Below are positions 1 to 64,000 of a DNA stretch of 64,000 bases, piece by piece. Numbering within the stretch: position 1 is the stretch's first letter; every line of letters begins with the position of its first letter. The notes under the pieces are model-generated. The model saw only the letters and a program-made list of their open reading frames with translations. It ran no database searches and was not told the DNA's origin. Source of the stretch: an uncultured Bacteroidales bacterium. GTDB lineage: Bacteria > Bacteroidota > Bacteroidia > Bacteroidales > Paludibacteraceae. The position numbers and the translations under genes were made by a program. The stretch lies in contig ONUF01000012.1 in assembly GCA_900321005.1 (NCBI GenBank), positions 31,062-95,061 on the forward strand. The letters are read 5' to 3'.

Positions 1-278
1 GATTGTATGATAACAGGACGTTTGGTGGGAATAAGGATAATCTCGCCATAGTGCAGTCCGCGCTCACGCAGTTGCGGGTTGAGACGGATGATTTCGGACT
101 GCGGCACATCGAAGTTCACCCCGACGCGGTACAAGCCGATACTACGCTCTACCTCATAACGATACACCTCTTCCCCGTTGACGGTGTCCAGCGGGTAGTT
201 GAGCAGTTCTTGGGCTTTCAGCGGACTGAGGCAAGCGATGAGTGCCAGAGCCAAAACTATAAATGCGTTATTTCTCAT
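1..278 (-). CDS. LysM-domain exported protein, N-terminal part (runs off window)
   Basis: Reading the minus strand from the ATG at 276-278 gives a signal peptide (MRNNAFIVLALALIACLSPL, cleavage near KAQ) followed by a LysM-like segment with the usual YxV...F.V...IIRLNPQL.....GEIILIP pattern at about residues 38-85. LysM modules bind peptidoglycan, so an envelope role is inferred. The start overlaps the end of gldG by 11 bases, so it is probably the next gene of the same transcript. About 92 residues are visible and the rest lies left of the window, so any C-terminal domain is unknown. Confidence 0.7.
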   Translation of the reverse strand, partial: MRNNAFIVLALALIACLSPLKAQELLNYPLDTVNGEEVYRYEVERSIGLYRVGVNFDVPQSEIIRLNPQLRERGLHYGEIILIPTKRPVIIQ

Positions 279-1896
279 ATCTACGTTTTCTTATAACAAA
301 CACTATGCCGCCGATGAGAGCCAGGATGGCGACGGGGCTGATGGTGCTTATCAGTTGAATCTTCATTCGTTCGTCATGTGCGCGCTTGTCGTTCAACAGA
401 CGCAATGCGATATCTTTCTCGCGCAAGGCGATGAGTCCTTCGGCGTCGGTGAGCCAGAGTACGGCGTTGACCACCATATCGCGGTTGGAGAACTGCATGC
501 CGCTGTAGCGGTCGTAGCCCATGGGTAGGGCTTGGTTCTTCTGCAACTCATTGATGACAATGCTTCCGGAGGCGATGACCACTTGGCGGGTAGGTACGCC
601 GGTCTTACGAATCGGTTCGTCGGTGAGAATACCTTCGGGTACCATACGGTGGGCATAGGCACTGGTGAACGTTCCTTCGAGGGAGACCGCCACTGGCACA
701 TACTGGTATTTGAACTCCGCCATGTCGGGATTCATATCGCTCAGGTTCACCTCGCCGGGAGTTGCGGTGACGCGGCTGGCGGTGCTGGTAGCCAGGAGGA
801 TACGTTTCTCGATGCCATCTTCTCCGCCTACGGCGTCAATCGGGCTGACGAAGGTACTCATGACTTGTCCCATGTCCTTCGTGATAGGTGATCCTTGGCT
901 GGTGAGCAACAAGGGCGCATAGGTCCATGGCATGGGTTGGAAGTTAGGATGCTCGGCGTCGGAGGACACATTCACAGGGATAGGCAGACACTGGACATCT
1001 TGCACGAGGGCGGGATTGATACGCACGCCGTAGCGGAAGAGCAGGTCGGTGAGTCCGAGGTCCAAGGGGATGATCGGCGTGAAGCCGTCTTTCTGCAAGA
1101 TCTCTTCACTCAGTTGCACGCCGTTGATGGCCCAGAGGACAGCACCGCCGCGCATGATGTATTGGTCGATGACAAACCGCTCGGCATCGGTGAAGGCCGT
1201 CTGTGGGGCAAGGATGAGGATCGCCTGATAGCCGTCAAGGACATGGGCATCAATGGAGTCCGAAGCTATCGCTCCTCTATCGACCGCGAAGTACTTACTA
1301 AGAGCCGACATGAGGTCATAGGTATGCGCTTCGTCGGGTTCGCCGTGTCCCTCGAGGATGGCTACCCGCGGTGTCTCGTGCTGCGTGAGCAGGTGGAGTG
1401 CTTCCATGAACGCAAACTCGAGTTGCTCCATGCTGGCGTTGAGGTTCTCTTCGCCGCTGAGACCGCGGGTGTTCTTGAGAAGGGTGACTACCGCCTTTTT
1501 GCCTTTGTAGGAAAGCAGGGCATATGGATAGACGGTCGTTTGTGCAGTCTTGCCGTTCTGCTCCCGCTCGTGAATAATGATCGGCGAGAGACCGAGAGAA
1601 TCTCCTTTCACCTTTAACCTTTCACCTTTCACCTTTACGACGTCGGCATAGACGTCGAGTTCCTCGATGGTCTCTTCGGTCGCTTTCTTCAATCGGCGGA
1701 AGCCGGCATTGAGGTCACCATCCAACAGCAGGCTCACCTCGATAGGCGCATCGGTAGCACGGAGCAGGGTCTTGGAGGCCTCACTCAGACTATAGTGCTT
1801 GTCGTCCGTCAAATCCCAACGAACGACAAAAGCGTATGCCAGCACATTGGCCAGTAAAACGCTAATAAACACTATAACTAAGTTCCTAATCCGCAT
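268..1896 (-). CDS. gldG: GldG-like ABC transporter auxiliary protein
   Basis: 542 residues. An N-terminal membrane helix (about residues 6-26) is followed by the family signature RWDLTDDKHYSLS, then a long periplasmic ABC-type auxiliary domain, and a C-terminal membrane helix (about 515-535) ending in basic residues. This matches GldG, the partner of GldF in a Bacteroidota ABC transporter linked to gliding and T9SS function. No gldF lies immediately upstream; the neighbour there is a PPIase. A heptamer repeat array (1603-1637) is translated in frame as the repetitive VKVKGERLKVKGDSL near residues 86-100. The family is clear, but a motility role is not shown by sequence. Confidence 0.8.
   Translation of the reverse strand: MRIRNLVIVFISVLLANVLAYAFVVRWDLTDDKHYSLSEASKTLLRATDAPIEVSLLLDGDLNAGFRRLKKATEETIEELDVYADVVKVKGERLKVKGDSLGLSPIIIHEREQNGKTAQTTVYPYALLSYKGKKAVVTLLKNTRGLSGEENLNASMEQLEFAFMEALHLLTQHETPRVAILEGHGEPDEAHTYDLMSALSKYFAVDRGAIASDSIDAHVLDGYQAILILAPQTAFTDAERFVIDQYIMRGGAVLWAINGVQLSEEILQKDGFTPIIPLDLGLTDLLFRYGVRINPALVQDVQCLPIPVNVSSDAEHPNFQPMPWTYAPLLLTSQGSPITKDMGQVMSTFVSPIDAVGGEDGIEKRILLATSTASRVTATPGEVNLSDMNPDMAEFKYQYVPVAVSLEGTFTSAYAHRMVPEGILTDEPIRKTGVPTRQVVIASGSIVINELQKNQALPMGYDRYSGMQFSNRDMVVNAVLWLTDAEGLIALREKDIALRLLNDKRAHDERMKIQLISTISPVAILALIGGIVFVIRKRRYEK
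1603..1637. repeat. 7-bp tandem repeat inside gldG
   Basis: About five units of CTTTCAC/CTTTAAC. The frame stays open and the translation is VKVKGERLKVKG-like. It belongs to the heptamer repeat family seen across this window. Confidence 0.8.
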
Positions 1897-1923
1897 GGTT
1901 GCCTGCGTTCGGATGCTATCCGC

Positions 1924-3696
1924 TTACTTTTTTATACTTTGCCAAACGTCTTCGTTGATAACCACCGGATATTTCGCGCGGAGTTTCTCGATCCATGCTT
2001 TCTCCAGGAAGTCCTGGTAGTCGGTTGTTACTTTGCCTTTCTCGTCCTCCCAGGTTGCCGGTGCTTTGAGTTTCTTACCTACACAAACGACATACGGCAG
2101 TTGCTCGTTGGGGGTAAACTCGGCTTTTTTGATCTTCAGGCCGTATTTATCCACGGCTGCGTTCTTGCCTTGTTCCCACAGACCGCGCTGCGCTTTGACA
2201 TAGGTGACGCTGTCCTGATTGATACGATGTGCGATGTAGCTCTTGACAGAGTCCGGATCGGCACTCTTGATGATGGCCTGAGCGGCCTTTGCGCTGTTCT
2301 TATCTTTGCACTGGAGCAACCATCCTTTGAAGTGGGGTGCGTCCCAGGTGTATTTCTTCTTGTTGGCTGCGAAGAACTGCTCGAGTCCTGCGGTGTCCTT
2401 GGCTGCTTTGTCCCATACCTCACGGAGCGATACTTCGAAGAGCAGGATGCCGTCGTGGTATTCCTGTACGAGGTTTCTCAGTTCCGGATACTTCTCCTCG
2501 AGGTGTTCGTCGGCATAGGCTTTGACTTCTTCGTCGCTCATCTCAGCCGGGAGGTTATACTCGGCGCGGGTCTTACGGATAAAACTCTTATCGGCTTCTT
2601 TGGCACGCTCGTCGCGTTGTACCTGGCGCTCTACCTGGCTGCGGATCGAGTCGAGGGGTTGGATGCTGCGCTCGCCTTCTTTGTACAGGATATGCCATCC
2701 GTACATGGTCTGGAAGGGTGCACTGATCTGACCTACCTCGAGTGCGAAAGCAGCATCTTCGAAGGGCTTCACCATCATTCCTTTGCCGAACCATCCGAGG
2801 TCACCGCCACGGGCACTGCTGCCGCGGTCATCGGACTCGGCTTTTGCTACCTCCGCGAAGTTCTCTGCGTTGACGATAGCGGCGATAGAGTCGATGAGCG
2901 CTTTCTTGGCTGCTACGACAGAGTCGCTTTCGCCACGCGGGGTCATCTTCATAATATGACTGGCTTTGACCTCTTTGTGGTCGCGTTCTTCTTCAACGAG
3001 TACGATATGGAAGCCGTACTGGGTGCGGAAGGGTGCGCTGACTTTACCTACTTCGGTGCCATAGACAGCCTCTTCGAGCGGATAGACATAACGGAAAGGA
3101 GTGATCCATCCGAGTTCGCCGCCGGTCTCTTGTACAGAGGGATCGGTGCTGACAGCGCGGGCTACATCGGCGAAGGGTTCTACCGGCTGACGTACTTTCT
3201 TTGCCTTGCGTCCTTTACCTTTGATGACCTCTTTGCCGATGGTGACACGCTCATACGCTTCGTTGATCTTCATCAGTGCTTCTGCTTCCTGAGCACTGTC
3301 AGCGGTCGCGGGGCACTGGATAGCGATGTGTGCAGCGCGGCGGTCTTTGGCCATATGGCGCCAACTCATCTCCACGAGGCTGTCCATGGCTTGGTTATCC
3401 TGCAGGTACTTCGGCGTAGCCTGGGCACGGTAGCCTTTGAGTTCTTTCTTGAAGGCCTCGGTGGTGTCGATGCCTTGCGATTCGGCTTCTACGACCTTGA
3501 GTTTGAAGTTAATGAACATGTCGAGGTACTCGTCCATGGTCTTGGGATCGAGTGCTCCGGCTTGGTTGTTTTTCTCATAGATGTAGAGGAACTCCTCTGC
3601 ACTGACGGGTTTACCGTTGATGGTCATCAGCGGTTTGTCTTGAGCCATCATGTTCAGGCTCAACGCTGCTACGATAAATAAAAATGCTTTTTTCAT
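1924..3696 (-). CDS. Periplasmic peptidyl-prolyl isomerase with two parvulin domains (SurA/PpiC type)
   Basis: 590 residues with signal peptide MKKAFLFIVAALSLNMMAQ. Two rotamase (PpiC) domains are visible at about residues 120-237 and 244-342. Each carries the parvulin signature: GGELGWITP...FRTQYGFHIV in the first and GGDLGWFGKG...FQTMYGWHIL in the second. A lysine-rich insert (about 155-170) interrupts the first domain. A SurA-like chaperone function for outer-membrane proteins is inferred from family knowledge. The C-terminal 240 residues are helical and not assigned. It ends 27 bp before gldG on the same strand. Confidence 0.85.
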   Translation of the reverse strand: MKKAFLFIVAALSLNMMAQDKPLMTINGKPVSAEEFLYIYEKNNQAGALDPKTMDEYLDMFINFKLKVVEAESQGIDTTEAFKKELKGYRAQATPKYLQDNQAMDSLVEMSWRHMAKDRRAAHIAIQCPATADSAQEAEALMKINEAYERVTIGKEVIKGKGRKAKKVRQPVEPFADVARAVSTDPSVQETGGELGWITPFRYVYPLEEAVYGTEVGKVSAPFRTQYGFHIVLVEEERDHKEVKASHIMKMTPRGESDSVVAAKKALIDSIAAIVNAENFAEVAKAESDDRGSSARGGDLGWFGKGMMVKPFEDAAFALEVGQISAPFQTMYGWHILYKEGERSIQPLDSIRSQVERQVQRDERAKEADKSFIRKTRAEYNLPAEMSDEEVKAYADEHLEEKYPELRNLVQEYHDGILLFEVSLREVWDKAAKDTAGLEQFFAANKKKYTWDAPHFKGWLLQCKDKNSAKAAQAIIKSADPDSVKSYIAHRINQDSVTYVKAQRGLWEQGKNAAVDKYGLKIKKAEFTPNEQLPYVVCVGKKLKAPATWEDEKGKVTTDYQDFLEKAWIEKLRAKYPVVINEDVWQSIKK

Positions 3697-3700
3697 ATAC

Positions 3701-3735
3701 TAAAATCTAAAATGTAAAATTTCAAATCTTCAAAT
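3701..3735. repeat. 7-bp tandem repeat at PPIase / DHH phosphoesterase junction
   Basis: Five heptamers: TAAAATC, TAAAATG, TAAAATT, TCAAATC, TTCAAAT. The array overlaps the last codons and the stop of the DHH phosphoesterase (C-terminus KYLKI), so the repeat supplies the 3' end of that gene. Confidence 0.85.
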
Positions 3736-4762
3736 ACTTTTTGTACGTCCGTTCAAAAAGTGCAACTGCTTGTCCGATGGTGCCGAAGATCTCTCCTCCG
3801 GAGGCGTTGGCATGTCCGCCGCCATGGAAGACTTCGCTCGCCCATATATTCACAGGTCGGTCACCTTGCGAGCGGAAGGATATACGGATACGGGACTTCG
3901 GTGTGCCGGGCTTGGCGCGCTCCTCGCGCATGAAGACGGAGTAATAGACATCGCTGATCTGAAGCGGCATGTTCACCAGTCCTTCGGTGTCGCCCACCTG
4001 GTAATGGTACTGCTCCAACTCGTCCGCCGAGAGGGTGATGAGCGCCAAGTGGTGCTCGGGGTAGATGCGCATCTTGCGATAGAGGGCATAGCCGGTGAGG
4101 CGCACGCGGTGCTCGGAATACTGGTTAAAGACCGCATCATAGATGGCATCTTTCTGCACGCCCGCGCGTAAGAGTTCGGCGATGATGTCGTACAATTCCG
4201 CGCGCGTAGAGTTAAAGCTGAAATTGCCCGTGTCGGTCATGAGGCCGGTGTAGATACAGGTCGCAACTTCGTTGCTGATTGCTGATTGATCTCCGAAGAG
4301 CAGTTTATAGACAATTTCGCAACTGGACGAGGCTTCGGGGTGGGAGTGTATCTCATCGGCGAAGTCCGTCGGGTTGAGATGGTGGTCGATGAGGATCTTC
4401 GGGCAGGGGTTAGCGAGCATCTTGTCACCCATGGGTCCGATACGCTTGGGGTCATTGAAATCGGTGCAGATAAAGAGGTCCGCGGCTGCGATGAGGACAT
4501 CGCAGGCCGTGTGCTCTTTCTCATACACGTGTATCTTGTCCGCGCCCGGCATCCAGTTGAAGAATGCCGGAAAGGCATTGGGGACGATCACGTGTACACT
4601 AGCGCTACCAGCGCGTTTACACTGCGGCTCTGCCGCGTTTAACTGTGCCTCCGGCACGTTTAACCAGTTCCATAGCGCGAGGGCTGAACCCATGGCATCG
4701 CCGTCGGGCGCCATGTGGGTAAAGATGACGATATGTTGTGCGTTCTGCAGCAGTTCTTTCAT
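3722..4762 (-). CDS. nrnA: DHH/DHHA1 phosphoesterase, NrnA-like
   Basis: 346 residues. The DHH-family metal motifs are present: DGDAMGS at about 20-26, DFND at 101-104, DHH at 126-128, and the DHHA1 substrate motif GGGHANASGG near 318-327. NrnA degrades nanoRNA and cyclic-dinucleotide products and dephosphorylates pAp; that function is inferred from the family. Two foreign-looking peptides are translated from repeats. Residues 36-54 come from a triple micro-hairpin (4602-4658), and DQSAISNE near 158-165 comes from a heptamer array (4272-4292). The C-terminus and stop come from another heptamer array. Confidence 0.85.
   Translation of the reverse strand: MKELLQNAQHIVIFTHMAPDGDAMGSALALWNWLNVPEAQLNAAEPQCKRAGSASVHVIVPNAFPAFFNWMPGADKIHVYEKEHTACDVLIAAADLFICTDFNDPKRIGPMGDKMLANPCPKILIDHHLNPTDFADEIHSHPEASSSCEIVYKLLFGDQSAISNEVATCIYTGLMTDTGNFSFNSTRAELYDIIAELLRAGVQKDAIYDAVFNQYSEHRVRLTGYALYRKMRIYPEHHLALITLSADELEQYHYQVGDTEGLVNMPLQISDVYYSVFMREERAKPGTPKSRIRISFRSQGDRPVNIWASEVFHGGGHANASGGEIFGTIGQAVALFERTYKKYLKI
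4272..4292. repeat. 7-bp tandem repeat inside nrnA
   Basis: Three units of TTGCTGA/TTGATCT; the coding strand reads DQSAISNE. The same peptide type recurs in MurD, MurE and MurG. Confidence 0.75.
4602..4658. repeat. Triple micro-hairpin element inside nrnA
   Basis: Three perfect 5-3-5 inverted repeats, GCGCT-ACC-AGCGC (4602-4614), GCGGC-TCT-GCCGC (4624-4636) and GTGCC-TCC-GGCAC (4644-4656), each followed by GTTTAC or GTTTAAC. They are in frame in nrnA and encode LNVPEAQLNAAEPQCKRAG. Confidence 0.85.
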
Positions 4763-4766
4763 GCGC

Positions 4767-6386
4767 TTATTTCTTCTTGTTTTTTACCTGCTTATGTACA
4801 TACAGTCCCGGCAGGAAGGTCTTCTTCACGCCGTCGATACACGGACCGAACATATAGAGCGGGAAGGGTTTCCACTCGTTGCGTTTCCATTCCACTTCAT
4901 ATGCCCGCGGGCGGATGTCCACGGCCGTCGGGTTGCTCTTCGGCAGCAGGGTGTTGGCGAGAGTAGTGAAGGCCTTTGCGTTCTTGGTGACGATCTTATA
5001 GGGGATATCATCTTCCTCATGCACCTTGACCTTCAGACCGTGATAGAGCATGCGGAAGGTGCCTTTGGCCAGTTGGTTGTCGCCGGTATAGTGCATGTCG
5101 AGCGTGTCGAGATGGCAGTCGGCGGTGATACCTACGAGCGGACGCACGAAGGTGTTGAGGTAGTCGATGTCGATGTCGGTAGCATGGAGGTCGAGCAACC
5201 ACTGGCAGGACTTGTCCATACTCATGTTCATCTTCGCGATAGCATGTCCGTTCTTCGAGATAGGACAGTGACCGTTGACATACATCGTTGCTCCGCGTTT
5301 GTTGGTGACATTATCTACCAGAGTGCGGATGTCGCGCAGTTTGAGACGACCGCAGTTGACGTTCGTGCTGGCGAACTCGATGTCTATCTTGCGAATGCCG
5401 GCATCCACATGCTTGATGCAGAAGACGGCGGGCAGAGAGGTCAGGATGTTCTGCGGCATGTCGAACGGTGCTTTCGGGGCATAGCGTTCATCGCGGAAGA
5501 TGTCCATGCTCGCTACCGTCGCCGAGAGGTGGTCAAGGTTGAAGTCTTTGTTCATCGCCTTATGGATGGGGTTGAGCGGTGCCGTGGTGACACTCTCGAT
5601 GGTCATGTCCATCCAAGTCACAGGTTCGCGCACGATGTCGCCGAGTTTCTTGCGGGCCATCGTGTGGCATATACGGGTACGGCCGACCTTCAGCTCACCT
5701 TGGTTGGCATGCTCGATGTCGCTGGTCTCCAAACGTATCATGCCGTCGGGCATCAGCACGCGGGCATTGCCGAGCGAGAAAGCATACATGGTGTCGTTAT
5801 AGTGGAAAGTCGAGTCATAGACGAGGTCATGGACCGTGAGGCCGACGGTGTCCACCGCCAGGTCCAGTTTGGAACTCAGGCTATGCAGCGAGAAAGCGGC
5901 GTTCTTGATATGCAACTTGTCCAACTCCGCGCGCTTGAGCCATTCGCTGCCTTGGCGAAGGGTCGTGTCCTTGAACTGCGGGAAGGACAGCTCGGGGTGC
6001 TTCTCGTCGAGCCATAACTCCATCGCCGGCCGAACGATACGCACATCGTTGATGTATATCTGTTTGTCGAACAGCAGCGAGTAGAAGATACGTCCTACGG
6101 CGATGCGGTCTACATGCGCCACAAAACCCGGAACGACGGTGTCGTTGACGTGCAGGGGCTCACCGCGATAGGCAAAATGCAGGTCCGTCACATCGGCGGT
6201 GCCGCTGAAGAAACGCAGGTCGATGTCACCCACCGACGCTTCGCATCCCGGCAGTTCTGCCAGCGCTTTGTTGACCTCTTTGGTGAGAACGCTCGAGAGC
6301 ATCACGTCGGCAGTCACAAAGAAAGCAATGCCGATGGCAAGCAGGCAACCCAACACAATCAAGGTTATTTTCGTTCCTTTTTTCAT
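4767..6386 (-). CDS. AsmA/DUF748-like inner-membrane-anchored protein
   Basis: 539 residues. One N-terminal membrane helix (about residues 7-27) is followed by a long beta-rich periplasmic region beginning VMLSSVLTKEVNKAL...G.IDLRFFSGTADVTDL. The order (anchor, repeated ...V.DI.L....G.....L pattern, paired beta strands) is typical of AsmA/TamB/DUF748 proteins, which are linked to lipid transport across the periplasm. That role is inferred; no catalytic motif is visible. It lies 4 bp upstream of nrnA and 26 bp downstream of murG on the same strand, so co-transcription is likely. Confidence 0.6.
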   Translation of the reverse strand: MKKGTKITLIVLGCLLAIGIAFFVTADVMLSSVLTKEVNKALAELPGCEASVGDIDLRFFSGTADVTDLHFAYRGEPLHVNDTVVPGFVAHVDRIAVGRIFYSLLFDKQIYINDVRIVRPAMELWLDEKHPELSFPQFKDTTLRQGSEWLKRAELDKLHIKNAAFSLHSLSSKLDLAVDTVGLTVHDLVYDSTFHYNDTMYAFSLGNARVLMPDGMIRLETSDIEHANQGELKVGRTRICHTMARKKLGDIVREPVTWMDMTIESVTTAPLNPIHKAMNKDFNLDHLSATVASMDIFRDERYAPKAPFDMPQNILTSLPAVFCIKHVDAGIRKIDIEFASTNVNCGRLKLRDIRTLVDNVTNKRGATMYVNGHCPISKNGHAIAKMNMSMDKSCQWLLDLHATDIDIDYLNTFVRPLVGITADCHLDTLDMHYTGDNQLAKGTFRMLYHGLKVKVHEEDDIPYKIVTKNAKAFTTLANTLLPKSNPTAVDIRPRAYEVEWKRNEWKPFPLYMFGPCIDGVKKTFLPGLYVHKQVKNKKK

Positions 6387-6400
6387 ATCTATGAATTTTT

Positions 6401-6428
6401 ACACTTTACACCTTACACCTTACACAAT
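6401..6428. repeat. 7-bp tandem repeat at murG 3' end
   Basis: Four heptamers ACACTTT, ACACCTT, ACACCTT, ACACAAT. On the coding strand the TGTAAGG units give the last MurG codons (LCKV) and the stop TAA, so the array ends the gene. Confidence 0.85.
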
Positions 6429-7504
6429 TTCATCACTTCTTCTGCGATGCGTTTTGCCGAGTCGCGCTGGGCGAGGGTGAGCACGTTGGTGTGCAAGGTC
6501 TTCAGTCGCGCGTCATCTTGAATCAATTCCAGCGCCGTAGGAATCAGTTTCTCGGCGGCCTCGATATCTTTGACGAGCACCGCGGCGTCCTTGCGCACGA
6601 GCGCCAAGGCATTGTGCGTCTGATGGTCCTCCGCTACGTTGGGCGAAGGCACGAGGATAGCGGGTTTGCCGAGCAGGCATATCTCGCTGATGGACGAAGC
6701 GCCCGCGCGCGATATGACGAGGTCAGCCTGCGCATAACGGTCAGGCATGTCGCTCAGAAAATCCAGACACTCGATGTTCGCCGGGCTTCCGGCTGCTTCC
6801 CATGCTGCTTTGCAGGACTCGAAGTATATCTTACCTGTCTGCCACACGACGTGGATATCGCTGAATGCTGAAAGCTGATTACTGATAGCTTCTTTCATGG
6901 CGTTATTGATTGTCTGGGCACCGAGCGAGCCGCCGATGATTAATAAATGTTTAGTGGCTGCGCCGTTTATAACTTCGCGTTTAGGGGCTTTGCCGTTTAA
7001 CAGGTTCTGCCGCACGGGATTTCCGGTCAATATGATCTTGTCGGCGGGGAAGAAGCGCTCCATGCCTTCGTACGCTACGCAGATCTTCGCGGCTTTATTT
7101 TTAAGAATCTTATTGGTCACGCCGGCAAAGCCGTTCTGCTCTTGCAAGAGAATAGGAATACCCATTTGCGCTGCGGCCCACATTGCTGCACCGGAGGCAT
7201 AACCGCCGACACCGACACCTACGTCGGGACGGAAGTCGCGAATGATCTTCTTCACTTGGCGGATGGATTTCGCGAGGTCGATGAGCACGGAGATGTTCTT
7301 CCAAGGCTGGGCACGGTTGAAGCCGCGTACGGGCAGACCGACGATCTCATAGCCGGCTTGCGGAACACGCTCCATCTCCATGCGTCCAAGGGCGCCGATG
7401 AATAAGATCTGCGCGTCGGGGTCGAGTTCCTTCAGCGCGTTCGCGATGCTCACTGCGGGGAAGATGTGTCCTCCGGTTCCCCCTCCGGAAATCAAATACC
7501 GCAT
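6413..7504 (-). CDS. murG: UDP-GlcNAc:lipid I GlcNAc transferase MurG
   Basis: About 363 residues from the ATG at 7502-7504. A longer reading would start inside the promoter and is not used. The glycine-rich loop GGGTGGHIFPA starts at residue 6, with GGSLGAQTIN, LVISRAGASSISEI and PNVAEDHQTHNA in the C-terminal UDP-GlcNAc site. It makes lipid II from lipid I at the inner membrane. It is detached from the main division cluster by about 10 kb. Two repeat families sit inside it: micro-hairpins (6948-7002, NGKAPKREVINGAATK) between the two Rossmann domains, and a heptamer array (6861-6888, SNQLSAFSD). Confidence 0.95.
   Translation of the reverse strand: MRYLISGGGTGGHIFPAVSIANALKELDPDAQILFIGALGRMEMERVPQAGYEIVGLPVRGFNRAQPWKNISVLIDLAKSIRQVKKIIRDFRPDVGVGVGGYASGAAMWAAAQMGIPILLQEQNGFAGVTNKILKNKAAKICVAYEGMERFFPADKIILTGNPVRQNLLNGKAPKREVINGAATKHLLIIGGSLGAQTINNAMKEAISNQLSAFSDIHVVWQTGKIYFESCKAAWEAAGSPANIECLDFLSDMPDRYAQADLVISRAGASSISEICLLGKPAILVPSPNVAEDHQTHNALALVRKDAAVLVKDIEAAEKLIPTALELIQDDARLKTLHTNVLTLAQRDSAKRIAEEVMKLCKV
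6861..6888. repeat. 7-bp tandem repeat inside murG
   Basis: Four heptamers CTGAATG, CTGAAAG, CTGATTA, CTGATAG, translated in frame as ISNQLSAFSD. Confidence 0.8.
6948..7002. repeat. Micro-hairpin element inside murG
   Basis: GTTTA blocks at four positions separate short inverted repeats (GGC-TGC-GCC and GGC-TTT-GCC on the plus strand). It is translated in MurG as LNGKAPKREVINGAATK. This is a more degenerate copy of the nrnA element. Confidence 0.7.
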
Positions 7505-7525
7505 AGTTCTTTTCAAAAAACGCGG

Positions 7526-7557
7526 CAAAGGTACAAAAAAATATTGATATATGCAAA
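7526..7557 (-). promoter_or_regulatory. Bacteroidota promoter for murG
   Basis: On the minus strand TTTG (7554-7557), 20 bp, TACCTTTG (7526-7533). The spacer begins CATATATCA. It gives a short leader to the MurG ATG at 7504. Confidence 0.8.
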
Positions 7558-7561
7558 TAAA

Positions 7562-7593
7562 TTTGCACATATCGCGAAAAAGCAGTAATTTTG
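7562..7593 (+). promoter_or_regulatory. Bacteroidota promoter for the DMT transporter
   Basis: TTTG (7562-7565), 20 bp, TAATTTTG (7586-7593). It is divergent from the murG promoter. An ATG at 7591 overlaps the -7 box and so cannot be the start; 7609 is used. Confidence 0.75.
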
Positions 7594-7608
7594 TGCACTT
7601 TTTTATTT

Positions 7609-8574
7609 ATGTGGATAGTTTTATCGTTCATCTCTGCCCTCTGTCTGGGGTGCTATGATATCAGTAAGAAGATCGCGCTGCGGGAGAACCGGGTGATTGA
7701 TGTGCTGACGCTGAGTGTATGTATCTCGACGGTGCTGTTGTCGGTGCCGTGGTGCCTGTCGCGCGTATGTCCGGAGACGATGACGGCTACGCCGTTTTTT
7801 GTGCCGCAACTGGATCTCGCGGCGCACGGCTTGGTGGTCATCAAGTCGATGATTGTACTCAGCAGTTGGGTGTTCGCGTATATCTCGTTGAAGCACCTGC
7901 CGCTGTCGGTGGTGAGTCCGATGCAGGCGACGCGGCCGATGTGGACGTTGGTAGGCGCAATGCTCCTTTTCGGCGAACGATTGAACGGATGGCAGTGGCT
8001 GGGTGTGAGTCTGGCAATTGGCACGGTGTTCGTGTTCTCTTTCAAAAATAAATCGCGGCTGAAGGGGGTGAAGAATAAAGTGGATGGAAGGTATTATGTT
8101 GCCTTGGCTCTCGCCATCCTTATCGGCGCGTGTTCCGGCTTGTACGACAAATACCTCATGCGCAGTTACGACCATAACGCCGTCCAGGTCTATTATACCT
8201 TCTATCAGGCTCTGATGATGCTTGTGGTGTGGTTTGTTGTCCGCGCCTTGCAGGCAAAAAAAGAACAAGCGTCCACCGCACACCCTACACCGTCCACCTT
8301 ACACTTTACACCATCCACCTTCCACCCCATACAAAAAACAGGCGTTATCGTCCTGATAAGCCTGTTTCTCATTGTCTCGGACAACGTCTATATGTTAGCG
8401 CTTCGCGATCCGGACAGTCTGATAGCCGTCGTGAGTACCATCCGCCGCGGCGGTGCGGTGATAGGCTTTGCCTACGGCCTGCTTTTCCTCAAAGAACCCG
8501 ACCCTTGGAAGAAAGTCGCCTGCATGCTCGGCATCCTCGCCGGCCTCATATGTCTGGCGATAGGGTCGATGTAG
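7609..8574 (+). CDS. EamA/DMT-family transporter
   Basis: About 321 residues with some ten hydrophobic helices in two EamA halves (first half about residues 1-145, second from about 160). MQATRPMWTLVGAMLLFGE is a typical EamA loop-helix. The substrate cannot be told from sequence. The cytoplasmic loop near residues 221-240 is encoded by an eight-unit heptamer array and reads STAHPTPSTLHFTPSTFHP. The start at 7609 was chosen because the promoter -7 box covers the earlier ATG. Confidence 0.8.
   Translation: MWIVLSFISALCLGCYDISKKIALRENRVIDVLTLSVCISTVLLSVPWCLSRVCPETMTATPFFVPQLDLAAHGLVVIKSMIVLSSWVFAYISLKHLPLSVVSPMQATRPMWTLVGAMLLFGERLNGWQWLGVSLAIGTVFVFSFKNKSRLKGVKNKVDGRYYVALALAILIGACSGLYDKYLMRSYDHNAVQVYYTFYQALMMLVVWFVVRALQAKKEQASTAHPTPSTLHFTPSTFHPIQKTGVIVLISLFLIVSDNVYMLALRDPDSLIAVVSTIRRGGAVIGFAYGLLFLKEPDPWKKVACMLGILAGLICLAIGSM
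8271..8326. repeat. Eight-unit 7-bp tandem repeat inside the DMT transporter
   Basis: Eight consecutive heptamers of the form NNNCACC/NNACACC (GTCCACC, GCACACC, CTACACC, GTCCACC, TTACACT, TTACACC, ATCCACC, TTCCACC). The frame remains open although 56 is not a multiple of three. It is the longest coding array in the window. Confidence 0.9.
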
Positions 8575-8626
8575 GGTATCCACCTTGTCTCCACCTGGTT
8601 CCAAAGGGTACTCAATGGGTGCTGAA

Positions 8627-8662
8627 AGGGTGATCAAAGGCTGATCAGACCAAGATCACCCT
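8627..8662. repeat. Inverted repeat downstream of the DMT transporter
   Basis: AGGGTGATC (8627-8635) and GATCACCCT (8654-8662), perfect 9-bp arms with an 18-base loop. It lies between convergent genes and has no U-tract, so it is a weak terminator candidate. Confidence 0.4.
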
Positions 8663-8686
8663 AACCACAAACCAAGGTCTATACGT

Positions 8687-9046
8687 TTACGGCTTAATTT
8701 CTTCGCCGCGCTTTAACATTTCGTTTACCTCATGCCTAACGTAGTCGCACAACCGCCCATAGGCCGGCTTACCCCATTTCTTCGCACGATATAAGGTCTC
8801 ATCATATTTCGCTTGCCATGCCGCACGCCGCTCCGGATCTCGTAAGATAGCCTTGCTCTCCGCGACATAATTGCTAAACTGCTTCGCCGTAGGATGTGCC
8901 GCGCGTCTCTTCTTCTCTGCCTTACTTAATTCCGGCTTATGACATACCGCCGCCCATGTTCCGTTTCCCGGAATATGCCGCGCGTAGAAATCCTTATCCA
9001 CATGCCCTTTCATGTCATCCACCAATCCCGTCCATTGTACTTTCAT
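8687..9046 (-). CDS. Small basic protein of unknown function (paralogue of the 50089 gene)
   Basis: 119 residues, rich in Lys/Arg and helix, without signal peptide or membrane helix. It has a good AGGAGAG ribosome site just upstream of the ATG and its own promoter (9078-9109). It resembles the 144-residue product at 50089-50523: both have an acidic-Met-x-Gly start (DDMKG / EEMIG), a central helical stretch, and an ending YGRLCDYVRHEV / YSRIDNFIRAVL. I do not recognise a named family. A weak likeness to small Bacteroidota proteins of the DUF6266 kind is possible but unproven. Confidence 0.6.
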   Translation of the reverse strand: MKVQWTGLVDDMKGHVDKDFYARHIPGNGTWAAVCHKPELSKAEKKRRAAHPTAKQFSNYVAESKAILRDPERRAAWQAKYDETLYRAKKWGKPAYGRLCDYVRHEVNEMLKRGEEIKP

Positions 9047-9077
9047 AGTATTTCTCTCTCCTTTCTAAATCCGCCTG

Positions 9078-9109
9078 CAAAGGTACAACAAAAAAATGAC
9101 ATTTCCAAA
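9078..9109 (-). promoter_or_regulatory. Promoter of the 8687 gene, overlapping a terminator
   Basis: Minus strand TTTG (9106-9109), 20 bp, TACCTTTG (9078-9085). The -33 box lies at the edge of the loop of the terminator hairpin 9095-9132 and the U-tract is inside the spacer. Confidence 0.8.
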
Positions 9110-9132
9110 TTTTCGCCTTCGGAAATGTCATT
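9095..9132 (-). terminator. Terminator of the BspA-like gene 9215-11416, fused to a promoter
   Basis: Perfect 12-bp arms (9095-9106 and 9121-9132, core ATGACATTTCC / GGAAATGTCAT), 14-base loop, followed on the minus transcript by a run of seven U at 9089-9095. Confidence 0.85.
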
Positions 9133-9214
9133 AATATTCATTTTTCTTCTATTTCAGGTCAATATCATTGACCGCTTTGGATTACGTCCCTGACAAGGAG
9201 CTTTAGCTCCGCTC

Positions 9215-11416
9215 TTATTTTACCATCTTTCCTTCCGTGTCATACACATGCTCTCCGCGGAGAATGTAGATTTGACCATCCATGAGGACTTTGACGGGTT
9301 TGTCGGAGTCAACGTGGAGTTCTTCAATACCATTGAGCCAATTAGTGTGGAAGGACATGTTTTTTTTGTCCATTTCTTGACCATCTGCATCTTTGGCAGT
9401 GATGGTTATATTATATTCCGTGCCGGATTCAAGTCCTGTGACAGTAAAGTGAAAACCTGTTATTTGTTCACTTTGCGATTTGTAATTTCTATTGGGCGCA
9501 AAAGCTATCCCAATTAAATGTCCGGACGCATTAAAGGTCAATTTGTATATCACATTCCCGAAGAAATCACGTATTACAATTTCATAACTAACAGCCCCCG
9601 CGATGAATGGCCAAATAATTCCGGCGGTGGTGTTGGTTGGCGTAATGATAACATCCTCGATATGTTCTGTTATTTCTTCTGCATCAATGGTCTCAATGTA
9701 GTAGAAATCACGCCAACCTGTAGCCGCTTTGTACTTATCCACGGAAGCAGACAAGACATGCAAGACACATTCGAATTTGTCTATACCGTCAAAGGAATTG
9801 CTATAGGTCACACAAGGTTTTTCGCGATAACTATAGATTTGCTCTAATCCCGTACAGTTGTAGAAGGCTTGCTCATAAATCGTTTTTACCGTTGTCGGCA
9901 CACTAATATGCTTGATTGTGGTGTAACCGGCAAAAGTGCTATTTCCAATAGTTGTAACTCCTTCTGCAATAATCAATTTCTCTACGGCTTGCGGAGCTTC
10001 TACACCGAACGTATAATTGCTATTAAGTGTTCCGTTTCCGCTGATGGTTAGAGATTTGTTAGTGTCATCATATTCCCACGTGAGAGCCAAATTATCACCA
10101 CATTTCCCGCTCCTATCTGCCGCAAAGGTGGCAGCAAAGGTAGTATCTTGTGTCAGGGTTATATAACGAGGATTTTCGGTATTGCCATCATTCCATTGAG
10201 TAAAGTGGTAGCCTTCATCTGGAATAGCAGATATTTCAACAGGCTCACATGCGTTTCCTCCTTCTTGTTTTATATGCCCATTTCCGAAAGGAACTACGCT
10301 AATACTATAAGGAGATGGAGCATGTCGAATACGATCTTTGTATTGATTCCAATTTTCGGCAGACTGATATGTTTCCAATGCTCCGCATGGAACATATATT
10401 GATGTTAAATAGTAGTTATTGAACGCCTCGTATCCTAAGGAAGGCGGAGTTTCCGCGTCTATTGTCACAGTGGTCATGTTTCTGCATTCATAGAAAGCCT
10501 GCCCTCCAATGCTTGTGACGCTGTTTGGAATTTCAATAGAGGTTAAACTGGTGCAATAAGAGAAAGCACCTCCTCCAATCCACTTTGTTCCTTCTGTGAT
10601 AGTATATGAAGATAATGCTCTATCTACCGCTTCAATTAAATAAGTATCTGCATAGCGGATATTGTCAATTACCGGCAAACTTGTACAACCCGAGAAAGCA
10701 CCATCTCCAATGTTCGTGACGCTGTTTGGAATATTTATAGAGATCAAGCTACAACAACTATCAAAAGCACCCCACTCAATGTTTGTAACGCTGTTTGGAA
10801 TTTCAATAGAGGTCAAACTGGTGCAACCTTCAAAGGCTCTGGTTCCAACCCACTTTGTCCCTTCTTTGATAGTATATGAAAATAGTGATTTATCCACCGC
10901 TTCCACCAAATATGTATCTGCATAGCGCAGATTATTCTCAGTGGGTAAACCTGTGCAACCATAGAAAGCATACCCCTCAATGTTTGTAACGCTATTAGGA
11001 ATTTCAATAGATTTCAATCCGATGCAACCTGCGAAAGCCTGCCATCCAATACTTGTGACGCTATTGGGAATTTCTATAGTGGTCAAACTCGTGCAACCCG
11101 AGAAAGCAGAATCTCCAATGCCTGTGACACTATTTGGAATAGTCACAGATTTCAATCCGATGCAACCTTCGAAAGCCTGCCCTCCAATGCTTGTGACGCT
11201 ATACGTAACGGAATTGTATTCCGCGAAAGCAGGGATATCAATGGTCGTCAGGCCAGAATAGTTACTACTAGACCAAAGCCACTGGTATGTTACCTCAGCC
11301 GTTTTGTCCTTGTCGTTGAGGATATAATACAGATTGCCGATCATAACCCTTTCGGCATACATGGTGCTGATACTTGCCATTACGGCAAAAAAGAGAGTAA
11401 AAATTTTTGTTTTCAT
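9215..11416 (-). CDS. Secreted BspA-like LRR protein with InlB-type and FN3-like domains
   Basis: 733 residues with signal peptide MKTKIFTLFFAVMASISTMYA. LRR_5 (BspA/Treponema type) repeats ...[18 protein letters not shown] fill about residues 60-340. They are interrupted twice by a module beginning RYADTYL(V/I)EAVD. An InlB B-repeat-like region follows (about 375-440, GYHFTQWNDGNTENP), then more LRRs, an FN3-like region (about 590-690), and a C-terminal tail IYILRGEHVYDTEGKMVK shared with the other two BspA proteins here. It is likely an exported adhesin or surface protein; T9SS export is inferred from the tail. Codon use is more AT-rich than in the neighbouring wall genes. Confidence 0.85.
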   Translation of the reverse strand: MKTKIFTLFFAVMASISTMYAERVMIGNLYYILNDKDKTAEVTYQWLWSSSNYSGLTTIDIPAFAEYNSVTYSVTSIGGQAFEGCIGLKSVTIPNSVTGIGDSAFSGCTSLTTIEIPNSVTSIGWQAFAGCIGLKSIEIPNSVTNIEGYAFYGCTGLPTENNLRYADTYLVEAVDKSLFSYTIKEGTKWVGTRAFEGCTSLTSIEIPNSVTNIEWGAFDSCCSLISINIPNSVTNIGDGAFSGCTSLPVIDNIRYADTYLIEAVDRALSSYTITEGTKWIGGGAFSYCTSLTSIEIPNSVTSIGGQAFYECRNMTTVTIDAETPPSLGYEAFNNYYLTSIYVPCGALETYQSAENWNQYKDRIRHAPSPYSISVVPFGNGHIKQEGGNACEPVEISAIPDEGYHFTQWNDGNTENPRYITLTQDTTFAATFAADRSGKCGDNLALTWEYDDTNKSLTISGNGTLNSNYTFGVEAPQAVEKLIIAEGVTTIGNSTFAGYTTIKHISVPTTVKTIYEQAFYNCTGLEQIYSYREKPCVTYSNSFDGIDKFECVLHVLSASVDKYKAATGWRDFYYIETIDAEEITEHIEDVIITPTNTTAGIIWPFIAGAVSYEIVIRDFFGNVIYKLTFNASGHLIGIAFAPNRNYKSQSEQITGFHFTVTGLESGTEYNITITAKDADGQEMDKKNMSFHTNWLNGIEELHVDSDKPVKVLMDGQIYILRGEHVYDTEGKMVK

Positions 11417-11438
11417 ATATTTTGATAATGTTTATTTG

Positions 11439-12179
11439 CTATTTCGCTTCCCATAAGGGACAGTTACGACACTCCATTTTCCGTCTCCACGGGCATTCTC
11501 CATTGGGAACAATAGATGCTTCTTCGTTCCAATGTTCATATGTTTCTTTGATTATAAAGAAATCATTGTTTAACGAATCTTTTGTCAAAAGATCGCAATA
11601 ATACAACTTTTCATTGGGCAGATAACAATCATCTCTTACAATGAGATGGCTACATTCATTATACATCTCTTTTCTATAATTTATTAGAGTCTCTATATGA
11701 TGTTCACGAAATGGAACTGCTTTGTATTTGGAATTTTGCGGTGTTTTATAATTTGAATATTCACTTTCTGAGAAAAAATACTCTTTTTCTGCACTCTTAA
11801 TGTCCCCTATATCTTTGGGTGTGTTCTTAAACGAAATATTAAAATAAATTTTAGAAGGAGGTATTGTCGGTTTCCCCCATCTCATAAATTGTTTCAATGT
11901 AAGTTCATAAAATGTAAATTTTGTGCTCTCATTTTTGGAGTCTTTTGCCTGCGCAATAACAATCCGAAAATTCTGATTTTTTACTATCGGCTCTAATTCT
12001 GTTATAGTTGCAGCTCCAAAATATTTGGCCTCTTCAGAAGTTTTCTTAATTTCATAAAACCATGTGTCATTATCTCGCATGGCAGAGATGTCAACAGGGG
12101 AGTTAATGATTTTTATATTTGTAAATCCATGGTCCTTCAAATATTGGCAAAAAGCCAGTTTTGCATCCTTATCCGTCAT
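11439..12179 (-). CDS. Putative PD-(D/E)xK-fold protein with C-terminal cysteine cluster
   Basis: About 246 residues from the ATG at 12177-12179; an upstream ATG at 12227 would read through the RNA terminator. Residues 30-50 contain DISAMRDNDTWFYEIKKT, in which D-x(n)-E-x-K preceded by a hydrophobic strand resembles the catalytic core of restriction-type nucleases. The end carries CPWRRKMECRNCPLWEAK, a C-x7-C-x2-C cluster that could bind metal. The gene is clearly AT-rich compared with both sides, which suggests recent acquisition. No methylase or other defence partner is adjacent. Function is inference only. Confidence 0.5.
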   Translation of the reverse strand: MTDKDAKLAFCQYLKDHGFTNIKIINSPVDISAMRDNDTWFYEIKKTSEEAKYFGAATITELEPIVKNQNFRIVIAQAKDSKNESTKFTFYELTLKQFMRWGKPTIPPSKIYFNISFKNTPKDIGDIKSAEKEYFFSESEYSNYKTPQNSKYKAVPFREHHIETLINYRKEMYNECSHLIVRDDCYLPNEKLYYCDLLTKDSLNNDFFIIKETYEHWNEEASIVPNGECPWRRKMECRNCPLWEAK

Positions 12180-12212
12180 ACTATTTTTTATTTTAATTAT
12201 GTACCATATAAT

Positions 12213-12236
12213 AAAAAGCGTGAACATTATTCACGC
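12213..12236 (-). terminator. Terminator of the 6S-like RNA
   Basis: GCGTGAA / TTCACGC arms (12218-12224 and 12230-12236) with a 5-base loop, followed on the minus strand by a run of five U. Confidence 0.75.
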
Positions 12237-12416
12237 TCATTCTCCAAATAGAGGTTCCTGCAAGACCCTTCAACCAAGAATAAACAATAACGTCCACGCC
12301 CGATATATACGCCCTCCCCCGCCCACTAAGGGCGTGAACGGATAATACATATCCACGAGAACGCTTATCGCACTATCTTGTTTCGGGGTTGAAATTTTGC
12401 AGGATTTCTATTTGCC
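12213..12416 (-). ncRNA. Rod-shaped structured RNA, candidate 6S RNA
   Basis: On the minus strand a long interrupted helix closes the region. TCTATTTG (12407-12414) pairs with CAAATAGA (12245-12252), TGCAGG (12398-12403) with CCTGCA (12257-12262), and GGTTGAA (12387-12393) with TTCAACC (12269-12275). The apex carries CGCCC-ACTAA-GGGCG (12320-12334). A terminator follows at once (12213-12236). Length near 200 nt, a single rod with internal bubbles and a terminal hairpin fit 6S RNA, which binds RNA polymerase. Other structured RNAs are possible; no open frame explains the pairing. Confidence 0.5.
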
Positions 12417-12507
12417 AAAACAAGCGTCAATAAACGCCTTTTATTCTGTCCTTGCTTTTTTACGCTGTCAAGGCCAGCGGTTCCGTTTTACGTCGTGAAT
12501 GAGACGG

Positions 12508-12786
12508 TTATTTATCGTCGTAATGACCATAGGCTGCCAAGACAAGAACAATTACTTCTGTGTCACGAATCTCATAAACCAGCCTATGCTTCTTTGAGAT
12601 TCTTCTGCTCCACTGCTCAGAATTGCGCCCTCTGAGAGGTTCCGGATGACCTGTGCCGTTTCGTGGAGATTCATATAATTCACTAATGAGTTGCAACGCT
12701 TTATAGTAGGATTTCGGCTCACTATGCAACAAGCGCTTCAAATCTTGTTGCGCTTGTTCCTTGATCTCAACAGAATACTTGCTCAT
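12508..12786 (-). CDS. yoeB: YoeB/Txe-family mRNA interferase toxin
   Basis: 92 residues. The family pattern is complete: GHPEPLRG, then WSRRISKKHRLVYEI, then the C-terminal YGHYDDK. The RelE-fold toxin residues (Glu in the PEPL block, Arg in RRI, His near the end) are all present, so it is probably active. YoeB cleaves mRNA at the ribosomal A site. The start overlaps the antitoxin stop by 4 bases (ATGA). Confidence 0.9.
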   Translation of the reverse strand: MSKYSVEIKEQAQQDLKRLLHSEPKSYYKALQLISELYESPRNGTGHPEPLRGRNSEQWSRRISKKHRLVYEIRDTEVIVLVLAAYGHYDDK

Positions 12787-13019
12787 AAGCTCTGAATATA
12801 ACGATCTAACTCCTCAATGTTGGCAAATGAACGTGCAGGTCCTTTTTCTGCTTCGTCAAGCCGACGAAAATATTCCTCCTTGGTCATACAAGTAGGATCA
12901 TACGTGAGTTCTTTTGCCAGGCGTTTGAGATACTTAGCCGCACGTTTGAGCATATTCTCATCCTCAGAGAGAATACCTAAACTTCGATATATTTCTGCAT
13001 TCAGTTCTAAAGCGGTCAT
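12783..13019 (-). CDS. Antitoxin partner of YoeB
   Basis: 78 residues, acidic and helical, without the usual YefM N-terminal pattern. It contains DPTCMTKEEYFRRLDEAEKG, a stretch seen in antitoxins encoded with Bacteroidota YoeB-type toxins. It lies upstream of the toxin with a 4-base overlap, as expected for translational coupling, and behind a clear promoter. The antitoxin role rests mainly on position and size. Confidence 0.75.
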   Translation of the reverse strand: MTALELNAEIYRSLGILSEDENMLKRAAKYLKRLAKELTYDPTCMTKEEYFRRLDEAEKGPARSFANIEELDRYIQSL

Positions 13020-13045
13020 AAATGCCTCCTTTTTAAATCACGCTG

Positions 13046-13077
13046 CAAAGTTACTGCTTTTTTTTGACATATGCAAA
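13046..13077 (-). promoter_or_regulatory. Promoter of the toxin-antitoxin pair
   Basis: Minus strand TTTG (13074-13077), 20 bp beginning CATATGTCA, TAACTTTG (13046-13053). About 25 bases separate it from the antitoxin ATG. Confidence 0.8.
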
Positions 13078-13112
13078 TTTTTCTATCTTTTGTCTGCAAA
13101 AACCAAAAGCAA

Positions 13113-13128
13113 GCCCGTTTTTGCGGGC
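13113..13128 (-). terminator. Hairpin terminator downstream of the TonB-like gene
   Basis: GCCCG / CGGGC arms with a 6-base loop, followed on the minus transcript by a U-rich stretch. It separates the TonB-like gene from the toxin-antitoxin promoter. Confidence 0.55.
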
Positions 13129-13211
13129 CTGCATAAACCGTTTCACATTTGTGGTTGTATTAACAAACGGGCTGAAGAGTTACCATGCTGATTGATGCGA
13201 AACGGAGTTTA

Positions 13212-13817
13212 TTATTTCAGTTTGAAGACCACAGGAATAGTATAGTGAACATTTACCGGTTCGCCGTTTTCTTTACCCGGTTTCCAGTCCGGCATGTTAT
13301 TCACAACGCGCAAGGCTTCGTTATCCAGGCTTTCCGTGCCGCTGGACTTGACCACATGCGCATCCGTCACCTTCCCTTCTTTCGTGATCACAAACGAGCA
13401 AGCAACCCGTCCTTCTTTTTTATCCTTTTTTGCGTCTGCCGGATACTTCACATTATCCATCAAATACGTCATCATTGCAGACATACCGCCAGGGAATTCC
13501 GGCATGCTGTCCGGCGCCAGAACCGGCAGTTCGGGTTTTACATCGGCTTCAAGTGAAGAAGCGATAGTCGCTTCGCCGTCACTCTTTACTATGTACACCT
13601 TCTTCCCGTTTTCATTACCGTTCCTGGTAACAGTCACAGAAGTGGAGCATTTTTTGCCAGATTCGGAGGTGTTAACAACAACTACATTGCCATCTTCGAC
13701 TTGGACGACTTTGGTTTGTTTGGTTGTACTGCCGTTTTTTGCAGTGTTTTTGCTTCCTGCGCACACGCTTATTGAAACGAGCAGGCAAAGTGCGCTGAAT
13801 AATACTTTCGTTTTCAT
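13212..13817 (-). CDS. TonB C-terminal-domain protein
   Basis: 201 residues with signal peptide MKTKVLFSALCLLVSISVCA. The C-terminal 90 residues are a TonB domain: MPEFPGGMSAMMTYLMDNVKYP, then GRVACSFVITKEGKVTDAHVVKSS, then ALRVVNNMPDWKPGKENG and a final beta strand. There is no N-terminal membrane anchor beyond the signal peptide and no proline-rich spanner, so it is a secreted TonB-like protein and not a classic energy transducer. Its ATG overlaps the end of the upstream regulator remnant by 4 bases. Confidence 0.8.
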   Translation of the reverse strand: MKTKVLFSALCLLVSISVCAGSKNTAKNGSTTKQTKVVQVEDGNVVVVNTSESGKKCSTSVTVTRNGNENGKKVYIVKSDGEATIASSLEADVKPELPVLAPDSMPEFPGGMSAMMTYLMDNVKYPADAKKDKKEGRVACSFVITKEGKVTDAHVVKSSGTESLDNEALRVVNNMPDWKPGKENGEPVNVHYTIPVVFKLK

Positions 13818-14574
13818 TTTTCTTTTGTTTTGAGGGTTATACTTATTAATTTTTCGCGCAAGTCCGCAGCAATGGTACCAAGTTTCTGCGCTGTGCGTGT
13901 TTTTTTATTGCTTATACTGTTTTGCGACAACATCATAATATCTGCTATTTCCTTAGCCGACAAATCCACTAGAACCAGTACGCAAAAGCGAATGTCTTGT
14001 TCCGAGAGTTCCGGCTGTGCAGCTTGCAGTTTGTCCACTGCATCATACAGATACGCGTTAGCCGTCGTGCAGAATTGTTTGTAATCGTCCCAATGGAGCG
14101 CCACCTGGATTTTTCCCTGTGACTGCGCGTGTTCGCGGTCTTCGTTTGTATCACTTTACGATGGATGGTGCGGGTGGCCTGTAACATGGTGGCGTCGCCT
14201 TCCTCGCGATATCGGCGCTCGGCTATCAGGCTCAGTTCAATCACGGAAAGCGGGTAGTAAACGGAATCGCTCAGATAGAGGAACTCGTTTGCCGCCTGAC
14301 TGAAACAATCGAAAGCCAGCGAATCCTGTTGCCCGGCCAGATACGCCTTGCCGAGATGATAAATCACTTTTGCCTCTTTGGCTGTCTGTCCTTTGGTGCG
14401 GAATGTTTCAGCCGCATCCTGTAATGCAGGTATATCCGCGTACGTCTGTAGCGCGTTTTCCAAGGAGTCAGCAGTCCGAAGAGTGGCATCGGCTACCTGT
14501 TCGCTCTTCCTATCGTGCGTCGCACACGCAGACAGCGCACAGAGGATAATAATGTATGAGACAATTTTTCGCAT
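13814..14574 (-). pseudogene. Decayed TPR/HTH regulator (N-terminal lipoprotein part and C-terminal HTH part in different frames)
   Basis: The 5' part from the ATG at 14572-14574 reads MRKIVSYIIILCALSACATH, a lipoprotein signal, then TPR-like helices (LGKAYLAGQQDSLAFDCFSQAANEF). It then leaves frame near 14150. The 3' part (13814 to about 14145) in another frame reads a segment from LHWDDYKQFCTTANAYL through a LuxR-like HTH (LSAKEIADIMMLSQNSISNKKT). Intact Bacteroidota regulators of this type join these parts through a transmembrane/coiled-coil middle of several hundred residues, which is missing. The simplest reading is an internal deletion plus frameshift. The HTH piece might still be translated from a GTG at 14102-14104. 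Confidence 0.65.
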
Positions 14575-14630
14575 AATACGTGTTGTTTTAGTCACTTTTC
14601 GGACCACAAATTCTGTTCCAAAATCCACTG

Positions 14631-14662
14631 CAAAGGTACTACAATTTTCAAAGCCATCCAAA
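14631..14662 (-). promoter_or_regulatory. Promoter of the decayed regulator
   Basis: Minus strand TTTG (14659-14662), 20 bp, TACCTTTG (14631-14638). The spacer lacks the ATGTCA block common in the other promoters here. Confidence 0.7.
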
Positions 14663-14746
14663 TTTTTTCATGCGACAAATGATTTTGTAACGTACTGATT
14701 TACAGTGCTGTTGCAAAAATAATTAGCGACATGCTATTCTGTAACA

Positions 14747-14780
14747 ACGACAAAAGCGGGCCGAAACCCGTTTTTGTCGT
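14747..14780 (-). terminator. Terminator after the 14810 gene
   Basis: ACGACAAAAGCGGG / CCCGTTTTTGTCGT arms around a short loop form a long hairpin with flanking A/T runs, just downstream of the small membrane protein. Confidence 0.7.
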
Positions 14781-14809
14781 ATAACAACCAAAGTATGAAG
14801 CTTTGGGCG

Positions 14810-15229
14810 TTAGTCTTCTTTCCAGCTATCCTCGGTCGGTTTTTGTTTTTTAGCCAGCCGCAGTTCAACAAGGAAGGAACATAACATTCCGATACCAACG
14901 CCGAAGGCAACTATCAGCCAGAAATAGATGCTTTTTGTACTAATATCCGCAAGCCAGTCGATGGCTGCTCCAAGACCTACACCGAGCAACATGCAAGCGA
15001 AGCGAAGGTTACCGACATCAATCGTGCCGGGCTTTGGCGCTTTCTTCGGTTCGTCGATAAGTAACTTAGCCGTTTCCGGATCCGTCTTGTTCTCAATAAT
15101 GAGCTGGCGGATTTCTTTCTCCTGCTGATTCTTTTTCATCTTTTTGAGAAAAACCATAACAACGACTACTATCGGTAAACCGAAAATAAAAATTATGGCT
15201 ACTAAACCAAGGAAATTATCAGGTATCAT
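14810..15229 (-). CDS. DUF6249-like small membrane protein
   Basis: 139 residues. One N-terminal membrane helix (about 7-28) is followed by a charged KKMKKNQQEKEIRQLIIEN segment and two further helices (about 78-98 and 103-123). The order matches small Bacteroidota membrane proteins annotated as DUF6249 that often accompany ECF sigma factors. Here the sigma factor and its membrane partner lie just upstream on the same strand, which suggests an envelope-stress unit. No catalytic motif is seen. Confidence 0.6.
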   Translation of the reverse strand: MIPDNFLGLVAIIFIFGLPIVVVVMVFLKKMKKNQQEKEIRQLIIENKTDPETAKLLIDEPKKAPKPGTIDVGNLRFACMLLGVGLGAAIDWLADISTKSIYFWLIVAFGVGIGMLCSFLVELRLAKKQKPTEDSWKED

Positions 15230-15320
15230 AATACTAAAAATTTTAATTGTTTAACAATGTTTGTTTGGGGAGTTGACTAGTATGCTCCTCTATTTGTATG
15301 ATACGCGGAGTGCGAAAAGG

Positions 15321-15629
15321 TTACACTTCCGGCGAGAAATAATGTAAACGTTGCGCAGCCAGAATAAGGATGGTGGCAATCGGCAGGGCGATACTCAGAA
15401 CCCGTAATGGTTCCGGCATCTCTGGCATAAAGACGAAAAGTGCATAGATATACACCACTACCGCTACTGGCAGGCCGAAACAAATGCCTAAAAGCTTCGC
15501 CCATTTGCGCAAGGTCTTGAGACGCAAGTCACGACGCACGGTGCGTATGACGGCGGCGTTGATATCCGCGACAGGTTGTTGCCGCTTGGCGCTTTCGTTG
15601 AGTAATATGTCTAATTCTTGATCGGTCAT
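15321..15629 (-). CDS. Small membrane protein, putative anti-sigma partner
   Basis: 102 residues: a cytoplasmic N-terminus (MTDQELDILLNESAKRQ), then two membrane helices (about 45-67 and 74-92). It begins inside the last codons of the sigma gene (4-base overlap), the usual arrangement for anti-sigma factors. It lacks a zinc-binding H-x3-C-x2-C motif, so it is not a ZAS-type anti-sigma. The role is inferred from position alone. Confidence 0.55.
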   Translation of the reverse strand: MTDQELDILLNESAKRQQPVADINAAVIRTVRRDLRLKTLRKWAKLLGICFGLPVAVVVYIYALFVFMPEMPEPLRVLSIALPIATILILAAQRLHYFSPEV

Positions 15630-16171
15630 AAATTTGTCGGTGTGCTCGTTAGCACTTTTTTGATTCGTTCGCGTATGCGGTACATGCGTACCTTAATATT
15701 ATTTTCTGTTTGCCCGAGTCGTTGGGCGATGGTGCTGAGGGGGATGGATTGGTAATAATGCCATTGGATGAGTTGTCGGTCGGCTTCGGGCAGTTGGGCG
15801 ATGGCGGCCTCCATGGCTTGGAGCTGTTGTTCTTTCTGCTCGTCATAGCTCTCGTCCGGTGCATCGGTATTCTCGTCCAGGGGATCGGTCTGCCGTCGTT
15901 TCTCTTTCTCGAACATGCGCAGGGCGATATGGTTGGCGATGATGGTGACCCACGCTCCGAAGTTCTCTCCGCGCCAGCTATCGAGGTGGCGGTAGGCTTG
16001 GATGAACGCCATCTGGGTGACCTCTTGGGCATTCTCTGTATCCTTCATGAGCCGCAACGCGGCGCCGTAAACGGCGGAAGTATAGCGCTTCATAAGCATC
16101 TCGAACGCACGTGCGTTGCTATCCTGCAACACCTCGCGTATCAGTTCTATGTCCGTTGGTTGAAACAACAT
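15626..16171 (-). CDS. ECF-type RNA polymerase sigma factor
   Basis: 181 residues. Region 2 lies at about 20-90 (AFEMLMKRYTSAVYGAALRLMKDTENAQEVTQMAFIQAY in shape) and region 4 at about 115-172 (LPEADRQLIQWHYYQSIPLSTIAQRLG then NIKVRMYRIRERIKK). It has no N- or C-terminal extension. The next gene overlaps by 4 bases and is probably its membrane regulator. An ECF-like promoter (16185-16209) just upstream suggests self-activation. Confidence 0.9.
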   Translation of the reverse strand: MLFQPTDIELIREVLQDSNARAFEMLMKRYTSAVYGAALRLMKDTENAQEVTQMAFIQAYRHLDSWRGENFGAWVTIIANHIALRMFEKEKRRQTDPLDENTDAPDESYDEQKEQQLQAMEAAIAQLPEADRQLIQWHYYQSIPLSTIAQRLGQTENNIKVRMYRIRERIKKVLTSTPTNL

Positions 16172-16184
16172 GTTCTACCTACAA

Positions 16185-16209
16185 GATACCCAATGTACAC
16201 AAAGGTTAC
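16185..16209 (-). promoter_or_regulatory. Candidate ECF autoregulatory promoter
   Basis: Minus strand GTAACC (16204-16209) and GGTATC (16185-16190), about 13 bases apart, 14 bases before the sigma ATG. The AAC...GTA arrangement is like ECF promoters. It is a weaker call than the TTTG/TAnnTTTG promoters. Confidence 0.4.
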
Positions 16210-16234
16210 ACCCTGTGGGTATTTTTTTCTTCAA

Positions 16235-17458
16235 TTAATCAAAGAGTGTAGGATTGTGTTCGAAGATTTTATAGCCCACTTCGCAGTTGATGCATTCATG
16301 GTGCTGGCAGTAGTTCTGGTACAGGTGCAAAAGGGCTTGGGTGTCGGCTGCGGAAGTGACCTGTTGCCCTAAGATTCGCCATTGACGAATGATGGTGTTG
16401 TTCTCCGGCGCGATGCGCTCCATAAGCGCCATAGCATGTTCCGCCTGAGCGGTGTCGTTACGCCGTAGGGAATAGGCATATTTATAGGGCAACACCGTGT
16501 TAATCAGTAATATATCAATGCTGCTCTTTCCCATGTGCTCCACGTCGAAAAGCGCTACGAGTGATTTCAAATCATCCGTGTCAAGGATCTTACTGAGCAG
16601 CGCTTCTGACTGATAGAGCAGTTGTGCGAACTGGTGAATACGCAGTTCGGGACTATTCTGCGGCCGCAGGCGGGCATTCTTCCACACACTGGCATCAAGG
16701 GGCGTAAGGCCGAACTTCGTACGCAGGAAATCGTACTCTTTCGCCATCGCCTCATCATCAGCGATCAGTCCCGCCTGACCCATCAGCAAGGCCGTGAGTT
16801 GAAAGAGGTTATTGCGGTGTTTCTGCAGGTAGGCGAGCGGGGTATTGATAGCCAGTTCTTCGAAAGGCACACTATTCGTGTGAAAACCGAAATTGCGCGC
16901 GAGCGAGATATACAGCGCATGTTCCCAACTGCCTTTAGTAATGGTCAGCAGGCGCTCTATCGACGCACGTTTGCACTCGAAACGCTTGCGCAGGAGTGTT
17001 TTCTTCCATCCTTCCGTCAGCAGCGCCGGTTCGCGTAACAGTTGCTCTGCGCACCCGATGCGTGCCAGAGCACTGTCCATCTGTTGGGCGGCTTGGAAGA
17101 GTTCCGTCAGGTAGTCTTTGTTACTCGGGTATTGTAACTCGCATTGCGGGATGAGTTCGTCGCGGGAGTTATAGATGGGTTTGTCGGCTGTGCGCACCAC
17201 ATGCAGAATGACGGTGTCGTACGCTTTGTCCAGATGATGCTTATGGCGCAGCCAATCGGACGAACAGACATGTATCTCGATATTGCCCACCCATTCCTGT
17301 CCGTCGATGCGGATACGCGCATGGCTGTAGTCCGGTCCCGCATCGCGGTTATGTTCGCCTACGGATAGAATCTCTACCCGTCTGCCGTCTGTGGTCTGTT
17401 GGTCAAAACCAGCCCATAGGCAATGTTCCCATATGTAGTGCAGTAAAATCTCGGGCAT
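16235..17458 (-). CDS. DUF2851 family protein
   Basis: 407 residues beginning MPEILLHYIWEHCLW, with GDVEIHV-type core here as GNIEIHVCSSDWLRH and DKAYDTVILHVVRTAD, typical of DUF2851. The C-terminus has YQNYCQHHECINCEVGY, a cysteine/histidine cluster that may bind metal. Its biochemical role is unknown. It starts immediately after the ftsW stop codon, so it is probably part of the division-cluster transcript. Confidence 0.8.
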   Translation of the reverse strand: MPEILLHYIWEHCLWAGFDQQTTDGRRVEILSVGEHNRDAGPDYSHARIRIDGQEWVGNIEIHVCSSDWLRHKHHLDKAYDTVILHVVRTADKPIYNSRDELIPQCELQYPSNKDYLTELFQAAQQMDSALARIGCAEQLLREPALLTEGWKKTLLRKRFECKRASIERLLTITKGSWEHALYISLARNFGFHTNSVPFEELAINTPLAYLQKHRNNLFQLTALLMGQAGLIADDEAMAKEYDFLRTKFGLTPLDASVWKNARLRPQNSPELRIHQFAQLLYQSEALLSKILDTDDLKSLVALFDVEHMGKSSIDILLINTVLPYKYAYSLRRNDTAQAEHAMALMERIAPENNTIIRQWRILGQQVTSAADTQALLHLYQNYCQHHECINCEVGYKIFEHNPTLFD

Positions 17459-18709
17459 TTATTCTAAAGTAACAATCGGGGCATCCTCGGCGGATTCTTC
17501 GCGGGTGAGGTTGACACGCTCGCGGAGTTCGGTCTGCTCGCGGCTGACACCCATCAGGATGCCGAAATAGATAGACGTGATGAGGACCGACGTGCCTCCT
17601 CGGGATATGAGCGGCAAGGGTTGGCCCGTGACCGGACCGAGACCCACGGCGACGAGCATGGAGATGAGCGCCTGGCAGGTGATCATCAGCGCCAAGCCCA
17701 TGGTCATGAGCATCGCCGGCATATCGCTATACCTGCTCGATATATTACATGCCCTAAAGAGGATCGCGAGATACAGAAAGATGACAAAACCCGAACCGAG
17801 CACACCCGACTCCTCGACGATGATGGCGAAGATATAATCGGCGAAAGCGAGGGGCAGGTAGTCCCGCTCCTTGCTGTTACCCGGCAAGACCCCCAATGGC
17901 GAGGCACCGCCTCGGGCGATGGCGACGGAGGCGTATACTTCCTGGATGTTCTCGTCCGTCAAGACGTACTTATTGGTAATTGGTGATTGGTCATTGCTGA
18001 TTGATAGATGTCTATCAATACGGCTGACCCAGGTGGTGGCACGCTTGAAAGGGCCGTGCATAGGTCGGCCGGGACGGACGAAGCCGAACTCGACGATGGC
18101 ATAGCCGAGGCATAAAGCGACAATAGCGATGCCTACTACCGACAGGGTGTATTTCCAAGGTATCCGGGCGAGGACCCAGAGACAGAAGATGATAAGACCT
18201 ATCAGCACCGCTGTAGAGAGGTTGGACGCCATGATAGGGAGCATGACGATGGCGGCGATGATAAGGGTGCGGTAGAAATACTTGGACTTATCCGCCTCGG
18301 ATTTGATACGGGCGAGTTGGTCCGCCACGACGATGATGAGACTCAGCTTCGCCAGTTCCGAAGGTTGGAACGTGATGCCGGCGATACGGACCCAGCGCGC
18401 AGCGCCGTTGATAGTGACGACGAGGGGGTTGCCGGGGATCATGGTCGAATAGACAAGGAGCGTACTGAGGCCCAGCAAGGCATAGCCGCCGAAACGAACC
18501 CAATACGACGGGATATACTGGATGCCGAAGGCGGCGATGACACCGAGCACGATGAAGAACATCTGCTGGCCGATAGGGCCGAGGGCAGAGTGGTGGGAAT
18601 AGACCAGGGTGCTCGACGCGGAGAAGAGGGCGATGATCGCCACGGCTATTAATAGCGCAAAGAGCCACCAATACGTTCGGTCAATATTTGCAAGATTCGG
18701 CTTTTTCAT
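17459..18709 (-). CDS. ftsW: Lipid II polymerase FtsW (SEDS family)
   Basis: 416 residues with about ten membrane helices and the SEDS signatures NGAARWVRI...QPSELAK, GHKERDYLP-like GNSKERDYLPLAFADYIFA, and PLISRGGTS near the end. It polymerises septal peptidoglycan with FtsI. The large periplasmic loop carries SISNDQSPITNKYVLTD, where SISNDQSPITNK is encoded by a five-unit heptamer array (17972-18006). In relatives this loop continues without such an insert. The gene lies between murD and DUF2851. Confidence 0.95.
   Translation of the reverse strand: MKKPNLANIDRTYWWLFALLIAVAIIALFSASSTLVYSHHSALGPIGQQMFFIVLGVIAAFGIQYIPSYWVRFGGYALLGLSTLLVYSTMIPGNPLVVTINGAARWVRIAGITFQPSELAKLSLIIVVADQLARIKSEADKSKYFYRTLIIAAIVMLPIMASNLSTAVLIGLIIFCLWVLARIPWKYTLSVVGIAIVALCLGYAIVEFGFVRPGRPMHGPFKRATTWVSRIDRHLSISNDQSPITNKYVLTDENIQEVYASVAIARGGASPLGVLPGNSKERDYLPLAFADYIFAIIVEESGVLGSGFVIFLYLAILFRACNISSRYSDMPAMLMTMGLALMITCQALISMLVAVGLGPVTGQPLPLISRGGTSVLITSIYFGILMGVSREQTELRERVNLTREESAEDAPIVTLE
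17972..18006. repeat. 7-bp tandem repeat inside ftsW
   Basis: Five heptamers ATTGGTA, ATTGGTG, ATTGGTC, ATTGCTG, ATTGATA, read in frame as SISNDQSPITN in the periplasmic loop. Confidence 0.9.
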
Positions 18710-18839
18710 TTATATAATTATTAAAAAAGAAAAATATATAAAAAATAAATCAAAAATACCAAAAATAATTATTTTATGTAAATAAACATAGATAAACTCT
18801 GCCGCTCCGTCATAGGCCCTGGCAGGCCTCCCACATTCC

Positions 18840-18935
18840 GCGCCCCACCGCGCCCTTAAAAGTAAACTTTACGTGCCCGGCAGGGCATCGTACTGCACAT
18901 CCGCAGGATGTATATGACAGAGCGTCAGCAATAAA
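18840..18935. repeat. Micro-hairpin cluster between murD and ftsW
   Basis: The 233-bp gap 18710-18942 holds an AT-rich stretch followed by short inverted repeats: TGCCC-GG-CAGGGCA-like near 18873-18887, ACATCC-GCA-GGATGT near 18897-18911 and TGAC...GTCA near 18915-18927, then an AATAAACAT block. I see no gene here; it looks like a diverged GTTTA micro-hairpin array. Confidence 0.5.
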
Positions 18936-18942
18936 CATAAAT

Positions 18943-20244
18943 TTACAAATTTCTAACTGCGGACATGAATTGATCGCCGCGGTCCTCGTAGGACTTGAAG
19001 AGGTCGAAGGAGGCACAGCAGGGGGAGAGGAGGACGGTGTCGCCGTCGTGAGCGGCGTGGTAGGCAGCTTGGACCGCGTCGTGGAGATTATCGGTGTCGA
19101 TAATCTGCAATTGCTGATTGGTGATTGCTGATTGATGATTTTTAAAATGTTCTCTCAGTTTTTCGTTATGGAGGCCCATGAAGACGAGGGTGTGGCACTT
19201 GGTGCGGACGAGTTCGTCAATCTCGGAGTAGTCATTGCCTTTGTCCTTGCCGCCGAGGATGAGGACCGTAGGGGTCGTCATGGACTCGAGGGCATACCAG
19301 CAGGAGTTGACATTGGTGGCTTTGGAGTCGTTGATGAAACGCACGCCACGCACCGTAGCTACATACTGGAGGCGATGCGGGACACCTTGGAAAGACATGA
19401 GCGACTCGCGGATGACCTCTTTCTTAATACCCACCACGTTCGCCGCGATAGTAGCCGCCATGGAGTTGAGGACGTTATGCCGGCCCTTGAGCGCCAGTTC
19501 GTCTTCGCCCACCGGCAGGGGGTTGGGACAGGAGAAACCATAGGGATAGAGGGTCGCGCCGAGGTGGAGTTTGCCCAGTTCGCGGTCGATGACCGGGTCT
19601 TCCGCCCAATAGATGAAGGCATCGTCCGCAGTCTGGTTGCGGGTGATGCGGAACTTGGCATCGACATAGTTCTGGAACTGAAAATCATAGCGGTCGAGGT
19701 GGTCGGGCGTGATATTCAGCAAGATGGCGATGTCGGCCTTGAAGTCATACATGTTATCGAGTTGGAAAGAGGAGAGCTCGATGACATAATAGTCGTGGTG
19801 CTCGCGCGCGACCTGCAGCGCCAGCGAGTTACCGATATTACCCGCGAGGCCGACATTGAGTCCGGCATTGCGGAGGATATAATAGATGAGCGAGGTGGTG
19901 GTCGTCTTGCCGTTCGAACCGGTGATACAGATCATCTTCGCGTTCGTATATCTTGCCGCGAATTCTATTTCGGAGATGATCGGCGTACGTTGCGCCTGCA
20001 GCTTTTGGATGAGGGGCACGGTCAAAGGGATGCCGGGGGATTTCACTACCTCGTCGGCATTCAAGATCAGGTCTTCCGTATGATGGCCGTCTTCCCAGGC
20101 GATGGCGTTCTGGTCGAGGAGGGCGCGATAGGGGTCGCTAATCGTGCCGAAATCCGAGACAAAGACATCGAAGCCTTTGGCTTTGGCTAAGATGGCTGCG
20201 CCTGTGCCGCTTTCGCCGGCGCCTAATATAACAATTCTACGCAT
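18943..20244 (-). CDS. murD: UDP-MurNAc-L-Ala:D-Glu ligase MurD
   Basis: 433 residues. Rossmann start VILGAGESGTGAAILA, ATP loop GSNGKTTTTS (about 111-120), NDSKATNVNS and the C-terminal SPCCASFDLFKSYEDRGDQF typical of Bacteroidota MurD. It adds D-Glu in wall precursor synthesis in the cytosol. NHQSAITNQQLQ in the C-terminal domain comes from a four-unit heptamer array (19110-19137) placed in a surface loop after FMGLHNEKLREHF. Confidence 0.95.
   Translation of the reverse strand: MRRIVILGAGESGTGAAILAKAKGFDVFVSDFGTISDPYRALLDQNAIAWEDGHHTEDLILNADEVVKSPGIPLTVPLIQKLQAQRTPIISEIEFAARYTNAKMICITGSNGKTTTTSLIYYILRNAGLNVGLAGNIGNSLALQVAREHHDYYVIELSSFQLDNMYDFKADIAILLNITPDHLDRYDFQFQNYVDAKFRITRNQTADDAFIYWAEDPVIDRELGKLHLGATLYPYGFSCPNPLPVGEDELALKGRHNVLNSMAATIAANVVGIKKEVIRESLMSFQGVPHRLQYVATVRGVRFINDSKATNVNSCWYALESMTTPTVLILGGKDKGNDYSEIDELVRTKCHTLVFMGLHNEKLREHFKNHQSAITNQQLQIIDTDNLHDAVQAAYHAAHDGDTVLLSPCCASFDLFKSYEDRGDQFMSAVRNL
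19110..19137. repeat. 7-bp tandem repeat inside murD
   Basis: Four heptamers ATTGCTG, ATTGGTG, ATTGCTG, ATTGATG, coding NHQSAITNQQ. Confidence 0.9.
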
Positions 20245-20257
20245 TGTTGTGTATAAA

Positions 20258-20302
20258 AGTTTATTGCCCTACGGGCAGTTTATATCGCTACGCGATGTTT
20301 AT
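20258..20302. repeat. Micro-hairpin array between mraY and murD
   Basis: Two clean 19-bp units: GTTTAT-TGCCC-TAC-GGGCA and GTTTAT-ATCGC-TAC-GCGAT, then GTTTATTATC. Each is a 5-3-5 perfect hairpin behind GTTTAT. It fills the whole gap between the genes. Confidence 0.9.
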
Positions 20303-21585
20303 TATCTTATTTTTAGAGTCAATATAGTTAATGCGGCGAGGAGGAGGGTGACGATGCAGAAACGGAGGACGATCTTCTGCTCGTGGTGAAGGTTCTTATA
20401 GCCTTTCAAAAGGATGGTGCAGGTAGGGTCGTTCTTCAGGACCTGCTCGACGGAGGTGCGGTAATGGTCATGGAGCGGGGTGCGTTTCCAGACACGTACA
20501 TGCTGACCCCGTTTCTTGTAGAACTTATAGACCTGCGTCTGGACGATGACGGAGACGCTCTCCATCAAGAAGATACCACAGAGGAGGGGGATGAGCAGCT
20601 CCTTATGGATGACCATGGCGCAGACGCCGATGATGCCGCCGACGGTGAGGCTGCCGGTGTCACCCAAGAAGACCTGAGCGGGGAAACCGTTGAACCACAG
20701 ATAGCCGACGAGTGCGCCGACGAAAGAGGCGAGGAAGACGACTAACTCTTCCGAACCGGGGATGTACATGACATCGAAATACTCCGCCCACACGACACTG
20801 CCGGAGGTGTAGGCGAGGATGAGCAAGGCGATGGCGATGATGGCGGAGTTGCCGGCACACATACCGTCCATGCCGTCGTTGAGGTTGGCACCGTTGCTGA
20901 CAGCGGCCACGACGAAGACGGTGAGGAGGACAAAGAAGATCCAGCCGAAGCGGTACATGTTGCGCTCACCGGTCCAAGAGAAGAGGTCGGCGTAGTTGAA
21001 GTTATGATGCTTGACGAAGGGGATGGTGGTCTGCGTCGATTTGATCTCCGGGGTCTTCTCCACCACGACGATATTGTTCTCGATATGCGAAGAGACGACC
21101 TCGTTCATGCTGACGGCCGGACAGAAACGGAGGGTGAGTCCGACGATGAGTCCGAGGGTGACCTGGCCGAAGATCTTGACCCATCCGTTGAGTCCGTCTT
21201 TGTTCTTACGGAAGGTCTTGATATAGTCGTCGGCGAAGCCGAGTGCGCCCATGAGGAGGGTGGTGACGAGCATGAGAATCATATACACGTTCGTCAGTTT
21301 GCCGAGCAGGAGGCAGGGCAGAAGGATGGCGGCGATGACGATGAGTCCGCCCATGGTAGGTACTCCTTTCTTCGCCACATTGAAGGGGTCGGTTTTCTCG
21401 TCGCGCTGGGTCTCGGAGATATTATGGCGCTTCATGTAGTTGATGAAGGCGTTGCCGAACCAGATGGAGGTGACGAGGGCGATGATGCCGGCGGTGATGG
21501 CGCGGAAGGAGATGTAGGTCATAAGACGAGCTCCTGCCCAGTGGCCATACGTTGTGGTTAAATAATCTAATAAATGATAAAGCAT
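20302..21585 (-). CDS. mraY: Phospho-MurNAc-pentapeptide transferase MraY
   Basis: 427 residues, about ten membrane helices. Catalytic motifs are KKGVPTMGG, the FADDYIK aspartate pair, NLNDGMDGM and FLGDTGSLTVGG. It makes lipid I on undecaprenyl phosphate at the inner membrane. Its length suits Bacteroidota MraY, with the extra loop between the DDY and NDGMDG motifs (about residues 155-215). It is flanked on both sides by micro-hairpin arrays. Confidence 0.95.
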   Translation of the reverse strand: MLYHLLDYLTTTYGHWAGARLMTYISFRAITAGIIALVTSIWFGNAFINYMKRHNISETQRDEKTDPFNVAKKGVPTMGGLIVIAAILLPCLLLGKLTNVYMILMLVTTLLMGALGFADDYIKTFRKNKDGLNGWVKIFGQVTLGLIVGLTLRFCPAVSMNEVVSSHIENNIVVVEKTPEIKSTQTTIPFVKHHNFNYADLFSWTGERNMYRFGWIFFVLLTVFVVAAVSNGANLNDGMDGMCAGNSAIIAIALLILAYTSGSVVWAEYFDVMYIPGSEELVVFLASFVGALVGYLWFNGFPAQVFLGDTGSLTVGGIIGVCAMVIHKELLIPLLCGIFLMESVSVIVQTQVYKFYKKRGQHVRVWKRTPLHDHYRTSVEQVLKNDPTCTILLKGYKNLHHEQKIVLRFCIVTLLLAALTILTLKIR

Positions 21586-21593
21586 TGTTTGTA

Positions 21594-21655
21594 CAGTTTA
21601 TTGTGCTTCGCACGTTTATTGCCCTACGGGCAGTTTATATCGCTTCGCGATGTTC
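21594..21655. repeat. Micro-hairpin array between murE and mraY
   Basis: Three GTTTAT units: GTGC-TTC-GCAC, TGCCC-TAC-GGGCA and ATCGC-TTC-GCGAT. Read on the gene strand the first and third contain GCGAAGC. The array runs up to the murE stop codon. Confidence 0.9.
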
Positions 21656-23147
21656 AGATGTATTTGCGTACTTGCTCGTGGTCGTCGAAGTGGGACTTGA
21701 CGCCCTTGATGATCTGGTAGTCCTCGTGGCCTTTGCCGGCGATGAGGATGACGTCACCGGGTTGGGCGAGAGTGCAGGCGGTCTGGATGGCGGCGGCGCG
21801 GTCCTCGATGACGAGAGTAGAGAGGAGTTCGTCGGGCGTGAGTCCATCCGTCATGTCCTTGAGGATAGCCGCGGGTTCTTCGTCACGCGGGTTGTCGGAA
21901 GTCAGGATGAGTTGTTCGCTGCCCTGTTTCGCGATCTTAGCCATCATCGGTCGTTTGCCTTTGTCACGGTTGCCGCCGCAACCGATGACGGTGATGAGCT
22001 TCGCTGTGTATGCGCTGCGCGCGTTTATAGCTTTGCTGTTTAGGATTTCTCTAATTGTTTGGATGACATTATCGACGGCATCGGGGGTGTGGGCATAATC
22101 GACGATGGCGGTCCAACCCTTTGTGCTGCGGATGGTCTCGAAGCGTCCGTTAACGGGCGTGAGGGTACTCAAGACACGCAGGACCTCGAGTTCGTCAAAG
22201 CCGAGGTTGAGTGCGGCACCGTAGATACAGAGGAGGTTGGAGACATTGAACCGTCCGACGAGCGGCACAAAAACCTCCTTGCCGTTGATACTCAGCATCA
22301 TGCCGTCAAAGCCTTCCTCGAGGATCTGCGCACGGTAGTCCGCCAGTGCGCGGGTGGAGTAAGTATGGACGGAAGCTTTGCAGTTCTGGGTCATGACGAG
22401 ACCGTTGCGGTCGTCTTTGTTGGTGACCGCAAACGCCTCTTTCTTCAGTCCGTCGAAGAGGCGCTTCTTCGTATCGCGGTAGTTATCGAAGGTCTTATGG
22501 TAGTCGATATGATCGCGCGTGAGGTTGGTGAAGAGTGCTCCGTCGAAGTCGAGTCCTGCGATGCGCTCCTGGGCGATGGCGTGCGAACTCACCTCCATGA
22601 AAGCGTACGTACATCCGGCATCGACCATCCTTTTCAGGAGTCCGTTGAGTTCGATAGCGTCGGGCGTGGTATGCGTGGCAGGAACGGCTTCGGTCTCGAT
22701 ATAGTTGACGACCGTGGAGAGCAATCCGGCCTTGTGGCCGAGCGCGCGGGTGAGCTTGTAGAGGAGCGTGGCGATGGTGGTCTTGCCGTTGGTGCCCGTG
22801 ACACCGACGAGGGTGAGCGCTTTGGAGGGTTCACCGAACCATTTGGAGGCCAGAAGTCCCAACGCTTTATCGGTGTTTTCAACCAGAATAAAGGTGGGAG
22901 ATTGATGATTGCTAATTGATGATTGCTGATTGATATATTCTCTCTTGGAGAGAACGACTGCGGCAGCGCCGTTGGCGACACAGGTGTCGATGAAGGTATG
23001 TCCATCTACTGCGGTGCCGACTTGGGCTACGAAGAGGTCGCTTTGTCCAATCTTACGGCTGTCAAAATGCAAACCGTGGATGTCCTTGTTCACGTCGCCG
23101 ATCACCTCTATCGGCTCAATCGCTTTTAATAATTCGCTTAGAAGCAT
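21654..23147 (-). CDS. murE: UDP-MurNAc-tripeptide synthetase MurE (meso-diaminopimelate type)
   Basis: 497 residues. ATP loop GTNGKTTIATLL, MEVSSHAI, DYAHTPDAV and the DNPR motif (TSDNPRDEEP), which is the determinant for meso-diaminopimelate addition. Two repeat-derived inserts are visible. YINQQSSISNHQSP in the N-terminal domain comes from a five-unit heptamer array (22901-22935). LNSKAINARSAYTAK before LITVIGCGG comes from micro-hairpins (21998-22046). Both are in loops between conserved blocks, so activity is probably kept. Confidence 0.95.
   Translation of the reverse strand: MLLSELLKAIEPIEVIGDVNKDIHGLHFDSRKIGQSDLFVAQVGTAVDGHTFIDTCVANGAAAVVLSKREYINQQSSISNHQSPTFILVENTDKALGLLASKWFGEPSKALTLVGVTGTNGKTTIATLLYKLTRALGHKAGLLSTVVNYIETEAVPATHTTPDAIELNGLLKRMVDAGCTYAFMEVSSHAIAQERIAGLDFDGALFTNLTRDHIDYHKTFDNYRDTKKRLFDGLKKEAFAVTNKDDRNGLVMTQNCKASVHTYSTRALADYRAQILEEGFDGMMLSINGKEVFVPLVGRFNVSNLLCIYGAALNLGFDELEVLRVLSTLTPVNGRFETIRSTKGWTAIVDYAHTPDAVDNVIQTIREILNSKAINARSAYTAKLITVIGCGGNRDKGKRPMMAKIAKQGSEQLILTSDNPRDEEPAAILKDMTDGLTPDELLSTLVIEDRAAAIQTACTLAQPGDVILIAGKGHEDYQIIKGVKSHFDDHEQVRKYI
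21998..22046. repeat. Micro-hairpin element inside murE
   Basis: AGC-TTC-GCT, GCGC-TGC-GCGC and AGC-TTT-GCT separated by GTGTAT, GTTTAT and GTTTAG; in frame as LNSKAINARSAYTAK. One unit contains GCGAAGC on the coding strand. Confidence 0.8.
22901..22935. repeat. 7-bp tandem repeat inside murE
   Basis: Five heptamers ATTGATG, ATTGCTA, ATTGATG, ATTGCTG, ATTGATA, coding INQQSSISNHQS. Confidence 0.9.
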
Positions 23148-23186
23148 ATTGTTGGGGTTGTTTTAAGAATAAAACAAAAATGTACA

Positions 23187-24983
23187 TTATCTTTTTTCGA
23201 GTTTGCGTTCGCCGTTGCGGAAGACGTAGCAGCCGGTGTAGGCCATGGTCTTCTCTGCGATGATGCGGACGGCGGTGCCGCAGTCCATACCGGCGTCATA
23301 GGGGAACTGCGGGTCCTCGATCATGCAGATACAGGTGTACTGCGGGTTCTCCTCGGGGAAATAGCCGACGAAAGTCATGCGGTGGTGCTTGCCGGAATAG
23401 CCGTGTCCGGGGATGATGAGTTGGGCCGTGCCGGTTTTGCCGGCAATAGACACGAGTTTGGACTGCGCCTTGCGGCTCCATGGCTTGGCGGCCGCCGTGC
23501 CTAAATGGTCATCCCAGACGACATCATGGAGGGCCCCCTGTATATCCCGCAGCGTGCGCGACGAGCAGATAGACGACTTGACGACTTCGGGTCGGAAGGA
23601 CCGGACGACATCGCCGTTCTGCCGGATAGAGGTGACGAGCATAGGCCGCATCATGCGTCCGCCGTTGGCGATGGCGTTATAGAACATGAGAATCTGCATC
23701 GGGCTCAGTTCGACAGAGTAGCCATACGACATCTTACTGAGGGTGACGGTGTCACGCGGTATGTCGATGCGCACTTTGTCGGCGCCGGGTATCTCGCAGT
23801 AGACGCTGTCCATGAGGCCCATGCGCTCGATCTTACGGACGAACTTCTTCGCGGAGCCTTCGTAGCTGCGCGTGATGAGTTTGGCCAGGGCGATATTCGA
23901 CGAGACCGCCAGGGCCGAGCGGACGGTGAGAAGCGTGTCCATAGGGTGAGCGTCGGTATGTTTGACGGAGAAATACTGCCAGGGTTGGCGCGTGATGGTG
24001 ACGGTGTCGTCGATGGCGACTTTACCGTCGTCGAGTGCGGCGACGAGGGCGATGGTCTTGAAAGTCGAGCCGGGTTCGACACGCTGGACGGCATGGTTCT
24101 GTGCCTCGAAATAGTCGCCGGACTCGTTGTCGCGGTCGAGGTTGGCGATGGCGCGTATATAGCCGGTCTTGGTCTCCATGAGGATGGCGCAACCCCACTT
24201 GGCGTGGCGCTCGGCGGTCTTGGTCATGAGGGCGTTCTCGACGATATCCTGGAGGTTGGCGTCGATGGTGGTCATGATGTCGAGTCCGTCCTGGGCTTCG
24301 ACTTCGGTGACGGACTCGTTGCGTCCGCCGATACGCTGGATAGAGCTCATGCCGTCGATGCCGCGGAGCTCCTTGTCGAAACGTTTCTCGAGGCCGGAGT
24401 TGCCGCCTCCTCCGTCGCCGTAGATGCCGCCGATGGTGCGGCTGGCGAGGAGACCGAAGGGTTTGATACGACGGTACTGGTCTTCAAAGAAGACGCCGGA
24501 TTTATATTTGCCTTTCTTGAGCAGCGGGTTGCGCTCGAGTTCGCGGCGCTGGAGGTAGTTGATGCGATGGTCACAGACACGGAGTCGTTTGTCAGAGCGG
24601 ATATACGCCCGCGTGATGCGCGCCTTGTACTCCGCCTGCGTGTGCTCGGGTACGATGATAGACAGATCGCGCGCGAGGGTGTCGATGAAGGTGGTGAAGA
24701 GGTGGCCGTTATTGTCGTGAAGGGCAGGCACGCTCGCGTCCATGTACATGTAATACTGCGGCATGCTGGAGGCAAGGAGTTGACCGTTGCAGTCGAGGAT
24801 ATTCCCGCGCGTAGCTTGGATAGGTTTGCGGGTCGGCACCTGCTTCTCCGCCACCTTGAGCCACTCGTCCCGCTCTACGACCTGGATATAGATGATCTTA
24901 CCCATGACGGCGAGGAAGCCGCATAGGATGACCGCGAAGATGATCGCAAAGCGCCAGACCGTATTTCGTTGCTCGTCAATCAT
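23187..24983 (-). CDS. ftsI: Septal penicillin-binding protein FtsI (PBP3), without PASTA domain
   Basis: 598 residues. N-terminal membrane helix (about 10-32), dimerisation domain with RGNILDCNGQLLA, transpeptidase motifs STFK (306-309), SSN (361-363) and KTG (516-518). It crosslinks septal peptidoglycan with FtsW. The protein ends about 80 residues after KTG, whereas many Bacteroidota FtsI proteins continue into a PASTA domain; none is seen here. The start overlaps the ftsL end by 8 bases. Confidence 0.93.
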   Translation of the reverse strand: MIDEQRNTVWRFAIIFAVILCGFLAVMGKIIYIQVVERDEWLKVAEKQVPTRKPIQATRGNILDCNGQLLASSMPQYYMYMDASVPALHDNNGHLFTTFIDTLARDLSIIVPEHTQAEYKARITRAYIRSDKRLRVCDHRINYLQRRELERNPLLKKGKYKSGVFFEDQYRRIKPFGLLASRTIGGIYGDGGGGNSGLEKRFDKELRGIDGMSSIQRIGGRNESVTEVEAQDGLDIMTTIDANLQDIVENALMTKTAERHAKWGCAILMETKTGYIRAIANLDRDNESGDYFEAQNHAVQRVEPGSTFKTIALVAALDDGKVAIDDTVTITRQPWQYFSVKHTDAHPMDTLLTVRSALAVSSNIALAKLITRSYEGSAKKFVRKIERMGLMDSVYCEIPGADKVRIDIPRDTVTLSKMSYGYSVELSPMQILMFYNAIANGGRMMRPMLVTSIRQNGDVVRSFRPEVVKSSICSSRTLRDIQGALHDVVWDDHLGTAAAKPWSRKAQSKLVSIAGKTGTAQLIIPGHGYSGKHHRMTFVGYFPEENPQYTCICMIEDPQFPYDAGMDCGTAVRIIAEKTMAYTGCYVFRNGERKLEKR

Positions 24984-25296
24984 GGGTTATCTTAGTTGGT
25001 GGGATGCGGTTTTCCTGGAGGGTGCTGCCTTGTTCTCTGAGTGCCGCGGCGACCTGCGACTGGCGGGTGGTGTTGGTGAGTCGGGCACTGATGGTCATAT
25101 AGCGGAATTTGGCATCGAGCATCTCCTTCTTGGTGTCGGTGAGGCGGTGCTGCTGGCGGCCGGCCTGGTAGCCCATGAAGATATAGACAAAGACCAGCAC
25201 GACAATGAGGGCGATGAGGGGGTACTGATCGCGGATGGCTTTGCTTCGCAAAACATCGCCATTTAACCAAGATTGTATGTCGTGTGTGTCTGCCAT
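24976..25296 (-). CDS. ftsL: FtsL-like division protein
   Basis: 106 residues with one membrane helix (about 30-50, LIALIVVLVFVYIFMGYQAG) then a coiled-coil-like segment. It sits between rsmH and ftsI, which is the ftsL position. FtsL links FtsB/FtsQ and activates FtsWI. The sequence alone is too variable to be sure. The N-terminal LNGDVLRSKA is encoded by a micro-hairpin (25240-25268). Confidence 0.8.
   Translation of the reverse strand: MADTHDIQSWLNGDVLRSKAIRDQYPLIALIVVLVFVYIFMGYQAGRQQHRLTDTKKEMLDAKFRYMTISARLTNTTRQSQVAAALREQGSTLQENRIPPTKITHD
25240..25268. repeat. Micro-hairpin inside ftsL
   Basis: TTTGC-TTC-GCAAA, a 5-3-5 hairpin (GCGAAGC on the gene strand), followed by an ATTTAAC block. 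Coding LNGDVLRSKA. Confidence 0.65.
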
Positions 25297-25300
25297 TAAA

Positions 25301-25328
25301 GTAATCAGTATTCAGTAGTCAGTAGTCA
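25301..25328. repeat. 7-bp tandem repeat between ftsL and rsmH
   Basis: Four heptamers GTAATCA, GTATTCA, GTAGTCA, GTAGTCA. The stop codon of rsmH (25326-25328) is the end of the last unit. Confidence 0.9.
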
Positions 25329-26225
25329 GCTTTTCTTTTCGGCGATGCGGAGTTTGGCGCTGCGGGCGCGGGGGTTAGCGGCGACTTCTTCTGGCGAGGC
25401 TTCGCGGCCTTTCTCAATCAATTTGAAAGGCGTGAGGATATTGCCGTAGAAATCTTTCTCGATAGTGCCCTCGAGGTTGCCGCTGCGCAGGAAATTCTTG
25501 ACGAGTCGGTCTTCGAGGGAGTGGTAGGTGAGGATGGCGATACGTCCGCCCGGGGCGAGCAGGTCGCGCGCGGCGACGAGCATATCACGGAGCGCGCCGA
25601 GTTCATCGTTGACCTCGATACGCAGGGCCTGGAAGAGCCGCGCCAGTTCTTTGGACTGCTCGGCGGGTATGCGCGAGGCGGCGACGAGGTCTTCGGTTCG
25701 GAGAATCGCCTTCTGGCTGCGCGCCCGGCAGAGGTTTTTCGCGATGGCGCGTCCGCTGTTGAGTTCGCCGTAGAGGTAGAAAATACGCGCGAGGTCTTCT
25801 TCGGAATAGGTATTGACGATGTCGGCGGCGGTGCGCTTGGCGGTTTGGTTCATCCGCATGTCGAGCGGCGCCGGGAAGCGGAAACTGAAGCCGCGTTCGG
25901 GACAATCGAAATGGTGAAAGCTGACGCCGAGGTCGGCGAGCAGTCCGTCGATAGCGGTGACGCCGTAGTAATCGAGCCAGTTGCGGAGGTATCGGAAGTT
26001 ACTATGCACGAAAGTCCACCGCGGGTCGTCGATGGCGTTGGCGAGCGCATCGGCATCCTGGTCGAACGAGAAGAGACGGCCGCCATCGTTTGTCAGCTCT
26101 TTCATTATAGCGCGGCTGTGCCCTCCTCCTCCGAAGGTTACGTCCACATAGGTCCCCGCCGGCTTGATATTCAAACCTTCGATCGTTTCCTTTAACATTG
26201 CGGGGATGTGGTAGACGGTGGACAT
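25326..26225 (-). CDS. rsmH: 16S rRNA m4C1402 methyltransferase RsmH (MraW)
   Basis: 299 residues. SAM-binding start VDVTFGGGGHSRAIM, GLLADLGVSFHHFD, the RGFSFRFPAPLDMRMN block, and LTYHSLEDRLVKNF near the C-terminus. It methylates C1402 of 16S rRNA. It is in the standard position between mraZ and ftsL. Its stop codon and its 5' flank both lie in heptamer arrays. Confidence 0.95.
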   Translation of the reverse strand: MSTVYHIPAMLKETIEGLNIKPAGTYVDVTFGGGGHSRAIMKELTNDGGRLFSFDQDADALANAIDDPRWTFVHSNFRYLRNWLDYYGVTAIDGLLADLGVSFHHFDCPERGFSFRFPAPLDMRMNQTAKRTAADIVNTYSEEDLARIFYLYGELNSGRAIAKNLCRARSQKAILRTEDLVAASRIPAEQSKELARLFQALRIEVNDELGALRDMLVAARDLLAPGGRIAILTYHSLEDRLVKNFLRSGNLEGTIEKDFYGNILTPFKLIEKGREASPEEVAANPRARSAKLRIAEKKS

Positions 26226-26226
26226 T

Positions 26227-26280
26227 GTTTAATGTTTAATGTTTAATGTTTAATGTTTAATGTTTAATGTTTAATGTTTA
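26227..26280. repeat. Seven perfect GTTTAAT heptamers between rsmH and mraZ
   Basis: Seven identical GTTTAAT units (26227-26275) plus a partial one. The last mraZ codon (His) and its stop lie inside the array. Confidence 0.95.
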
Positions 26281-26723
26281 GGGGACATTTTTGCACGGAG
26301 GCGGGCGGCGAGTTCGGTTTGGGAGAGTCGTTTAGCAGCGAAGGTATCGGGAGTCCAGAGTGCAAAGCGGTTGAGCATGCCGACAAAGAGCACATCGTTT
26401 TGCGCACCGATGGTCTCGAGGTTTTTCTTCTGCAGCAGGATACGACCCTGGCCGTCCATCTCCAGGTACTCGGCATCCGCCATGAACTGCATGAGGATGA
26501 GTTGGTCTTCGGGATCCCACTCGTCGAGTGCGGCGCGGAGGGTCTCCACTTTCTCGTTCCACACCGCTTCGGGGTAGAACATAAGGCACTCGTTGTCGGT
26601 GTCACGGCGCATGACGATACGCTTCGCGTTCGTCTCGGCCAGGATCCGGCGATAGGTGGCGGGGATAAAGATGCGTCCCTTCTCGTCCAAGCGTCCTTCG
26701 ATATTTCCTACAAATGTTTGCAT
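26271..26723 (-). CDS. mraZ: Transcriptional regulator MraZ
   Basis: 150 residues with two SpoVT/AbrB-type halves: FVGNIEGRLDEKGRIFIPATYR near the start and AEYLEMDGQGRILLQKKN in the second half. It normally binds DNA upstream of its own cluster. It is the first gene of the division/wall cluster, behind the promoter at 26804-26811. The leader contains the TGTGTTA array (26727-26775), which could change spacing to any MraZ operator; no clear direct-repeat operator was found. Confidence 0.93.
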   Translation of the reverse strand: MQTFVGNIEGRLDEKGRIFIPATYRRILAETNAKRIVMRRDTDNECLMFYPEAVWNEKVETLRAALDEWDPEDQLILMQFMADAEYLEMDGQGRILLQKKNLETIGAQNDVLFVGMLNRFALWTPDTFAAKRLSQTELAARLRAKMSPKH

Positions 26724-26726
26724 ATA

Positions 26727-26775
26727 TGTGTTATGTGTTATGTGTTATGTGTTATGTGTTATGTGTTATGTGTTA
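26727..26775. repeat. Seven perfect TGTGTTA heptamers in the mraZ leader
   Basis: Seven identical units directly upstream of the mraZ start codon and downstream of the promoter -7 box, so they are transcribed in the leader. Confidence 0.95.
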
Positions 26776-26803
26776 TGTGTAGCGTTTAATGATTTTTCGG
26801 GTG

Positions 26804-26811
26804 CAAAGGTA
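26804..26811 (-). promoter_or_regulatory. -7 promoter box of the mraZ cluster
   Basis: TACCTTTG on the minus strand about 80 bases before mraZ. No clear TTTG occurs exactly 20 bp upstream, so the -33 element is weak or different. Confidence 0.6.
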
Positions 26812-27004
26812 CAAAAAATATTTGAATTCCACCACAATTCCCCACAAAAAATTTTATCAATTGTTTTATCAACAGCATTTCGACAGACAAAATGAGTAAT
26901 AATATTACTGAAAATCAGCAACTTAAATGAGTTATTAACAATTTAACGAAAAGTGGGGTAAAATGGGGTGGTATATTTTGCACCGCAATTTTTTTAGCGA
27001 AATT

Positions 27005-27036
27005 CTTGCGTATGTCGTAAATTCTTCGTACCTTTG
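27005..27036 (+). promoter_or_regulatory. Promoter of tRNA-Leu
   Basis: CTTG (27005-27008), 20 bp beginning CGTATGTC, TACCTTTG (27029-27036); about 25 bases before the mature tRNA. Confidence 0.8.
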
Positions 27037-27061
27037 CAGCCGCTTTTAAAAAGCGATTTCC

Positions 27062-27143
27062 GCGGCATTGGCGGAATTGGTAGACGCGCCAGACTTAGGA
27101 TCTGGTTCCGAGAGGAGTGAAAGTTCGAGTCTTTTATGCCGCA
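27062..27143 (+). tRNA. tRNA-Leu (anticodon TAG)
   Basis: Acceptor GCGGCAT pairs with ATGCCGC (27136-27142). The anticodon stem CCAGA/TCTGG holds loop CTTAGGA. A long variable arm and T arm GAAAG-TTCGAGT-CTTTT follow. CCA is not encoded. A lipoprotein start codon follows only 4 bases after the discriminator base. Confidence 0.92.
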
Positions 27144-27147
27144 CGAT

Positions 27148-27639
27148 ATGAGAACGATATTGAAAATACTTGTGGTCGCTATTGCAGCCGTCAGCCTGAC
27201 TTCTTGCTTAGGAGGAGACTTACAGTGCACACCGGGTATATACTGCAAATATGCCTTTTGTACGCATGTGGACGGCACACGCGACACGGTGCTGTTTCAA
27301 GCAGATGCCTCTTGTGTCGTGAAGTTAGGCGACACGGTGAAAGTGCCGATGTATGTGGACGGCGTGTACCATCCGCTGACCGTTTTTCAGGTCAGTGGAG
27401 ATACTTCTGCGGTGCGGTATTCCTTCGCATGCGACGCTGCGTCGATGCGTATGTTAAAGCCGGATTCTAAGTTAGAAGAAGGGTATCTGCATTTTGCCGA
27501 TTCGTGCTACGGCATGTCGCTGTCGCTGTATTATATAGCGAAAGTGAAGGGGGATTTTCCGCTCACATTCAGTCTGTCCTCGTTAGCAGCGGAGCCGTAT
27601 GCGCATAACTCGCTGCAAGTTACTCAGTCTGTTCGTTAG
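27148..27639 (+). CDS. Small cysteine-containing lipoprotein, joined to tRNA-Leu
   Basis: About 163 residues. MRTILKILVVAIAAVSLTSC is a lipoprotein signal with the lipobox LTSC. The rest is beta-rich with several cysteines (CTPGIYCKYAFC). No known domain is recognised. The ATG at 27148 lies 4 bases after the 3' end of tRNA-Leu. An in-frame ATG also lies inside the acceptor stem (27136). With no other promoter visible, the mRNA is probably made by tRNA 3' processing. Its 3' end overlaps mazG (opposite strand) by 20 bases. Confidence 0.7.
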   Translation: MRTILKILVVAIAAVSLTSCLGGDLQCTPGIYCKYAFCTHVDGTRDTVLFQADASCVVKLGDTVKVPMYVDGVYHPLTVFQVSGDTSAVRYSFACDAASMRMLKPDSKLEEGYLHFADSCYGMSLSLYYIAKVKGDFPLTFSLSSLAAEPYAHNSLQVTQSVR

Positions 27640-28411
27640 CTTTTGCTTCCTGCCAAAGGGCTTCCATCTCATCTAAGGTCATGTCTTTGAGGTCATGGCC
27701 TTTTTCTTTGGCGCGTTGCTCGAGGTAGTTGAAGCGCCGCATGAACTTGAGGTTGGTCTGCTCGAGGGCATTATCGGGGCGGATCTTATAGAGTCGCGCG
27801 GCATTGATCATGGCGAAGAGGAGATCTCCGAATTCGGCCTCTTTGTTGCCGCCGTCTTCCTTGGCCAGTTCCGCTTGGAGTTCGTCGAGTTCTTCATGGA
27901 CCTTGCCCCACACGTCTTCGCGGTGCTCCCAATCGAAGCCTACGTTCGCCACTTTGTCCTGGATGCGATAGGCCTTGACGAGTGCAGGCAGGGAGTCGGG
28001 GATGCCTCCGAGAACGGTTTTGTTTCCGCCCTGTTCTTTGAGTTTGACTTGTTCCCATAAGTGACTGACTTCTTCAGCGTTTTGCGCCGCTTCCTGGCCA
28101 TAGACATGCGGATGGCGGAAGATGAGTTTGTCGCAGAGACGGTTGCAGACATCGGCGATGTCGAACGCACCGGTTTCGGAACCCATCTTGGCATAGAAGA
28201 TGACATGCAGGAGCACATCACCGAGTTCCTTGCTGATCTCGTTCATGTCATGACGGGAGATAGCGGTGGCCAGTTCGTAGGTCTCTTCGATGGTGTTCTG
28301 GCGAAGGCTGTCGAAGGTCTGTTTGCGGTCCCACGGGCACTTCTCGCGCAGGTCATCCATGATGTCGAGCAGACGTCCGAAGGCTGCGAGTTGTTCTGAT
28401 CTACTGCTCAT
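27620..28411 (-). CDS. mazG: Nucleoside triphosphate pyrophosphohydrolase MazG
   Basis: 263 residues with two MazG domains. The first has CPWDRKQTFDSL and the metal motif EETYEL (about 35-45). The second has EELDELQAEL and EFGDLLFAMIN. It hydrolyses non-canonical or excess NTPs to NMP and pyrophosphate. Its start overlaps the lpxH end by 11 bases, so the two are translationally linked. Confidence 0.92.
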   Translation of the reverse strand: MSSRSEQLAAFGRLLDIMDDLREKCPWDRKQTFDSLRQNTIEETYELATAISRHDMNEISKELGDVLLHVIFYAKMGSETGAFDIADVCNRLCDKLIFRHPHVYGQEAAQNAEEVSHLWEQVKLKEQGGNKTVLGGIPDSLPALVKAYRIQDKVANVGFDWEHREDVWGKVHEELDELQAELAKEDGGNKEAEFGDLLFAMINAARLYKIRPDNALEQTNLKFMRRFNYLEQRAKEKGHDLKDMTLDEMEALWQEAKANEQTE

Positions 28412-29189
28412 AGTTATGCATGGTCAGGTGACCTTTGTGGTCCAGTTTGGCATAGGTCCACTGTTTGAAGCAATCGCCGAGGATGATGACGCGGCTGCCG
28501 GAGGCTATCTGCAGGTCGAGTTCGATATGCCGGTGGCCGAAGATATAGTAGTCGCGATGGTTGCCTATTTTCTCCTGCTCTTTGGCAAAGAGGACAAGTT
28601 CTTCTTTGTCCTCGCCTTTGTAGGGGCAGGGGTTGGCTATCTCATTGAGGCGGCTCTTTTTCGCCCAGGTATAGCCGAGTTTGTTTCCCCATGCCGGCGG
28701 GAGGCAGCGGAAGAAGAACTGGGCGGTAGGCGAGTTAAAGAGTTTCTTGAGACGGATAAAGGACTCGATTCTCTTTCGCACGGGTCTGGGGTAGAGTGTC
28801 TCCCAATTGGAAGGCAGCAGTCCATCGCCATGGCTGAGGTATATCTGCTTGCCATAGCGGCTGATGGTGCAAGGCTCATAGTGCACCTCCATACCCGTCA
28901 GTTTGGACAGTCCGCCGAAGGTCCAGAGGTCATGGTTGCCGATGAAGAAATGGACGTGGATGCCACGTTTGATGAGGCTGCGGATCTCCTTCATGAGCGG
29001 AGAGAACTGGCGCTTGGCATGATCATGCGCGTAGAACTCGCACCAGAAGTCGAACATATCGCCGAGCATGTAGATGGACACAGCATCTTTGCTCATCATC
29101 TCGAGCATGTCGATGAGTTTTTTCTGGTGCGCCCAGCCGCGTTCGATAGCCAGACTACCTAAGTGTGCGTCAGATAAGAAGTATATCAT
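28401..29189 (-). CDS. lpxH: UDP-2,3-diacylglucosamine hydrolase LpxH-like
   Basis: 262 residues with the calcineurin-like metal sites DAHLG (7-11), GDMFDFW, GNHDLWTF, SHGDGL and FGHRH. This is the LpxH pattern, producing lipid X in lipid A synthesis at the cytoplasmic face. It lies between the DUF59 gene and mazG in one short operon from the promoter at 29563-29594. Confidence 0.88.
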   Translation of the reverse strand: MIYFLSDAHLGSLAIERGWAHQKKLIDMLEMMSKDAVSIYMLGDMFDFWCEFYAHDHAKRQFSPLMKEIRSLIKRGIHVHFFIGNHDLWTFGGLSKLTGMEVHYEPCTISRYGKQIYLSHGDGLLPSNWETLYPRPVRKRIESFIRLKKLFNSPTAQFFFRCLPPAWGNKLGYTWAKKSRLNEIANPCPYKGEDKEELVLFAKEQEKIGNHRDYYIFGHRHIELDLQIASGSRVIILGDCFKQWTYAKLDHKGHLTMHNYEQ

Positions 29190-29224
29190 GTTGAATGTGT
29201 AATGTTTAATGTTTAGTGTTTAGA
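29190..29224. repeat. 7-bp tandem repeat between lpxH and the DUF59 gene
   Basis: Five heptamers GTTGAAT, GTGTAAT, GTTTAAT, GTTTAGT, GTTTAGA; the DUF59 stop codon is inside. Confidence 0.9.
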
Positions 29225-29534
29225 GAAAACCGAGTTCGAGTTTTGCTTCTTCGGACATCATGTCTTTGGTCCATTCGGGTTCGAAGACGATGGTGACATT
29301 GACATCTTTGACGCCCTCGACCGAGCCCACTTTCTGGCGGATATCTTCGACGATGAAGTCGCCTGCGGGGCATGATGGCGCGGTGAGCGTCATGGTGATG
29401 TCGCATACTCCGTCGTCTTTGAGTTCGATGCCGTAGATGAGGCCAAGGTCATAGACGTTGACCGGTATTTCGGGGTCAAAGACGGTCTTGAGCATGCGAA
29501 GTATCTCTTCTTCTTTTTCCAAAAACTCGTTCAT
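29220..29534 (-). CDS. DUF59/MIP18-family iron-sulfur assembly protein (SufT-like)
   Basis: About 104 residues from the ATG at 29532-29534. The longer reading would begin upstream of the promoter and is rejected. The core DPEIPVNVYDLGLIYGIEL, then MTLTAPSCPAGDFI with the conserved cysteine, is the MIP18/SufT pattern for iron-sulfur cluster maturation. The 5' leader begins with a perfect hairpin CGCCG-TAAAAA-CGGCG (29546-29561) at about the transcription start, which may protect the mRNA end. Confidence 0.85.
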   Translation of the reverse strand: MNEFLEKEEEILRMLKTVFDPEIPVNVYDLGLIYGIELKDDGVCDITMTLTAPSCPAGDFIVEDIRQKVGSVEGVKDVNVTIVFEPEWTKDMMSEEAKLELGFL

Positions 29535-29562
29535 TCGTTGTAACTCGCCGTAAAAACGGCGA

Positions 29563-29594
29563 CAAAGGTACAACAAAAAAATGACATACACAAG
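29563..29594 (-). promoter_or_regulatory. Promoter of the DUF59-lpxH-mazG operon, overlapping the htpG terminator
   Basis: Minus strand CTTG (29591-29594), 20 bp beginning TGTATGTCA, TACCTTTG (29563-29570). The -33 box is in the loop of the hairpin 29582-29605. Confidence 0.8.
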
Positions 29595-29605
29595 GGTGTA
29601 TGCCA
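29582..29605 (-). terminator. htpG terminator fused to the next promoter
   Basis: Arms GACATACAC / GTGTATG(C)C (29583-29591 and 29596-29604) with a 4-base loop and one mismatch, followed on the minus transcript by a run of seven U. Confidence 0.75.
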
Positions 29606-29628
29606 CTTTTCTGCTTTTTTTGTCGTTT

Positions 29629-31491
29629 TTACAACAGCTCGACGGAGCGGTTGACGAACTTCGCGAGGGCTTCGCCCTTCAATTGACCGCTGGCGAGGAG
29701 GGCGATGTCGATGAGTTGTTTCATTCGTTCCTCTTGACCTTCGGTCTTGTCGACGAGGGCTTGGATAGCAGGGTGGGCGGTGTTGAGAACGAGGGTGTAA
29801 CTGTCCGGCATGTTGCCGTAGAAATTCATCATACCCTGTTGGTGTGCCGCCATCTCCTTCATTCGCCGCATGAACTCGTTCTGCGTCAGGAAGACCGGCA
29901 GCGCATCGGCTGCGGCTGCTTCGCAGGTGACGGTATATTTGAGTTTTTCTTCGGCGGTCGGCAGCAGCGCTTCGAAGGCCTTTCGCAGGCCTTCTTTCTG
30001 CTCGTCGGTATATTCGTCCTTCGCCACATCTTCTTTGCGAATGAGGTTCTCGATGGTGTCAGAGTCGATGCGTACAAAGCGCAGTTTCTCGCTTTTTTGC
30101 TCGGCCTGCGACATACAGTGTACATCTAATTCGCCGTCCATGAGAAGGACGTCGTAACCCTTCGCTTTCGCGCGCTCGATGTAGGTGTAATGGGCGTCGG
30201 GGTCGTTGGTGTATAGGAGGACGAGGTTGCCGTCTTTATCGACCTGTTTGTCGCGCACTTGGTCTTTGTATTCCTCTATCGTCGCGTATTTGCCGTCGAG
30301 GTTCTTGAGGAGCGCGAAGGTGACGGCTTTCTCGTAGAACTTTTCGTCGGTGAGCATGCCGAACTGGATGAACATCTTGATGTCGTCCCATTTTTTCGCG
30401 AACTCGTCCTTGTCGGCTTTGTAGAGTTCTGCCAGTTTGTCAGCCACTTTCTTGGTGATGTAGCCGGAGATTTTCTTGACATTGTTGTCGGACTGGAGGT
30501 ACGACCGGCTGACATTCAGCGGGATGTCCGGCGAGTCGATCACGCCGTGCAGCAGCGTCAGGTATTCCGGGACGATGTTCTCCACCTCGTCGGTCACATA
30601 GACCTGGTTGCAGTAGAGTTGGATCTTGTTGCGATGCACATCGAGGTTCGACTTGATTTTCGGGAAGTACAAGATACCCGTGAGGTTGAACGGATAGTCC
30701 ACATTGAGGTGGATGTGGAAGAGCGGTTCGTCGAACTGCATGGGATAGAGTTCGTGGTAGAAGGTCTTGTAATCCTCTTCGGTCAGGTCCGCAGGTTTAC
30801 GGGTCCATGCAGGGTTGATATCGTTGATGATGTTCTCTTCATCGAGTTCAACCTCCTTGCCGTCTTTCCACTCTTTCTTCTTGCCGAAAGCAATCTCTAC
30901 GGGCAGGAATTTGCAGTATTTCTTGAGCAAGCCTTCAATGGTTGCGTCCTCGAGGTACTGCGAGAACTCATCGTCGATATGGAGCACGATGTCGGTGCCT
31001 CGCTCGGCTTTGATGGTCTCTTCCATCGTGTACTCCGGATCTCCCGAGCACGACCAGTGAACGGCTTTCGCGTCCTCTTTGTAGGACTGCGAGAAGATCT
31101 CCACTTTCTTGCTGACCATGAAGGCGGAGTAGAAGCCGAGACCGAAATGGCCGATGATGGCTTCCGCTTTGTCTTTGTACTGGTTGAGGAACTCCTCGGC
31201 GCCGGAAAATGCGATCTGGTTGATGAACTTATCCACCTCTTCGGCCGTCATGCCGATACCATGGTCGGAGACGGTGAGGGTTTTCTTTTTCTTGTCGATA
31301 GCGACGCGTACCCGTAGGTCGCCCAGGTCACCCTTGGCTTCGCCAACAGAGGACAGCGTCTTCAGCTTGGTCGTTGCATCCACGGCATTGGAGATCAGTT
31401 CGCGCAGGAAGATCTCATGGTCCGAATACAGAAATTTCTTAATGACGGGGAAGATGTTATCGCTTGTTACCCCAATTGTTCCTTTACTCAT
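29629..31491 (-). CDS. htpG: HSP90-family chaperone HtpG
   Basis: 620 residues. GHKL ATPase signatures ELISNAVDATTKL, SDHGIGMT and GHFGLGFYSAFMV in the first 150 residues, then the middle and C-terminal domains. It is a cytosolic ATP-dependent chaperone. Upstream lie a micro-hairpin array (31497-31552) in the leader, a near-consensus sigma-54 site and a perfect 6-3-6 inverted repeat (31584-31598). Confidence 0.95.
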   Translation of the reverse strand: MSKGTIGVTSDNIFPVIKKFLYSDHEIFLRELISNAVDATTKLKTLSSVGEAKGDLGDLRVRVAIDKKKKTLTVSDHGIGMTAEEVDKFINQIAFSGAEEFLNQYKDKAEAIIGHFGLGFYSAFMVSKKVEIFSQSYKEDAKAVHWSCSGDPEYTMEETIKAERGTDIVLHIDDEFSQYLEDATIEGLLKKYCKFLPVEIAFGKKKEWKDGKEVELDEENIINDINPAWTRKPADLTEEDYKTFYHELYPMQFDEPLFHIHLNVDYPFNLTGILYFPKIKSNLDVHRNKIQLYCNQVYVTDEVENIVPEYLTLLHGVIDSPDIPLNVSRSYLQSDNNVKKISGYITKKVADKLAELYKADKDEFAKKWDDIKMFIQFGMLTDEKFYEKAVTFALLKNLDGKYATIEEYKDQVRDKQVDKDGNLVLLYTNDPDAHYTYIERAKAKGYDVLLMDGELDVHCMSQAEQKSEKLRFVRIDSDTIENLIRKEDVAKDEYTDEQKEGLRKAFEALLPTAEEKLKYTVTCEAAAADALPVFLTQNEFMRRMKEMAAHQQGMMNFYGNMPDSYTLVLNTAHPAIQALVDKTEGQEERMKQLIDIALLASGQLKGEALAKFVNRSVELL

Positions 31492-31496
31492 ATGAT

Positions 31497-31552
31497 AGAA
31501 TGTTTATTGTTACACGTTTATTGCCCTGCGGGCGTTTATAGCTTCGCTGTGT
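31497..31552. repeat. Micro-hairpin array in the htpG leader
   Basis: GTTTAT units with GT-TAC-AC, GCCC-TGC-GGGC and AGC-TTC-GCT hairpins, directly before the htpG start codon. Confidence 0.8.
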
Positions 31553-31583
31553 ATCGGTCAAATTCCGTGCCATATGCGAAAGA

Positions 31584-31598
31584 CTGCCATTTTGGCAG
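31584..31598. promoter_or_regulatory. Perfect inverted repeat upstream of htpG
   Basis: CTGCCA-TTT-TGGCAG. It is not the CIRCE sequence. Position upstream of a heat-shock gene suggests an operator. Confidence 0.5.
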
Positions 31599-31607
31599 AA
31601 AATGCAA

Positions 31608-31631
31608 TAAAAAAGCACCCCGAAGGGTGCT
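31608..31631 (-). terminator. Terminator of the aminopeptidase gene
   Basis: AGCACCC / GGGTGCT arms (31614-31620, 31625-31631) with a TTCG loop on the minus strand and a following U-run, 3 bases after the stop codon. Confidence 0.85.
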
Positions 31632-31633
31632 GA

Positions 31634-33409
31634 TTAGTCGAGTGCCGCACATTTGCGGGCGAGGAATTTCGCTTCTTCGGCGTTGAGGAGCGGTGACACC
31701 TCTTTATATACGCGCACGTGGTAGGCGTTGAGCCAGTCGATCTCGTCCTCCGTCATGAGGGACAACTCGATTAGAGAGGTGTCGTAGAAGCAGAGGGTGA
31801 GGGTCTCGAAGGCCAGCCATTCGTCTTCGGTTGTCGTCTGTTTCGTGCGCTTGGCCGGAATGACGGTGATGAGGTTCTCTGTGCGGATACCCCACTTGTC
31901 GGTGCGGTAGATACCCGGCTCGTCAGAGATGATATGTCCTACCTCAAGCGCCGTGGGGTTGTTATCTGTGCGGACGTTCTGCGGACCTTCGTGACAGCCC
32001 AGGAAATGACCTACGCCGTGCCCTGTGCCATGACCGAAAGTGATGCCGGCTTCCCACATGAATTGCTTGGCGAGCGCATCGAGTTGGTTGCCGCGCGTAC
32101 CTCTCGGGAAGCGCGCCCGAGCGAGGGCGATATGTCCTTTAAGGACATAGGTGTAGTCCAGTTTGGCTTGTTCGGGGATACGACCGCCGAGCCATACGGT
32201 GCGGGTGATGTCGGTCGTGCCGTCGAGGTACTGACCGCCGCTGTCGAGCAGGAGCATACCTTCGGGTCTGACCTCCGCGCATTTGTCCGGCGTCGCCGCG
32301 TAATGGACGATGGCGCCATTGCCTTTGTAACCCGCGATGGTGCCGAAGGACTCTTCGACGAAGTTCTCGCCCATCATGCGGAACTCATGCAGTTTCTCCA
32401 TGAGCGTCCACTCGGTCTGCGTCTGTCCATTCTTGAAGGCCTCTTTCTCGAGCCACAGGAAGAACCGCGTGAGAGCAGCGGCGTCCTGACGCATGGCGAT
32501 GCGTTCGCCTTCGAGTTCAACGGCGTTCTTATGGGCTTTGTCGATGAGAATCGGCGACTTGGTGTTGATTTTCTTGCATGCCTCCGGGATAGCCTCGTAG
32601 AGCGCTTCATTGACGCGTGCTCCGTCGAAGAGCACCGTGCCTTTGAGACCGCGGATGTAATCGAACACTGCCTCGTACGGCAGTACATCTATGTTGTTGA
32701 AATCCAGGTAGTTCTGTGCGGGCGAGTCGATCTTGGCGGCATCCACGAAGAGCGTACATTTGTCGGCCTCGAGGACCACATAGGAGATGACGACGGGGTT
32801 GTACTCGACGTCATTGCCGCGGATGTTGAGGAGCCATGCTATCTCGTCCAACGCGCTGATAATAAGTGCGTCGCCTTTCTTGGCGGCGAGTTGTTCGCGC
32901 ATGCGTGCCAACTTGGACTCTACCGTCTCGCCGGCAAAGTCGGCGGAGTAGGGATAGAGTCGGTCGGAGGGGATGGCGGGACGACCTTCGACCCAGAGCG
33001 GACGGATGAGGTCGATGGATTTCAACTGTATTTTCTCTTTCCATTCCGCGAAGTCGTTGACACTGAACATCTCCGGGTTGACACCGATGAGGCCTTGTAC
33101 ATGCTCGCTCAGCCAGTTGACCACACTCGGGCAGTCGATGTCGGACTCGCGCATGAGTTCGATGGTGGAGTCTTTCAGTTCGATGCCGGCCTGCAGATAA
33201 TAGCGGCTGTCGGTCCAGAGGAGCGCGCGGTCTTCTGTTACCACGACAGTTCCGCTCTCGCCGTTGAAGCCGGAGAGCCACTGCATCTCACACCAGTGTG
33301 CGGCCATGTATTCACTTGCGTGCGGGTCGTTGCCGGGTACGACATACGCCGCGACACCCGCTTCACGCATTGCTTGCCGCAGAGCGGCTAATTTCTCTAT
33401 TGTCTTCAT
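31634..33409 (-). CDS. Xaa-Pro aminopeptidase (M24B family)
   Basis: 591 residues: two creatinase-like N-terminal domains then an M24 catalytic domain. Metal ligands are visible in LLDSGGQYLDGTTDITRT (two Asp), GHGTGHGVGHFLGCHEGP (His) and ISDEPGIYRTDKWGIRTENL (two Glu). It removes N-terminal residues before proline. It is cytosolic, with no signal peptide. It follows batE by 11 bases and is likely the last gene of that transcript before a strong terminator. Confidence 0.9.
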   Translation of the reverse strand: MKTIEKLAALRQAMREAGVAAYVVPGNDPHASEYMAAHWCEMQWLSGFNGESGTVVVTEDRALLWTDSRYYLQAGIELKDSTIELMRESDIDCPSVVNWLSEHVQGLIGVNPEMFSVNDFAEWKEKIQLKSIDLIRPLWVEGRPAIPSDRLYPYSADFAGETVESKLARMREQLAAKKGDALIISALDEIAWLLNIRGNDVEYNPVVISYVVLEADKCTLFVDAAKIDSPAQNYLDFNNIDVLPYEAVFDYIRGLKGTVLFDGARVNEALYEAIPEACKKINTKSPILIDKAHKNAVELEGERIAMRQDAAALTRFFLWLEKEAFKNGQTQTEWTLMEKLHEFRMMGENFVEESFGTIAGYKGNGAIVHYAATPDKCAEVRPEGMLLLDSGGQYLDGTTDITRTVWLGGRIPEQAKLDYTYVLKGHIALARARFPRGTRGNQLDALAKQFMWEAGITFGHGTGHGVGHFLGCHEGPQNVRTDNNPTALEVGHIISDEPGIYRTDKWGIRTENLITVIPAKRTKQTTTEDEWLAFETLTLCFYDTSLIELSLMTEDEIDWLNAYHVRVYKEVSPLLNAEEAKFLARKCAALD

Positions 33410-33420
33410 AGGATGGATGA

Positions 33421-34158
33421 TTATATTCGTTCTAAGTTCTGCAGGCGTACCCAGCCTTCGTAGTTGCCGACGCGGATGTTACACCACTCGCCGAGCGTCT
33501 CGCGGATGGTCACTTTGGTGCCCTCGTGTAGGGTGAAGAGGTCCGTGCCTGAGCGGTCAGGCGAGGACTTGCCGTTCACCACGCCCTGGGTGATGATGGC
33601 TTCGTTGCGCAGTGTGTCGCGTTTATGCAACGAGGCCGCGTTCAGTCCTGCGATGAGCGAGAAGAGCAGGGCGATCCAGGCAATGTGGAAAGCCGTCTTG
33701 CGGAGCCAGGCTTCGCGGCCCAAGAGGAAGAGCAACAAGCCCGCCAAGGCCAGGATAAACAGGCAGATAGACCCGATGAGCCAGGTCTGCTCGTTGAGGC
33801 TGTTGCGTACGGTGCGTGCCCAAGCCGAGAGGAAGAAATCCTGCTCGACGATGTTATCGGTGATGCGACTCTGCGCAAAAGCGAGGTTGTATTGCGCATC
33901 TTTATGGTTCGGCTGCAGCCGGAGCGCGCGCTCGTAGTTGAGGATAGCCTGCGCCAACTCGCCTTGTTTGAAACGGGCGTTGCCGAGGTTGTAATACAAG
34001 GTGGCGTCTGGCTGCTCGTCTATCAAGGACTGGTAGATTGTCGCTGCCTGCTCATAGCGCCCTTCGGCATACGCTGCGTTCGCGGCATCAAATTCGCTCT
34101 GGGCGAAAGCAAGGGCACAAAGGGCTAATAACACATTGCAAATTATAAAGCGTCTCAT
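33421..34158 (-). CDS. batE: Aerotolerance protein BatE (TPR and SH3-like)
   Basis: 245 residues. Signal peptide (about 1-19), TPR pair at about 22-95 (AAIYQSLIDEQPDATLYYNLGNA, AILNYERALRLQPNHKDAQYNLA), two membrane helices (about 120-160), then a C-terminal SH3-like domain ending EGWVRLQNLERI. It starts within the batD stop region (4-base overlap), as in other Bacteroidota bat operons. Confidence 0.88.
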   Translation of the reverse strand: MRRFIICNVLLALCALAFAQSEFDAANAAYAEGRYEQAATIYQSLIDEQPDATLYYNLGNARFKQGELAQAILNYERALRLQPNHKDAQYNLAFAQSRITDNIVEQDFFLSAWARTVRNSLNEQTWLIGSICLFILALAGLLLFLLGREAWLRKTAFHIAWIALLFSLIAGLNAASLHKRDTLRNEAIITQGVVNGKSSPDRSGTDLFTLHEGTKVTIRETLGEWCNIRVGNYEGWVRLQNLERI

Positions 34159-35999
34159 AGTTTCTCCTCCTCTAAGTTGTTAATCAAGTTGGTGGTAGCC
34201 TTGTAGAGGTCATCCATTGCATGGTCTGTACTCGGCGCATAGCGCGCGAACTCAGCTGTCGAGAGCACATCTTTGACATCTTTGATGAGTGCCTCACTCA
34301 CACCTTTCTGGGCCAACAACGCGGCGATATTCTCCTTGTTCAGATCCGCCGTCGGAATAGACAGACGGTCGCTGAGATAGGTCCACGCGGCCTGTTCGAT
34401 CGCGGCATAGAAGGCGTTGGAGTCATTGGCTTTCAAGGCCGCTGCGGCTGCTTTCAAGCGTTTCTGCGCCACCTTGTTCGCACGCTTGTATCGAACACGC
34501 GTGATATCCGCATTCTCCTTGATCTGTTTGCGTAGCACGATCAGCAGGATCAGCGCGATGAGCGAAGGAACAGCGTAGAAGAGCCAAATAACTGAATCCT
34601 GAATACTGAATACTGAAGGCTTGGCGCTCTTCGGCGCCTTGGTATCAATATAGCGGATGTCCGTGCCGAGTTGCTTGATGTCTTCTTTGTGGGTGTAGCT
34701 GACTACTGTAGGCTGGTCGCCGGTAGCGGATGCCTCGCCCGCGCCGCGTTTCACATGGATCGTGTATTCCGGCGTGGAGAGGGTGCGGTAGGCTTTGTCT
34801 TCGATATCGAAATAACTGAAGGTGACCGCCGGAATGGTGTAGTCACCCGGGCTGCGCGGTATTGCCAGATACTCGATGGACTTGGTGCCACTCACGCCGG
34901 CCGTCGTGGTGTTGAAGTTATTGGTTACCTTCGGGTCGTACGGCTCGAAACCCTCGGGCCAGTCGATGGCGGGCGTCTTGATCAGTTTCATGTTTCCCGC
35001 ACCGCTGATGTCGATCTTGATGGTCACCGCATCGTTGGTCTGCAGTTCGGTTTGCGAGATAGAGGGCGTCATGGTGAACTTACCTACGCCTCCGGAGAAA
35101 CCGGCGGGTTTTCCGCTCGGCAGGGCAGCCACATGGATGGTTACGCCCGGCGCGGTGAGCATCTTCGTGACATTGGTGTAGGATCCGAAGAAATCATCGA
35201 AGATGGACCGAACGCGTTGCTGGGTTTGCACACGAAGGACCGCTTCGAACTTCGCCGGATCAATCGTGATATCGCCGGAGTGCTGCGGGTAGAGGATGGT
35301 GCGATAGAGCACGGCGGTCTGGTAGTTGCGGCCGTTGTAGTGCTCCAACTGCGTCTGTATCTCGCCCTGCTCCAGGTCTTGCTTGAGGAAGCCTGTGAAC
35401 TCCGGCAACTTGGTGTTGTTGGTCAACTGGGCCACATCCACGTTCGCGAAATACAACTTATAGGTCACCAGCAGCGCCTCCTGCTCATGCACGCGCGTCT
35501 TCGAAGCGATGGTACGAACGAAGATGTTCTCCGAAGAGACATTGCTGCCTTGCGGAGACTGAGAGCTCTGCGCACTCTGAGTATTCTGATTATTCGGAGT
35601 ACTCTGAGCCGGCTGTTCGTCCTCGGGCAACACAGTTATCCGCACACCGTTGGACTGCACGCTCTCGCCGTCCACTTTGATGGTTGCGGGCGCGATGGTG
35701 AAGGTACCGGCTTTCTGCGCCATCAGCGTGTAGGTGTAGGTCTGCTCGAAAGTCGAGGTGCGATGACCGTTGACAAACGAAGTACTGCTACTGGTCGAGG
35801 TGTAGGGACCGGCCAAGTAGTCAAAGTCCGTGAACTCAGGCGCGCGCAGGTCCCGGCTGCGCTGGTTGACGCTGTAGGTCAACTGGAACGGGCGGCCGAC
35901 AATCACCTGCGCCGGCGCCTGCGCCCTAAAAACGACCTCATCGGCATACGCACTGAGTGCGATGCCGACAAGGATAAATATAGATGCTAATCTTTTCAT
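34155..35999 (-). CDS. batD: BatD-like oxygen-tolerance protein
   Basis: About 614 residues from the ATG at 35997-35999, giving signal peptide MKRLASIFILVGIALSAYA; an upstream ATG in the same frame gives no better signal. It has several Ig-like beta domains (RAQAPAQVIVGRPFQLTYSV), one membrane helix (about 480-500) and a C-terminal cytoplasmic helical domain. Just before that helix lies KPSVFSIQDSVIW, where SVFSIQDS comes from a four-unit heptamer array (34591-34618). BatD is thought to work with BatA/BatB in the envelope; the exact function is unknown. Confidence 0.88.
   Translation of the reverse strand: MKRLASIFILVGIALSAYADEVVFRAQAPAQVIVGRPFQLTYSVNQRSRDLRAPEFTDFDYLAGPYTSTSSSTSFVNGHRTSTFEQTYTYTLMAQKAGTFTIAPATIKVDGESVQSNGVRITVLPEDEQPAQSTPNNQNTQSAQSSQSPQGSNVSSENIFVRTIASKTRVHEQEALLVTYKLYFANVDVAQLTNNTKLPEFTGFLKQDLEQGEIQTQLEHYNGRNYQTAVLYRTILYPQHSGDITIDPAKFEAVLRVQTQQRVRSIFDDFFGSYTNVTKMLTAPGVTIHVAALPSGKPAGFSGGVGKFTMTPSISQTELQTNDAVTIKIDISGAGNMKLIKTPAIDWPEGFEPYDPKVTNNFNTTTAGVSGTKSIEYLAIPRSPGDYTIPAVTFSYFDIEDKAYRTLSTPEYTIHVKRGAGEASATGDQPTVVSYTHKEDIKQLGTDIRYIDTKAPKSAKPSVFSIQDSVIWLFYAVPSLIALILLIVLRKQIKENADITRVRYKRANKVAQKRLKAAAAALKANDSNAFYAAIEQAAWTYLSDRLSIPTADLNKENIAALLAQKGVSEALIKDVKDVLSTAEFARYAPSTDHAMDDLYKATTNLINNLEEEKL
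34591..34618. repeat. 7-bp tandem repeat inside batD
   Basis: Four heptamers ACTGAAT, CCTGAAT, ACTGAAT, ACTGAAG coding PSVFSIQDSV just before the membrane helix. Confidence 0.85.
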
Positions 36000-36000
36000 A

Positions 36001-37746
<1,746 letters not shown>

Positions 37747-37747
37747 A

Positions 37748-38734
37748 TCAATTACTTATTGTGCGTAAAACGAAATAGCGAATAATGATCTCGAGCAACA
37801 GGCAGGCAAGGGCGGCAAAGAGGAATGACGCGAAATTCTCCGTGTGTTTGCTGTACTCACGCACGCGCAGTTTGGTCTTTTCCAACTGGTCGATCTGCTC
37901 GTAGATACTCTTCAGACTGCCATTATCCGTCGCGCGGAAATACTGACCGCCGGTCGTCTCGGCGATGCGGCGCAAGGTGCCTTCGTCGAACTCCGAATCC
38001 ATCGTCACATACTGCCTACCCATCGGCGTATTCACCGGCACGCGGGTCTGTCCGTACGAACCGACACCTACCGTATAGACACGGATGCCGAAGGTCTTGG
38101 CGATCTCGGCCGCTGTCTGTGGGTCGATGTCGCCGCGATTGTTCGAACCGTCGGTAAGGAGGATGACGACCTTCGATTTCGTCTGACTGTCCTTCATGCG
38201 GTTCACCGCGTTCGCAAGACCCAGACCGATCGCCGTACCGTCTTCGATCATACCGTACTCGACGGACTTAAAGAGGTTGACGAGCACCGCATGGTCGGTG
38301 GTCAAGGGGCATTGCGTAAAACTCTCGCCGGCAAAGACCACCAAGCCGATCTGGTCGTTCGGACGGGCGATGACGAAGTCCGAGGCTACGGCTTTTGCCG
38401 CTTCCAAGCGGTTCGGACGCAGGTCCTCTGCCAGCATGGTGCCCGAGATGTCGAGCGCCATCATGATGTCGATACCTTCGGTGGATTCCGACGACCATTT
38501 ATTGGTCAACTGCGGGCGTGCGAGCGCGATACTTAATAAGGTGATGATGGCTACGCGCAGCACAAACGGCACATGCAACAACCATATCCGCCAACTCTTC
38601 GGCTGTGCCGCAAGGGTCGAGGTGTCCGAGATCTGCACACTCGCGTCCGATTTCCACAGCTCGTAAATGTACCAGCCGATGACCGGAATCAGCAGCAGTA
38701 ACAGGAATAAATATCCGGGATTAGCAAATGTCAT
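37748..38734 (-). CDS. batA: BatA, VWA-domain membrane protein
   Basis: 328 residues. Membrane helices at about 7-25, 55-75 and 305-325; VWA domain between, with MIDAS MMALDISGTMLAED and VKVILLTDGSNN-type block (KVVILLTDGSNNRGD). It forms the envelope VWA complex with BatB, presumably loaded by MoxR. Only 1 base separates it from batBC, and its start overlaps the upstream gene by 4 bases. Confidence 0.92.
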   Translation of the reverse strand: MTFANPGYLFLLLLLIPVIGWYIYELWKSDASVQISDTSTLAAQPKSWRIWLLHVPFVLRVAIITLLSIALARPQLTNKWSSESTEGIDIMMALDISGTMLAEDLRPNRLEAAKAVASDFVIARPNDQIGLVVFAGESFTQCPLTTDHAVLVNLFKSVEYGMIEDGTAIGLGLANAVNRMKDSQTKSKVVILLTDGSNNRGDIDPQTAAEIAKTFGIRVYTVGVGSYGQTRVPVNTPMGRQYVTMDSEFDEGTLRRIAETTGGQYFRATDNGSLKSIYEQIDQLEKTKLRVREYSKHTENFASFLFAALACLLLEIIIRYFVLRTISN

Positions 38735-39648
38735 ACTTCTTCCTCCTCTTCTTTTTCACCATTCTCACCATTTTCATCATTTACGAGTTTCGTCTCGTTG
38801 ACAAAATCGTACGCGGTCGTCAGCGCCTGCTCGTTCTCGTCGGGCGTGGTGTGCCACTTGGCAAACTTCACTAAATCAGCCAGTTGCAGCATTTTGCTAA
38901 GACGTGTGTACAGGTCTTTCTCGATGAGCGGTTTCATCTCATGCAAGGTCTCATCGGAGGTCTTTTCGGTACTGTGCACTTCGAAGCGGCGACCGATATA
39001 CTCACGTACGACATCCGTCAGTTCGGTCTGGTATTCCTTCACCTTTCCGTCCTTCCAGATCTTCTGCGCTTTGATCTCATCGAGTTTCTCCAATGCTACC
39101 TCATCGGCAGGGCGCAGCAGGTCCGGATCGACGGGTTCTTCGGCCGGTTTGCGCTTGCTCTCCAACCAACGCCAGAGGTAATATCCGCCGACGCACAGAC
39201 CCGCTATCAGCAGACCCAAGAGGATCCAGCGGATGATGCCCCACCACCAAATCGGTGCTTTCTCGATATCTTTGATATCGGTGATGGCGAGCGTGGTGTC
39301 CACTTCGAAAGGCTGCACGATGTTCAGCGCCATCGGCTCGGTCCAGAAGGTGTCCTCTCCGCGGGTCACTGCAATCGGCTCGATAGCGAACAGACTGTCT
39401 TTGAATGAGGTTAGCGTCAGGTACTGATTGAGCTGCACGCGACCATCCGGCAGATTCAAGGTATCCACGATCGTCTTATCGACAATCTCGATGCCGTCCT
39501 GCAGCTGCTCGCCGAAGACGGGCAGGGTCACTTGCTCCGTCGCGTCGTGCGTCACCTGCAGGTGCAAGTCCGTCTGGTCGCCGATCATCAGCACGGTCGA
39601 GTCGATACTCGCGCTAACTACTATTGCTAATAATAAATTATAAATCAT
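38731..39648 (-). CDS. Membrane protein of the bat operon (DUF4381-like), unknown
   Basis: 305 residues: short N-terminal hydrophobic signal, a beta-rich periplasmic domain (about 15-125), one strong membrane helix (about 135-162, WWWGIIRWILLGLLIAG), then a cytoplasmic helical domain with TDVVREYIGRRFEVHSTEKTSDE, like DUF4381. The position between DUF58 and batA is constant in many bat operons. The start codon and first codons (MIYNLL) lie inside a heptamer array; the C-terminus ends in an acidic NDENGENGEKEEEEEV tail from a 9-bp repeat. Confidence 0.65.
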   Translation of the reverse strand: MIYNLLLAIVVSASIDSTVLMIGDQTDLHLQVTHDATEQVTLPVFGEQLQDGIEIVDKTIVDTLNLPDGRVQLNQYLTLTSFKDSLFAIEPIAVTRGEDTFWTEPMALNIVQPFEVDTTLAITDIKDIEKAPIWWWGIIRWILLGLLIAGLCVGGYYLWRWLESKRKPAEEPVDPDLLRPADEVALEKLDEIKAQKIWKDGKVKEYQTELTDVVREYIGRRFEVHSTEKTSDETLHEMKPLIEKDLYTRLSKMLQLADLVKFAKWHTTPDENEQALTTAYDFVNETKLVNDENGENGEKEEEEEV

Positions 39649-39669
39649 AAATCATCAATTATCAATTGT
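39635..39669. repeat. 7-bp tandem repeat spanning a stop and a start codon
   Basis: Five heptamers ATAAATT, ATAAATC, ATAAATC, ATCAATT, ATCAATT. It holds both the stop codon of the DUF58 gene (39662-39664 area) and the start codon of the next gene (39646-39648). Confidence 0.9.
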
Positions 39670-40549
39670 GGAAAAGTTGCATCAACTTTTTCACATAGTC
39701 TTCATCCGTTCGAACGGAAATATTATGCATGCCGGTCTTCGTATATACGGTCTCCAAGGCCGCCTGCTGGTCGCGCCAAGCCTGACCGTACGCATTGCGT
39801 ACGCTGGCCAAACTCGTGTCGGCCCAGACACGCGCACCCGTCTCCGGATCACGCACTTTCAACAGACCCACATTCGGCATTTCCGCGTCGCGGCGGTCGT
39901 AGATCTGAATGGCATTCAGATCATGCTTGCGGGCGGCGATAACTACCGGTGCCACTTCGCCTTTCTTCTCCGGCACGGCACTGAAACGGCTGTCCATGAG
40001 ATCGCTTATCAAGAACGCAGCGCAACGACGCTTCTGGGCGTTGGTCAGGAACTGCAGCGCCGCGTTGATATCGGTACCGTGGTGTTCGGGTTCAAAACTC
40101 AATAGCTCGCGGATGATATGCAGCACATGGCTCTTACCCTTCTTCGGCGGGATGAATTTCTCTACGCGGTCAGAGAAGAAGATGACGCCCACTTTATCGT
40201 TGTTCTCGATCGTGGAGAAGGCGAGGGTAGCGGCTACTTCAGCCATCGTGTCGCGTTTCATCTGGCTCACCGTACCGAAGTTCCGGCTGCCGCTGACATC
40301 GACGAGCAACATCACCGTCAGTTCTCGCTCTTCCTCATAGACCTTGATATAAGGACGATTCATGCGCGCCGTGACATTCCAGTCGATCGACCGCACATCA
40401 TCGCCCGGCTGATACTCGCGCACCTCGCTGAACGCCATACCACGGCCTTTGAACTGACTGTGGTACTCGCCCGCGAAGATATTCCGACTCAACCCATGGG
40501 TCTTGATCTCTATCTTCCTGACCTTTTGTAATAACTCTTCACTGGTCAT
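39662..40549 (-). CDS. DUF58 domain protein of the moxR-bat operon
   Basis: 295 residues. The DUF58 core FSEVREYQPGDDVRSIDWNVTAR near 40-62 is followed by a VWA-like MLLVDVSGSRNFG. DUF58 proteins are encoded beside moxR and act as its partner in membrane-complex assembly. No signal peptide is visible, so it is cytosolic. It lies 41 bases downstream of moxR. Confidence 0.9.
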   Translation of the reverse strand: MTSEELLQKVRKIEIKTHGLSRNIFAGEYHSQFKGRGMAFSEVREYQPGDDVRSIDWNVTARMNRPYIKVYEEERELTVMLLVDVSGSRNFGTVSQMKRDTMAEVAATLAFSTIENNDKVGVIFFSDRVEKFIPPKKGKSHVLHIIRELLSFEPEHHGTDINAALQFLTNAQKRRCAAFLISDLMDSRFSAVPEKKGEVAPVVIAARKHDLNAIQIYDRRDAEMPNVGLLKVRDPETGARVWADTSLASVRNAYGQAWRDQQAALETVYTKTGMHNISVRTDEDYVKKLMQLFHN

Positions 40550-40552
40550 AAT

Positions 40553-40592
40553 TCTAGTCGTCTAGTTGTCTAGTCGTCTAGCCGACTAGTTT
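40553..40592. repeat. 8-bp tandem repeat between moxR and DUF58
   Basis: Five octamers TCTAGTCG, TCTAGTTG, TCTAGTCG, TCTAGCCG, ACTAGTTT; the moxR stop codon begins at its last bases. The same family recurs at 41827-41858. Confidence 0.9.
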
Positions 40593-41586
40593 AGGGAACC
40601 TGTACTGCATTGAGGACTTCCGTGATTACATCCTCGGTGGTGATGTTATTGGCCTCTGCCTCGTAGGTCAGTCCGATACGGTGACGCAACACGTCGTAGC
40701 AAACCGCACGCACATCTTCCGGCGTCACGTAGCCTCTCCTATGAATAAACGCGTACGCGCGAGCGGATTTCGCCAGGTTGATCGAAGCACGCGGCGAACC
40801 GCCGAACGCGATCATCTGCTTGAGGTCCTTCAGACCGTACTCCTCGGGGGTACGCGTTGCAAAGACGATATCGACGATGTATTTCTCGATCTTCTCGTCT
40901 AAATAAACCTCCTCTACGATCTTGCGCGCCTTGATGATGTCGGCTGTACTCAAGATCGGAAGCACGGTCTTCTTCTCGGACGCGATGTTCTGACGAATGA
41001 TGGCCTGCTCCTCCTCTTTCTTCGGATAACCGATCACCACTTTCAGCATGAAACGGTCGGTCTGTGCCTCGGGCAGCGGATACGTACCTTCCTGCTCAAT
41101 CGGGTTCTGGGTAGCGAGTACCAAGAACGGATCATCGAGTTTGAACGTCTGCTCACCGATTGTCACTTGACGCTCCTGCATCGCCTCGAGCAAGGCGGAT
41201 TGTACCTTTGCCGGAGCACGGTTAATCTCATCCGCCAACACAAAATTAGCGAAGATAGGACCGCGTTTGATCTTAAATTCTTCGCTCTTTTGACTGTAGA
41301 TCTGTGTACCGATCACATCCGCCGGCAGCAAGTCCGGAGTAAACTGAATACGACTGAAATTCGCCTTGATGAGGTCGCTTAAAGTCTTGATAGCCAAGGT
41401 CTTAGCCAAACCCGGCACACCTTCGAGCAGAATATGACCGTCACTCAACAGACCGATCAACAAACTCTCAACGAGGTGTTTCTGACCAACAATCACTTGA
41501 TTCATGCCTAAAGTCAAGGCATCTACGAACGAACTCTCGCGCTCTACACGCTCCTGGAGTTCACGAATATCCACTGGATTTTGCAT
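40591..41586 (-). CDS. moxR: MoxR-type AAA+ ATPase
   Basis: 331 residues. Walker A LEGVPGLAKT, Walker B LADEINRAP, sensor ATQNPIEQEGTYPLPEAQ and the C-terminal lid with SPRASINLAKSARAYA. It is a chaperone-like ATPase that probably inserts metal or assembles the VWA proteins BatA/BatB. It is the first gene of the operon, and a consensus sigma-54 promoter lies 36-51 bases upstream. Confidence 0.95.
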   Translation of the reverse strand: MQNPVDIRELQERVERESSFVDALTLGMNQVIVGQKHLVESLLIGLLSDGHILLEGVPGLAKTLAIKTLSDLIKANFSRIQFTPDLLPADVIGTQIYSQKSEEFKIKRGPIFANFVLADEINRAPAKVQSALLEAMQERQVTIGEQTFKLDDPFLVLATQNPIEQEGTYPLPEAQTDRFMLKVVIGYPKKEEEQAIIRQNIASEKKTVLPILSTADIIKARKIVEEVYLDEKIEKYIVDIVFATRTPEEYGLKDLKQMIAFGGSPRASINLAKSARAYAFIHRRGYVTPEDVRAVCYDVLRHRIGLTYEAEANNITTEDVITEVLNAVQVP

Positions 41587-41621
41587 AGTATAATGTAATT
41601 ATAATTTTCCGCTTTTATACA

Positions 41622-41637
41622 TGCAAAAACCGTGCCA
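41622..41637 (-). promoter_or_regulatory. Sigma-54 (-24/-12) promoter for the moxR-bat operon
   Basis: Minus strand TGGCACGGTTTTTGCA matches the consensus TGGCACG-N4-TTGCA exactly, with GG and GC at the right distance. It is correctly oriented, 36 bases before the moxR ATG. No TTTG/TAnnTTTG promoter is seen here. Confidence 0.8.
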
Positions 41638-41639
41638 GA

Positions 41640-41930
41640 ATGGGGCTTTGTTCGTTGAGCCGGATATTATCCGGCATATATTTCTCATTTTTTACCTCCT
41701 GCTCGCGTTTTATTTTGTTCATTTTTGTCGCATGCCATGCGACTTTCGATACTTGCGGTGTAGGCGGATTACCGCTTCGTTGTCCGCCCTCTGCGTGCGG
41801 ACGGTTCGCCCTTCGCGTCTCAGTAATCTATTCGTCTAGTAGTCTAGCCGTCTAGTTTACTTTCACCCGCCCGCGAGGTGCTCAATGCGGATGCAGCCCA
41901 TGCGGAGTATAGCGTTTTTTTGCTTTTTTA
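41640..41930. other. Intergenic region between moxR and the large BspA gene
   Basis: The 464-bp gap (41587-42050) holds the sigma-54 site, an octamer array (41827-41858) and two blocks repeated near 48 kb: TTCATTTTTGTCGCAT (41718-41733) and a GCTCAATGCGG...ATGCGG block (41880-41908). The promoter for the BspA gene follows. No gene is supported. Confidence 0.6.
41827..41858. repeat. 8-bp tandem repeat upstream of the BspA gene
   Basis: Four octamers TCTATTCG, TCTAGTAG, TCTAGCCG, TCTAGTTT, same family as 40553-40592. Confidence 0.85.
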
Positions 41931-41962
41931 TTTGCACATGTCATATTTTTGTTGTACCTTTG
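41931..41962 (+). promoter_or_regulatory. Promoter of the large BspA gene
   Basis: TTTG (41931-41934), 20 bp beginning CACATGTCA, TACCTTTG (41955-41962). The -7 box is part of a palindrome ACCTTTGC-GGTC-GCAAAGGT (41956-41975). Confidence 0.85.
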
Positions 41963-42050
41963 CGGTCGCAAAGGTGATAATATACTTATCCCTAATGCCT
42001 TTACTGACCTTAAAGACCTTATTAGACATTAATAAAAATCTAAAAACATA

Positions 42051-45000
42051 ATGAAACAAAAACTTTTTACTCTTTTCCTCGCCTTTCTAACAAGCGTAGG
42101 AACAGTGTTTGCATCAGTCGTGAAAATTGGCGATTTGTATTACGCCGATTCAATAATAGTGAAATTCACACCTCCCAAGACTTTCACATATGATACTCTT
42201 TTATATTTGACATATAGTCCCGACGATGATAAATATGCTGGAGATATAGTTATACCTGCTTCAGTTGAGTATAATGGGAGGACTTTTGAGATAACTAGTA
42301 TTGGAGATAATGTTTTCTCTGGTTGCACCGGTTTGACATCTATCAAGATACCCAATAGCGTCACACTCATTGGACATGATGCGTTCTCTGGTTGCTGCGC
42401 TTTGACTTCTGTCACCATCCCCAATAGCGTCACAAACATTGGATATTATGCTTTTTCTAATGTCCCTAATATAATGTATACTGGCTCTGCAACAGGCTCA
42501 CCATGGGGAGCAATATGTGTTAATGGTTATGTAGAAGGTTTTCTCGTATATAGTGATGCTTCTAAAACAAATCTTGTGGTTTGCTTATGTTCAGCAGAAG
42601 GGAGCATCTCTATTCCTAACACGACCAAGAGTATTGAAAATTCAGCTTTCTCTGGTTGCATGGGTCTGACTTCCATCACCATTCCCAACAGCGTCACGAG
42701 TATTGGAAATTATGCTTTCGGTGGTTGCACCGGTCTGACTTCCATCACCATTCCCAATAGCGTCACGAGTATTGGAAATAATGCTTTCCGTAATTGCACC
42801 GGTCTAACTTCTATTACTATTCCCAACAGCGTCACAAATATAGGAAATAATGCCTTTAGTGGTTGCACTAATTTACCGGTAATTGATAATATTCGTTATG
42901 CGGATACTTATTTAATTGAGGCTATAGATAAATCATTATCGACTTATAGTATAAAATCTGATACTCGCTGGATAGGCATTTCTGCTTTCTCTGGTTGCAC
43001 AGGTTTAACCTCTGTCACTATCCCAAATAGTGTTACAAGCATTGGGAATTATGCTTTCTCTGGTTGCACGGGTTTAACCTCTGTCACTATCCCCAACAGT
43101 GTCACAAGCATTGGAGACTATGCTTTCTCTGGTTGTACTAGTTTACCGGTAATTGATAATATTCGTTATGCAGATACTTATTTAATTGAGGCTGTAGATA
43201 AATCATTATCGACTTATAGTATAAGATATGGTACTCGCTGGATAGGAGGTTCTGCTTTTTCTGGTTGCTCCAGCTTGACATCCATTACGATTCCCAACAG
43301 CGTCACGAACATTGGAAATGAAGCTTTCTCTGGTTGCACCGGTCTGACTTCCATCACCATTCCCAACAGCGTTACGAGCATTGGGAATTGGGCTTTCAAT
43401 AGTGTCCCGAATATAATGTATACTGGCTCTGCAACTGGCTCTCCATGGGGAGCAATATGCGTTAATGGTTTTATAGATGGTTGGTTGGTATATAGTGATG
43501 CTTCTAAAACAAATCTTGTGAGATGTTCACGTTCGGCTGAAGGGAGCATCTCTATTTCTAACACGACCAAGAGTATTGAAAATTCAGCTTTCTCTGGTTG
43601 CACGGGTTTAACCTCTGTCATTATCCCCAACAGCGTCACAAGCATTGGAGGATATGCTTTCTATAATTGCTCCGGCTTGACCTCTGTCACTATCCCCAAC
43701 AGCGTCACGAGTATTGGAGAATCTGCTTTCCTTGGTTGTACTAATTTACCGGTAATTGATAATATTCGTTATGCGGATACTTATTTAATTGAGGCTGTAG
43801 ACAAATCATTATCGACTTATAGTATAAAATCCGGTACTCGTTGGATAGGAGGCTCTGCTTTCTCTAGTTGCTCCGGTATGACATCAGTCACAATTCCCAA
43901 CAGCGTCACAAGCATTGGAGATAATGCTTTTTCCAGTTGCACCAGTCTGACCTCTATTACTATTCCCAATAGCGTCACAAGCATTGGAGAATGGGCATTT
44001 AATGATTGTTATAACTTAAAGTCTGCAAACATTCCTAATAGCGTCACGAGTATTGAGACCGGGGCTTTTAGTCATTGTTATAACTTTAAGCATGTGTTCA
44101 TTCCACGTAGTGTGACAAGTATTGGAGCATGGGCTTTCCATTCCTTGGGCTACCAAACAAGCATAGTTATAGAAGAAGGAAATCCTGTTTATGATAGCCG
44201 CAATAACTGTAACGCAATTATTGAAACTGCGACGAATACATTACTTTTTGGATGTCAAAATACGGTTATCCCAGAAGGAGTAGAGCGCATAGGGGAATAT
44301 GCTTTTTTTGGTAATCTCGATTTGACGAGTATAGTTATTCCCAGTAGTGTAACGAGCATAGAGCAAGAGGCGTTTTCAAGTTGTGCGAACCTTGCCGCTG
44401 TTTATAATCAGGCATCTACGCCTCAAAGCTTTGGTCAAAATGCTTTTTATGGATGGAATGATGAGAGATGGGATGGAAGAAAGCAAGGGCCAGTTGATAT
44501 GAGCAAATGTATATTGTATGTTCCAGAAGCATCCGTAGAGTTATACAAGGCAGCGGAGGGTTGGAAAGAATTTAAGAACATACGTTTCGTAGGAATAGTG
44601 GCTTCAGGAACTTGTGGTAAGAATGGCGATAATTTGACATGGGTCTTATATAGCGATGATACTTTTACCATCAGCGGCACAGGCGACATGGCTAACTTTT
44701 CTAAAGGGACCGCTCCTTGGTATTCATATAGGTCATCAATTGCTGAGGTGTCTATGGATAATGGCGTTGCAAGCATTGGAAATTATGCTTTCTATGGTTG
44801 TACCGGCTTGACCTCTATTGAGGTTCCAAGTAACATCACAAGTATTGGAAGTGCTGCTTTCGATGGTTGTACAAACTTGACATCAATAATATGGAATGCT
44901 GAACATTGCAACGACTTTTACAATAACAGTCCGTTTTATTCTAGCAAAGGAAAAATTAATTCTTTCATAATTGGCGATAATGTTGAATACATTCCGGCAT

Positions 45001-46661
45001 ATTTATGTTACGAAATGAAAAATGTGCCCCAAATAATAGTTTCTAATTGCAAAGCAGAGGCAGGAACGAATGCTTTCTCAGGATGTAAATCGGTATTATG
45101 GAATAAACTGCAAGATTTTACTATGACGATACATGATGAATATGACACCTCTAATTCTGGTTCTATTTCGTTCTCAATAGATAATTATGCAGGAAATTAT
45201 TACTATACTCTAAATGGAGAAAAGAATGCACCATTACAAAAATTATCCGTCGGACAATATCGGCTTGTTTTCTACGGCGAGGTATGCGGTGATTCAATTG
45301 TCAAGAATGTGCAGATAAAACAATATGGAATGCGCGTGAATAACCAATACTACCTGTTAGATAGAAGCAATCACACAGCCACAATGACATATCGTGGAAC
45401 TTCGTATGATGCCTATTCCGGTGAATATTCTAGTAATATCACCATACCTGAGACTATTTCATTTGAGGGACAGGAATATGTAGTCACAGGAATTGGAACA
45501 AACGCATTCACCGGCTGTAACAATATCAAATCCATTATAATGACTTCAAAAACGCCGATTTCAATATCTAATAGTTGTGGCTTGCCAAGTAGTACTTTAA
45601 TTTATGTCCCCTATGGTAGTTTGAATGCCTACAAGACTGCTCAAAATTGGAGCAAATACAACATACATGTGATTAATCCTTCGCACTCGTCTTCTTTGTC
45701 TGGTGCTACTACTGTTACTATCACTCTCGGCGACAATGATGAAGCCAAGCATATCGTTTCTTGTGGAATGGAAGGCGGCGAAGAATTCGCTGGTAATATC
45801 ATTGAATATATCGGTTTGGAGCCTGAGAGCCAGTATGCCGATGTTCCTTTCTATGTGAAGACCAAAGAAGGCGACCACGATATTTTGTCATGCTCCTTCA
45901 CTACCTCTGCATTGGTATTAACTACCCAAGAGTCCAAGCCTGTTTCTTCCAACACCGCCATTCTCTTGGCAGAGACGAATATGGCAGAGATCGAAACCTC
46001 TTGCGGCTTTGAGTGGAAACGTAATGACGCGCCCGAGGATATGACGCCCAACAAAGTATTCTGCCCGGTAGCAAACGGACTGATGGCAGGACGTCTAAAA
46101 GGTCTCAAAGAGGATGTGTATTATAAATACCGAGCTTATTATCAATCTGCCGCAGGAAATATGTACTACGGCGATTGGAAATACATCTTCACCGGTGACG
46201 TAAGTGTTGAGTTTGATCCTATTCTCTACACCTATGCAGCTATAGCCGTTAAAGAAAACGAAGCAACGCTCAAAGGCTATGCGCTTGCCGGTTCAGAGGA
46301 CTTTACCGAACAGGGCTTCGAATATTGGGCAGAGAGCCGCGCTAACAACGCTCCGCGTCGCACGGCTGCTTCTATCGGCGAGCATAAAACGGTTACCGCT
46401 TCCGGCATTAGCATGAAGGCAACGCTTACGGATCTTGATGAAGGTACGGTCTATCGTTATCGTTCTTATGCGAAGATAGGTAGCCAAACATTTTACGGTT
46501 CAGAGATGACCCTCACCACGCTTGGCGAATATCATGACTCACAAGCTATCGAGGACATCCACGTTGATGCATCTCAAGCGACCAAAATCCTTCACAACGG
46601 CCAAATATACATCCTCCGTGGAGACAAGACTTATACGATTACAGGCCAAGAGGTGAGATAA
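42051..46661 (+). CDS. Giant BspA-like LRR surface protein
   Basis: 1536 residues with signal peptide [21 protein letters not shown]. About two dozen LRR_5 repeats of the type [22 protein letters not shown] fill residues 60-800, with near-identical DNA. They are interrupted by a ~39-residue module ([21 protein letters not shown], three copies) and a ~65-residue module ([18 protein letters not shown], two copies). After further LRR and beta domains come FN3-like regions (about 1220-1500) and the tail [18 protein letters not shown]. It is probably T9SS-exported; a binding role is inferred. The DNA identity between repeats makes recombination likely. Confidence 0.88.
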
Positions 46662-46685
46662 TCAACCTATTTAATCCTTCTATAA

Positions 46686-46717
46686 CGAGGCGGGGAGCAA
46701 TCCTCGCCTCGTTTTTT
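46686..46717 (+). terminator. Terminator of the large BspA gene
   Basis: CGAGGCG / CGCCTCG arms (46686-46692, 46705-46711) followed by six T. Confidence 0.85.
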
Positions 46718-46748
46718 GTTATTTTCTTCATTTTTTTGAGTGCGAAAA

Positions 46749-46780
46749 TTTGCATATGTCAAAAAATTTTTGTACCTTTG
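46749..46780 (+). promoter_or_regulatory. Promoter of the metalloprotease-like gene
   Basis: TTTG (46749-46752), 20 bp beginning CATATGTCA, TACCTTTG (46773-46780). Confidence 0.85.
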
Positions 46781-46807
46781 CACTCGCATAATCAAAATAA
46801 CGATACA

Positions 46808-48025
46808 ATGAAGAAACTTTTTACTGCTGTATTGATTTGTTTGGCAACAAGTGCACATGCGCTCCAGGTGTCGGACTCCCTTTTTATCAGCCCGTCTGAT
46901 AACGTAGCTAACCTGCTTATGTCCGCAGCGGATTATGACAGTTGGATTCTCAACGATGAGTTTCAAACGACGAATAAGCCGACGGTCTTGACATCGAAGT
47001 TGTACCAGTATTTCAAGGACGATTTCGATATGATCATGTTTATAACCAATGAGCAAGACCGTCCGTCAACCATTCCGTACTACGGCATCAATTCTTCTAT
47101 AGCCAATGGTGTGAAAGGTATTGGCAAGTCGATATTCAATTATTCCTCGTATTTCGGATCGGAGGGCAAACTCTTCTCGGTGATGTATTTGCCCTATTTG
47201 AATGCTATCAAGTACGGTCCTACTTTGCATGAGTTTTGCCATTGCTGGGCGAACTTCGCAATCCCAACAGTAGTCAGCGGACACTGGGGAATATGCGGCG
47301 GAAACACGAAAGGACAGTTAGGCGGGTTCGAGCAAAGTACGCTTATGACCAATGTGGACGGCATCGCCAATAAGTACTCCGTGGAGAGTTTCGGAGTCAA
47401 TGCTAACGGCGGAAACGGCGTGCCGTACAATGAAATGGAATTGTATCTAATGGGCATGCTGCCGATTGATTCGGTGCATGAGTTTGACGCCTTTCCGGAA
47501 GTGGACTCCGAATCCTTCCAATACTACGACGAGAGTCATACCCGCATCAGTTTCCTTGCCAATAAACGAAACCATTATACGCAGGCTTCGCTTATCGAAT
47601 TGCTCGGCAAGAGAGAACCGGATTATAAGACTTCCCAGAAAGAGTTCCGCGCACTTTTTGTGGTCCTCTCGAAACAGCCGCTGACTTCGGACGAATGGGC
47701 GGCATATGAGTCTGGAATCAACTGGTTCTGTCAGACCTCAGACGATGGTCTTAGTTGGCTGTATAACTTCTGGGAGGCAACGCGGGGACTTGGTTCGATT
47801 GATCCGGCCGATTTGAGCCTTTCGCTGAAATCCGCTCCGAGCGGTTTTGTTGATGTCGATATGCCGGTAGACGTCCGAATCTTACCTTCCACGATCATCT
47901 GTTCGGAGTCGTTCCGTATTTTTAATCTGTCCGGACAAGAGGTGACGGACCTCAACGGTTCTCTGCCTTACGGCATCTACATCGTCCGCACGGCTAACGC
48001 ATCAAAGAAGGTCTGGGTGAACTGA
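46808..48025 (+). CDS. Secreted HEFCH metalloprotease-like protein with T9SS tail
   Basis: About 405 residues from the ATG at 46808; an earlier ATG lies upstream of the promoter. Signal peptide MKKLFTAVLICLATSAHA. The putative zinc site is HEFCHCW (HExxH) near 142-148, followed by GHWGICGG and later NEMELYLMGMLP, a combination seen in a family of uncharacterised bacterial HExxH proteins. The C-terminal ~75 residues (RIFNLSGQEVTDLNGSLPYG then IYIVRTANASKKVWVN) are a classic type A T9SS sorting domain. Proteolysis is inferred, not shown. Confidence 0.75.
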   Translation: MKKLFTAVLICLATSAHALQVSDSLFISPSDNVANLLMSAADYDSWILNDEFQTTNKPTVLTSKLYQYFKDDFDMIMFITNEQDRPSTIPYYGINSSIANGVKGIGKSIFNYSSYFGSEGKLFSVMYLPYLNAIKYGPTLHEFCHCWANFAIPTVVSGHWGICGGNTKGQLGGFEQSTLMTNVDGIANKYSVESFGVNANGGNGVPYNEMELYLMGMLPIDSVHEFDAFPEVDSESFQYYDESHTRISFLANKRNHYTQASLIELLGKREPDYKTSQKEFRALFVVLSKQPLTSDEWAAYESGINWFCQTSDDGLSWLYNFWEATRGLGSIDPADLSLSLKSAPSGFVDVDMPVDVRILPSTIICSESFRIFNLSGQEVTDLNGSLPYGIYIVRTANASKKVWVN

Positions 48026-48136
48026 TCCTCCTCGGCCGCTTCGGGCTCAATGCGGGTGCAACCATGCGGCGTGTATGTTCTCTTTCTTCGTATTTCAGGG
48101 CGATCTAATCGCCCGCTTTCACCCCGCTGTCCATTC

Positions 48137-48163
48137 CTCGCCGCTGTCTCGGCGAGCCTTTTT
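48137..48163 (+). terminator. Terminator after the metalloprotease-like gene
   Basis: CTCGCCG / CGGCGAG arms (48137-48143, 48150-48156) followed by CC and five T. A second perfect inverted repeat GGGCGAT-CTA-ATCGCCC lies at 48098-48114. Confidence 0.7.
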
Positions 48164-48237
48164 CGTCCTTTGTCCCGCATGGGAGGCGGTTTCTCTTTTC
48201 ATTTTTGTCGCATATTTGCGGCAATTCTTTATTTTTT

Positions 48238-48269
48238 CTTGCGTATATCAAAAAAAAGTTGTACCTTTG
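48238..48269 (+). promoter_or_regulatory. Promoter of the third BspA gene
   Basis: CTTG (48238-48241), 20 bp beginning CGTATATCA, TACCTTTG (48262-48269). Palindrome ACCTTTGC-AACC-GCAAAGGT at 48263-48282 as in the other BspA promoter. Confidence 0.85.
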
Positions 48270-48302
48270 CAACCGCAAAGGTTAAAAAATGAAACAAACC
48301 CT

Positions 48303-49535
48303 ATGAAAACAAAACTTTTTACACTTTTGGTTGCTGTAGCAGCAAGTATCAGTTCGGTCCATGCGTATGAGACGCTGAGTGTGGCACAAGCTTTGGAAAT
48401 CGGCCGTTCGCTCGAAAAAGGAGCATCCACCTCCGATACGTATACTGTTATAGGCTATGTAGCCGCTATCGAATCGGCATACGATGAAACGTATCACAGC
48501 CAGAACTACTGGATAAGCGACCAACGGGGTGGTGATATCAGTGAGGTGTTTTACATCTATCGCGGTAAAAATGACAACCCTGTGCAAGTGGGCAATCAAG
48601 TAAGCATAGAAACGAAGATATTTCGTTATGCCGATCAGGTGATCGAGAACAAAGGTAATAACTGCCCGGTGACCATTCTAGACGCTACGGAGTCAGCCAA
48701 TCCTACAATTCTTGTCGGCAACTGTGGTCGGGAAGGCAATAATCTCACCTTCCAACTGAACATGAATACGTGGGACTTAATTATCCAAGGTAGCGGCCGA
48801 ATGGTGGATAGTGTTCAGTTCTTCCCGTGGCAGTGGCAGAGTCTGCGCTATTCTGTTCGCAGTATTCAAATGCCGGAAGGGCTGACTTACATTGGTCAGT
48901 CGGCATTCGAGTATTGCCAGAAAGTAAGCTCCGTCACCATTCCGGAGAGCGTGACAACTTTCGGCAAATGGGCTTTTTATAACTGTAAGGCGTTAACGAC
49001 GATGAATATGCCGGAAAGCGTGAACACCATCGGTGTCGCAGCTTTCCAAGGTTGTGCGCTCACAGAGCCACTCTATAATGCACACCTCTTCTGCTTCTTA
49101 CCGACGGACTATAATGGCAGTTACACCATTCCGGACGGAATAGTGATGGTTATCAGCTATTCGTTTGACGGTCGCAAAGAACTGAACTCTGTAGATATCC
49201 CGGCAAGTGTGCTGCGTCTGGGATACCGCACGTTCCGTAACTGCACAGCCTTGCAGTCTATCACCTGTCGTGCTGTCAATCCTCCGACCTCAAAGGGCGA
49301 GTCGTTCGATGGTGTCGATAAGTCCATACCCCTGTACGTACCTGCTGAGAGTATCGAATTATATCAGACAGCTGACGAATGGAGTGAGTTCTCGAACATA
49401 CAAGCCATCCCCAGTACGGAAGACTTGGAGTTGACCGAGCAAGAGATGAAAGCCTATAAACTCCTTCAAAACGGCCAAATCTACATCCTCCGCGGCGAGC
49501 ACATCTTCGACACCCAAGGAAAGATGATTAAGTAA
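48303..49535 (+). CDS. BspA-like LRR protein with N-terminal OB-fold-like domain
   Basis: About 410 residues from the ATG at 48303; the open frame extends further upstream through the promoter, which cannot be coding. Signal peptide MKTKLFTLLVAVAASISSVHA. Residues 22-135 (ETLSVAQALEIGRSL...YTVIGYVAAIES...YWISDQRG) resemble the OB-fold DUF6359-type domain. LRR_5 repeats follow (about 195-370), then the tail IYILRGEHIFDTQGKMIK shared with the other two BspA proteins. Probably exported. Confidence 0.82.
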   Translation: MKTKLFTLLVAVAASISSVHAYETLSVAQALEIGRSLEKGASTSDTYTVIGYVAAIESAYDETYHSQNYWISDQRGGDISEVFYIYRGKNDNPVQVGNQVSIETKIFRYADQVIENKGNNCPVTILDATESANPTILVGNCGREGNNLTFQLNMNTWDLIIQGSGRMVDSVQFFPWQWQSLRYSVRSIQMPEGLTYIGQSAFEYCQKVSSVTIPESVTTFGKWAFYNCKALTTMNMPESVNTIGVAAFQGCALTEPLYNAHLFCFLPTDYNGSYTIPDGIVMVISYSFDGRKELNSVDIPASVLRLGYRTFRNCTALQSITCRAVNPPTSKGESFDGVDKSIPLYVPAESIELYQTADEWSEFSNIQAIPSTEDLELTEQEMKAYKLLQNGQIYILRGEHIFDTQGKMIK

Positions 49536-49583
49536 AGTATGTCAATTCCGTCCAGATTTTATCTGGATATCCTCTCAAATTAA

Positions 49584-49611
49584 AGAGCTTGGCAACACGC
49601 CAGGCTCTTTT
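49584..49611 (+). terminator. Terminator of the third BspA gene
   Basis: AGAGC-TTGGC / GCC-AGGCTCT hairpin followed by four T. A second hairpin (GTCCAGAT/ATCTGGAT) lies just before it. Confidence 0.75.
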
Positions 49612-49706
49612 GGGCTTGTTCCCTTTTTATCTAGCTTGTTCCTTTTTTTGTGCATTAAAGGGAACAAGTTTCCTCTTCAAGAATGTATGTTTTTTCTCCC
49701 CAAATA

Positions 49707-49738
49707 TTTGCATATTTCAAAATTTTTTCGTACCTTTG
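49707..49738 (+). promoter_or_regulatory. Promoter of the 50089 gene with a ~340-base leader
   Basis: TTTG (49707-49710), 20 bp beginning CATATTTCA, TACCTTTG (49731-49738). Confidence 0.8.
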
Positions 49739-49773
49739 CACTCGATTTCAAACAAAAACCGCTCATCTCTCTA

Positions 49774-49798
49774 GTATTATATACTATGTATATAATAC
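49774..49798. repeat. Perfect 11-bp inverted repeat in the leader
   Basis: GTATTATATAC-TAT-GTATATAATAC. Confidence 0.85.
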
Positions 49799-49818
49799 CA
49801 ACGAAAACGCAAGCAAAA

Positions 49819-49921
49819 ATTAGTGCGTGATTAGTGCGAGATAAGTGCGTCGTAAGTACGCGATAAGTGCGAGATTATAAGGGTCCGAACGGGGTGTTTT
49901 GCTACCCCTTTGCTACCCCTT
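49819..49921. repeat. Direct repeats phased at 11 bp in the leader
   Basis: AGTGCG (one AGTACG) begins at 49822, 49833, 49844, 49855 and 49866, exactly 11 bp apart. GCTACCCCTT is repeated at 49901 and 49912, also 11 bp apart. Confidence 0.8.
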
Positions 49922-49949
49922 AACTACATAAACAATTACTCCCTCTCAT

Positions 49950-50085
49950 CTGGCTTAGAGGTGCTTCCGCTTAAGTAAACTAACGAGGACTGCTAGTGTA
50001 ACGATAGTCCGAGTTAAGAGCGAGGGCGTGACGTAGCGCTATACAAGGGCAGAGCCCGCAGTCGCGCGAGTCATAGCCAGCAGCG
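49950..50085 (+). other. Structured leader segment before the 50089 gene
   Basis: The 553-bp gap 49536-50088 contains the terminator, promoter and repeats listed, then this GC-richer stretch with GGACT...AGTCC (flanked by tandem G/A mismatches and CTAA/TTAA), and GGGC-AGA-GCCC at about 50047-50057. It may be a cis-acting RNA. No reading frame is supported. Confidence 0.35.
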
Positions 50086-50088
50086 AAG

Positions 50089-50523
50089 ATGGCGAAAATC
50101 AAACACAAACCTCATATCGAGGAAATGATAGGTGCTCACTCCAAAGACGGAACCGTGGAGCGCCGCAAGGTGTTCCGTGACTACGATGGCAACGTTACCC
50201 GCGTCGGCCGTCTCGAGGCTTACATCCCGAAATCCCGCAACTACAAAGCAAACCCCATCTACTTCCGCGAACGGGCGAACATGACAGCCTTTGGCAATGC
50301 CTCTCATCTTGCTCAGGAATTCATCGATTCTATGCGCAACAAGACACCCCTCTCGCCGGAAAAACAAGCCCTTCTGGACTCCTACAAGGCCCGCTTCTAT
50401 GCCCAACTCAACGGCCCTCATGACCCTATTGCGCCCAAAGATAAAGACGGCAACTACCTCGTCTATTCCCGCATAGACAACTTCATCCGAGCAGTCCTCC
50501 GAAAAGAGAATCCGATCTTCTAA
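50089..50523 (+). CDS. Small basic protein of unknown function (paralogue of the 8687 gene)
   Basis: 144 residues, basic, no signal peptide. Blocks: KPHIEEMIGAHSKDG at the start, RVGRLEAYIPKSRNYKANP in the middle, a helix FGNASHLAQEFIDSMRNKTP, and YSRIDNFIRAVLRKENP at the end. The spacing of these blocks parallels the 119-residue protein at 8687-9046. No Shine-Dalgarno sequence is evident. It has an unusually long patterned leader, so expression may be regulated there. Family and function are unknown. Confidence 0.6.
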   Translation: MAKIKHKPHIEEMIGAHSKDGTVERRKVFRDYDGNVTRVGRLEAYIPKSRNYKANPIYFRERANMTAFGNASHLAQEFIDSMRNKTPLSPEKQALLDSYKARFYAQLNGPHDPIAPKDKDGNYLVYSRIDNFIRAVLRKENPIF

Positions 50524-50638
50524 ATCAGGCCGTTCTTTCTTTCGCGCATTCTTAAAATTTGTACATTTTGCAAAGTCTATTTTGCAACACTCTTTAGAGT
50601 GCTGCTTAATAATCGTGTACTTTTTCATAATAAATGCT

Positions 50639-50670
50639 ATTGTGGGGTTGACAAAAAAGCAGTAATTTTG
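50639..50670 (+). promoter_or_regulatory. Promoter of the 3207-residue gene
   Basis: ATTG (50639-50642), 20 bp, TAATTTTG (50663-50670). Confidence 0.7.
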
Positions 50671-50735
50671 CACCCGATTAAAAATGGGCCTTTTTGAACC
50701 CTAAAAAACGCAAAAATATTAACAAAAACAGTAAT

Positions 50736-53700
50736 ATGAGTAAATTTTTACAACGAATCTTTGTCTGCGTAGCCTTGATGGCGCTGCCGTACATGGCATA
50801 TGCGGACGATTTTCAGGTGTCCAACTCTAATTTTGAGGATTGGAGCGGCGCCGCTTTTAATGGTGAGATTCAGCCGAAGGGCTGGAACGCATGTAACGTG
50901 GAGCAGGTGGGCTTCAAATTCAACTTCGCCCACCGAGAGACCGGCCGTAATGGCGGGTACTGTATGATGGTACAGGACCAGGACGTCGGTGCGATGGGTA
51001 TCACGGAGACCAGTCCGGGTTATTTCTCGTTAGGTCAGCCTTGGGCATACATCGCGAGTATCACCGCCATCAACCAGGCCACAGCCGGTACCTCGGGCGG
51101 TATCACTTGGACCCACCGTCCGGACTCCTTGGTAGTGTGGATCAAGCGTACGGGTAGCAACACCGACAAGGAGGATTTCTACCTGCTGTACTACTCTTGG
51201 AGCGGTACGGCTAAAGGAACGAAGTACAAAGGCAAGAACGGTAGTTGTACCTCGACGGGCGGTTATACCGATGAGGAGTCGGACGTGCGTCAGGCGCTGA
51301 ACGGCAACGAGTGCGGTACGAACACCATGGCAAAGCAGATCGCCGAAGGTATGTGGTGCGAGAAGAAGACTTACGGCAGCTGGACCCGCATGTCCGTGCC
51401 TATCTACTACATGAACAGCGACGCGCCGCAGAAGATGAATCTCATCTTCTCTGCCTCCAACTACCCGAACTTCCGCGCTAACAGCGGTCTGTACGCCGGA
51501 AACTCGCTCTACGTCGATGATGTAGAGATGGTTTATTCATCGAAGATCCAGAAGTTGTATATCGGCGACGTGGAGTGGAAAGGCTTTGATCCGAACAGCA
51601 GCGATGTTCAAGTGTACTCGTTGGGCGAGTCGGCTACGTCTATCCCGTCTATTGAGGCGGTCCGCGGTGTAGGTTCGATCACCAACGCCAGAGGTACAAC
51701 GGTTAATTTCGCGGGACGTACGCTCTCCGGTAGCGAGATCTCGATCACGAAAGGAAACCTGACCAATCAGCCGACCGTCATCACCGTGAAGTCGGAAGAC
51801 GGCAAATCGACCACGACGTATAAGATACAGTTCCAGAAAGCCGCTTCGAGCAACGCCAAACTGGCGGGCATCTCTTATGTTTATGGCACGGATACGACCC
51901 TTATTCCGGGTTTCAGCCCTACCAAATACAACTACGAGGTGGAACTGCCGTACGGCACGAAGACGGCGCCGGTTATAGTGGCTGAGCCGCAGGAAGACAA
52001 GCAGACGGTGGCTATCACGCAGCCGACTTCTGTAACAGGTACCTCTACCATTAAGGTAACGGCGGCGAACGGCACGAGCACGCAGACTTATACGCTGAAT
52101 TTCAAGGTGGGTCTGCTCTCGGATAATGAGTTGCAGGACATCCTCGTGAACGGCAAGTCAATCCCGGGATACTCCCCTTCGCAGACGGTATATAAAGTGT
52201 CGCTGCCGGTAACTACGACAACGATGCCGACGGTTACTACCGTTTCCAAACCCGAGTATGGCAATGACCAGACGGTAGTGCATACCAAACCGACGGTAAT
52301 CGACGGCGGTGTGTACATGCTGAGTGTCACCACACCGGGAAACAAGATCGCGAAAGTCTATAAGCTGAACTTCAAACTTGAGAAGTCATCCTATTCCTAT
52401 CTCAAAGACCTGCAGGTGGAAGGCGGGTATATTGCCGAATTCCGCCCGGATAACTTCACCTACTATATCAACCTGCCGATGGGTACGACTTCGCTGCCGA
52501 AGATCACCTATACGCCTGGCGATGAGTACCAAACGGTTCAGGTGAGCGAACTCGGCGCAGGTGTAGTCGATGGAACGGTGCGTATTACGGTTACCGCAGG
52601 TAACGGCGACCAATCGGTATATAAACTCGTCTTCTCAAGCGAGAAATCCGATGTCTCTACGCTGGCCGGTATTAAGATCGGCGGTGTGGCGCTCCCGGAC
52701 TTCTCGCCGGAAGTGACGAGTTATACGTATCAACTGCCGGTAGGTACGACCGAGTTGCCGGCTATTGAACCGATCTTAGGCGATGAGTATCAGACCTATT
52801 CGATCACGACCGCCGGTTTGAACGGAAAGACCCGTATCACGGTAACAGCCGGCGACGGAAGTACGACCATTTACATGATCACTTTCTCGGTAGAGGTCTT
52901 CAGCGAGAATACTTTGGCGAGCTTGACGGTAGCCGGTTATGACATCCAGTTCGATCCGGAAGTAAATGAGTATTGGGTCAACCTGCCGCAAGGAACGACT
53001 GTTCTGCCGGAGGTGACTTATACGCTTAAAGACCCGAATTTCCAGACGGCATCGGTTCGTACGATCAGCGGTCTCAACGGCGATTACAAGATCACCGTCC
53101 GTCCGCAGAGCGGAGCCAGCCGCACGTATATCATCCACTTCTCCTTAGCTACTTCCAGCAATGTCAACCTGAGTATGATTTACATCGACGGCGTAGCCCT
53201 GGAAGGCTTCGCTGCAGATAAGACGGAGTACGAAATCACGTTGCCTGAAGGTGTGAGCACTATTCCGTTGGTTACCTTTGACAAATCCGAGAGCAGCCAG
53301 CGCGTGCTGAGCGTGCTGGAGGGCAAGGTACAGACCATCACCGTGACGGCGCAGAGCGGCGCAACCCGCACCTATACGGTCACCTTCATTGTCGTAGCTT
53401 CGGCCAACGCCTATTTGGAGATGATTAAGTTGGACGGAGTGAACCTGGCGAATTTCGATAAAGAAGTCTTGAGTTACACCGTCAAACTGGTTGGAGAGAA
53501 GTGTCCGGAAATTACGGTAGAGAAAGCCGCTGGACAGCAAGTGACCATCACCGCACCATATGGTGCCGGTACGGCATACATCGCCGTAAAACCGGAAGAA
53601 GGTTCAGTCAATACCTATACGATTAAGTTTGAGCCGGTACCGGTAGCGAGTGCCCAATTGGACGGCATCGCTATTAACGGAGTGACGATTCCGGGCTTCA

Positions 53701-56700
53701 AGTCCGATTCGATGGATTATAAGGCTACATACAGTACCAAGTTGCCGGAGATCACCTACACCAAGCGTCACGTTTCGCAGACGGTAGAAGTGCTGTGGAA
53801 AGATTCTGTAGCTTGGGTACATGTCGAAGATACACTGGGCAATAAAGCCGCATACAGTATTACCTTCAGCCGCGAGTTGTTGACAGTCAACACCTTGGAT
53901 GCCATCTACGCGGACGGTGTGCTGATTGACGGTTTCGACCCTAACGATAAGGAATATTCGTACGACTTGCAGCCGGGCAGCAGTTATCCGGAACTCTCCT
54001 ACAAGGCGTCTGAAAACGCGATAGTGGTTTCCTTCGGTCAGTTGACGGAAGGTAAATGGGGTATCAAGGTCGCAGCAGAGGATGGTTCTTCCACCTTGTA
54101 CACCGTGGCCTACACCATTCTTCCGTACACCGATGTGACCCTCAAAGACCTGAAGGTGGAAGGGTATGACTTCACCTATGACAAGTCGCAGACCACCTAC
54201 GGTCCGTTCACGATTGCCGAAGGTGTCGAACTGCCGGCAGTGACGGCTGTGCCGGAAGACGGTCAGTCGGTTCTGACGTACAACGAGAATGACTTTACCC
54301 AAAAGGTACTCGTGATGGCGGAAAACGGCGAAGAGAACGAATATACAATTGAATATACGCGCGTGAAGAGCAACCATATTCAGTTGGCAAACATCATCAT
54401 CGCCGGTTATCCGGACTTCGCCTTCAACCCGAATGTGCATAAATACACCGTAACTCTCCCGAGAGAGACGAAAGTAGTGCCGAACGTCAATGCTGTTCCG
54501 CAATTGGATAACCAGACTGTGACGACGTATTTCTGCCGCCCGGACGGTGTGGTAAGAATTCTCGTAGAAGCGCAGGACGGTTCCACGGGGGAATACACGA
54601 TTGCTTTCCCGCTGGAGAAATCCGATGTCACAATCCTCAAGAGCCTGACCATCAACGGAGAAGTAAAAGATGTGAATGTGACGGAATATACATTTAATGT
54701 TCCGTTTAGCAGGGTTCAGCCGTACGATGTAAAATACGAGACGCAAGATGGACAGTTGGTTCACTTCATCGAGGCGCCGCTTACCGGAACGACGAAGCTC
54801 ATCGTTACCAACGAGAAAGGCGACAACAGCCGTACCTATTCGATTAGTTACAATGTCGGCAAACCGGAAGGTGTCAACAAGGTGAAGAGCGTGAAGTACA
54901 GTTATGTCACCGCATCCGATGCTACGGTTACCGGTACGATTGAACCGGTTAAAGGCGACAACACCATCAACCTGCCGTTTGGAGCTAAGAGTTTCAACGT
55001 GACCGAGGTAGTAAAGAACTACGAGGCACAGACTATCCAACGCTACGACGGCGGTATTCGTCGTGGCGCGACAATCATCGCGGTAGCTAACCGTGAGGGT
55101 GAAGATGATGCCGTTTACACGCTGACACCGGTAATGCCGGAATTCGAGGTTGACGGTAAACTGGAGCACTTGATGTATCAAGGCGCAGAAGTACCGCGTT
55201 TCCGTCCAGACGTATATAACTACATGATCAATGTCACGGCTCAACCGAAAGAAGAAGACTTCGCCGGTACGGTAGCATACGGTGGTAAGACGGTTACCTT
55301 CTCTGCATTCGATGCTAAGACGAAACAAGTGACCATCTCCGTCGACGGCGGTGAACAATATTCTGTTTGCTGGTTCTACTACGAAGACGAGTGGCCGTTT
55401 ACCTACGAACGCGTACAGACAGAGAAAGCTTATTGGTATAAGGTAAGTGTAGGTGCAGGTATTATCGGATCCAAAGCAGAGAAACAGAGCATTGTAGATC
55501 CTACCGGTTACAAACCGAAGGGATGGAAAGTTCCGGCGGATTTGCTGGCATATATCGACTATAACGCGTTAGTATCGCACTTTACCTATTATACCGGCCA
55601 TGAGGTAACGGTAAATGGCGATAAAGAATTAACACTTTCCACCCTTCGTGGTGGAGCATTGAACAGTTCCATGCCGGGTACGATGACCTTAGGTGGTATA
55701 AGCTTGCCTGATGGTGTAAAACTGAATGGAAACACCAAAGTGTCGTTTGAAAGGAACCTTACTCATGCCGTTCAGTATCGTAATACGCCGGAGCAATTCG
55801 CGTTTGAGTACCAACCGATCATGACAACGCGTATCAATACATGGAACGCGTGGGTATCTCTCGGTACGGCATCCGGTACTTCCTTGGTTAGCAAAGATAT
55901 CTCCGGATCGTATTCCAACTTAGGTAAATGGCAGCCTTCAGTCACTCCGCTTTCTTATAACGGTACGGTAGGTAAACTGAATATTATGCTTTGCGCGAGT
56001 GAAGTAGATGGCGGTAGTTATAAAATCTATGCCGGTGGTGACTCGTATGCAGCGGACCTTCAGATCCGTAACATGCGCATGGTCTATAACTCCGAGTTGA
56101 CTGGTGTTAAGGTGAACGGAAAGGATGCTACGAAAAACGGAATGAACTTCACCGTTGAGGTGGATGACAACTATATTGGTATTCCGTCCCTGCAGTTCAC
56201 CGGCAAGGTACAAGACCAGACACAAACCATTACGTTGGAAAATAACGGTGAATGGATTGATGGTAAACTGACCGCTAAAGTAGTGAACTACGGAGAGAAC
56301 GCTAACGAAGAGTTGTGTGATAGTACAATCTACTACGTGATTCTCGAACGCACTCCTGTAACCACTGTCAATTATACCGCGGCCTTCGGTAGCTTTAAGA
56401 CAGAGCAAGGAATGAACGATACCCTCTTCGTCAACTTGCCATATGGCACGAAAGTTCTTCCGGATCTCAAGATTATTCCGGATAGTCCGCACCAATTGGT
56501 AACGATGACCAAGAAAGGCAATGCCGTTACTGTAAATGTGAAAGCGGAAAATGGGAATGATAGTACGACCGTCTATGTCTTCCGCGAGATCAAGGGTACG
56601 GATGCAACACCGGAGACATGGGATCTCGAGAGCGGCGTGCTCAATACAGTGGATGCGGAGAATCATGTCTATTCCGTAGAGGCAGCGAAGATGCCGGAAG

Positions 56701-59700
56701 TGGAGATCACGAAGAAAGATGGTCAGTTGGTGGATCTCAACTATACCGTTAATGGAGCCGTCTTCACCATCACTTCTGCCGACGGCAAGTCACATACGAC
56801 ATACACGATCAACCGTGTAGACCCGATTGTGACAACGACTGGTCAGATTGATAATTTCTCGATAGCCGGTAAACCGTGGAAGAAATTGGGTGGTGATACC
56901 TATACCGCCACGGAGAATAGACCGACAGAATTGATCACCTTCGTGCGTAAGGACGACAAAGATTCGGTGGTATATATTCAAACGCCGGATAGTATGGTAT
57001 GGCAGGTGTACGGTTCTGAAAGCCACACCTATGTGCTGACTTATCCGACCGAGGCTTCGAAGAATGCGGACTTAGCGAACATCCTCATCGACGGTGTGCC
57101 GTACAGTGAGTTCATCGCCTCGGAAACGGAGTATGAGATTGAACTCGATTCGCTCTTCTTCATGGAGGCTGTAGGTGCCGAAATGACGCAACATATCGCA
57201 ACGACCCAAGCTACCGCTCAAGGAGAAGTGGTAGTCTATACGGCGACCGTTACAGCAGAGGACGGTACAACGACCAAACAATACATTGTGACGGTTCGTC
57301 GTTCGAAGAGTACGGACGCTACCTTGGCGGGTATATTGTTGGACGGTGCGCTGCTTGCCGGTTTCGATCCGGCTCAAACAGAATACACCGTGACCTTGCC
57401 GTTACCGGCAGACGGTGTCAAACGTGAGCAACCGCGTATTCCGGCTATTACCTATATTGTAGGTCAAGAAGGCCAGGTAGTGACTGTCACCGATGGTGTG
57501 CTCAATGTGAATCCAACGGAATTGCTGGTTACCAGTGAGAAGGGATCGAACAATACGTACAAGGTACGTGTCAATGCCGAACCGAGCCACTGCGCGGACC
57601 TGACCGGTATTACGGTGAACGGCGAGAGCGTCGATCAGTTCGAGCCCGGACGTCACTATTACTCGCGCTCCATCAAGACTAGCAAGATTATCATCGACTA
57701 CACGGCGGATGACCGCTTCCAGACCGTGGTGATGAATGTTGATACGATTCGTGCGGACCACCAACTGAGATACACGCTCACCGTAACGGCTGAAGATGGC
57801 GTGAAGGTAGCAAACTACGAGGTGATGATCTATATCGAGAACCAATCGAATGACGCGCAGTTGGCGAATATCTTGCTGAATGGTCAAGAACTGGAGGACT
57901 TTGAGCGGGCTCTCAACCCGGACAATGTCTTCGATGGTGGTAATAACAACTATGAGATCAAACTTCCTGCCGGTACAACTATACTGCCGGAGGTTAGTGC
58001 AAAACTCAAGATGGACGGTCAGACGGTGGAGATTATCCAGAAGGATGATTCCATCCTGCTCAATGTCTTTGCGGTGGACGGTACGCCGAACACCTATACA
58101 CTGAAGTTCACCGTACCGCTTTCGACGAATGCCAACTTGAGTATGATCTTCCTTGACGGCGATTCGCTGCCGGGCTTTGATCCTAACTATTATTTCTATC
58201 AGATTGACCTGCCTGTGGGCACGCACGTGTTGCCTGAGGTGGCAGCGCAAAAATCGGAGGCCGCACAAGCCATTCTGCCGATAGAGATTGACGAGGATAA
58301 GATGCAGGCTACCATCAAAGTCTTGGCAGAAGACCGGACGACGCGCGAAAATACCTACGTAGTAGTCTTCCACTTCACGCAGTCTGACGCGGACTCGCTC
58401 GCGATGATTTACCAAGACGGTAAACCTCTGGAGGGCTTTGCTCCCAAGACTACCTATTACGCACTGTCCTTACCTGTCGGTACGGCTGCTTTCCCCGACC
58501 TTAGTTGGGAGACGGCTGATGATTGGCAGACGGCGAAGATGGATACTGTAGAGACTACAGCCGATCAACTCATCCGTCAGATTATCGTGACCTCCGAGAG
58601 CGGTAAGAAGAACACTTACACTGTATCTTACACGATTCTCAAATCGGATATCGATACACTGCAGATGATCTTCGTGGATCAGAAGCAGTTGGAGGGCTTC
58701 AACCCACGCACAGAAGAGTACTACTACCAGTTAACGGCTGCCTATGCGGCCGAACTCGGCGGACAAGTGCCGCTGGTAGAATATATCAGTGGTGATGAGT
58801 ACCAGACGGTTCTTGTATCGCAAGTGCGCGACTCGATAGCCGGCAAATCGCTTGGCTATAAGTCGATCGTGACGGTTACAGCTGCTACCGGTGCAACACG
58901 TACCTATACGATTCACTATCCGGTGGAGAAATCGAGCGAGGCGACGCTGAACATGATTAACCTCGCCGGCAAACCGTTGGCTAACTATGATGCGGAGCGC
59001 TTCAACTACAAGGTAGAAATCGGTATGGAGGCTTCCGTCCCGGCTGTCACGGTCATCAAGAAGGAAGATATCCAAGTCGTAGAAATCAGTCTTGTGGACG
59101 ATGTCGTTACCATCTTGGTAACGGCTGAGGATGGTACAACGCAGACCTACACCTTGACCTTCGAGCGCGTAATGTCTGATATCACCACCCTTCGCGACAT
59201 TATCTTAACGGACGAGCAGGGCGAGACGATGACCTATCCGTTCCGTCCGGAGATCTATAGCTACACGCTCAATATTCCGTATTCAGCAGATAAGCCCTTG
59301 GAGGCGCAACTGCCGGCTATCGAACCTATTGTTTACGATGTGCAGCAGACCACGGATAGCGTGCACCACTTCTTGGATAACGGTGACATCCGCGTAGATA
59401 TTACCGTAACTGCTCCGGATGGTGAGAACCAAGCGATTTATTCGCTGACCTTCCACTTCATCAAGCCGTCGGATGCTACGCTTGCGAACATCCTTATCAA
59501 AGGAACAGAGCTGCCGAACTTCCTGCCGCAGGTTACAGAGTACACCTATGCGCATCCGTTCGGATCGACCACGGCGGACTTCTTCACTCCGGCTGATGTA
59601 CAGGCCATGCTGAGCGACCGCTTGGCGACCTTCACCATCACGCAGAATGACGAAGCTACGATATTCATCCGCGTTGTAGCACAAGACGGTACGACGGAGA

Positions 59701-60359
59701 TTACCTACGCCATCATGCAAACGATAGCTAAGGATAATGACTGTCTGTTGAGCAACATCTTCATCGGCGAAGAGGAAGAACCGCTGAAGGACTTCGATCC
59801 GGAGGTTACATTCTATACCTACTATCTCCGTGAGGGTTCGACCACGACACCGGTTGTAATTGCTATTAGGCATGCAGACGGCGATACTATACGGGATATC
59901 CGTCCCGTACCGGCCGGTGATACCTGTACCATTCTCTGTAGGGCAGAAGACGGCACCACGATGCGTTACTACATCCATTTCGCTGTGTCTTCAATCAGTG
60001 AGGCTGCTGAGGCAACCGGTAACGATGTGATCATTAAACGTCTCCCGAACACCAATTCCATCTTTGTCGGTACTACCCGCAAAGATGTGCACTTTGTGCT
60101 CTTCGACCAAAATGGACGTATCCTGTACAACCAACTCATTCCGACGGCAAATCCGAATGATATCGTGATGTCAGGAGATTTGGAGACGGTAGAGCGCTTG
60201 ACGGATGTCGTGGATACCCGTTCCGGTCTCACTATAGAGTTGAACCTGGAGCAGATATATTTCTATACCTTCTTGTACGGCGAAAAAGACTTCATGCAGA
60301 TGGTTAGAGGCGATCGCGCAAAGCGACTCAAATCAGGAAAACTCATCCTTACGCGATAG
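50736..60359 (+). CDS. 3207-residue secreted protein: two PCMD-like domains and ~29 cadherin-like beta-sandwich modules
   Basis: The ATG at 50736 gives signal peptide MSKFLQRIFVCVALMALPYM; a TTG further up is not needed. Residues about 25-280 resemble the putative carbohydrate-metabolism (PCMD) fold (FEDWSG...PKGWNACN...LYVDDVEMVY), with a second related copy at about 1560-1785. Between and after them lie about 29 modules of 75-95 residues with the pattern LxxIxVNGVxIxGFxP...YxVxLPxGTxxLP...QTVxV...VTAEDGSTxxYT, i.e. the Cadherin-like beta-sandwich family. The last ~120 residues (VLFDQNGRILYNQLIP...YFYTFLYGEKDF) look like a T9SS sorting domain. It could form a fibre over 100 nm long; binding partners are unknown. 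Confidence 0.85.
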   Translation: MSKFLQRIFVCVALMALPYMAYADDFQVSNSNFEDWSGAAFNGEIQPKGWNACNVEQVGFKFNFAHRETGRNGGYCMMVQDQDVGAMGITETSPGYFSLGQPWAYIASITAINQATAGTSGGITWTHRPDSLVVWIKRTGSNTDKEDFYLLYYSWSGTAKGTKYKGKNGSCTSTGGYTDEESDVRQALNGNECGTNTMAKQIAEGMWCEKKTYGSWTRMSVPIYYMNSDAPQKMNLIFSASNYPNFRANSGLYAGNSLYVDDVEMVYSSKIQKLYIGDVEWKGFDPNSSDVQVYSLGESATSIPSIEAVRGVGSITNARGTTVNFAGRTLSGSEISITKGNLTNQPTVITVKSEDGKSTTTYKIQFQKAASSNAKLAGISYVYGTDTTLIPGFSPTKYNYEVELPYGTKTAPVIVAEPQEDKQTVAITQPTSVTGTSTIKVTAANGTSTQTYTLNFKVGLLSDNELQDILVNGKSIPGYSPSQTVYKVSLPVTTTTMPTVTTVSKPEYGNDQTVVHTKPTVIDGGVYMLSVTTPGNKIAKVYKLNFKLEKSSYSYLKDLQVEGGYIAEFRPDNFTYYINLPMGTTSLPKITYTPGDEYQTVQVSELGAGVVDGTVRITVTAGNGDQSVYKLVFSSEKSDVSTLAGIKIGGVALPDFSPEVTSYTYQLPVGTTELPAIEPILGDEYQTYSITTAGLNGKTRITVTAGDGSTTIYMITFSVEVFSENTLASLTVAGYDIQFDPEVNEYWVNLPQGTTVLPEVTYTLKDPNFQTASVRTISGLNGDYKITVRPQSGASRTYIIHFSLATSSNVNLSMIYIDGVALEGFAADKTEYEITLPEGVSTIPLVTFDKSESSQRVLSVLEGKVQTITVTAQSGATRTYTVTFIVVASANAYLEMIKLDGVNLANFDKEVLSYTVKLVGEKCPEITVEKAAGQQVTITAPYGAGTAYIAVKPEEGSVNTYTIKFEPVPVASAQLDGIAINGVTIPGFKSDSMDYKATYSTKLPEITYTKRHVSQTVEVLWKDSVAWVHVEDTLGNKAAYSITFSRELLTVNTLDAIYADGVLIDGFDPNDKEYSYDLQPGSSYPELSYKASENAIVVSFGQLTEGKWGIKVAAEDGSSTLYTVAYTILPYTDVTLKDLKVEGYDFTYDKSQTTYGPFTIAEGVELPAVTAVPEDGQSVLTYNENDFTQKVLVMAENGEENEYTIEYTRVKSNHIQLANIIIAGYPDFAFNPNVHKYTVTLPRETKVVPNVNAVPQLDNQTVTTYFCRPDGVVRILVEAQDGSTGEYTIAFPLEKSDVTILKSLTINGEVKDVNVTEYTFNVPFSRVQPYDVKYETQDGQLVHFIEAPLTGTTKLIVTNEKGDNSRTYSISYNVGKPEGVNKVKSVKYSYVTASDATVTGTIEPVKGDNTINLPFGAKSFNVTEVVKNYEAQTIQRYDGGIRRGATIIAVANREGEDDAVYTLTPVMPEFEVDGKLEHLMYQGAEVPRFRPDVYNYMINVTAQPKEEDFAGTVAYGGKTVTFSAFDAKTKQVTISVDGGEQYSVCWFYYEDEWPFTYERVQTEKAYWYKVSVGAGIIGSKAEKQSIVDPTGYKPKGWKVPADLLAYIDYNALVSHFTYYTGHEVTVNGDKELTLSTLRGGALNSSMPGTMTLGGISLPDGVKLNGNTKVSFERNLTHAVQYRNTPEQFAFEYQPIMTTRINTWNAWVSLGTASGTSLVSKDISGSYSNLGKWQPSVTPLSYNGTVGKLNIMLCASEVDGGSYKIYAGGDSYAADLQIRNMRMVYNSELTGVKVNGKDATKNGMNFTVEVDDNYIGIPSLQFTGKVQDQTQTITLENNGEWIDGKLTAKVVNYGENANEELCDSTIYYVILERTPVTTVNYTAAFGSFKTEQGMNDTLFVNLPYGTKVLPDLKIIPDSPHQLVTMTKKGNAVTVNVKAENGNDSTTVYVFREIKGTDATPETWDLESGVLNTVDAENHVYSVEAAKMPEVEITKKDGQLVDLNYTVNGAVFTITSADGKSHTTYTINRVDPIVTTTGQIDNFSIAGKPWKKLGGDTYTATENRPTELITFVRKDDKDSVVYIQTPDSMVWQVYGSESHTYVLTYPTEASKNADLANILIDGVPYSEFIASETEYEIELDSLFFMEAVGAEMTQHIATTQATAQGEVVVYTATVTAEDGTTTKQYIVTVRRSKSTDATLAGILLDGALLAGFDPAQTEYTVTLPLPADGVKREQPRIPAITYIVGQEGQVVTVTDGVLNVNPTELLVTSEKGSNNTYKVRVNAEPSHCADLTGITVNGESVDQFEPGRHYYSRSIKTSKIIIDYTADDRFQTVVMNVDTIRADHQLRYTLTVTAEDGVKVANYEVMIYIENQSNDAQLANILLNGQELEDFERALNPDNVFDGGNNNYEIKLPAGTTILPEVSAKLKMDGQTVEIIQKDDSILLNVFAVDGTPNTYTLKFTVPLSTNANLSMIFLDGDSLPGFDPNYYFYQIDLPVGTHVLPEVAAQKSEAAQAILPIEIDEDKMQATIKVLAEDRTTRENTYVVVFHFTQSDADSLAMIYQDGKPLEGFAPKTTYYALSLPVGTAAFPDLSWETADDWQTAKMDTVETTADQLIRQIIVTSESGKKNTYTVSYTILKSDIDTLQMIFVDQKQLEGFNPRTEEYYYQLTAAYAAELGGQVPLVEYISGDEYQTVLVSQVRDSIAGKSLGYKSIVTVTAATGATRTYTIHYPVEKSSEATLNMINLAGKPLANYDAERFNYKVEIGMEASVPAVTVIKKEDIQVVEISLVDDVVTILVTAEDGTTQTYTLTFERVMSDITTLRDIILTDEQGETMTYPFRPEIYSYTLNIPYSADKPLEAQLPAIEPIVYDVQQTTDSVHHFLDNGDIRVDITVTAPDGENQAIYSLTFHFIKPSDATLANILIKGTELPNFLPQVTEYTYAHPFGSTTADFFTPADVQAMLSDRLATFTITQNDEATIFIRVVAQDGTTEITYAIMQTIAKDNDCLLSNIFIGEEEEPLKDFDPEVTFYTYYLREGSTTTPVVIAIRHADGDTIRDIRPVPAGDTCTILCRAEDGTTMRYYIHFAVSSISEAAEATGNDVIIKRLPNTNSIFVGTTRKDVHFVLFDQNGRILYNQLIPTANPNDIVMSGDLETVERLTDVVDTRSGLTIELNLEQIYFYTFLYGEKDFMQMVRGDRAKRLKSGKLILTR

Positions 60360-60385
60360 GGAAAATCCACTCTATTATTAAAAAA

Positions 60386-60417
60386 ATGACATGCGCGCTT
60401 GCGTATGTCATTTTTTT
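60386..60417 (+). terminator. Terminator of the giant gene fused to the next promoter
   Basis: ATGACATGCGC / GCGTATGTCAT arms (60386-60396, 60401-60411) with a 4-base loop, A-run before and T-run (60411-60417) after; works in both directions. Confidence 0.85.
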
Positions 60418-60429
60418 GTAGTACCTTTG
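60398..60429 (+). promoter_or_regulatory. Promoter of the glycosyltransferase operon, overlapping the terminator
   Basis: CTTG (60398-60401, in the hairpin loop), 20 bp beginning CGTATGTCA, TACCTTTG (60422-60429). TTTGC-AGC-GCAAA follows at 60426-60438. Confidence 0.8.
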
Positions 60430-60469
60430 CAGCGCAAATCGTCTAAATACCGAAAGCAAAAGCCGGAAT

Positions 60470-61648
60470 ATGATAGGAATATTCAATGATAATTTCCCGC
60501 CCATCTTGGACGGCGTAGCATTGACAGCGCAGAACTATGCCTATTGGCTGCATGAAAAAGGTCATGACGTACGCGTGGTAACAGATTATGCGCCGAAGAT
60601 GAAAGATGTCATTCAGGCGGCGGCATATCCGATTGATCTGGTGCCTTCTATTCCTGTCCCATTCCGTCATCCGTATCGTTACGGTATCCCGTTTATCTCG
60701 CCCGTGTTCCTGCAGCGCTGGAATAAGATGCAGTTCGATATCGTCCATGCGCACTGTCCGTTTATCACAGGTGACTTGGCGTACTCTGCTGCGCAGAAAC
60801 AGGGCATACCTATGGTCGCTACCTTCCATTCCAAGTACCGTCAGGACTTTGAGCATAACATCAAAAGCAGATGGATGGTTGATTGGATGGTGAAGCACAT
60901 TATCAGGTTCTTTGAGAAAGCCGATGAGGTGTGGATTCCGCAGGCTGCTGTGGAACCGACGCTGCGCGAGTATGGATACAAAGGACATGTTGAAGTAGTT
61001 GAGAATGGAAATGATTTCTATACGCCGGTAAAGCAAATTGAGACCATGCGCGCCGAAATGCGCGAAGAGTTAGGCTTGTTACCCGAAGAGACAATGTTGC
61101 TCTTCGTCGGTCAACATATTTGGGAGAAAAATATCGGCTTTATCTTAGAAGCTCTATCGCTCATCAAGGAGAAACCCTTCCAACTGTTTATGGTCGGTAC
61201 AGGGTATGCGGTGCGTGAGATACGTATGCGAGTAAAGAAACTCGGACTTCAAGACCGCGTGACGCTCCTTGGTAATATCCATGATCGTGAGCGTCTGAAG
61301 AAGATAGATGCCGCGGCTGATCTCTTCCTCTTCCCTTCGCTCTATGACAACGCACCTTTAGTGGTACGCGAAGCGGCGGCGCTGCATACGCCGGCATTGA
61401 TGCTTCAGGAGTCCACGGCGGCTGAGGTTATCCAGCCCGACGTCAACGGATTCCTTACTCCTAACGACACGCAGATGTATGCGGACCGCATCGTCTATCT
61501 GATGCAGAATCCGGAAATCCTTCAACGCGTAGGAAACAAAGCTTCGACAACGATCTCGCGTTCCTGGGAAAACGTGATAGAAGAAGTCATTTTGCGTTAC
61601 CGCGATATCCAAGAGAGTTATAAAATCAAACACGGCATCATCGTATGA
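60470..61648 (+). CDS. GT4-family glycosyltransferase
   Basis: 392 residues. N-terminal DNFPPILDGVALTAQNYAYW (donor/acceptor loop of GT4 enzymes acting on diacylglycerol or sugars), LFVGQHIWEKNIGFILEAL in the middle and the nucleotide-sugar motif FPSLYDNAPLVVREAAALHTPAL near 285-310, with the E-x7-E spacing. A glycolipid synthase is plausible. It overlaps the next gene by 4 bases (ATGA). Confidence 0.85.
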   Translation: MIGIFNDNFPPILDGVALTAQNYAYWLHEKGHDVRVVTDYAPKMKDVIQAAAYPIDLVPSIPVPFRHPYRYGIPFISPVFLQRWNKMQFDIVHAHCPFITGDLAYSAAQKQGIPMVATFHSKYRQDFEHNIKSRWMVDWMVKHIIRFFEKADEVWIPQAAVEPTLREYGYKGHVEVVENGNDFYTPVKQIETMRAEMREELGLLPEETMLLFVGQHIWEKNIGFILEALSLIKEKPFQLFMVGTGYAVREIRMRVKKLGLQDRVTLLGNIHDRERLKKIDAAADLFLFPSLYDNAPLVVREAAALHTPALMLQESTAAEVIQPDVNGFLTPNDTQMYADRIVYLMQNPEILQRVGNKASTTISRSWENVIEEVILRYRDIQESYKIKHGIIV

Positions 61649-62004
61649 TAACCATGATTTTTCTGATGTTGCTTCAGACCGCTTCGCTGGTCTTGGGGCA
61701 AGTGGCGCTCAAACTCGGTATGCGGGATATGCCGGCGTGGCAGTGGAGTTGGTCGTATATGTGGCACGAAGTAATCCTCAACTTCTGGCTGATGGTTGCT
61801 GTGGCACTACTGATTTTTGCGAATCTCTTCTGGCTCTGGCTACTCAATAAATACCCCTTCTCGCAAATCTATCCGCTGACAAGTCTGGGATTCATCTTTG
61901 GCATGCTCGCCGGTCTGTTCATTTTCCATGAACAGGTGGGATACATGCAGTGGATAGGCGTCGTAATGGTGATGCTGGGTTGCTATTTCATCGCGAAGGT
62001 TTAG
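61645..62004 (+). CDS. Small four-helix EamA/ArnE-like transporter
   Basis: 119 residues in four membrane helices; LASLVLGQVALKLGM-type start (QTASLVLGQVALKLGM) and PLTSLGFIFGMLAG resemble ArnE/ArnF lipid-sugar flippase subunits. It is translationally coupled to the glycosyltransferase, so transport of that enzyme's glycolipid product is a reasonable guess. Such proteins often work as dimers. Confidence 0.65.
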   Translation: MITMIFLMLLQTASLVLGQVALKLGMRDMPAWQWSWSYMWHEVILNFWLMVAVALLIFANLFWLWLLNKYPFSQIYPLTSLGFIFGMLAGLFIFHEQVGYMQWIGVVMVMLGCYFIAKV

Positions 62005-62020
62005 ACCCTCGCGATTTTTT
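61990..62020. terminator. Bidirectional terminator between convergent genes
   Basis: ATCGCGA / TCGCGAT arms (61990-61996, 62009-62015) with inner AGGGT/ACCCT-like pairing, then six T. The left arm lies in the end of the upstream coding sequence. Confidence 0.75.
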
Positions 62021-62780
62021 ATTTCCAACGATAACCTATTGTTAGACTGAGGCTTTGCGGGTAGAACAATGCATCTGCAATCTTCTGTCCTTTCATCTCA
62101 CTATAGAAACCGGCGATATCCGAAAGGCTTATTTTGTATTGCAGATTGATCTGCATACCGAAGTAGCACTCGTAGCCTACCATTGCGCACAGACCGAAAT
62201 GGTTATTATGCAGCGTATATAGGCGGCTGTAGTCATAACCATCCGTCTTGTCCGTTCCGGGACCGGGCCCTTCGTCATAACTGCGGTATTTGTTGGGAAC
62301 ATTGGAAGCAAAAGTAAAGTGTGTGAAGATACCTCCGCCGAACTGCACATAGCCTTGTTGCATATTTCCGAAGCGACCTAAGAAATACACCGGAATCTCC
62401 ATACCAAACGACCAGAGGTGATTCGCGGTGTCGGTCACGGCGAAGTAATTCTCCTGCGCCGTGAAGATAACTTGCGGTTGGATAGCAAAGTGTTTGGTCA
62501 AGGTGAAATCCAAGAATCCTCCTAACTCCGCACCAACCTTCATATAGGAACTCATCGTCTTCTTGTTGCGCGTGATGATGAAGTTACTCATGTTTGCGCC
62601 GGCAAACAGACCTCCGGATACCACGCGGGGTAACTTCTCCAGATCGAGCGAGTCTATCATCGTCTCGGTATCCCAAGTCTTAATATCCTCAACAGCCTTA
62701 TTCCATGCCTCTTGGGCCTTCTGTGCATGCAGGCTCAGTACTGTGCAAACTAATATGCTTATCGTCAAAAATCGTTTCAT
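62019..62780 (-). CDS. Outer-membrane beta-barrel protein (PorT-like family)
   Basis: 253 residues. Signal peptide MKRFLTISILVCTVLSLHAQ, then alternating beta strands (GGLFAGANMSNFII, VGAELGGFLDFTLTKHFAIQPQVIF, ...LSLTIGYRWK) with an aromatic C-terminal strand, typical of small Bacteroidota barrels. The specific role is unknown. It lies directly downstream of the DUF5686 gene on the same strand. Confidence 0.7.
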   Translation of the reverse strand: MKRFLTISILVCTVLSLHAQKAQEAWNKAVEDIKTWDTETMIDSLDLEKLPRVVSGGLFAGANMSNFIITRNKKTMSSYMKVGAELGGFLDFTLTKHFAIQPQVIFTAQENYFAVTDTANHLWSFGMEIPVYFLGRFGNMQQGYVQFGGGIFTHFTFASNVPNKYRSYDEGPGPGTDKTDGYDYSRLYTLHNNHFGLCAMVGYECYFGMQINLQYKISLSDIAGFYSEMKGQKIADALFYPQSLSLTIGYRWK

Positions 62781-62803
62781 CGTTGTGTGGTTTTTAGGAG
62801 GTG

Positions 62804-64000
62804 TTACAATGCTAAGCGGAACGATATTTTTACGCCGTTACGTCCCCAAGCAGGGATGCGACGACGAGCCTGAATAGGATCTCCGTTCTCGTTTCGTATG
62901 ATGTTACCTTCGGCATCGCGAGCCGGATATGGTAGCTCGTAGTCATTATACGTGATACGACGTACGTAGTCAATACGGATGAACTTCAAAATATTCTCAA
63001 AGCCCGCGTTGATCTCTATATACGGCAATTTGCCAATCGGTGAAGAGGTGCTTCCGGCTACGTAGTAGCCATTGTTGTCAAAGGTTGCTGTTTGCGGGAA
63101 GTCATATAGCCCGCTTCCGGTCTCAAGGAACGGGTTGTTCTTCTTGGTCAGACCACCATATACGGCAGAGACTCCTACTACACCGCGCAACTTGAGTTTG
63201 TTCAGTCCGGGGATGCGATTGATGAGCCAGCCTTTGAAATAATAGGTTGCGTTCAGCGTCACATATTCATCCATGACAAATTCCATGGAGTGCATCAAGT
63301 TAAAACCATGCTTTGCGAGGAATATACTGGTGTTGGTAGAAGGCATGTATAAATGCGTAAACGGAACTTTTTGCCAAATCATACCCGTTTGTAACTGCAG
63401 GTCGAGGTGACCGAAGGCCGAGAACCAGAAACGTTTGTTAAACAGGAATTCCGTGCGGTTGTACACAAAGCCGTCGCCGCCGTTATGACGGTCATCCAAA
63501 TAGCCTACATAATGGGTCAACTTAAAGGTAGGAGCGTCTTTATCCAGCATGTATGTACTCTCCTTACCCATGCGGTCGAATGTTGCGCGGTTTCCTGGTG
63601 AGTAGCGTATTTCAAACTGTCCCTCGTAATTACGGAACGACCTGATAGGAGTGAGGCTTGGCAAAAAGGAGGTATCCATAGTTACCGGATCAACGTTCAT
63701 CTTATAATCAACGCGGTTATAACTCAATGCGCCGGCCGCCTCATTGTTCGAGAAATCGAAACGCGCTCGAATGGATAATTTATTCTGCCATTCCTTCAAG
63801 TACTCTGTCCTGGCATGGAAGACATACTGATAGAAACCCATCGTCGGTTTGCTCGTAGGAATGGAAGCGAAGATATTATCGCGCTCTACCATCTCGGTGT
63901 TCAATCCGGGTTGCTCTACGTCATATTGACCGGTAAGTGTGATATGATGTCTCAAACCTGTGTACGGCGTCCACTCGTGTTTGTCGAAGGTGTACATCAG
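62804..64000 (-). CDS. DUF5686-like outer-membrane protein, C-terminal part (runs off window)
   Basis: At least 399 residues are visible; the start is beyond the right edge, since the frame stays open to 64000. The segment is beta-barrel-like, ends ISFRLAL (aromatic/hydrophobic C-terminal strand) and contains GIEINAG-type PYIEINAGFENILKFIRIDYVRRI, as in the DUF5686/carboxypeptidase-regulatory family of Bacteroidota. The family call is by resemblance. Confidence 0.65.
   Translation of the reverse strand: MMYTFDKHEWTPYTGLRHHITLTGQYDVEQPGLNTEMVERDNIFASIPTSKPTMGFYQYVFHARTEYLKEWQNKLSIRARFDFSNNEAAGALSYNRVDYKMNVDPVTMDTSFLPSLTPIRSFRNYEGQFEIRYSPGNRATFDRMGKESTYMLDKDAPTFKLTHYVGYLDDRHNGGDGFVYNRTEFLFNKRFWFSAFGHLDLQLQTGMIWQKVPFTHLYMPSTNTSIFLAKHGFNLMHSMEFVMDEYVTLNATYYFKGWLINRIPGLNKLKLRGVVGVSAVYGGLTKKNNPFLETGSGLYDFPQTATFDNNGYYVAGSTSSPIGKLPYIEINAGFENILKFIRIDYVRRITYNDYELPYPARDAEGNIIRNENGDPIQARRRIPAWGRNGVKISFRLAL

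Follow-up and report, generated by a model that had tools for sequence, protein, structure and literature searches.

The window analysed here, a stretch of 64,000 nucleotides from an uncultured bacterium of the Bacteroidales (Paludibacteraceae), carries runs of very short hairpins between and inside genes. Are these runs one family and, if so, what is copied when they multiply? The small palindromic repeats described so far are defined by their sequence and often tied to a transposase. In a preliminary description of this DNA, eight loci were listed and the hairpins were taken to be divided by GTTTA-type spacers. The repeated spacer is real, but it is better written as TA(A/C)AC on the gene strand (TAMAC hereafter), and neither its nature as a tag nor its orientation had been recognised.

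The tagged micro-hairpin unit

Each unit consists of TAMAC, a stem of 3–7 bp, a loop of 3–4 nt and a few further nucleotides. Units were counted by patterns, a covariance model having been dropped because MAFFT misaligned such short units. The 594 kb surveyed in the window's genome, in stretches partly picked for hits, yielded 67 units in 37 arrays. The next tag follows 1–5 nt downstream of the hairpin in 59 of the 67, and the distance from tag to tag is mostly 15–24 bp. An unbiased word scan was made for hairpins enclosed by close pairs of the same word, and TAAAC was the outlier among 894 five-letter words. A perfect hairpin lies inside 46 of the 68 TAAAC–TAAAC intervals of 9–20 nt, whereas permuted tags enclosed one in 191 of 3,940 intervals, with 95 of these 191 due to two words almost synonymous with the tag. 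The tag word flanked 28 hairpins on both sides in 417 kb, including a few low-complexity heptamer runs, compared with 0 in each of five dinucleotide shuffles. Thus, the genome-wide check showed an excess of the motif over shuffled sequence.

The loops are often GNA, as had been stated before (40 of 60 triloops), and a C–G pair closes the loop in 62 of the 67 units; of the 1,819 further C-closed hairpins in these stretches, 217 have GNA. The d(C-GNA-G) mini-hairpin is known to be very stable. Folding energies computed with ViennaRNA gave one value for all 64 DNA triloops and no useful order of RNA triloops. The stem sequence is almost unconstrained, with 28 distinct stems among the 45 units of this genome that have a stem of at least 4 bp. 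Conservation along the unit is confined to tag, loop and pairing and does not extend to a repeat sequence over its whole length. In genome G347, 17 units use 7 distinct stems, and several other genomes have a more conserved unit, TAAACNGTAGCGNAGCGTYCNCTAAAC. A hairpin-less heptamer variant, TAAACNN, is also present. The micro-hairpin family is real: what is kept is the tag, the loop and the capacity to fold, and the letters of the stem vary freely. Since it is mainly pairing, loop and short tag that persist, it appears to be a fold, and not a sequence, that is passed on and multiplied.

Rickettsia palindromic elements, with which the hairpins had been compared, are palindromic inserts that lie in frame in housekeeping proteins; they are far longer and sequence-related. 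In-frame insertion into coding genes is common to both, but the present units are indeed much smaller, at about 15–25 bp with stems of 3–7 bp, and their stems are free and unrelated. Cyanobacteria contain dispersed heptamer STRR and very small mobile repeats, which resemble our heptamers and tiny units, but to our knowledge no alternation of tag and hairpin occurs among them. Among tagged REPs (GTAG, CGTC), many families are species-specific, and they lie mostly downstream of genes, some in genes; those tagged CGTC have no known transposase, and HH dimers are reported to predominate (PMC3733652). They too are small dispersed stem-loops in many copies, one end of which bears a short unpaired tag. 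Unlike tagged REPs as portrayed there, the present units have the tag TA(A/C)AC instead of GTAG or CGTC, show no stem consensus in the window's genome, have mostly GNA loops, form head-to-tail arrays sharing the tag and, for the Y1 family examined, show no link to a RAYT. REPINs, which are inverted doublets of REPs associated with a RAYT gene, are likewise hairpin repeats that spread within genomes with compensatory hairpin changes (PMC3116915); here, by contrast, the units are direct and tandem, and no RAYT link was found. The palindromes of Volvox organelles are also short stem-loops with loops of 3–5 nt and nested repeats that fill intergenic DNA, but they form sequence families (>50% identity in mtDNA) with TAAA or TTTA loops in intergenic and intronic positions, and the sections of that paper drawn on here describe no tag (PMC2670323). 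A literature search with coverage outside subscription journals yielded no published description that we recognised as such arrays.

Arrays in the window and their orientation

Six of the eight loci listed earlier contain tagged arrays (nrnA, murG, mraY–murD, murE–mraY, murE and the htpG leader). The hairpin at 25240–25268 lacks tags, and 18840–18935 contains no tagged unit (Table 1).

Table 1. Positions in the window of tagged arrays, of a related heptamer run and of two non-members
Feature	Position	Strand	Composition
htpG leader array	31516..31553	(-)	TACAC AGC(GAA)GCT A / TAAAC GCCC(GCA)GGGC AA TAAAC; HtpG by family match
Hairpin-less heptamers at gene junction	29190..29222	(-)	TAAACAC-TAAACAT-TAAACAT-TACACAT
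Non-member: lone TTTGCGAAGCAAA hairpin without flanking tags	25240..25268	(-)	
murE in-frame array	21997..22042	(-)	AGC(AAA)GCT, GCGC(GCA)GCGC, TACAC AGC(GAA)GCT; peptide LNSKAINARSAYTAK
murE–mraY junction, 3 units	21596..21656	(-)	ATCGC(GAA)GCGAT, TGCCC(GTA)GGGCA, GTGC(GAA)GCAC
mraY–murD junction, 2 units	20259..20301	(-)	ATCGC(GTA)GCGAT, TGCCC(GTA)GGGCA; directly 3' of mraY stop
Non-member: structured multibranched element of ~138 nt	18795..18932	(-)	Model R1, 137.5 bits
murG in-frame array	6949..6999	(-)	GGC(AAA)GCC, decayed unit, GGC(GCA)GCC
nrnA in-frame array	4592..4662	(-)	GTGCC(GGA)GGCAC, GCGGC(AGA)GCCGC, GCGCT(GGT)AGCGC

The arrays on either side of mraY have a two-unit block in common, i.e. 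it is duplicated across this gene, and the first tag of the upstream array is TGAAC, headed by the murE stop TGA. In the relatives examined, the in-frame peptides of MurG, MurE and NrnA are either missing or of another sequence, and none of the distant orthologues examined contains them. MurG and MurE with the inserts still exceed their family cut-offs; the family match of NrnA stays below its cut-off. The arrays are no special feature of wall genes, as had been supposed, but occur throughout the genome and in other species of the genus.

TAMAC and GNA share a strand, which is mostly the coding strand. Coding regions contain 14 of the 37 arrays, 12 in sense and 2 in antisense orientation (12 and 6 with a rougher gene caller); at co-directional gene junctions, the coding-strand orientation prevails by 13 to 3, and the remaining 7 arrays are found where a contig ends or where the adjacent genes are not co-directional. 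Several arrays begin at or beside a stop codon, and at some loci the tag supplies the stop. The orientation bias on these contigs does not separate transcription from replication.

Turnover between species

Each species is represented by one genome, and all comparisons are between species only. L333, the same genome as L053, was removed before counting, and twins with equal coordinates (G134 and G346, G183 and G347, G256 and G344, G217 and G340, G223 and G349) were counted once in the comparisons of 12 unit-rich with 11 unit-poor genomes given below. Tagged units occur in further species of the genus, but their copy number is patchy among sisters: 11 label changes were counted on the mraY tree against a shuffled mean of 12.4, i.e. 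there was no clustering beyond shuffles.

At single sites, units come and go. Two units lie 3' of mraY in the window's genome, one in L080 and none in L053. L177 of the window's genome and G341 differ by one 15-bp unit. Such head-to-tail units differing singly in number are a feature of minisatellites. Other arrays are identical across species (L175 and G341; L052 and G347), and hence the arrays are not always fast-changing, or have been exchanged. The empty sites of G340 have no obvious single TAMAC (TTAAC at the site of L175). The murE array also occurs in L080 and G179, and L053 retains only ACAGCGAAGCTC; the murE motif could be read in 90 of 110 loci, among which some genomes are represented twice. 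A tagged array is present in the MurG loop of L092 as well, and other species have heptamers or another hairpin there, so that in MurE and MurG one protein loop holds different repeats in different species. These wall-synthesis enzymes, with loops repeatedly rewritten by short repeats, offer a natural test of insertion-tolerant loops. In the htpG leader, the sisters G340 and G347 have heptamer-like repeats. At the junction with hairpin-less heptamers, G347 carries two hairpins, one tagged and the other next to a diverged tag, and L053 has neither. The array sites thus also host other short repeats in sisters, which makes the arrays one facet of a broader turnover of repeats rather than a lone palindromic element. 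The untagged hairpin of Table 1 has an identical counterpart in L053 and an altered one in L080.

Compensatory stem changes were found at two sites only. In murE, GCGC/GCGC of the window's genome corresponds to CCGC/GCGG (central stem CCGC(AAA)GCGG) in L080 and G179, and at an apparently orthologous coding site ACCC/GGGT in G134 corresponds to GCCC/GGGC in G259. Together with the tag strand being mostly the coding strand and with the arrays starting at or beside stop codons, these changes are what would be expected if hairpins were selected in mRNA 3' ends and leaders for stability, termination or translation coupling. We regard such a function at the RNA level as quite improbable, because 14 of the 37 arrays lie within coding regions, those of MurE and MurG keeping the frame in loops where relatives have other repeats, and because the sister L053 is without arrays at the same junctions. 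In addition, the unit has no T tract, and the tag would be left without explanation.

Possible copying and dispersal of units

Within the window's genome, 25 pairs of identical stems were found at separate positions. In 21 of them, the sequence shared on either side extends no more than 4 nt past the tags; more than 4 nt are shared by the other 4, and by 6 of 19 pairs in G347. Equal two-unit and multi-unit blocks recur at different loci. In G342, a second spacer, CAYYAAC, has 11 matches, of which 7 represent one hairpin, ATCGC(GNA)GCGAT, on four contigs, and the other 4 are chance-like. The spacers GCAACAA (L112) and GTCCAATA (L096, L097) were rejected as alternative tags, since they were found only in murG and away from the insert of the window; TAMAC units are present in the genome of L096.

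We tentatively favour the reading that the arrays are tag-bounded, palindrome-bearing minisatellites of one rumen Bacteroidales genus, with units that arise, disappear and are copied when replication switches template from one tag to another on single-stranded DNA, and that they persist where inserts are tolerated. A palindrome between direct repeats is a classical hot spot for deletion and duplication. When single-stranded, the TAMAC strand would fold into the very stable C-GNA-G mini-hairpin; the simplest such setting is the lagging-strand template, which coincides with the coding strand of co-directional genes. The polymerase could then slip or switch template between the identical 5-nt tags flanking the hairpin, deleting or duplicating exact units and occasionally pasting a unit at another TAMAC. 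Because folding and not sequence would feed this process, the stems would stay perfect yet drift in sequence, in keeping with the compensatory changes at the two sites above. Arrays would survive only at places that tolerate inserts, such as gene junctions and flexible protein loops, and would swap over time with the heptamer repeats that occupy equivalent sites in sisters; a benefit for the host would not be required. Slippage accounts for gain and loss within arrays, and dispersal to unrelated loci through a 5-nt tag is a step that we only infer. Some equal stems (GTGC, GCTGC) may be chance recurrences. The arrays that are identical between species, the pairs of equal stems with more than 4 nt in common and the lack of an obvious single TAMAC at the empty sites of G340 fit the model less well.

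It could be argued that nothing is dispersed and that ordinary slippage in a repeat-rich genus lets hairpins arise independently, stable palindromes being prone to slippage. The genome stretches do contain about 950 short tandem arrays per Mb, with period 7 the commonest (181 of 565), hairpin-less TAAACNN heptamers stand where G347 has hairpins, and short stems allow partial recurrence by chance. The recurrence of a single five-letter tag at dozens of sites within one genome, the equal blocks at separate loci, the stems favoured by individual genomes (as in G347) and the CAYYAAC spacer with one hairpin on four contigs nevertheless render independent origin rather implausible.

IS200/IS605 elements insert into the lagging-strand template, and the strand bias of the arrays would fit such insertion. 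An HUH enzyme (Y1/RAYT or other) might thus recognise the hairpin, cut 3' of the tag and move both as single-stranded DNA, as a RAYT does with GTAG-tagged REPs. The patchy copy number and one weak Y1 match in the window's genome point in the same direction, and a tag at the foot of the hairpin is the layout of tagged REPs as outlined in the part of the source used (PMC3733652). We nevertheless consider this route unlikely. No transposase had been noticed nearby, and none is evident. Y1 transposases (PF01797), present in 47 of 131 genomes of the genus in a wider draw, do not track copy number, being present in 4 of 12 distinct unit-rich genomes and in 3 of 11 that are unit-poor; no tagged hairpins were found within about 1.5 kb or less per side of 11 Y1 loci; and the stem is not conserved in sequence, unlike the footprint expected of an enzyme. 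Reverse transcriptase (PF00078) was rejected as a source, showing no link with unit content (5 of 12 and 3 of 11 distinct genomes, respectively). An attC/integron origin, considered from the core GTTRRRY only, appears improbable, as GTTTA does not match this core.

Compared with the minisatellite reading, a more far-reaching view is that the arrays are sequence-agnostic mobile DNA. If fold plus five-letter tag is what is replicated, the unit could multiply whatever its stem sequence and alter proteins in frame on its way, and tags would differ by lineage like dialects (TAMAC in this genus, CAYYAAC in RUG716). We consider this conceivable but doubtful.

One locus of the earlier list led elsewhere. 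Most of 18840–18935 lies inside the ~138-nt element of Table 1, for which blastn gave no counterpart in plasmid and phage records and a search with one exact pattern gave none in viral contigs. Judged from its sequence, this element is a previously unrecognised structured RNA-like family, separate from the micro-hairpins; it shows very strong covariation and is present in 38 of 121 genomes of the genus.

Architecture of the tagged micro-hairpins

The window (G000:C19:31062-95061) belongs to an assembly of 2.1 Mb in 54 contigs that is 78% complete. On the gene strand, a unit consists of a tag, TA(A/C)AC, a perfect stem of 3–7 bp abutting the 3′ side of the tag, a loop of 3–4 nt and a few further nucleotides, as a rule A, AA or AC, that lead up to the next tag. 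In 594 kb of this genome, picked mostly around spacer matches, 37 arrays with 67 units were found, some adjacent clusters (e.g. murG) being entered as two arrays. The tag recurs within 1–5 nt after 59 of the 67 units, and 62 have a C-G closing pair. GNA accounted for 40/60 triloops, compared with 217 of the 1,819 other C-closed hairpins in these stretches; the four-letter loops were GTAA (twice), GTTA, GTCA, TTTA, TTCG and TTCA (once each). Stem sequence is nearly free, with 28 distinct stems among the 45 units having at least 4 bp. Mini-hairpins of the type d(C-GNA-G) are extraordinarily stable in DNA. GNA and the tag sit on the same strand, so that one strand is the well-folding one. In five other genomes (G118, G237, G250, G256 and G262), units TAAACNGTAGCGNAGCGTYCNCTAAAC are conserved in sequence with an imperfect stem, in contrast to the freely varying stems in the window's genome.

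Two tests free of stem or loop bias were used to assess the excess over chance. Hairpins flanked on both sides by the tag word numbered 28 in 417 kb (a few being heptamer runs), and none turned up in any of five dinucleotide shuffles. A scan covered the 894 five-letter words for which pairs were numerous enough; TAAAC was the outlier, with a perfect foot-anchored hairpin in 46/68 intervals of 9–20 nt. The second word, AAACG, overlaps TAAAC (18/42 intervals), and the remaining words with at least four hairpins did not exceed 20%. TAAAC was also the top word in G341 (13/24), G347 (17/24) and G245 (18/24), in stretches selected for matches, and was not the top word in G340. Six of the eight loci listed in the preliminary description hold the tagged micro-hairpins and the family is wider than reported there, while two loci fell away. 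The tagged micro-hairpins are a new form of small dispersed palindromic repeats.

Features located in the window
Feature	Position	Strand	Remark
murG array	6949-6999
Structured RNA-like element (~138 nt)	18795-18932	minus	fold and covariation; not of the micro-hairpin family
murE array	21997-22042
Short tandem repeat	26227-26262
TAAACNN heptamers	29190-29222		gene junction; short tandem repeat
Open frame of 3,221 aa	50694-60359	plus

Position of the arrays and turnover at fixed sites

With a codon-usage gene caller, in-gene arrays were 12 sense and 2 antisense, and at co-directional junctions 13 arrays ran along the genes and 3 were opposed, the tally leaving out 7 arrays at contig ends or other junctions; with a less refined caller, the in-gene split was 12 sense to 6 antisense. 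Coding constraint alone would favour the opposite strand, since a TAA stop may come with TAAAC but never with GTTTA. At three loci of the window's genome (L041, L043 and L175) the TAA of the tag is the stop codon of the upstream gene, the murE stop TGA is the head of a TGAAC tag, and an array begins immediately past the mraY stop codon. At four G245 loci (L181–L183 and L186), pairs of tagged arrays face each other in inverted orientation and make up a bigger composite that recurs at several loci.

The nearest named relatives by MraY come from metagenomes, rumen or gut being the source of many, and bear the labels Bacteroidales or Paludibacteraceae. L053 (RUG372, genome G340) is nearest of all, with 97% MraY identity and mostly 86–90% DNA identity across the shared cluster; L080 (RUG14367, G341) shows mostly 74–78%. 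At orthologous sites of the 37 arrays, a tagged array was present at 0/11 (G340), 4/10 (G341) and 1/5 (G347) of the sites compared. Shared sites, unit differences and block copying were all observed. Arrays are identical at L175 (with G341) and L052 (with G347), and at L177 a single in-frame unit of 15 bp separates the array of the window's genome from that of G341. Between mraY and murD the window has two units, L080 one and L053 none. The murE insert is common to the window and L080; L053 lacks it but carries ACAGCGAAGCTC at the insert's end, which looks like a remnant. The central murE stem differs on both sides, being GCGC/GCGC in the window and CCGC/GCGG in L080 and G179. Similarly, the first unit in a G134 gene reads ACCC/GGGT and that of the apparent G259 orthologue GCCC/GGGC. 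A two-unit block is common to both arrays flanking mraY. For equal-stem pairs at different places, the shared sequence outside the tags is 4 nt or less on either side in 21 of 25 cases in the window's genome and 13 of 19 in G347, the rest in G347 being copied multi-unit blocks or one repetitive locus; some equal 4–5 bp stems may be due to chance.

The site matters more than which repeat fills it. Among 90 readable MurE loci of 110 (some genomes counted twice), 42 carry an insert of 14–21 residues and the others 4–9 residues. Only three of the 42 inserts contain tagged hairpins; most others hold heptamer-like repeats (AAAGTCG, GGACAAA, CATCAGT, AATAGCC, CTCAAAC), and a CCCTCCCC-type hairpin occurs in a few. 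In MurG the loop follows the same pattern with different repeats by species, and several other array sites likewise hold other repeats in G340, G341 and G347. At the junction with TAAACNN heptamers in the window, G347 has one tagged hairpin and one with a diverged tag, and L053 neither. In murE and murG of this genome and its relatives (L053–L132, L283–L312), the essential wall enzymes have hypervariable loops at fixed places, filled with in-frame short repeats that vary by species. A CCCTCCCC-ACAA-GGGGAGGG-type hairpin repeat occurs at gene junctions, as at the mraY 3′ end of L054, L073, L079 and L083, and also within murG (L062, L064) and murE (L073, L076), where it encodes peptides such as PSPALPTREG or KPHPYPPHKGG. 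Short tandem repeats are dense in this genome and its relatives, their words varying by locus and species; arrays number about 950 per Mb in the genome's own stretches, period 7 being commonest (181/565).

Distribution and proposed origin

Using the pattern TAAAC-N2-5-CGNAG-N3-8-TAAAC with the reversed pattern as control, at least four matches were found in 17/120 genus genomes (29 in the window's genome, 36 in G245) and in 2/180 others of the family; apart from these two, the latter were at or below control level. The control reached four in 1/120 genus genomes and more often among the 180. The distribution is patchy even between near relatives: 29 matches in the window's genome versus 1 in L053, and 15 in L080 versus 1 in each of the neighbouring L065 and L067. 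When the unit-rich label (14 of 51 rows) is placed on an mraY tree, it needs 11 changes (shuffled mean 12.4; 93/500 shuffles as low), so that no clear clustering is seen against shuffles, which points to fast gain or loss. In G342 (RUG716) the same layout occurs with the spacer CAYYAAC (11 matches versus 0 in the control), 7 of the 11 being a single hairpin found on four contigs. In seven further genomes there were 0–2 matches (control 0–3). Sites of this layout lie at L131 (150-420 and 1650-1850) and on contigs C47, C103, C119 and C198 of G342.

Y1 transposase (PF01797) was present in 4/12 unit-rich and 3/11 unit-poor distinct genomes, reverse transcriptase (PF00078) in 5/12 and 3/11, and none of 11 Y1 transposase loci was flanked by tagged hairpins. 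Since neither family tracks the units, we favour host-driven copying between tags as the origin. Tag-palindrome-tag geometry is a classical slippage hot spot. The tag strand would fold as a single strand in vivo, slippage would drive unit gain and loss, template switching would offer a path to new loci, and the arrays would be neutral to the host. Conceivably, the family is sequence-free, tag-bounded mobile DNA.

A structured element between murD and ftsW

The region 18840-18935, previously taken as a micro-hairpin locus, lies almost wholly within a different element of ~138 nt. Its predicted fold is multibranched (RNA z-score −4.6). L053 lacks the element here, its murD and ftsW apparently overlapping, but has it at two other junctions. 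Among eleven aligned copies, 21/34 pairs had both partners altered in one or more sequences, and covariation was 0.447 (shuffled 0.208; 0/500 as high), the structure itself being predicted from the same alignment. The covariance model built from them found 1–8 copies in each of 38/121 genus genomes, often more than one, with seven in the window's genome. With 42 distinct copies aligned to the model, 32/34 pairs showed double changes (0.690 versus 0.219); the eleven-copy test is the cleaner one, because the larger alignment is fitted to the structure. A search of Rfam with window 18600-22200 gave no match at E values of 5 or below, and one with seven other copy-bearing loci gave none at gathering level except a tRNA. 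A survey of microbiome structured RNAs (PMC8040213) may already include this element. For some copies, several species have one and the same gene alongside, which may reflect nothing more than inheritance in place. Among the 42 copies examined with their neighbours, a gene of one family adjoins at 7 loci (a raw count); four of these genes were confirmed as GxxExxY, PD-(D/E)XK nuclease-like, and on contig C17 a gene of the GxxExxY family lies between copies of the element.
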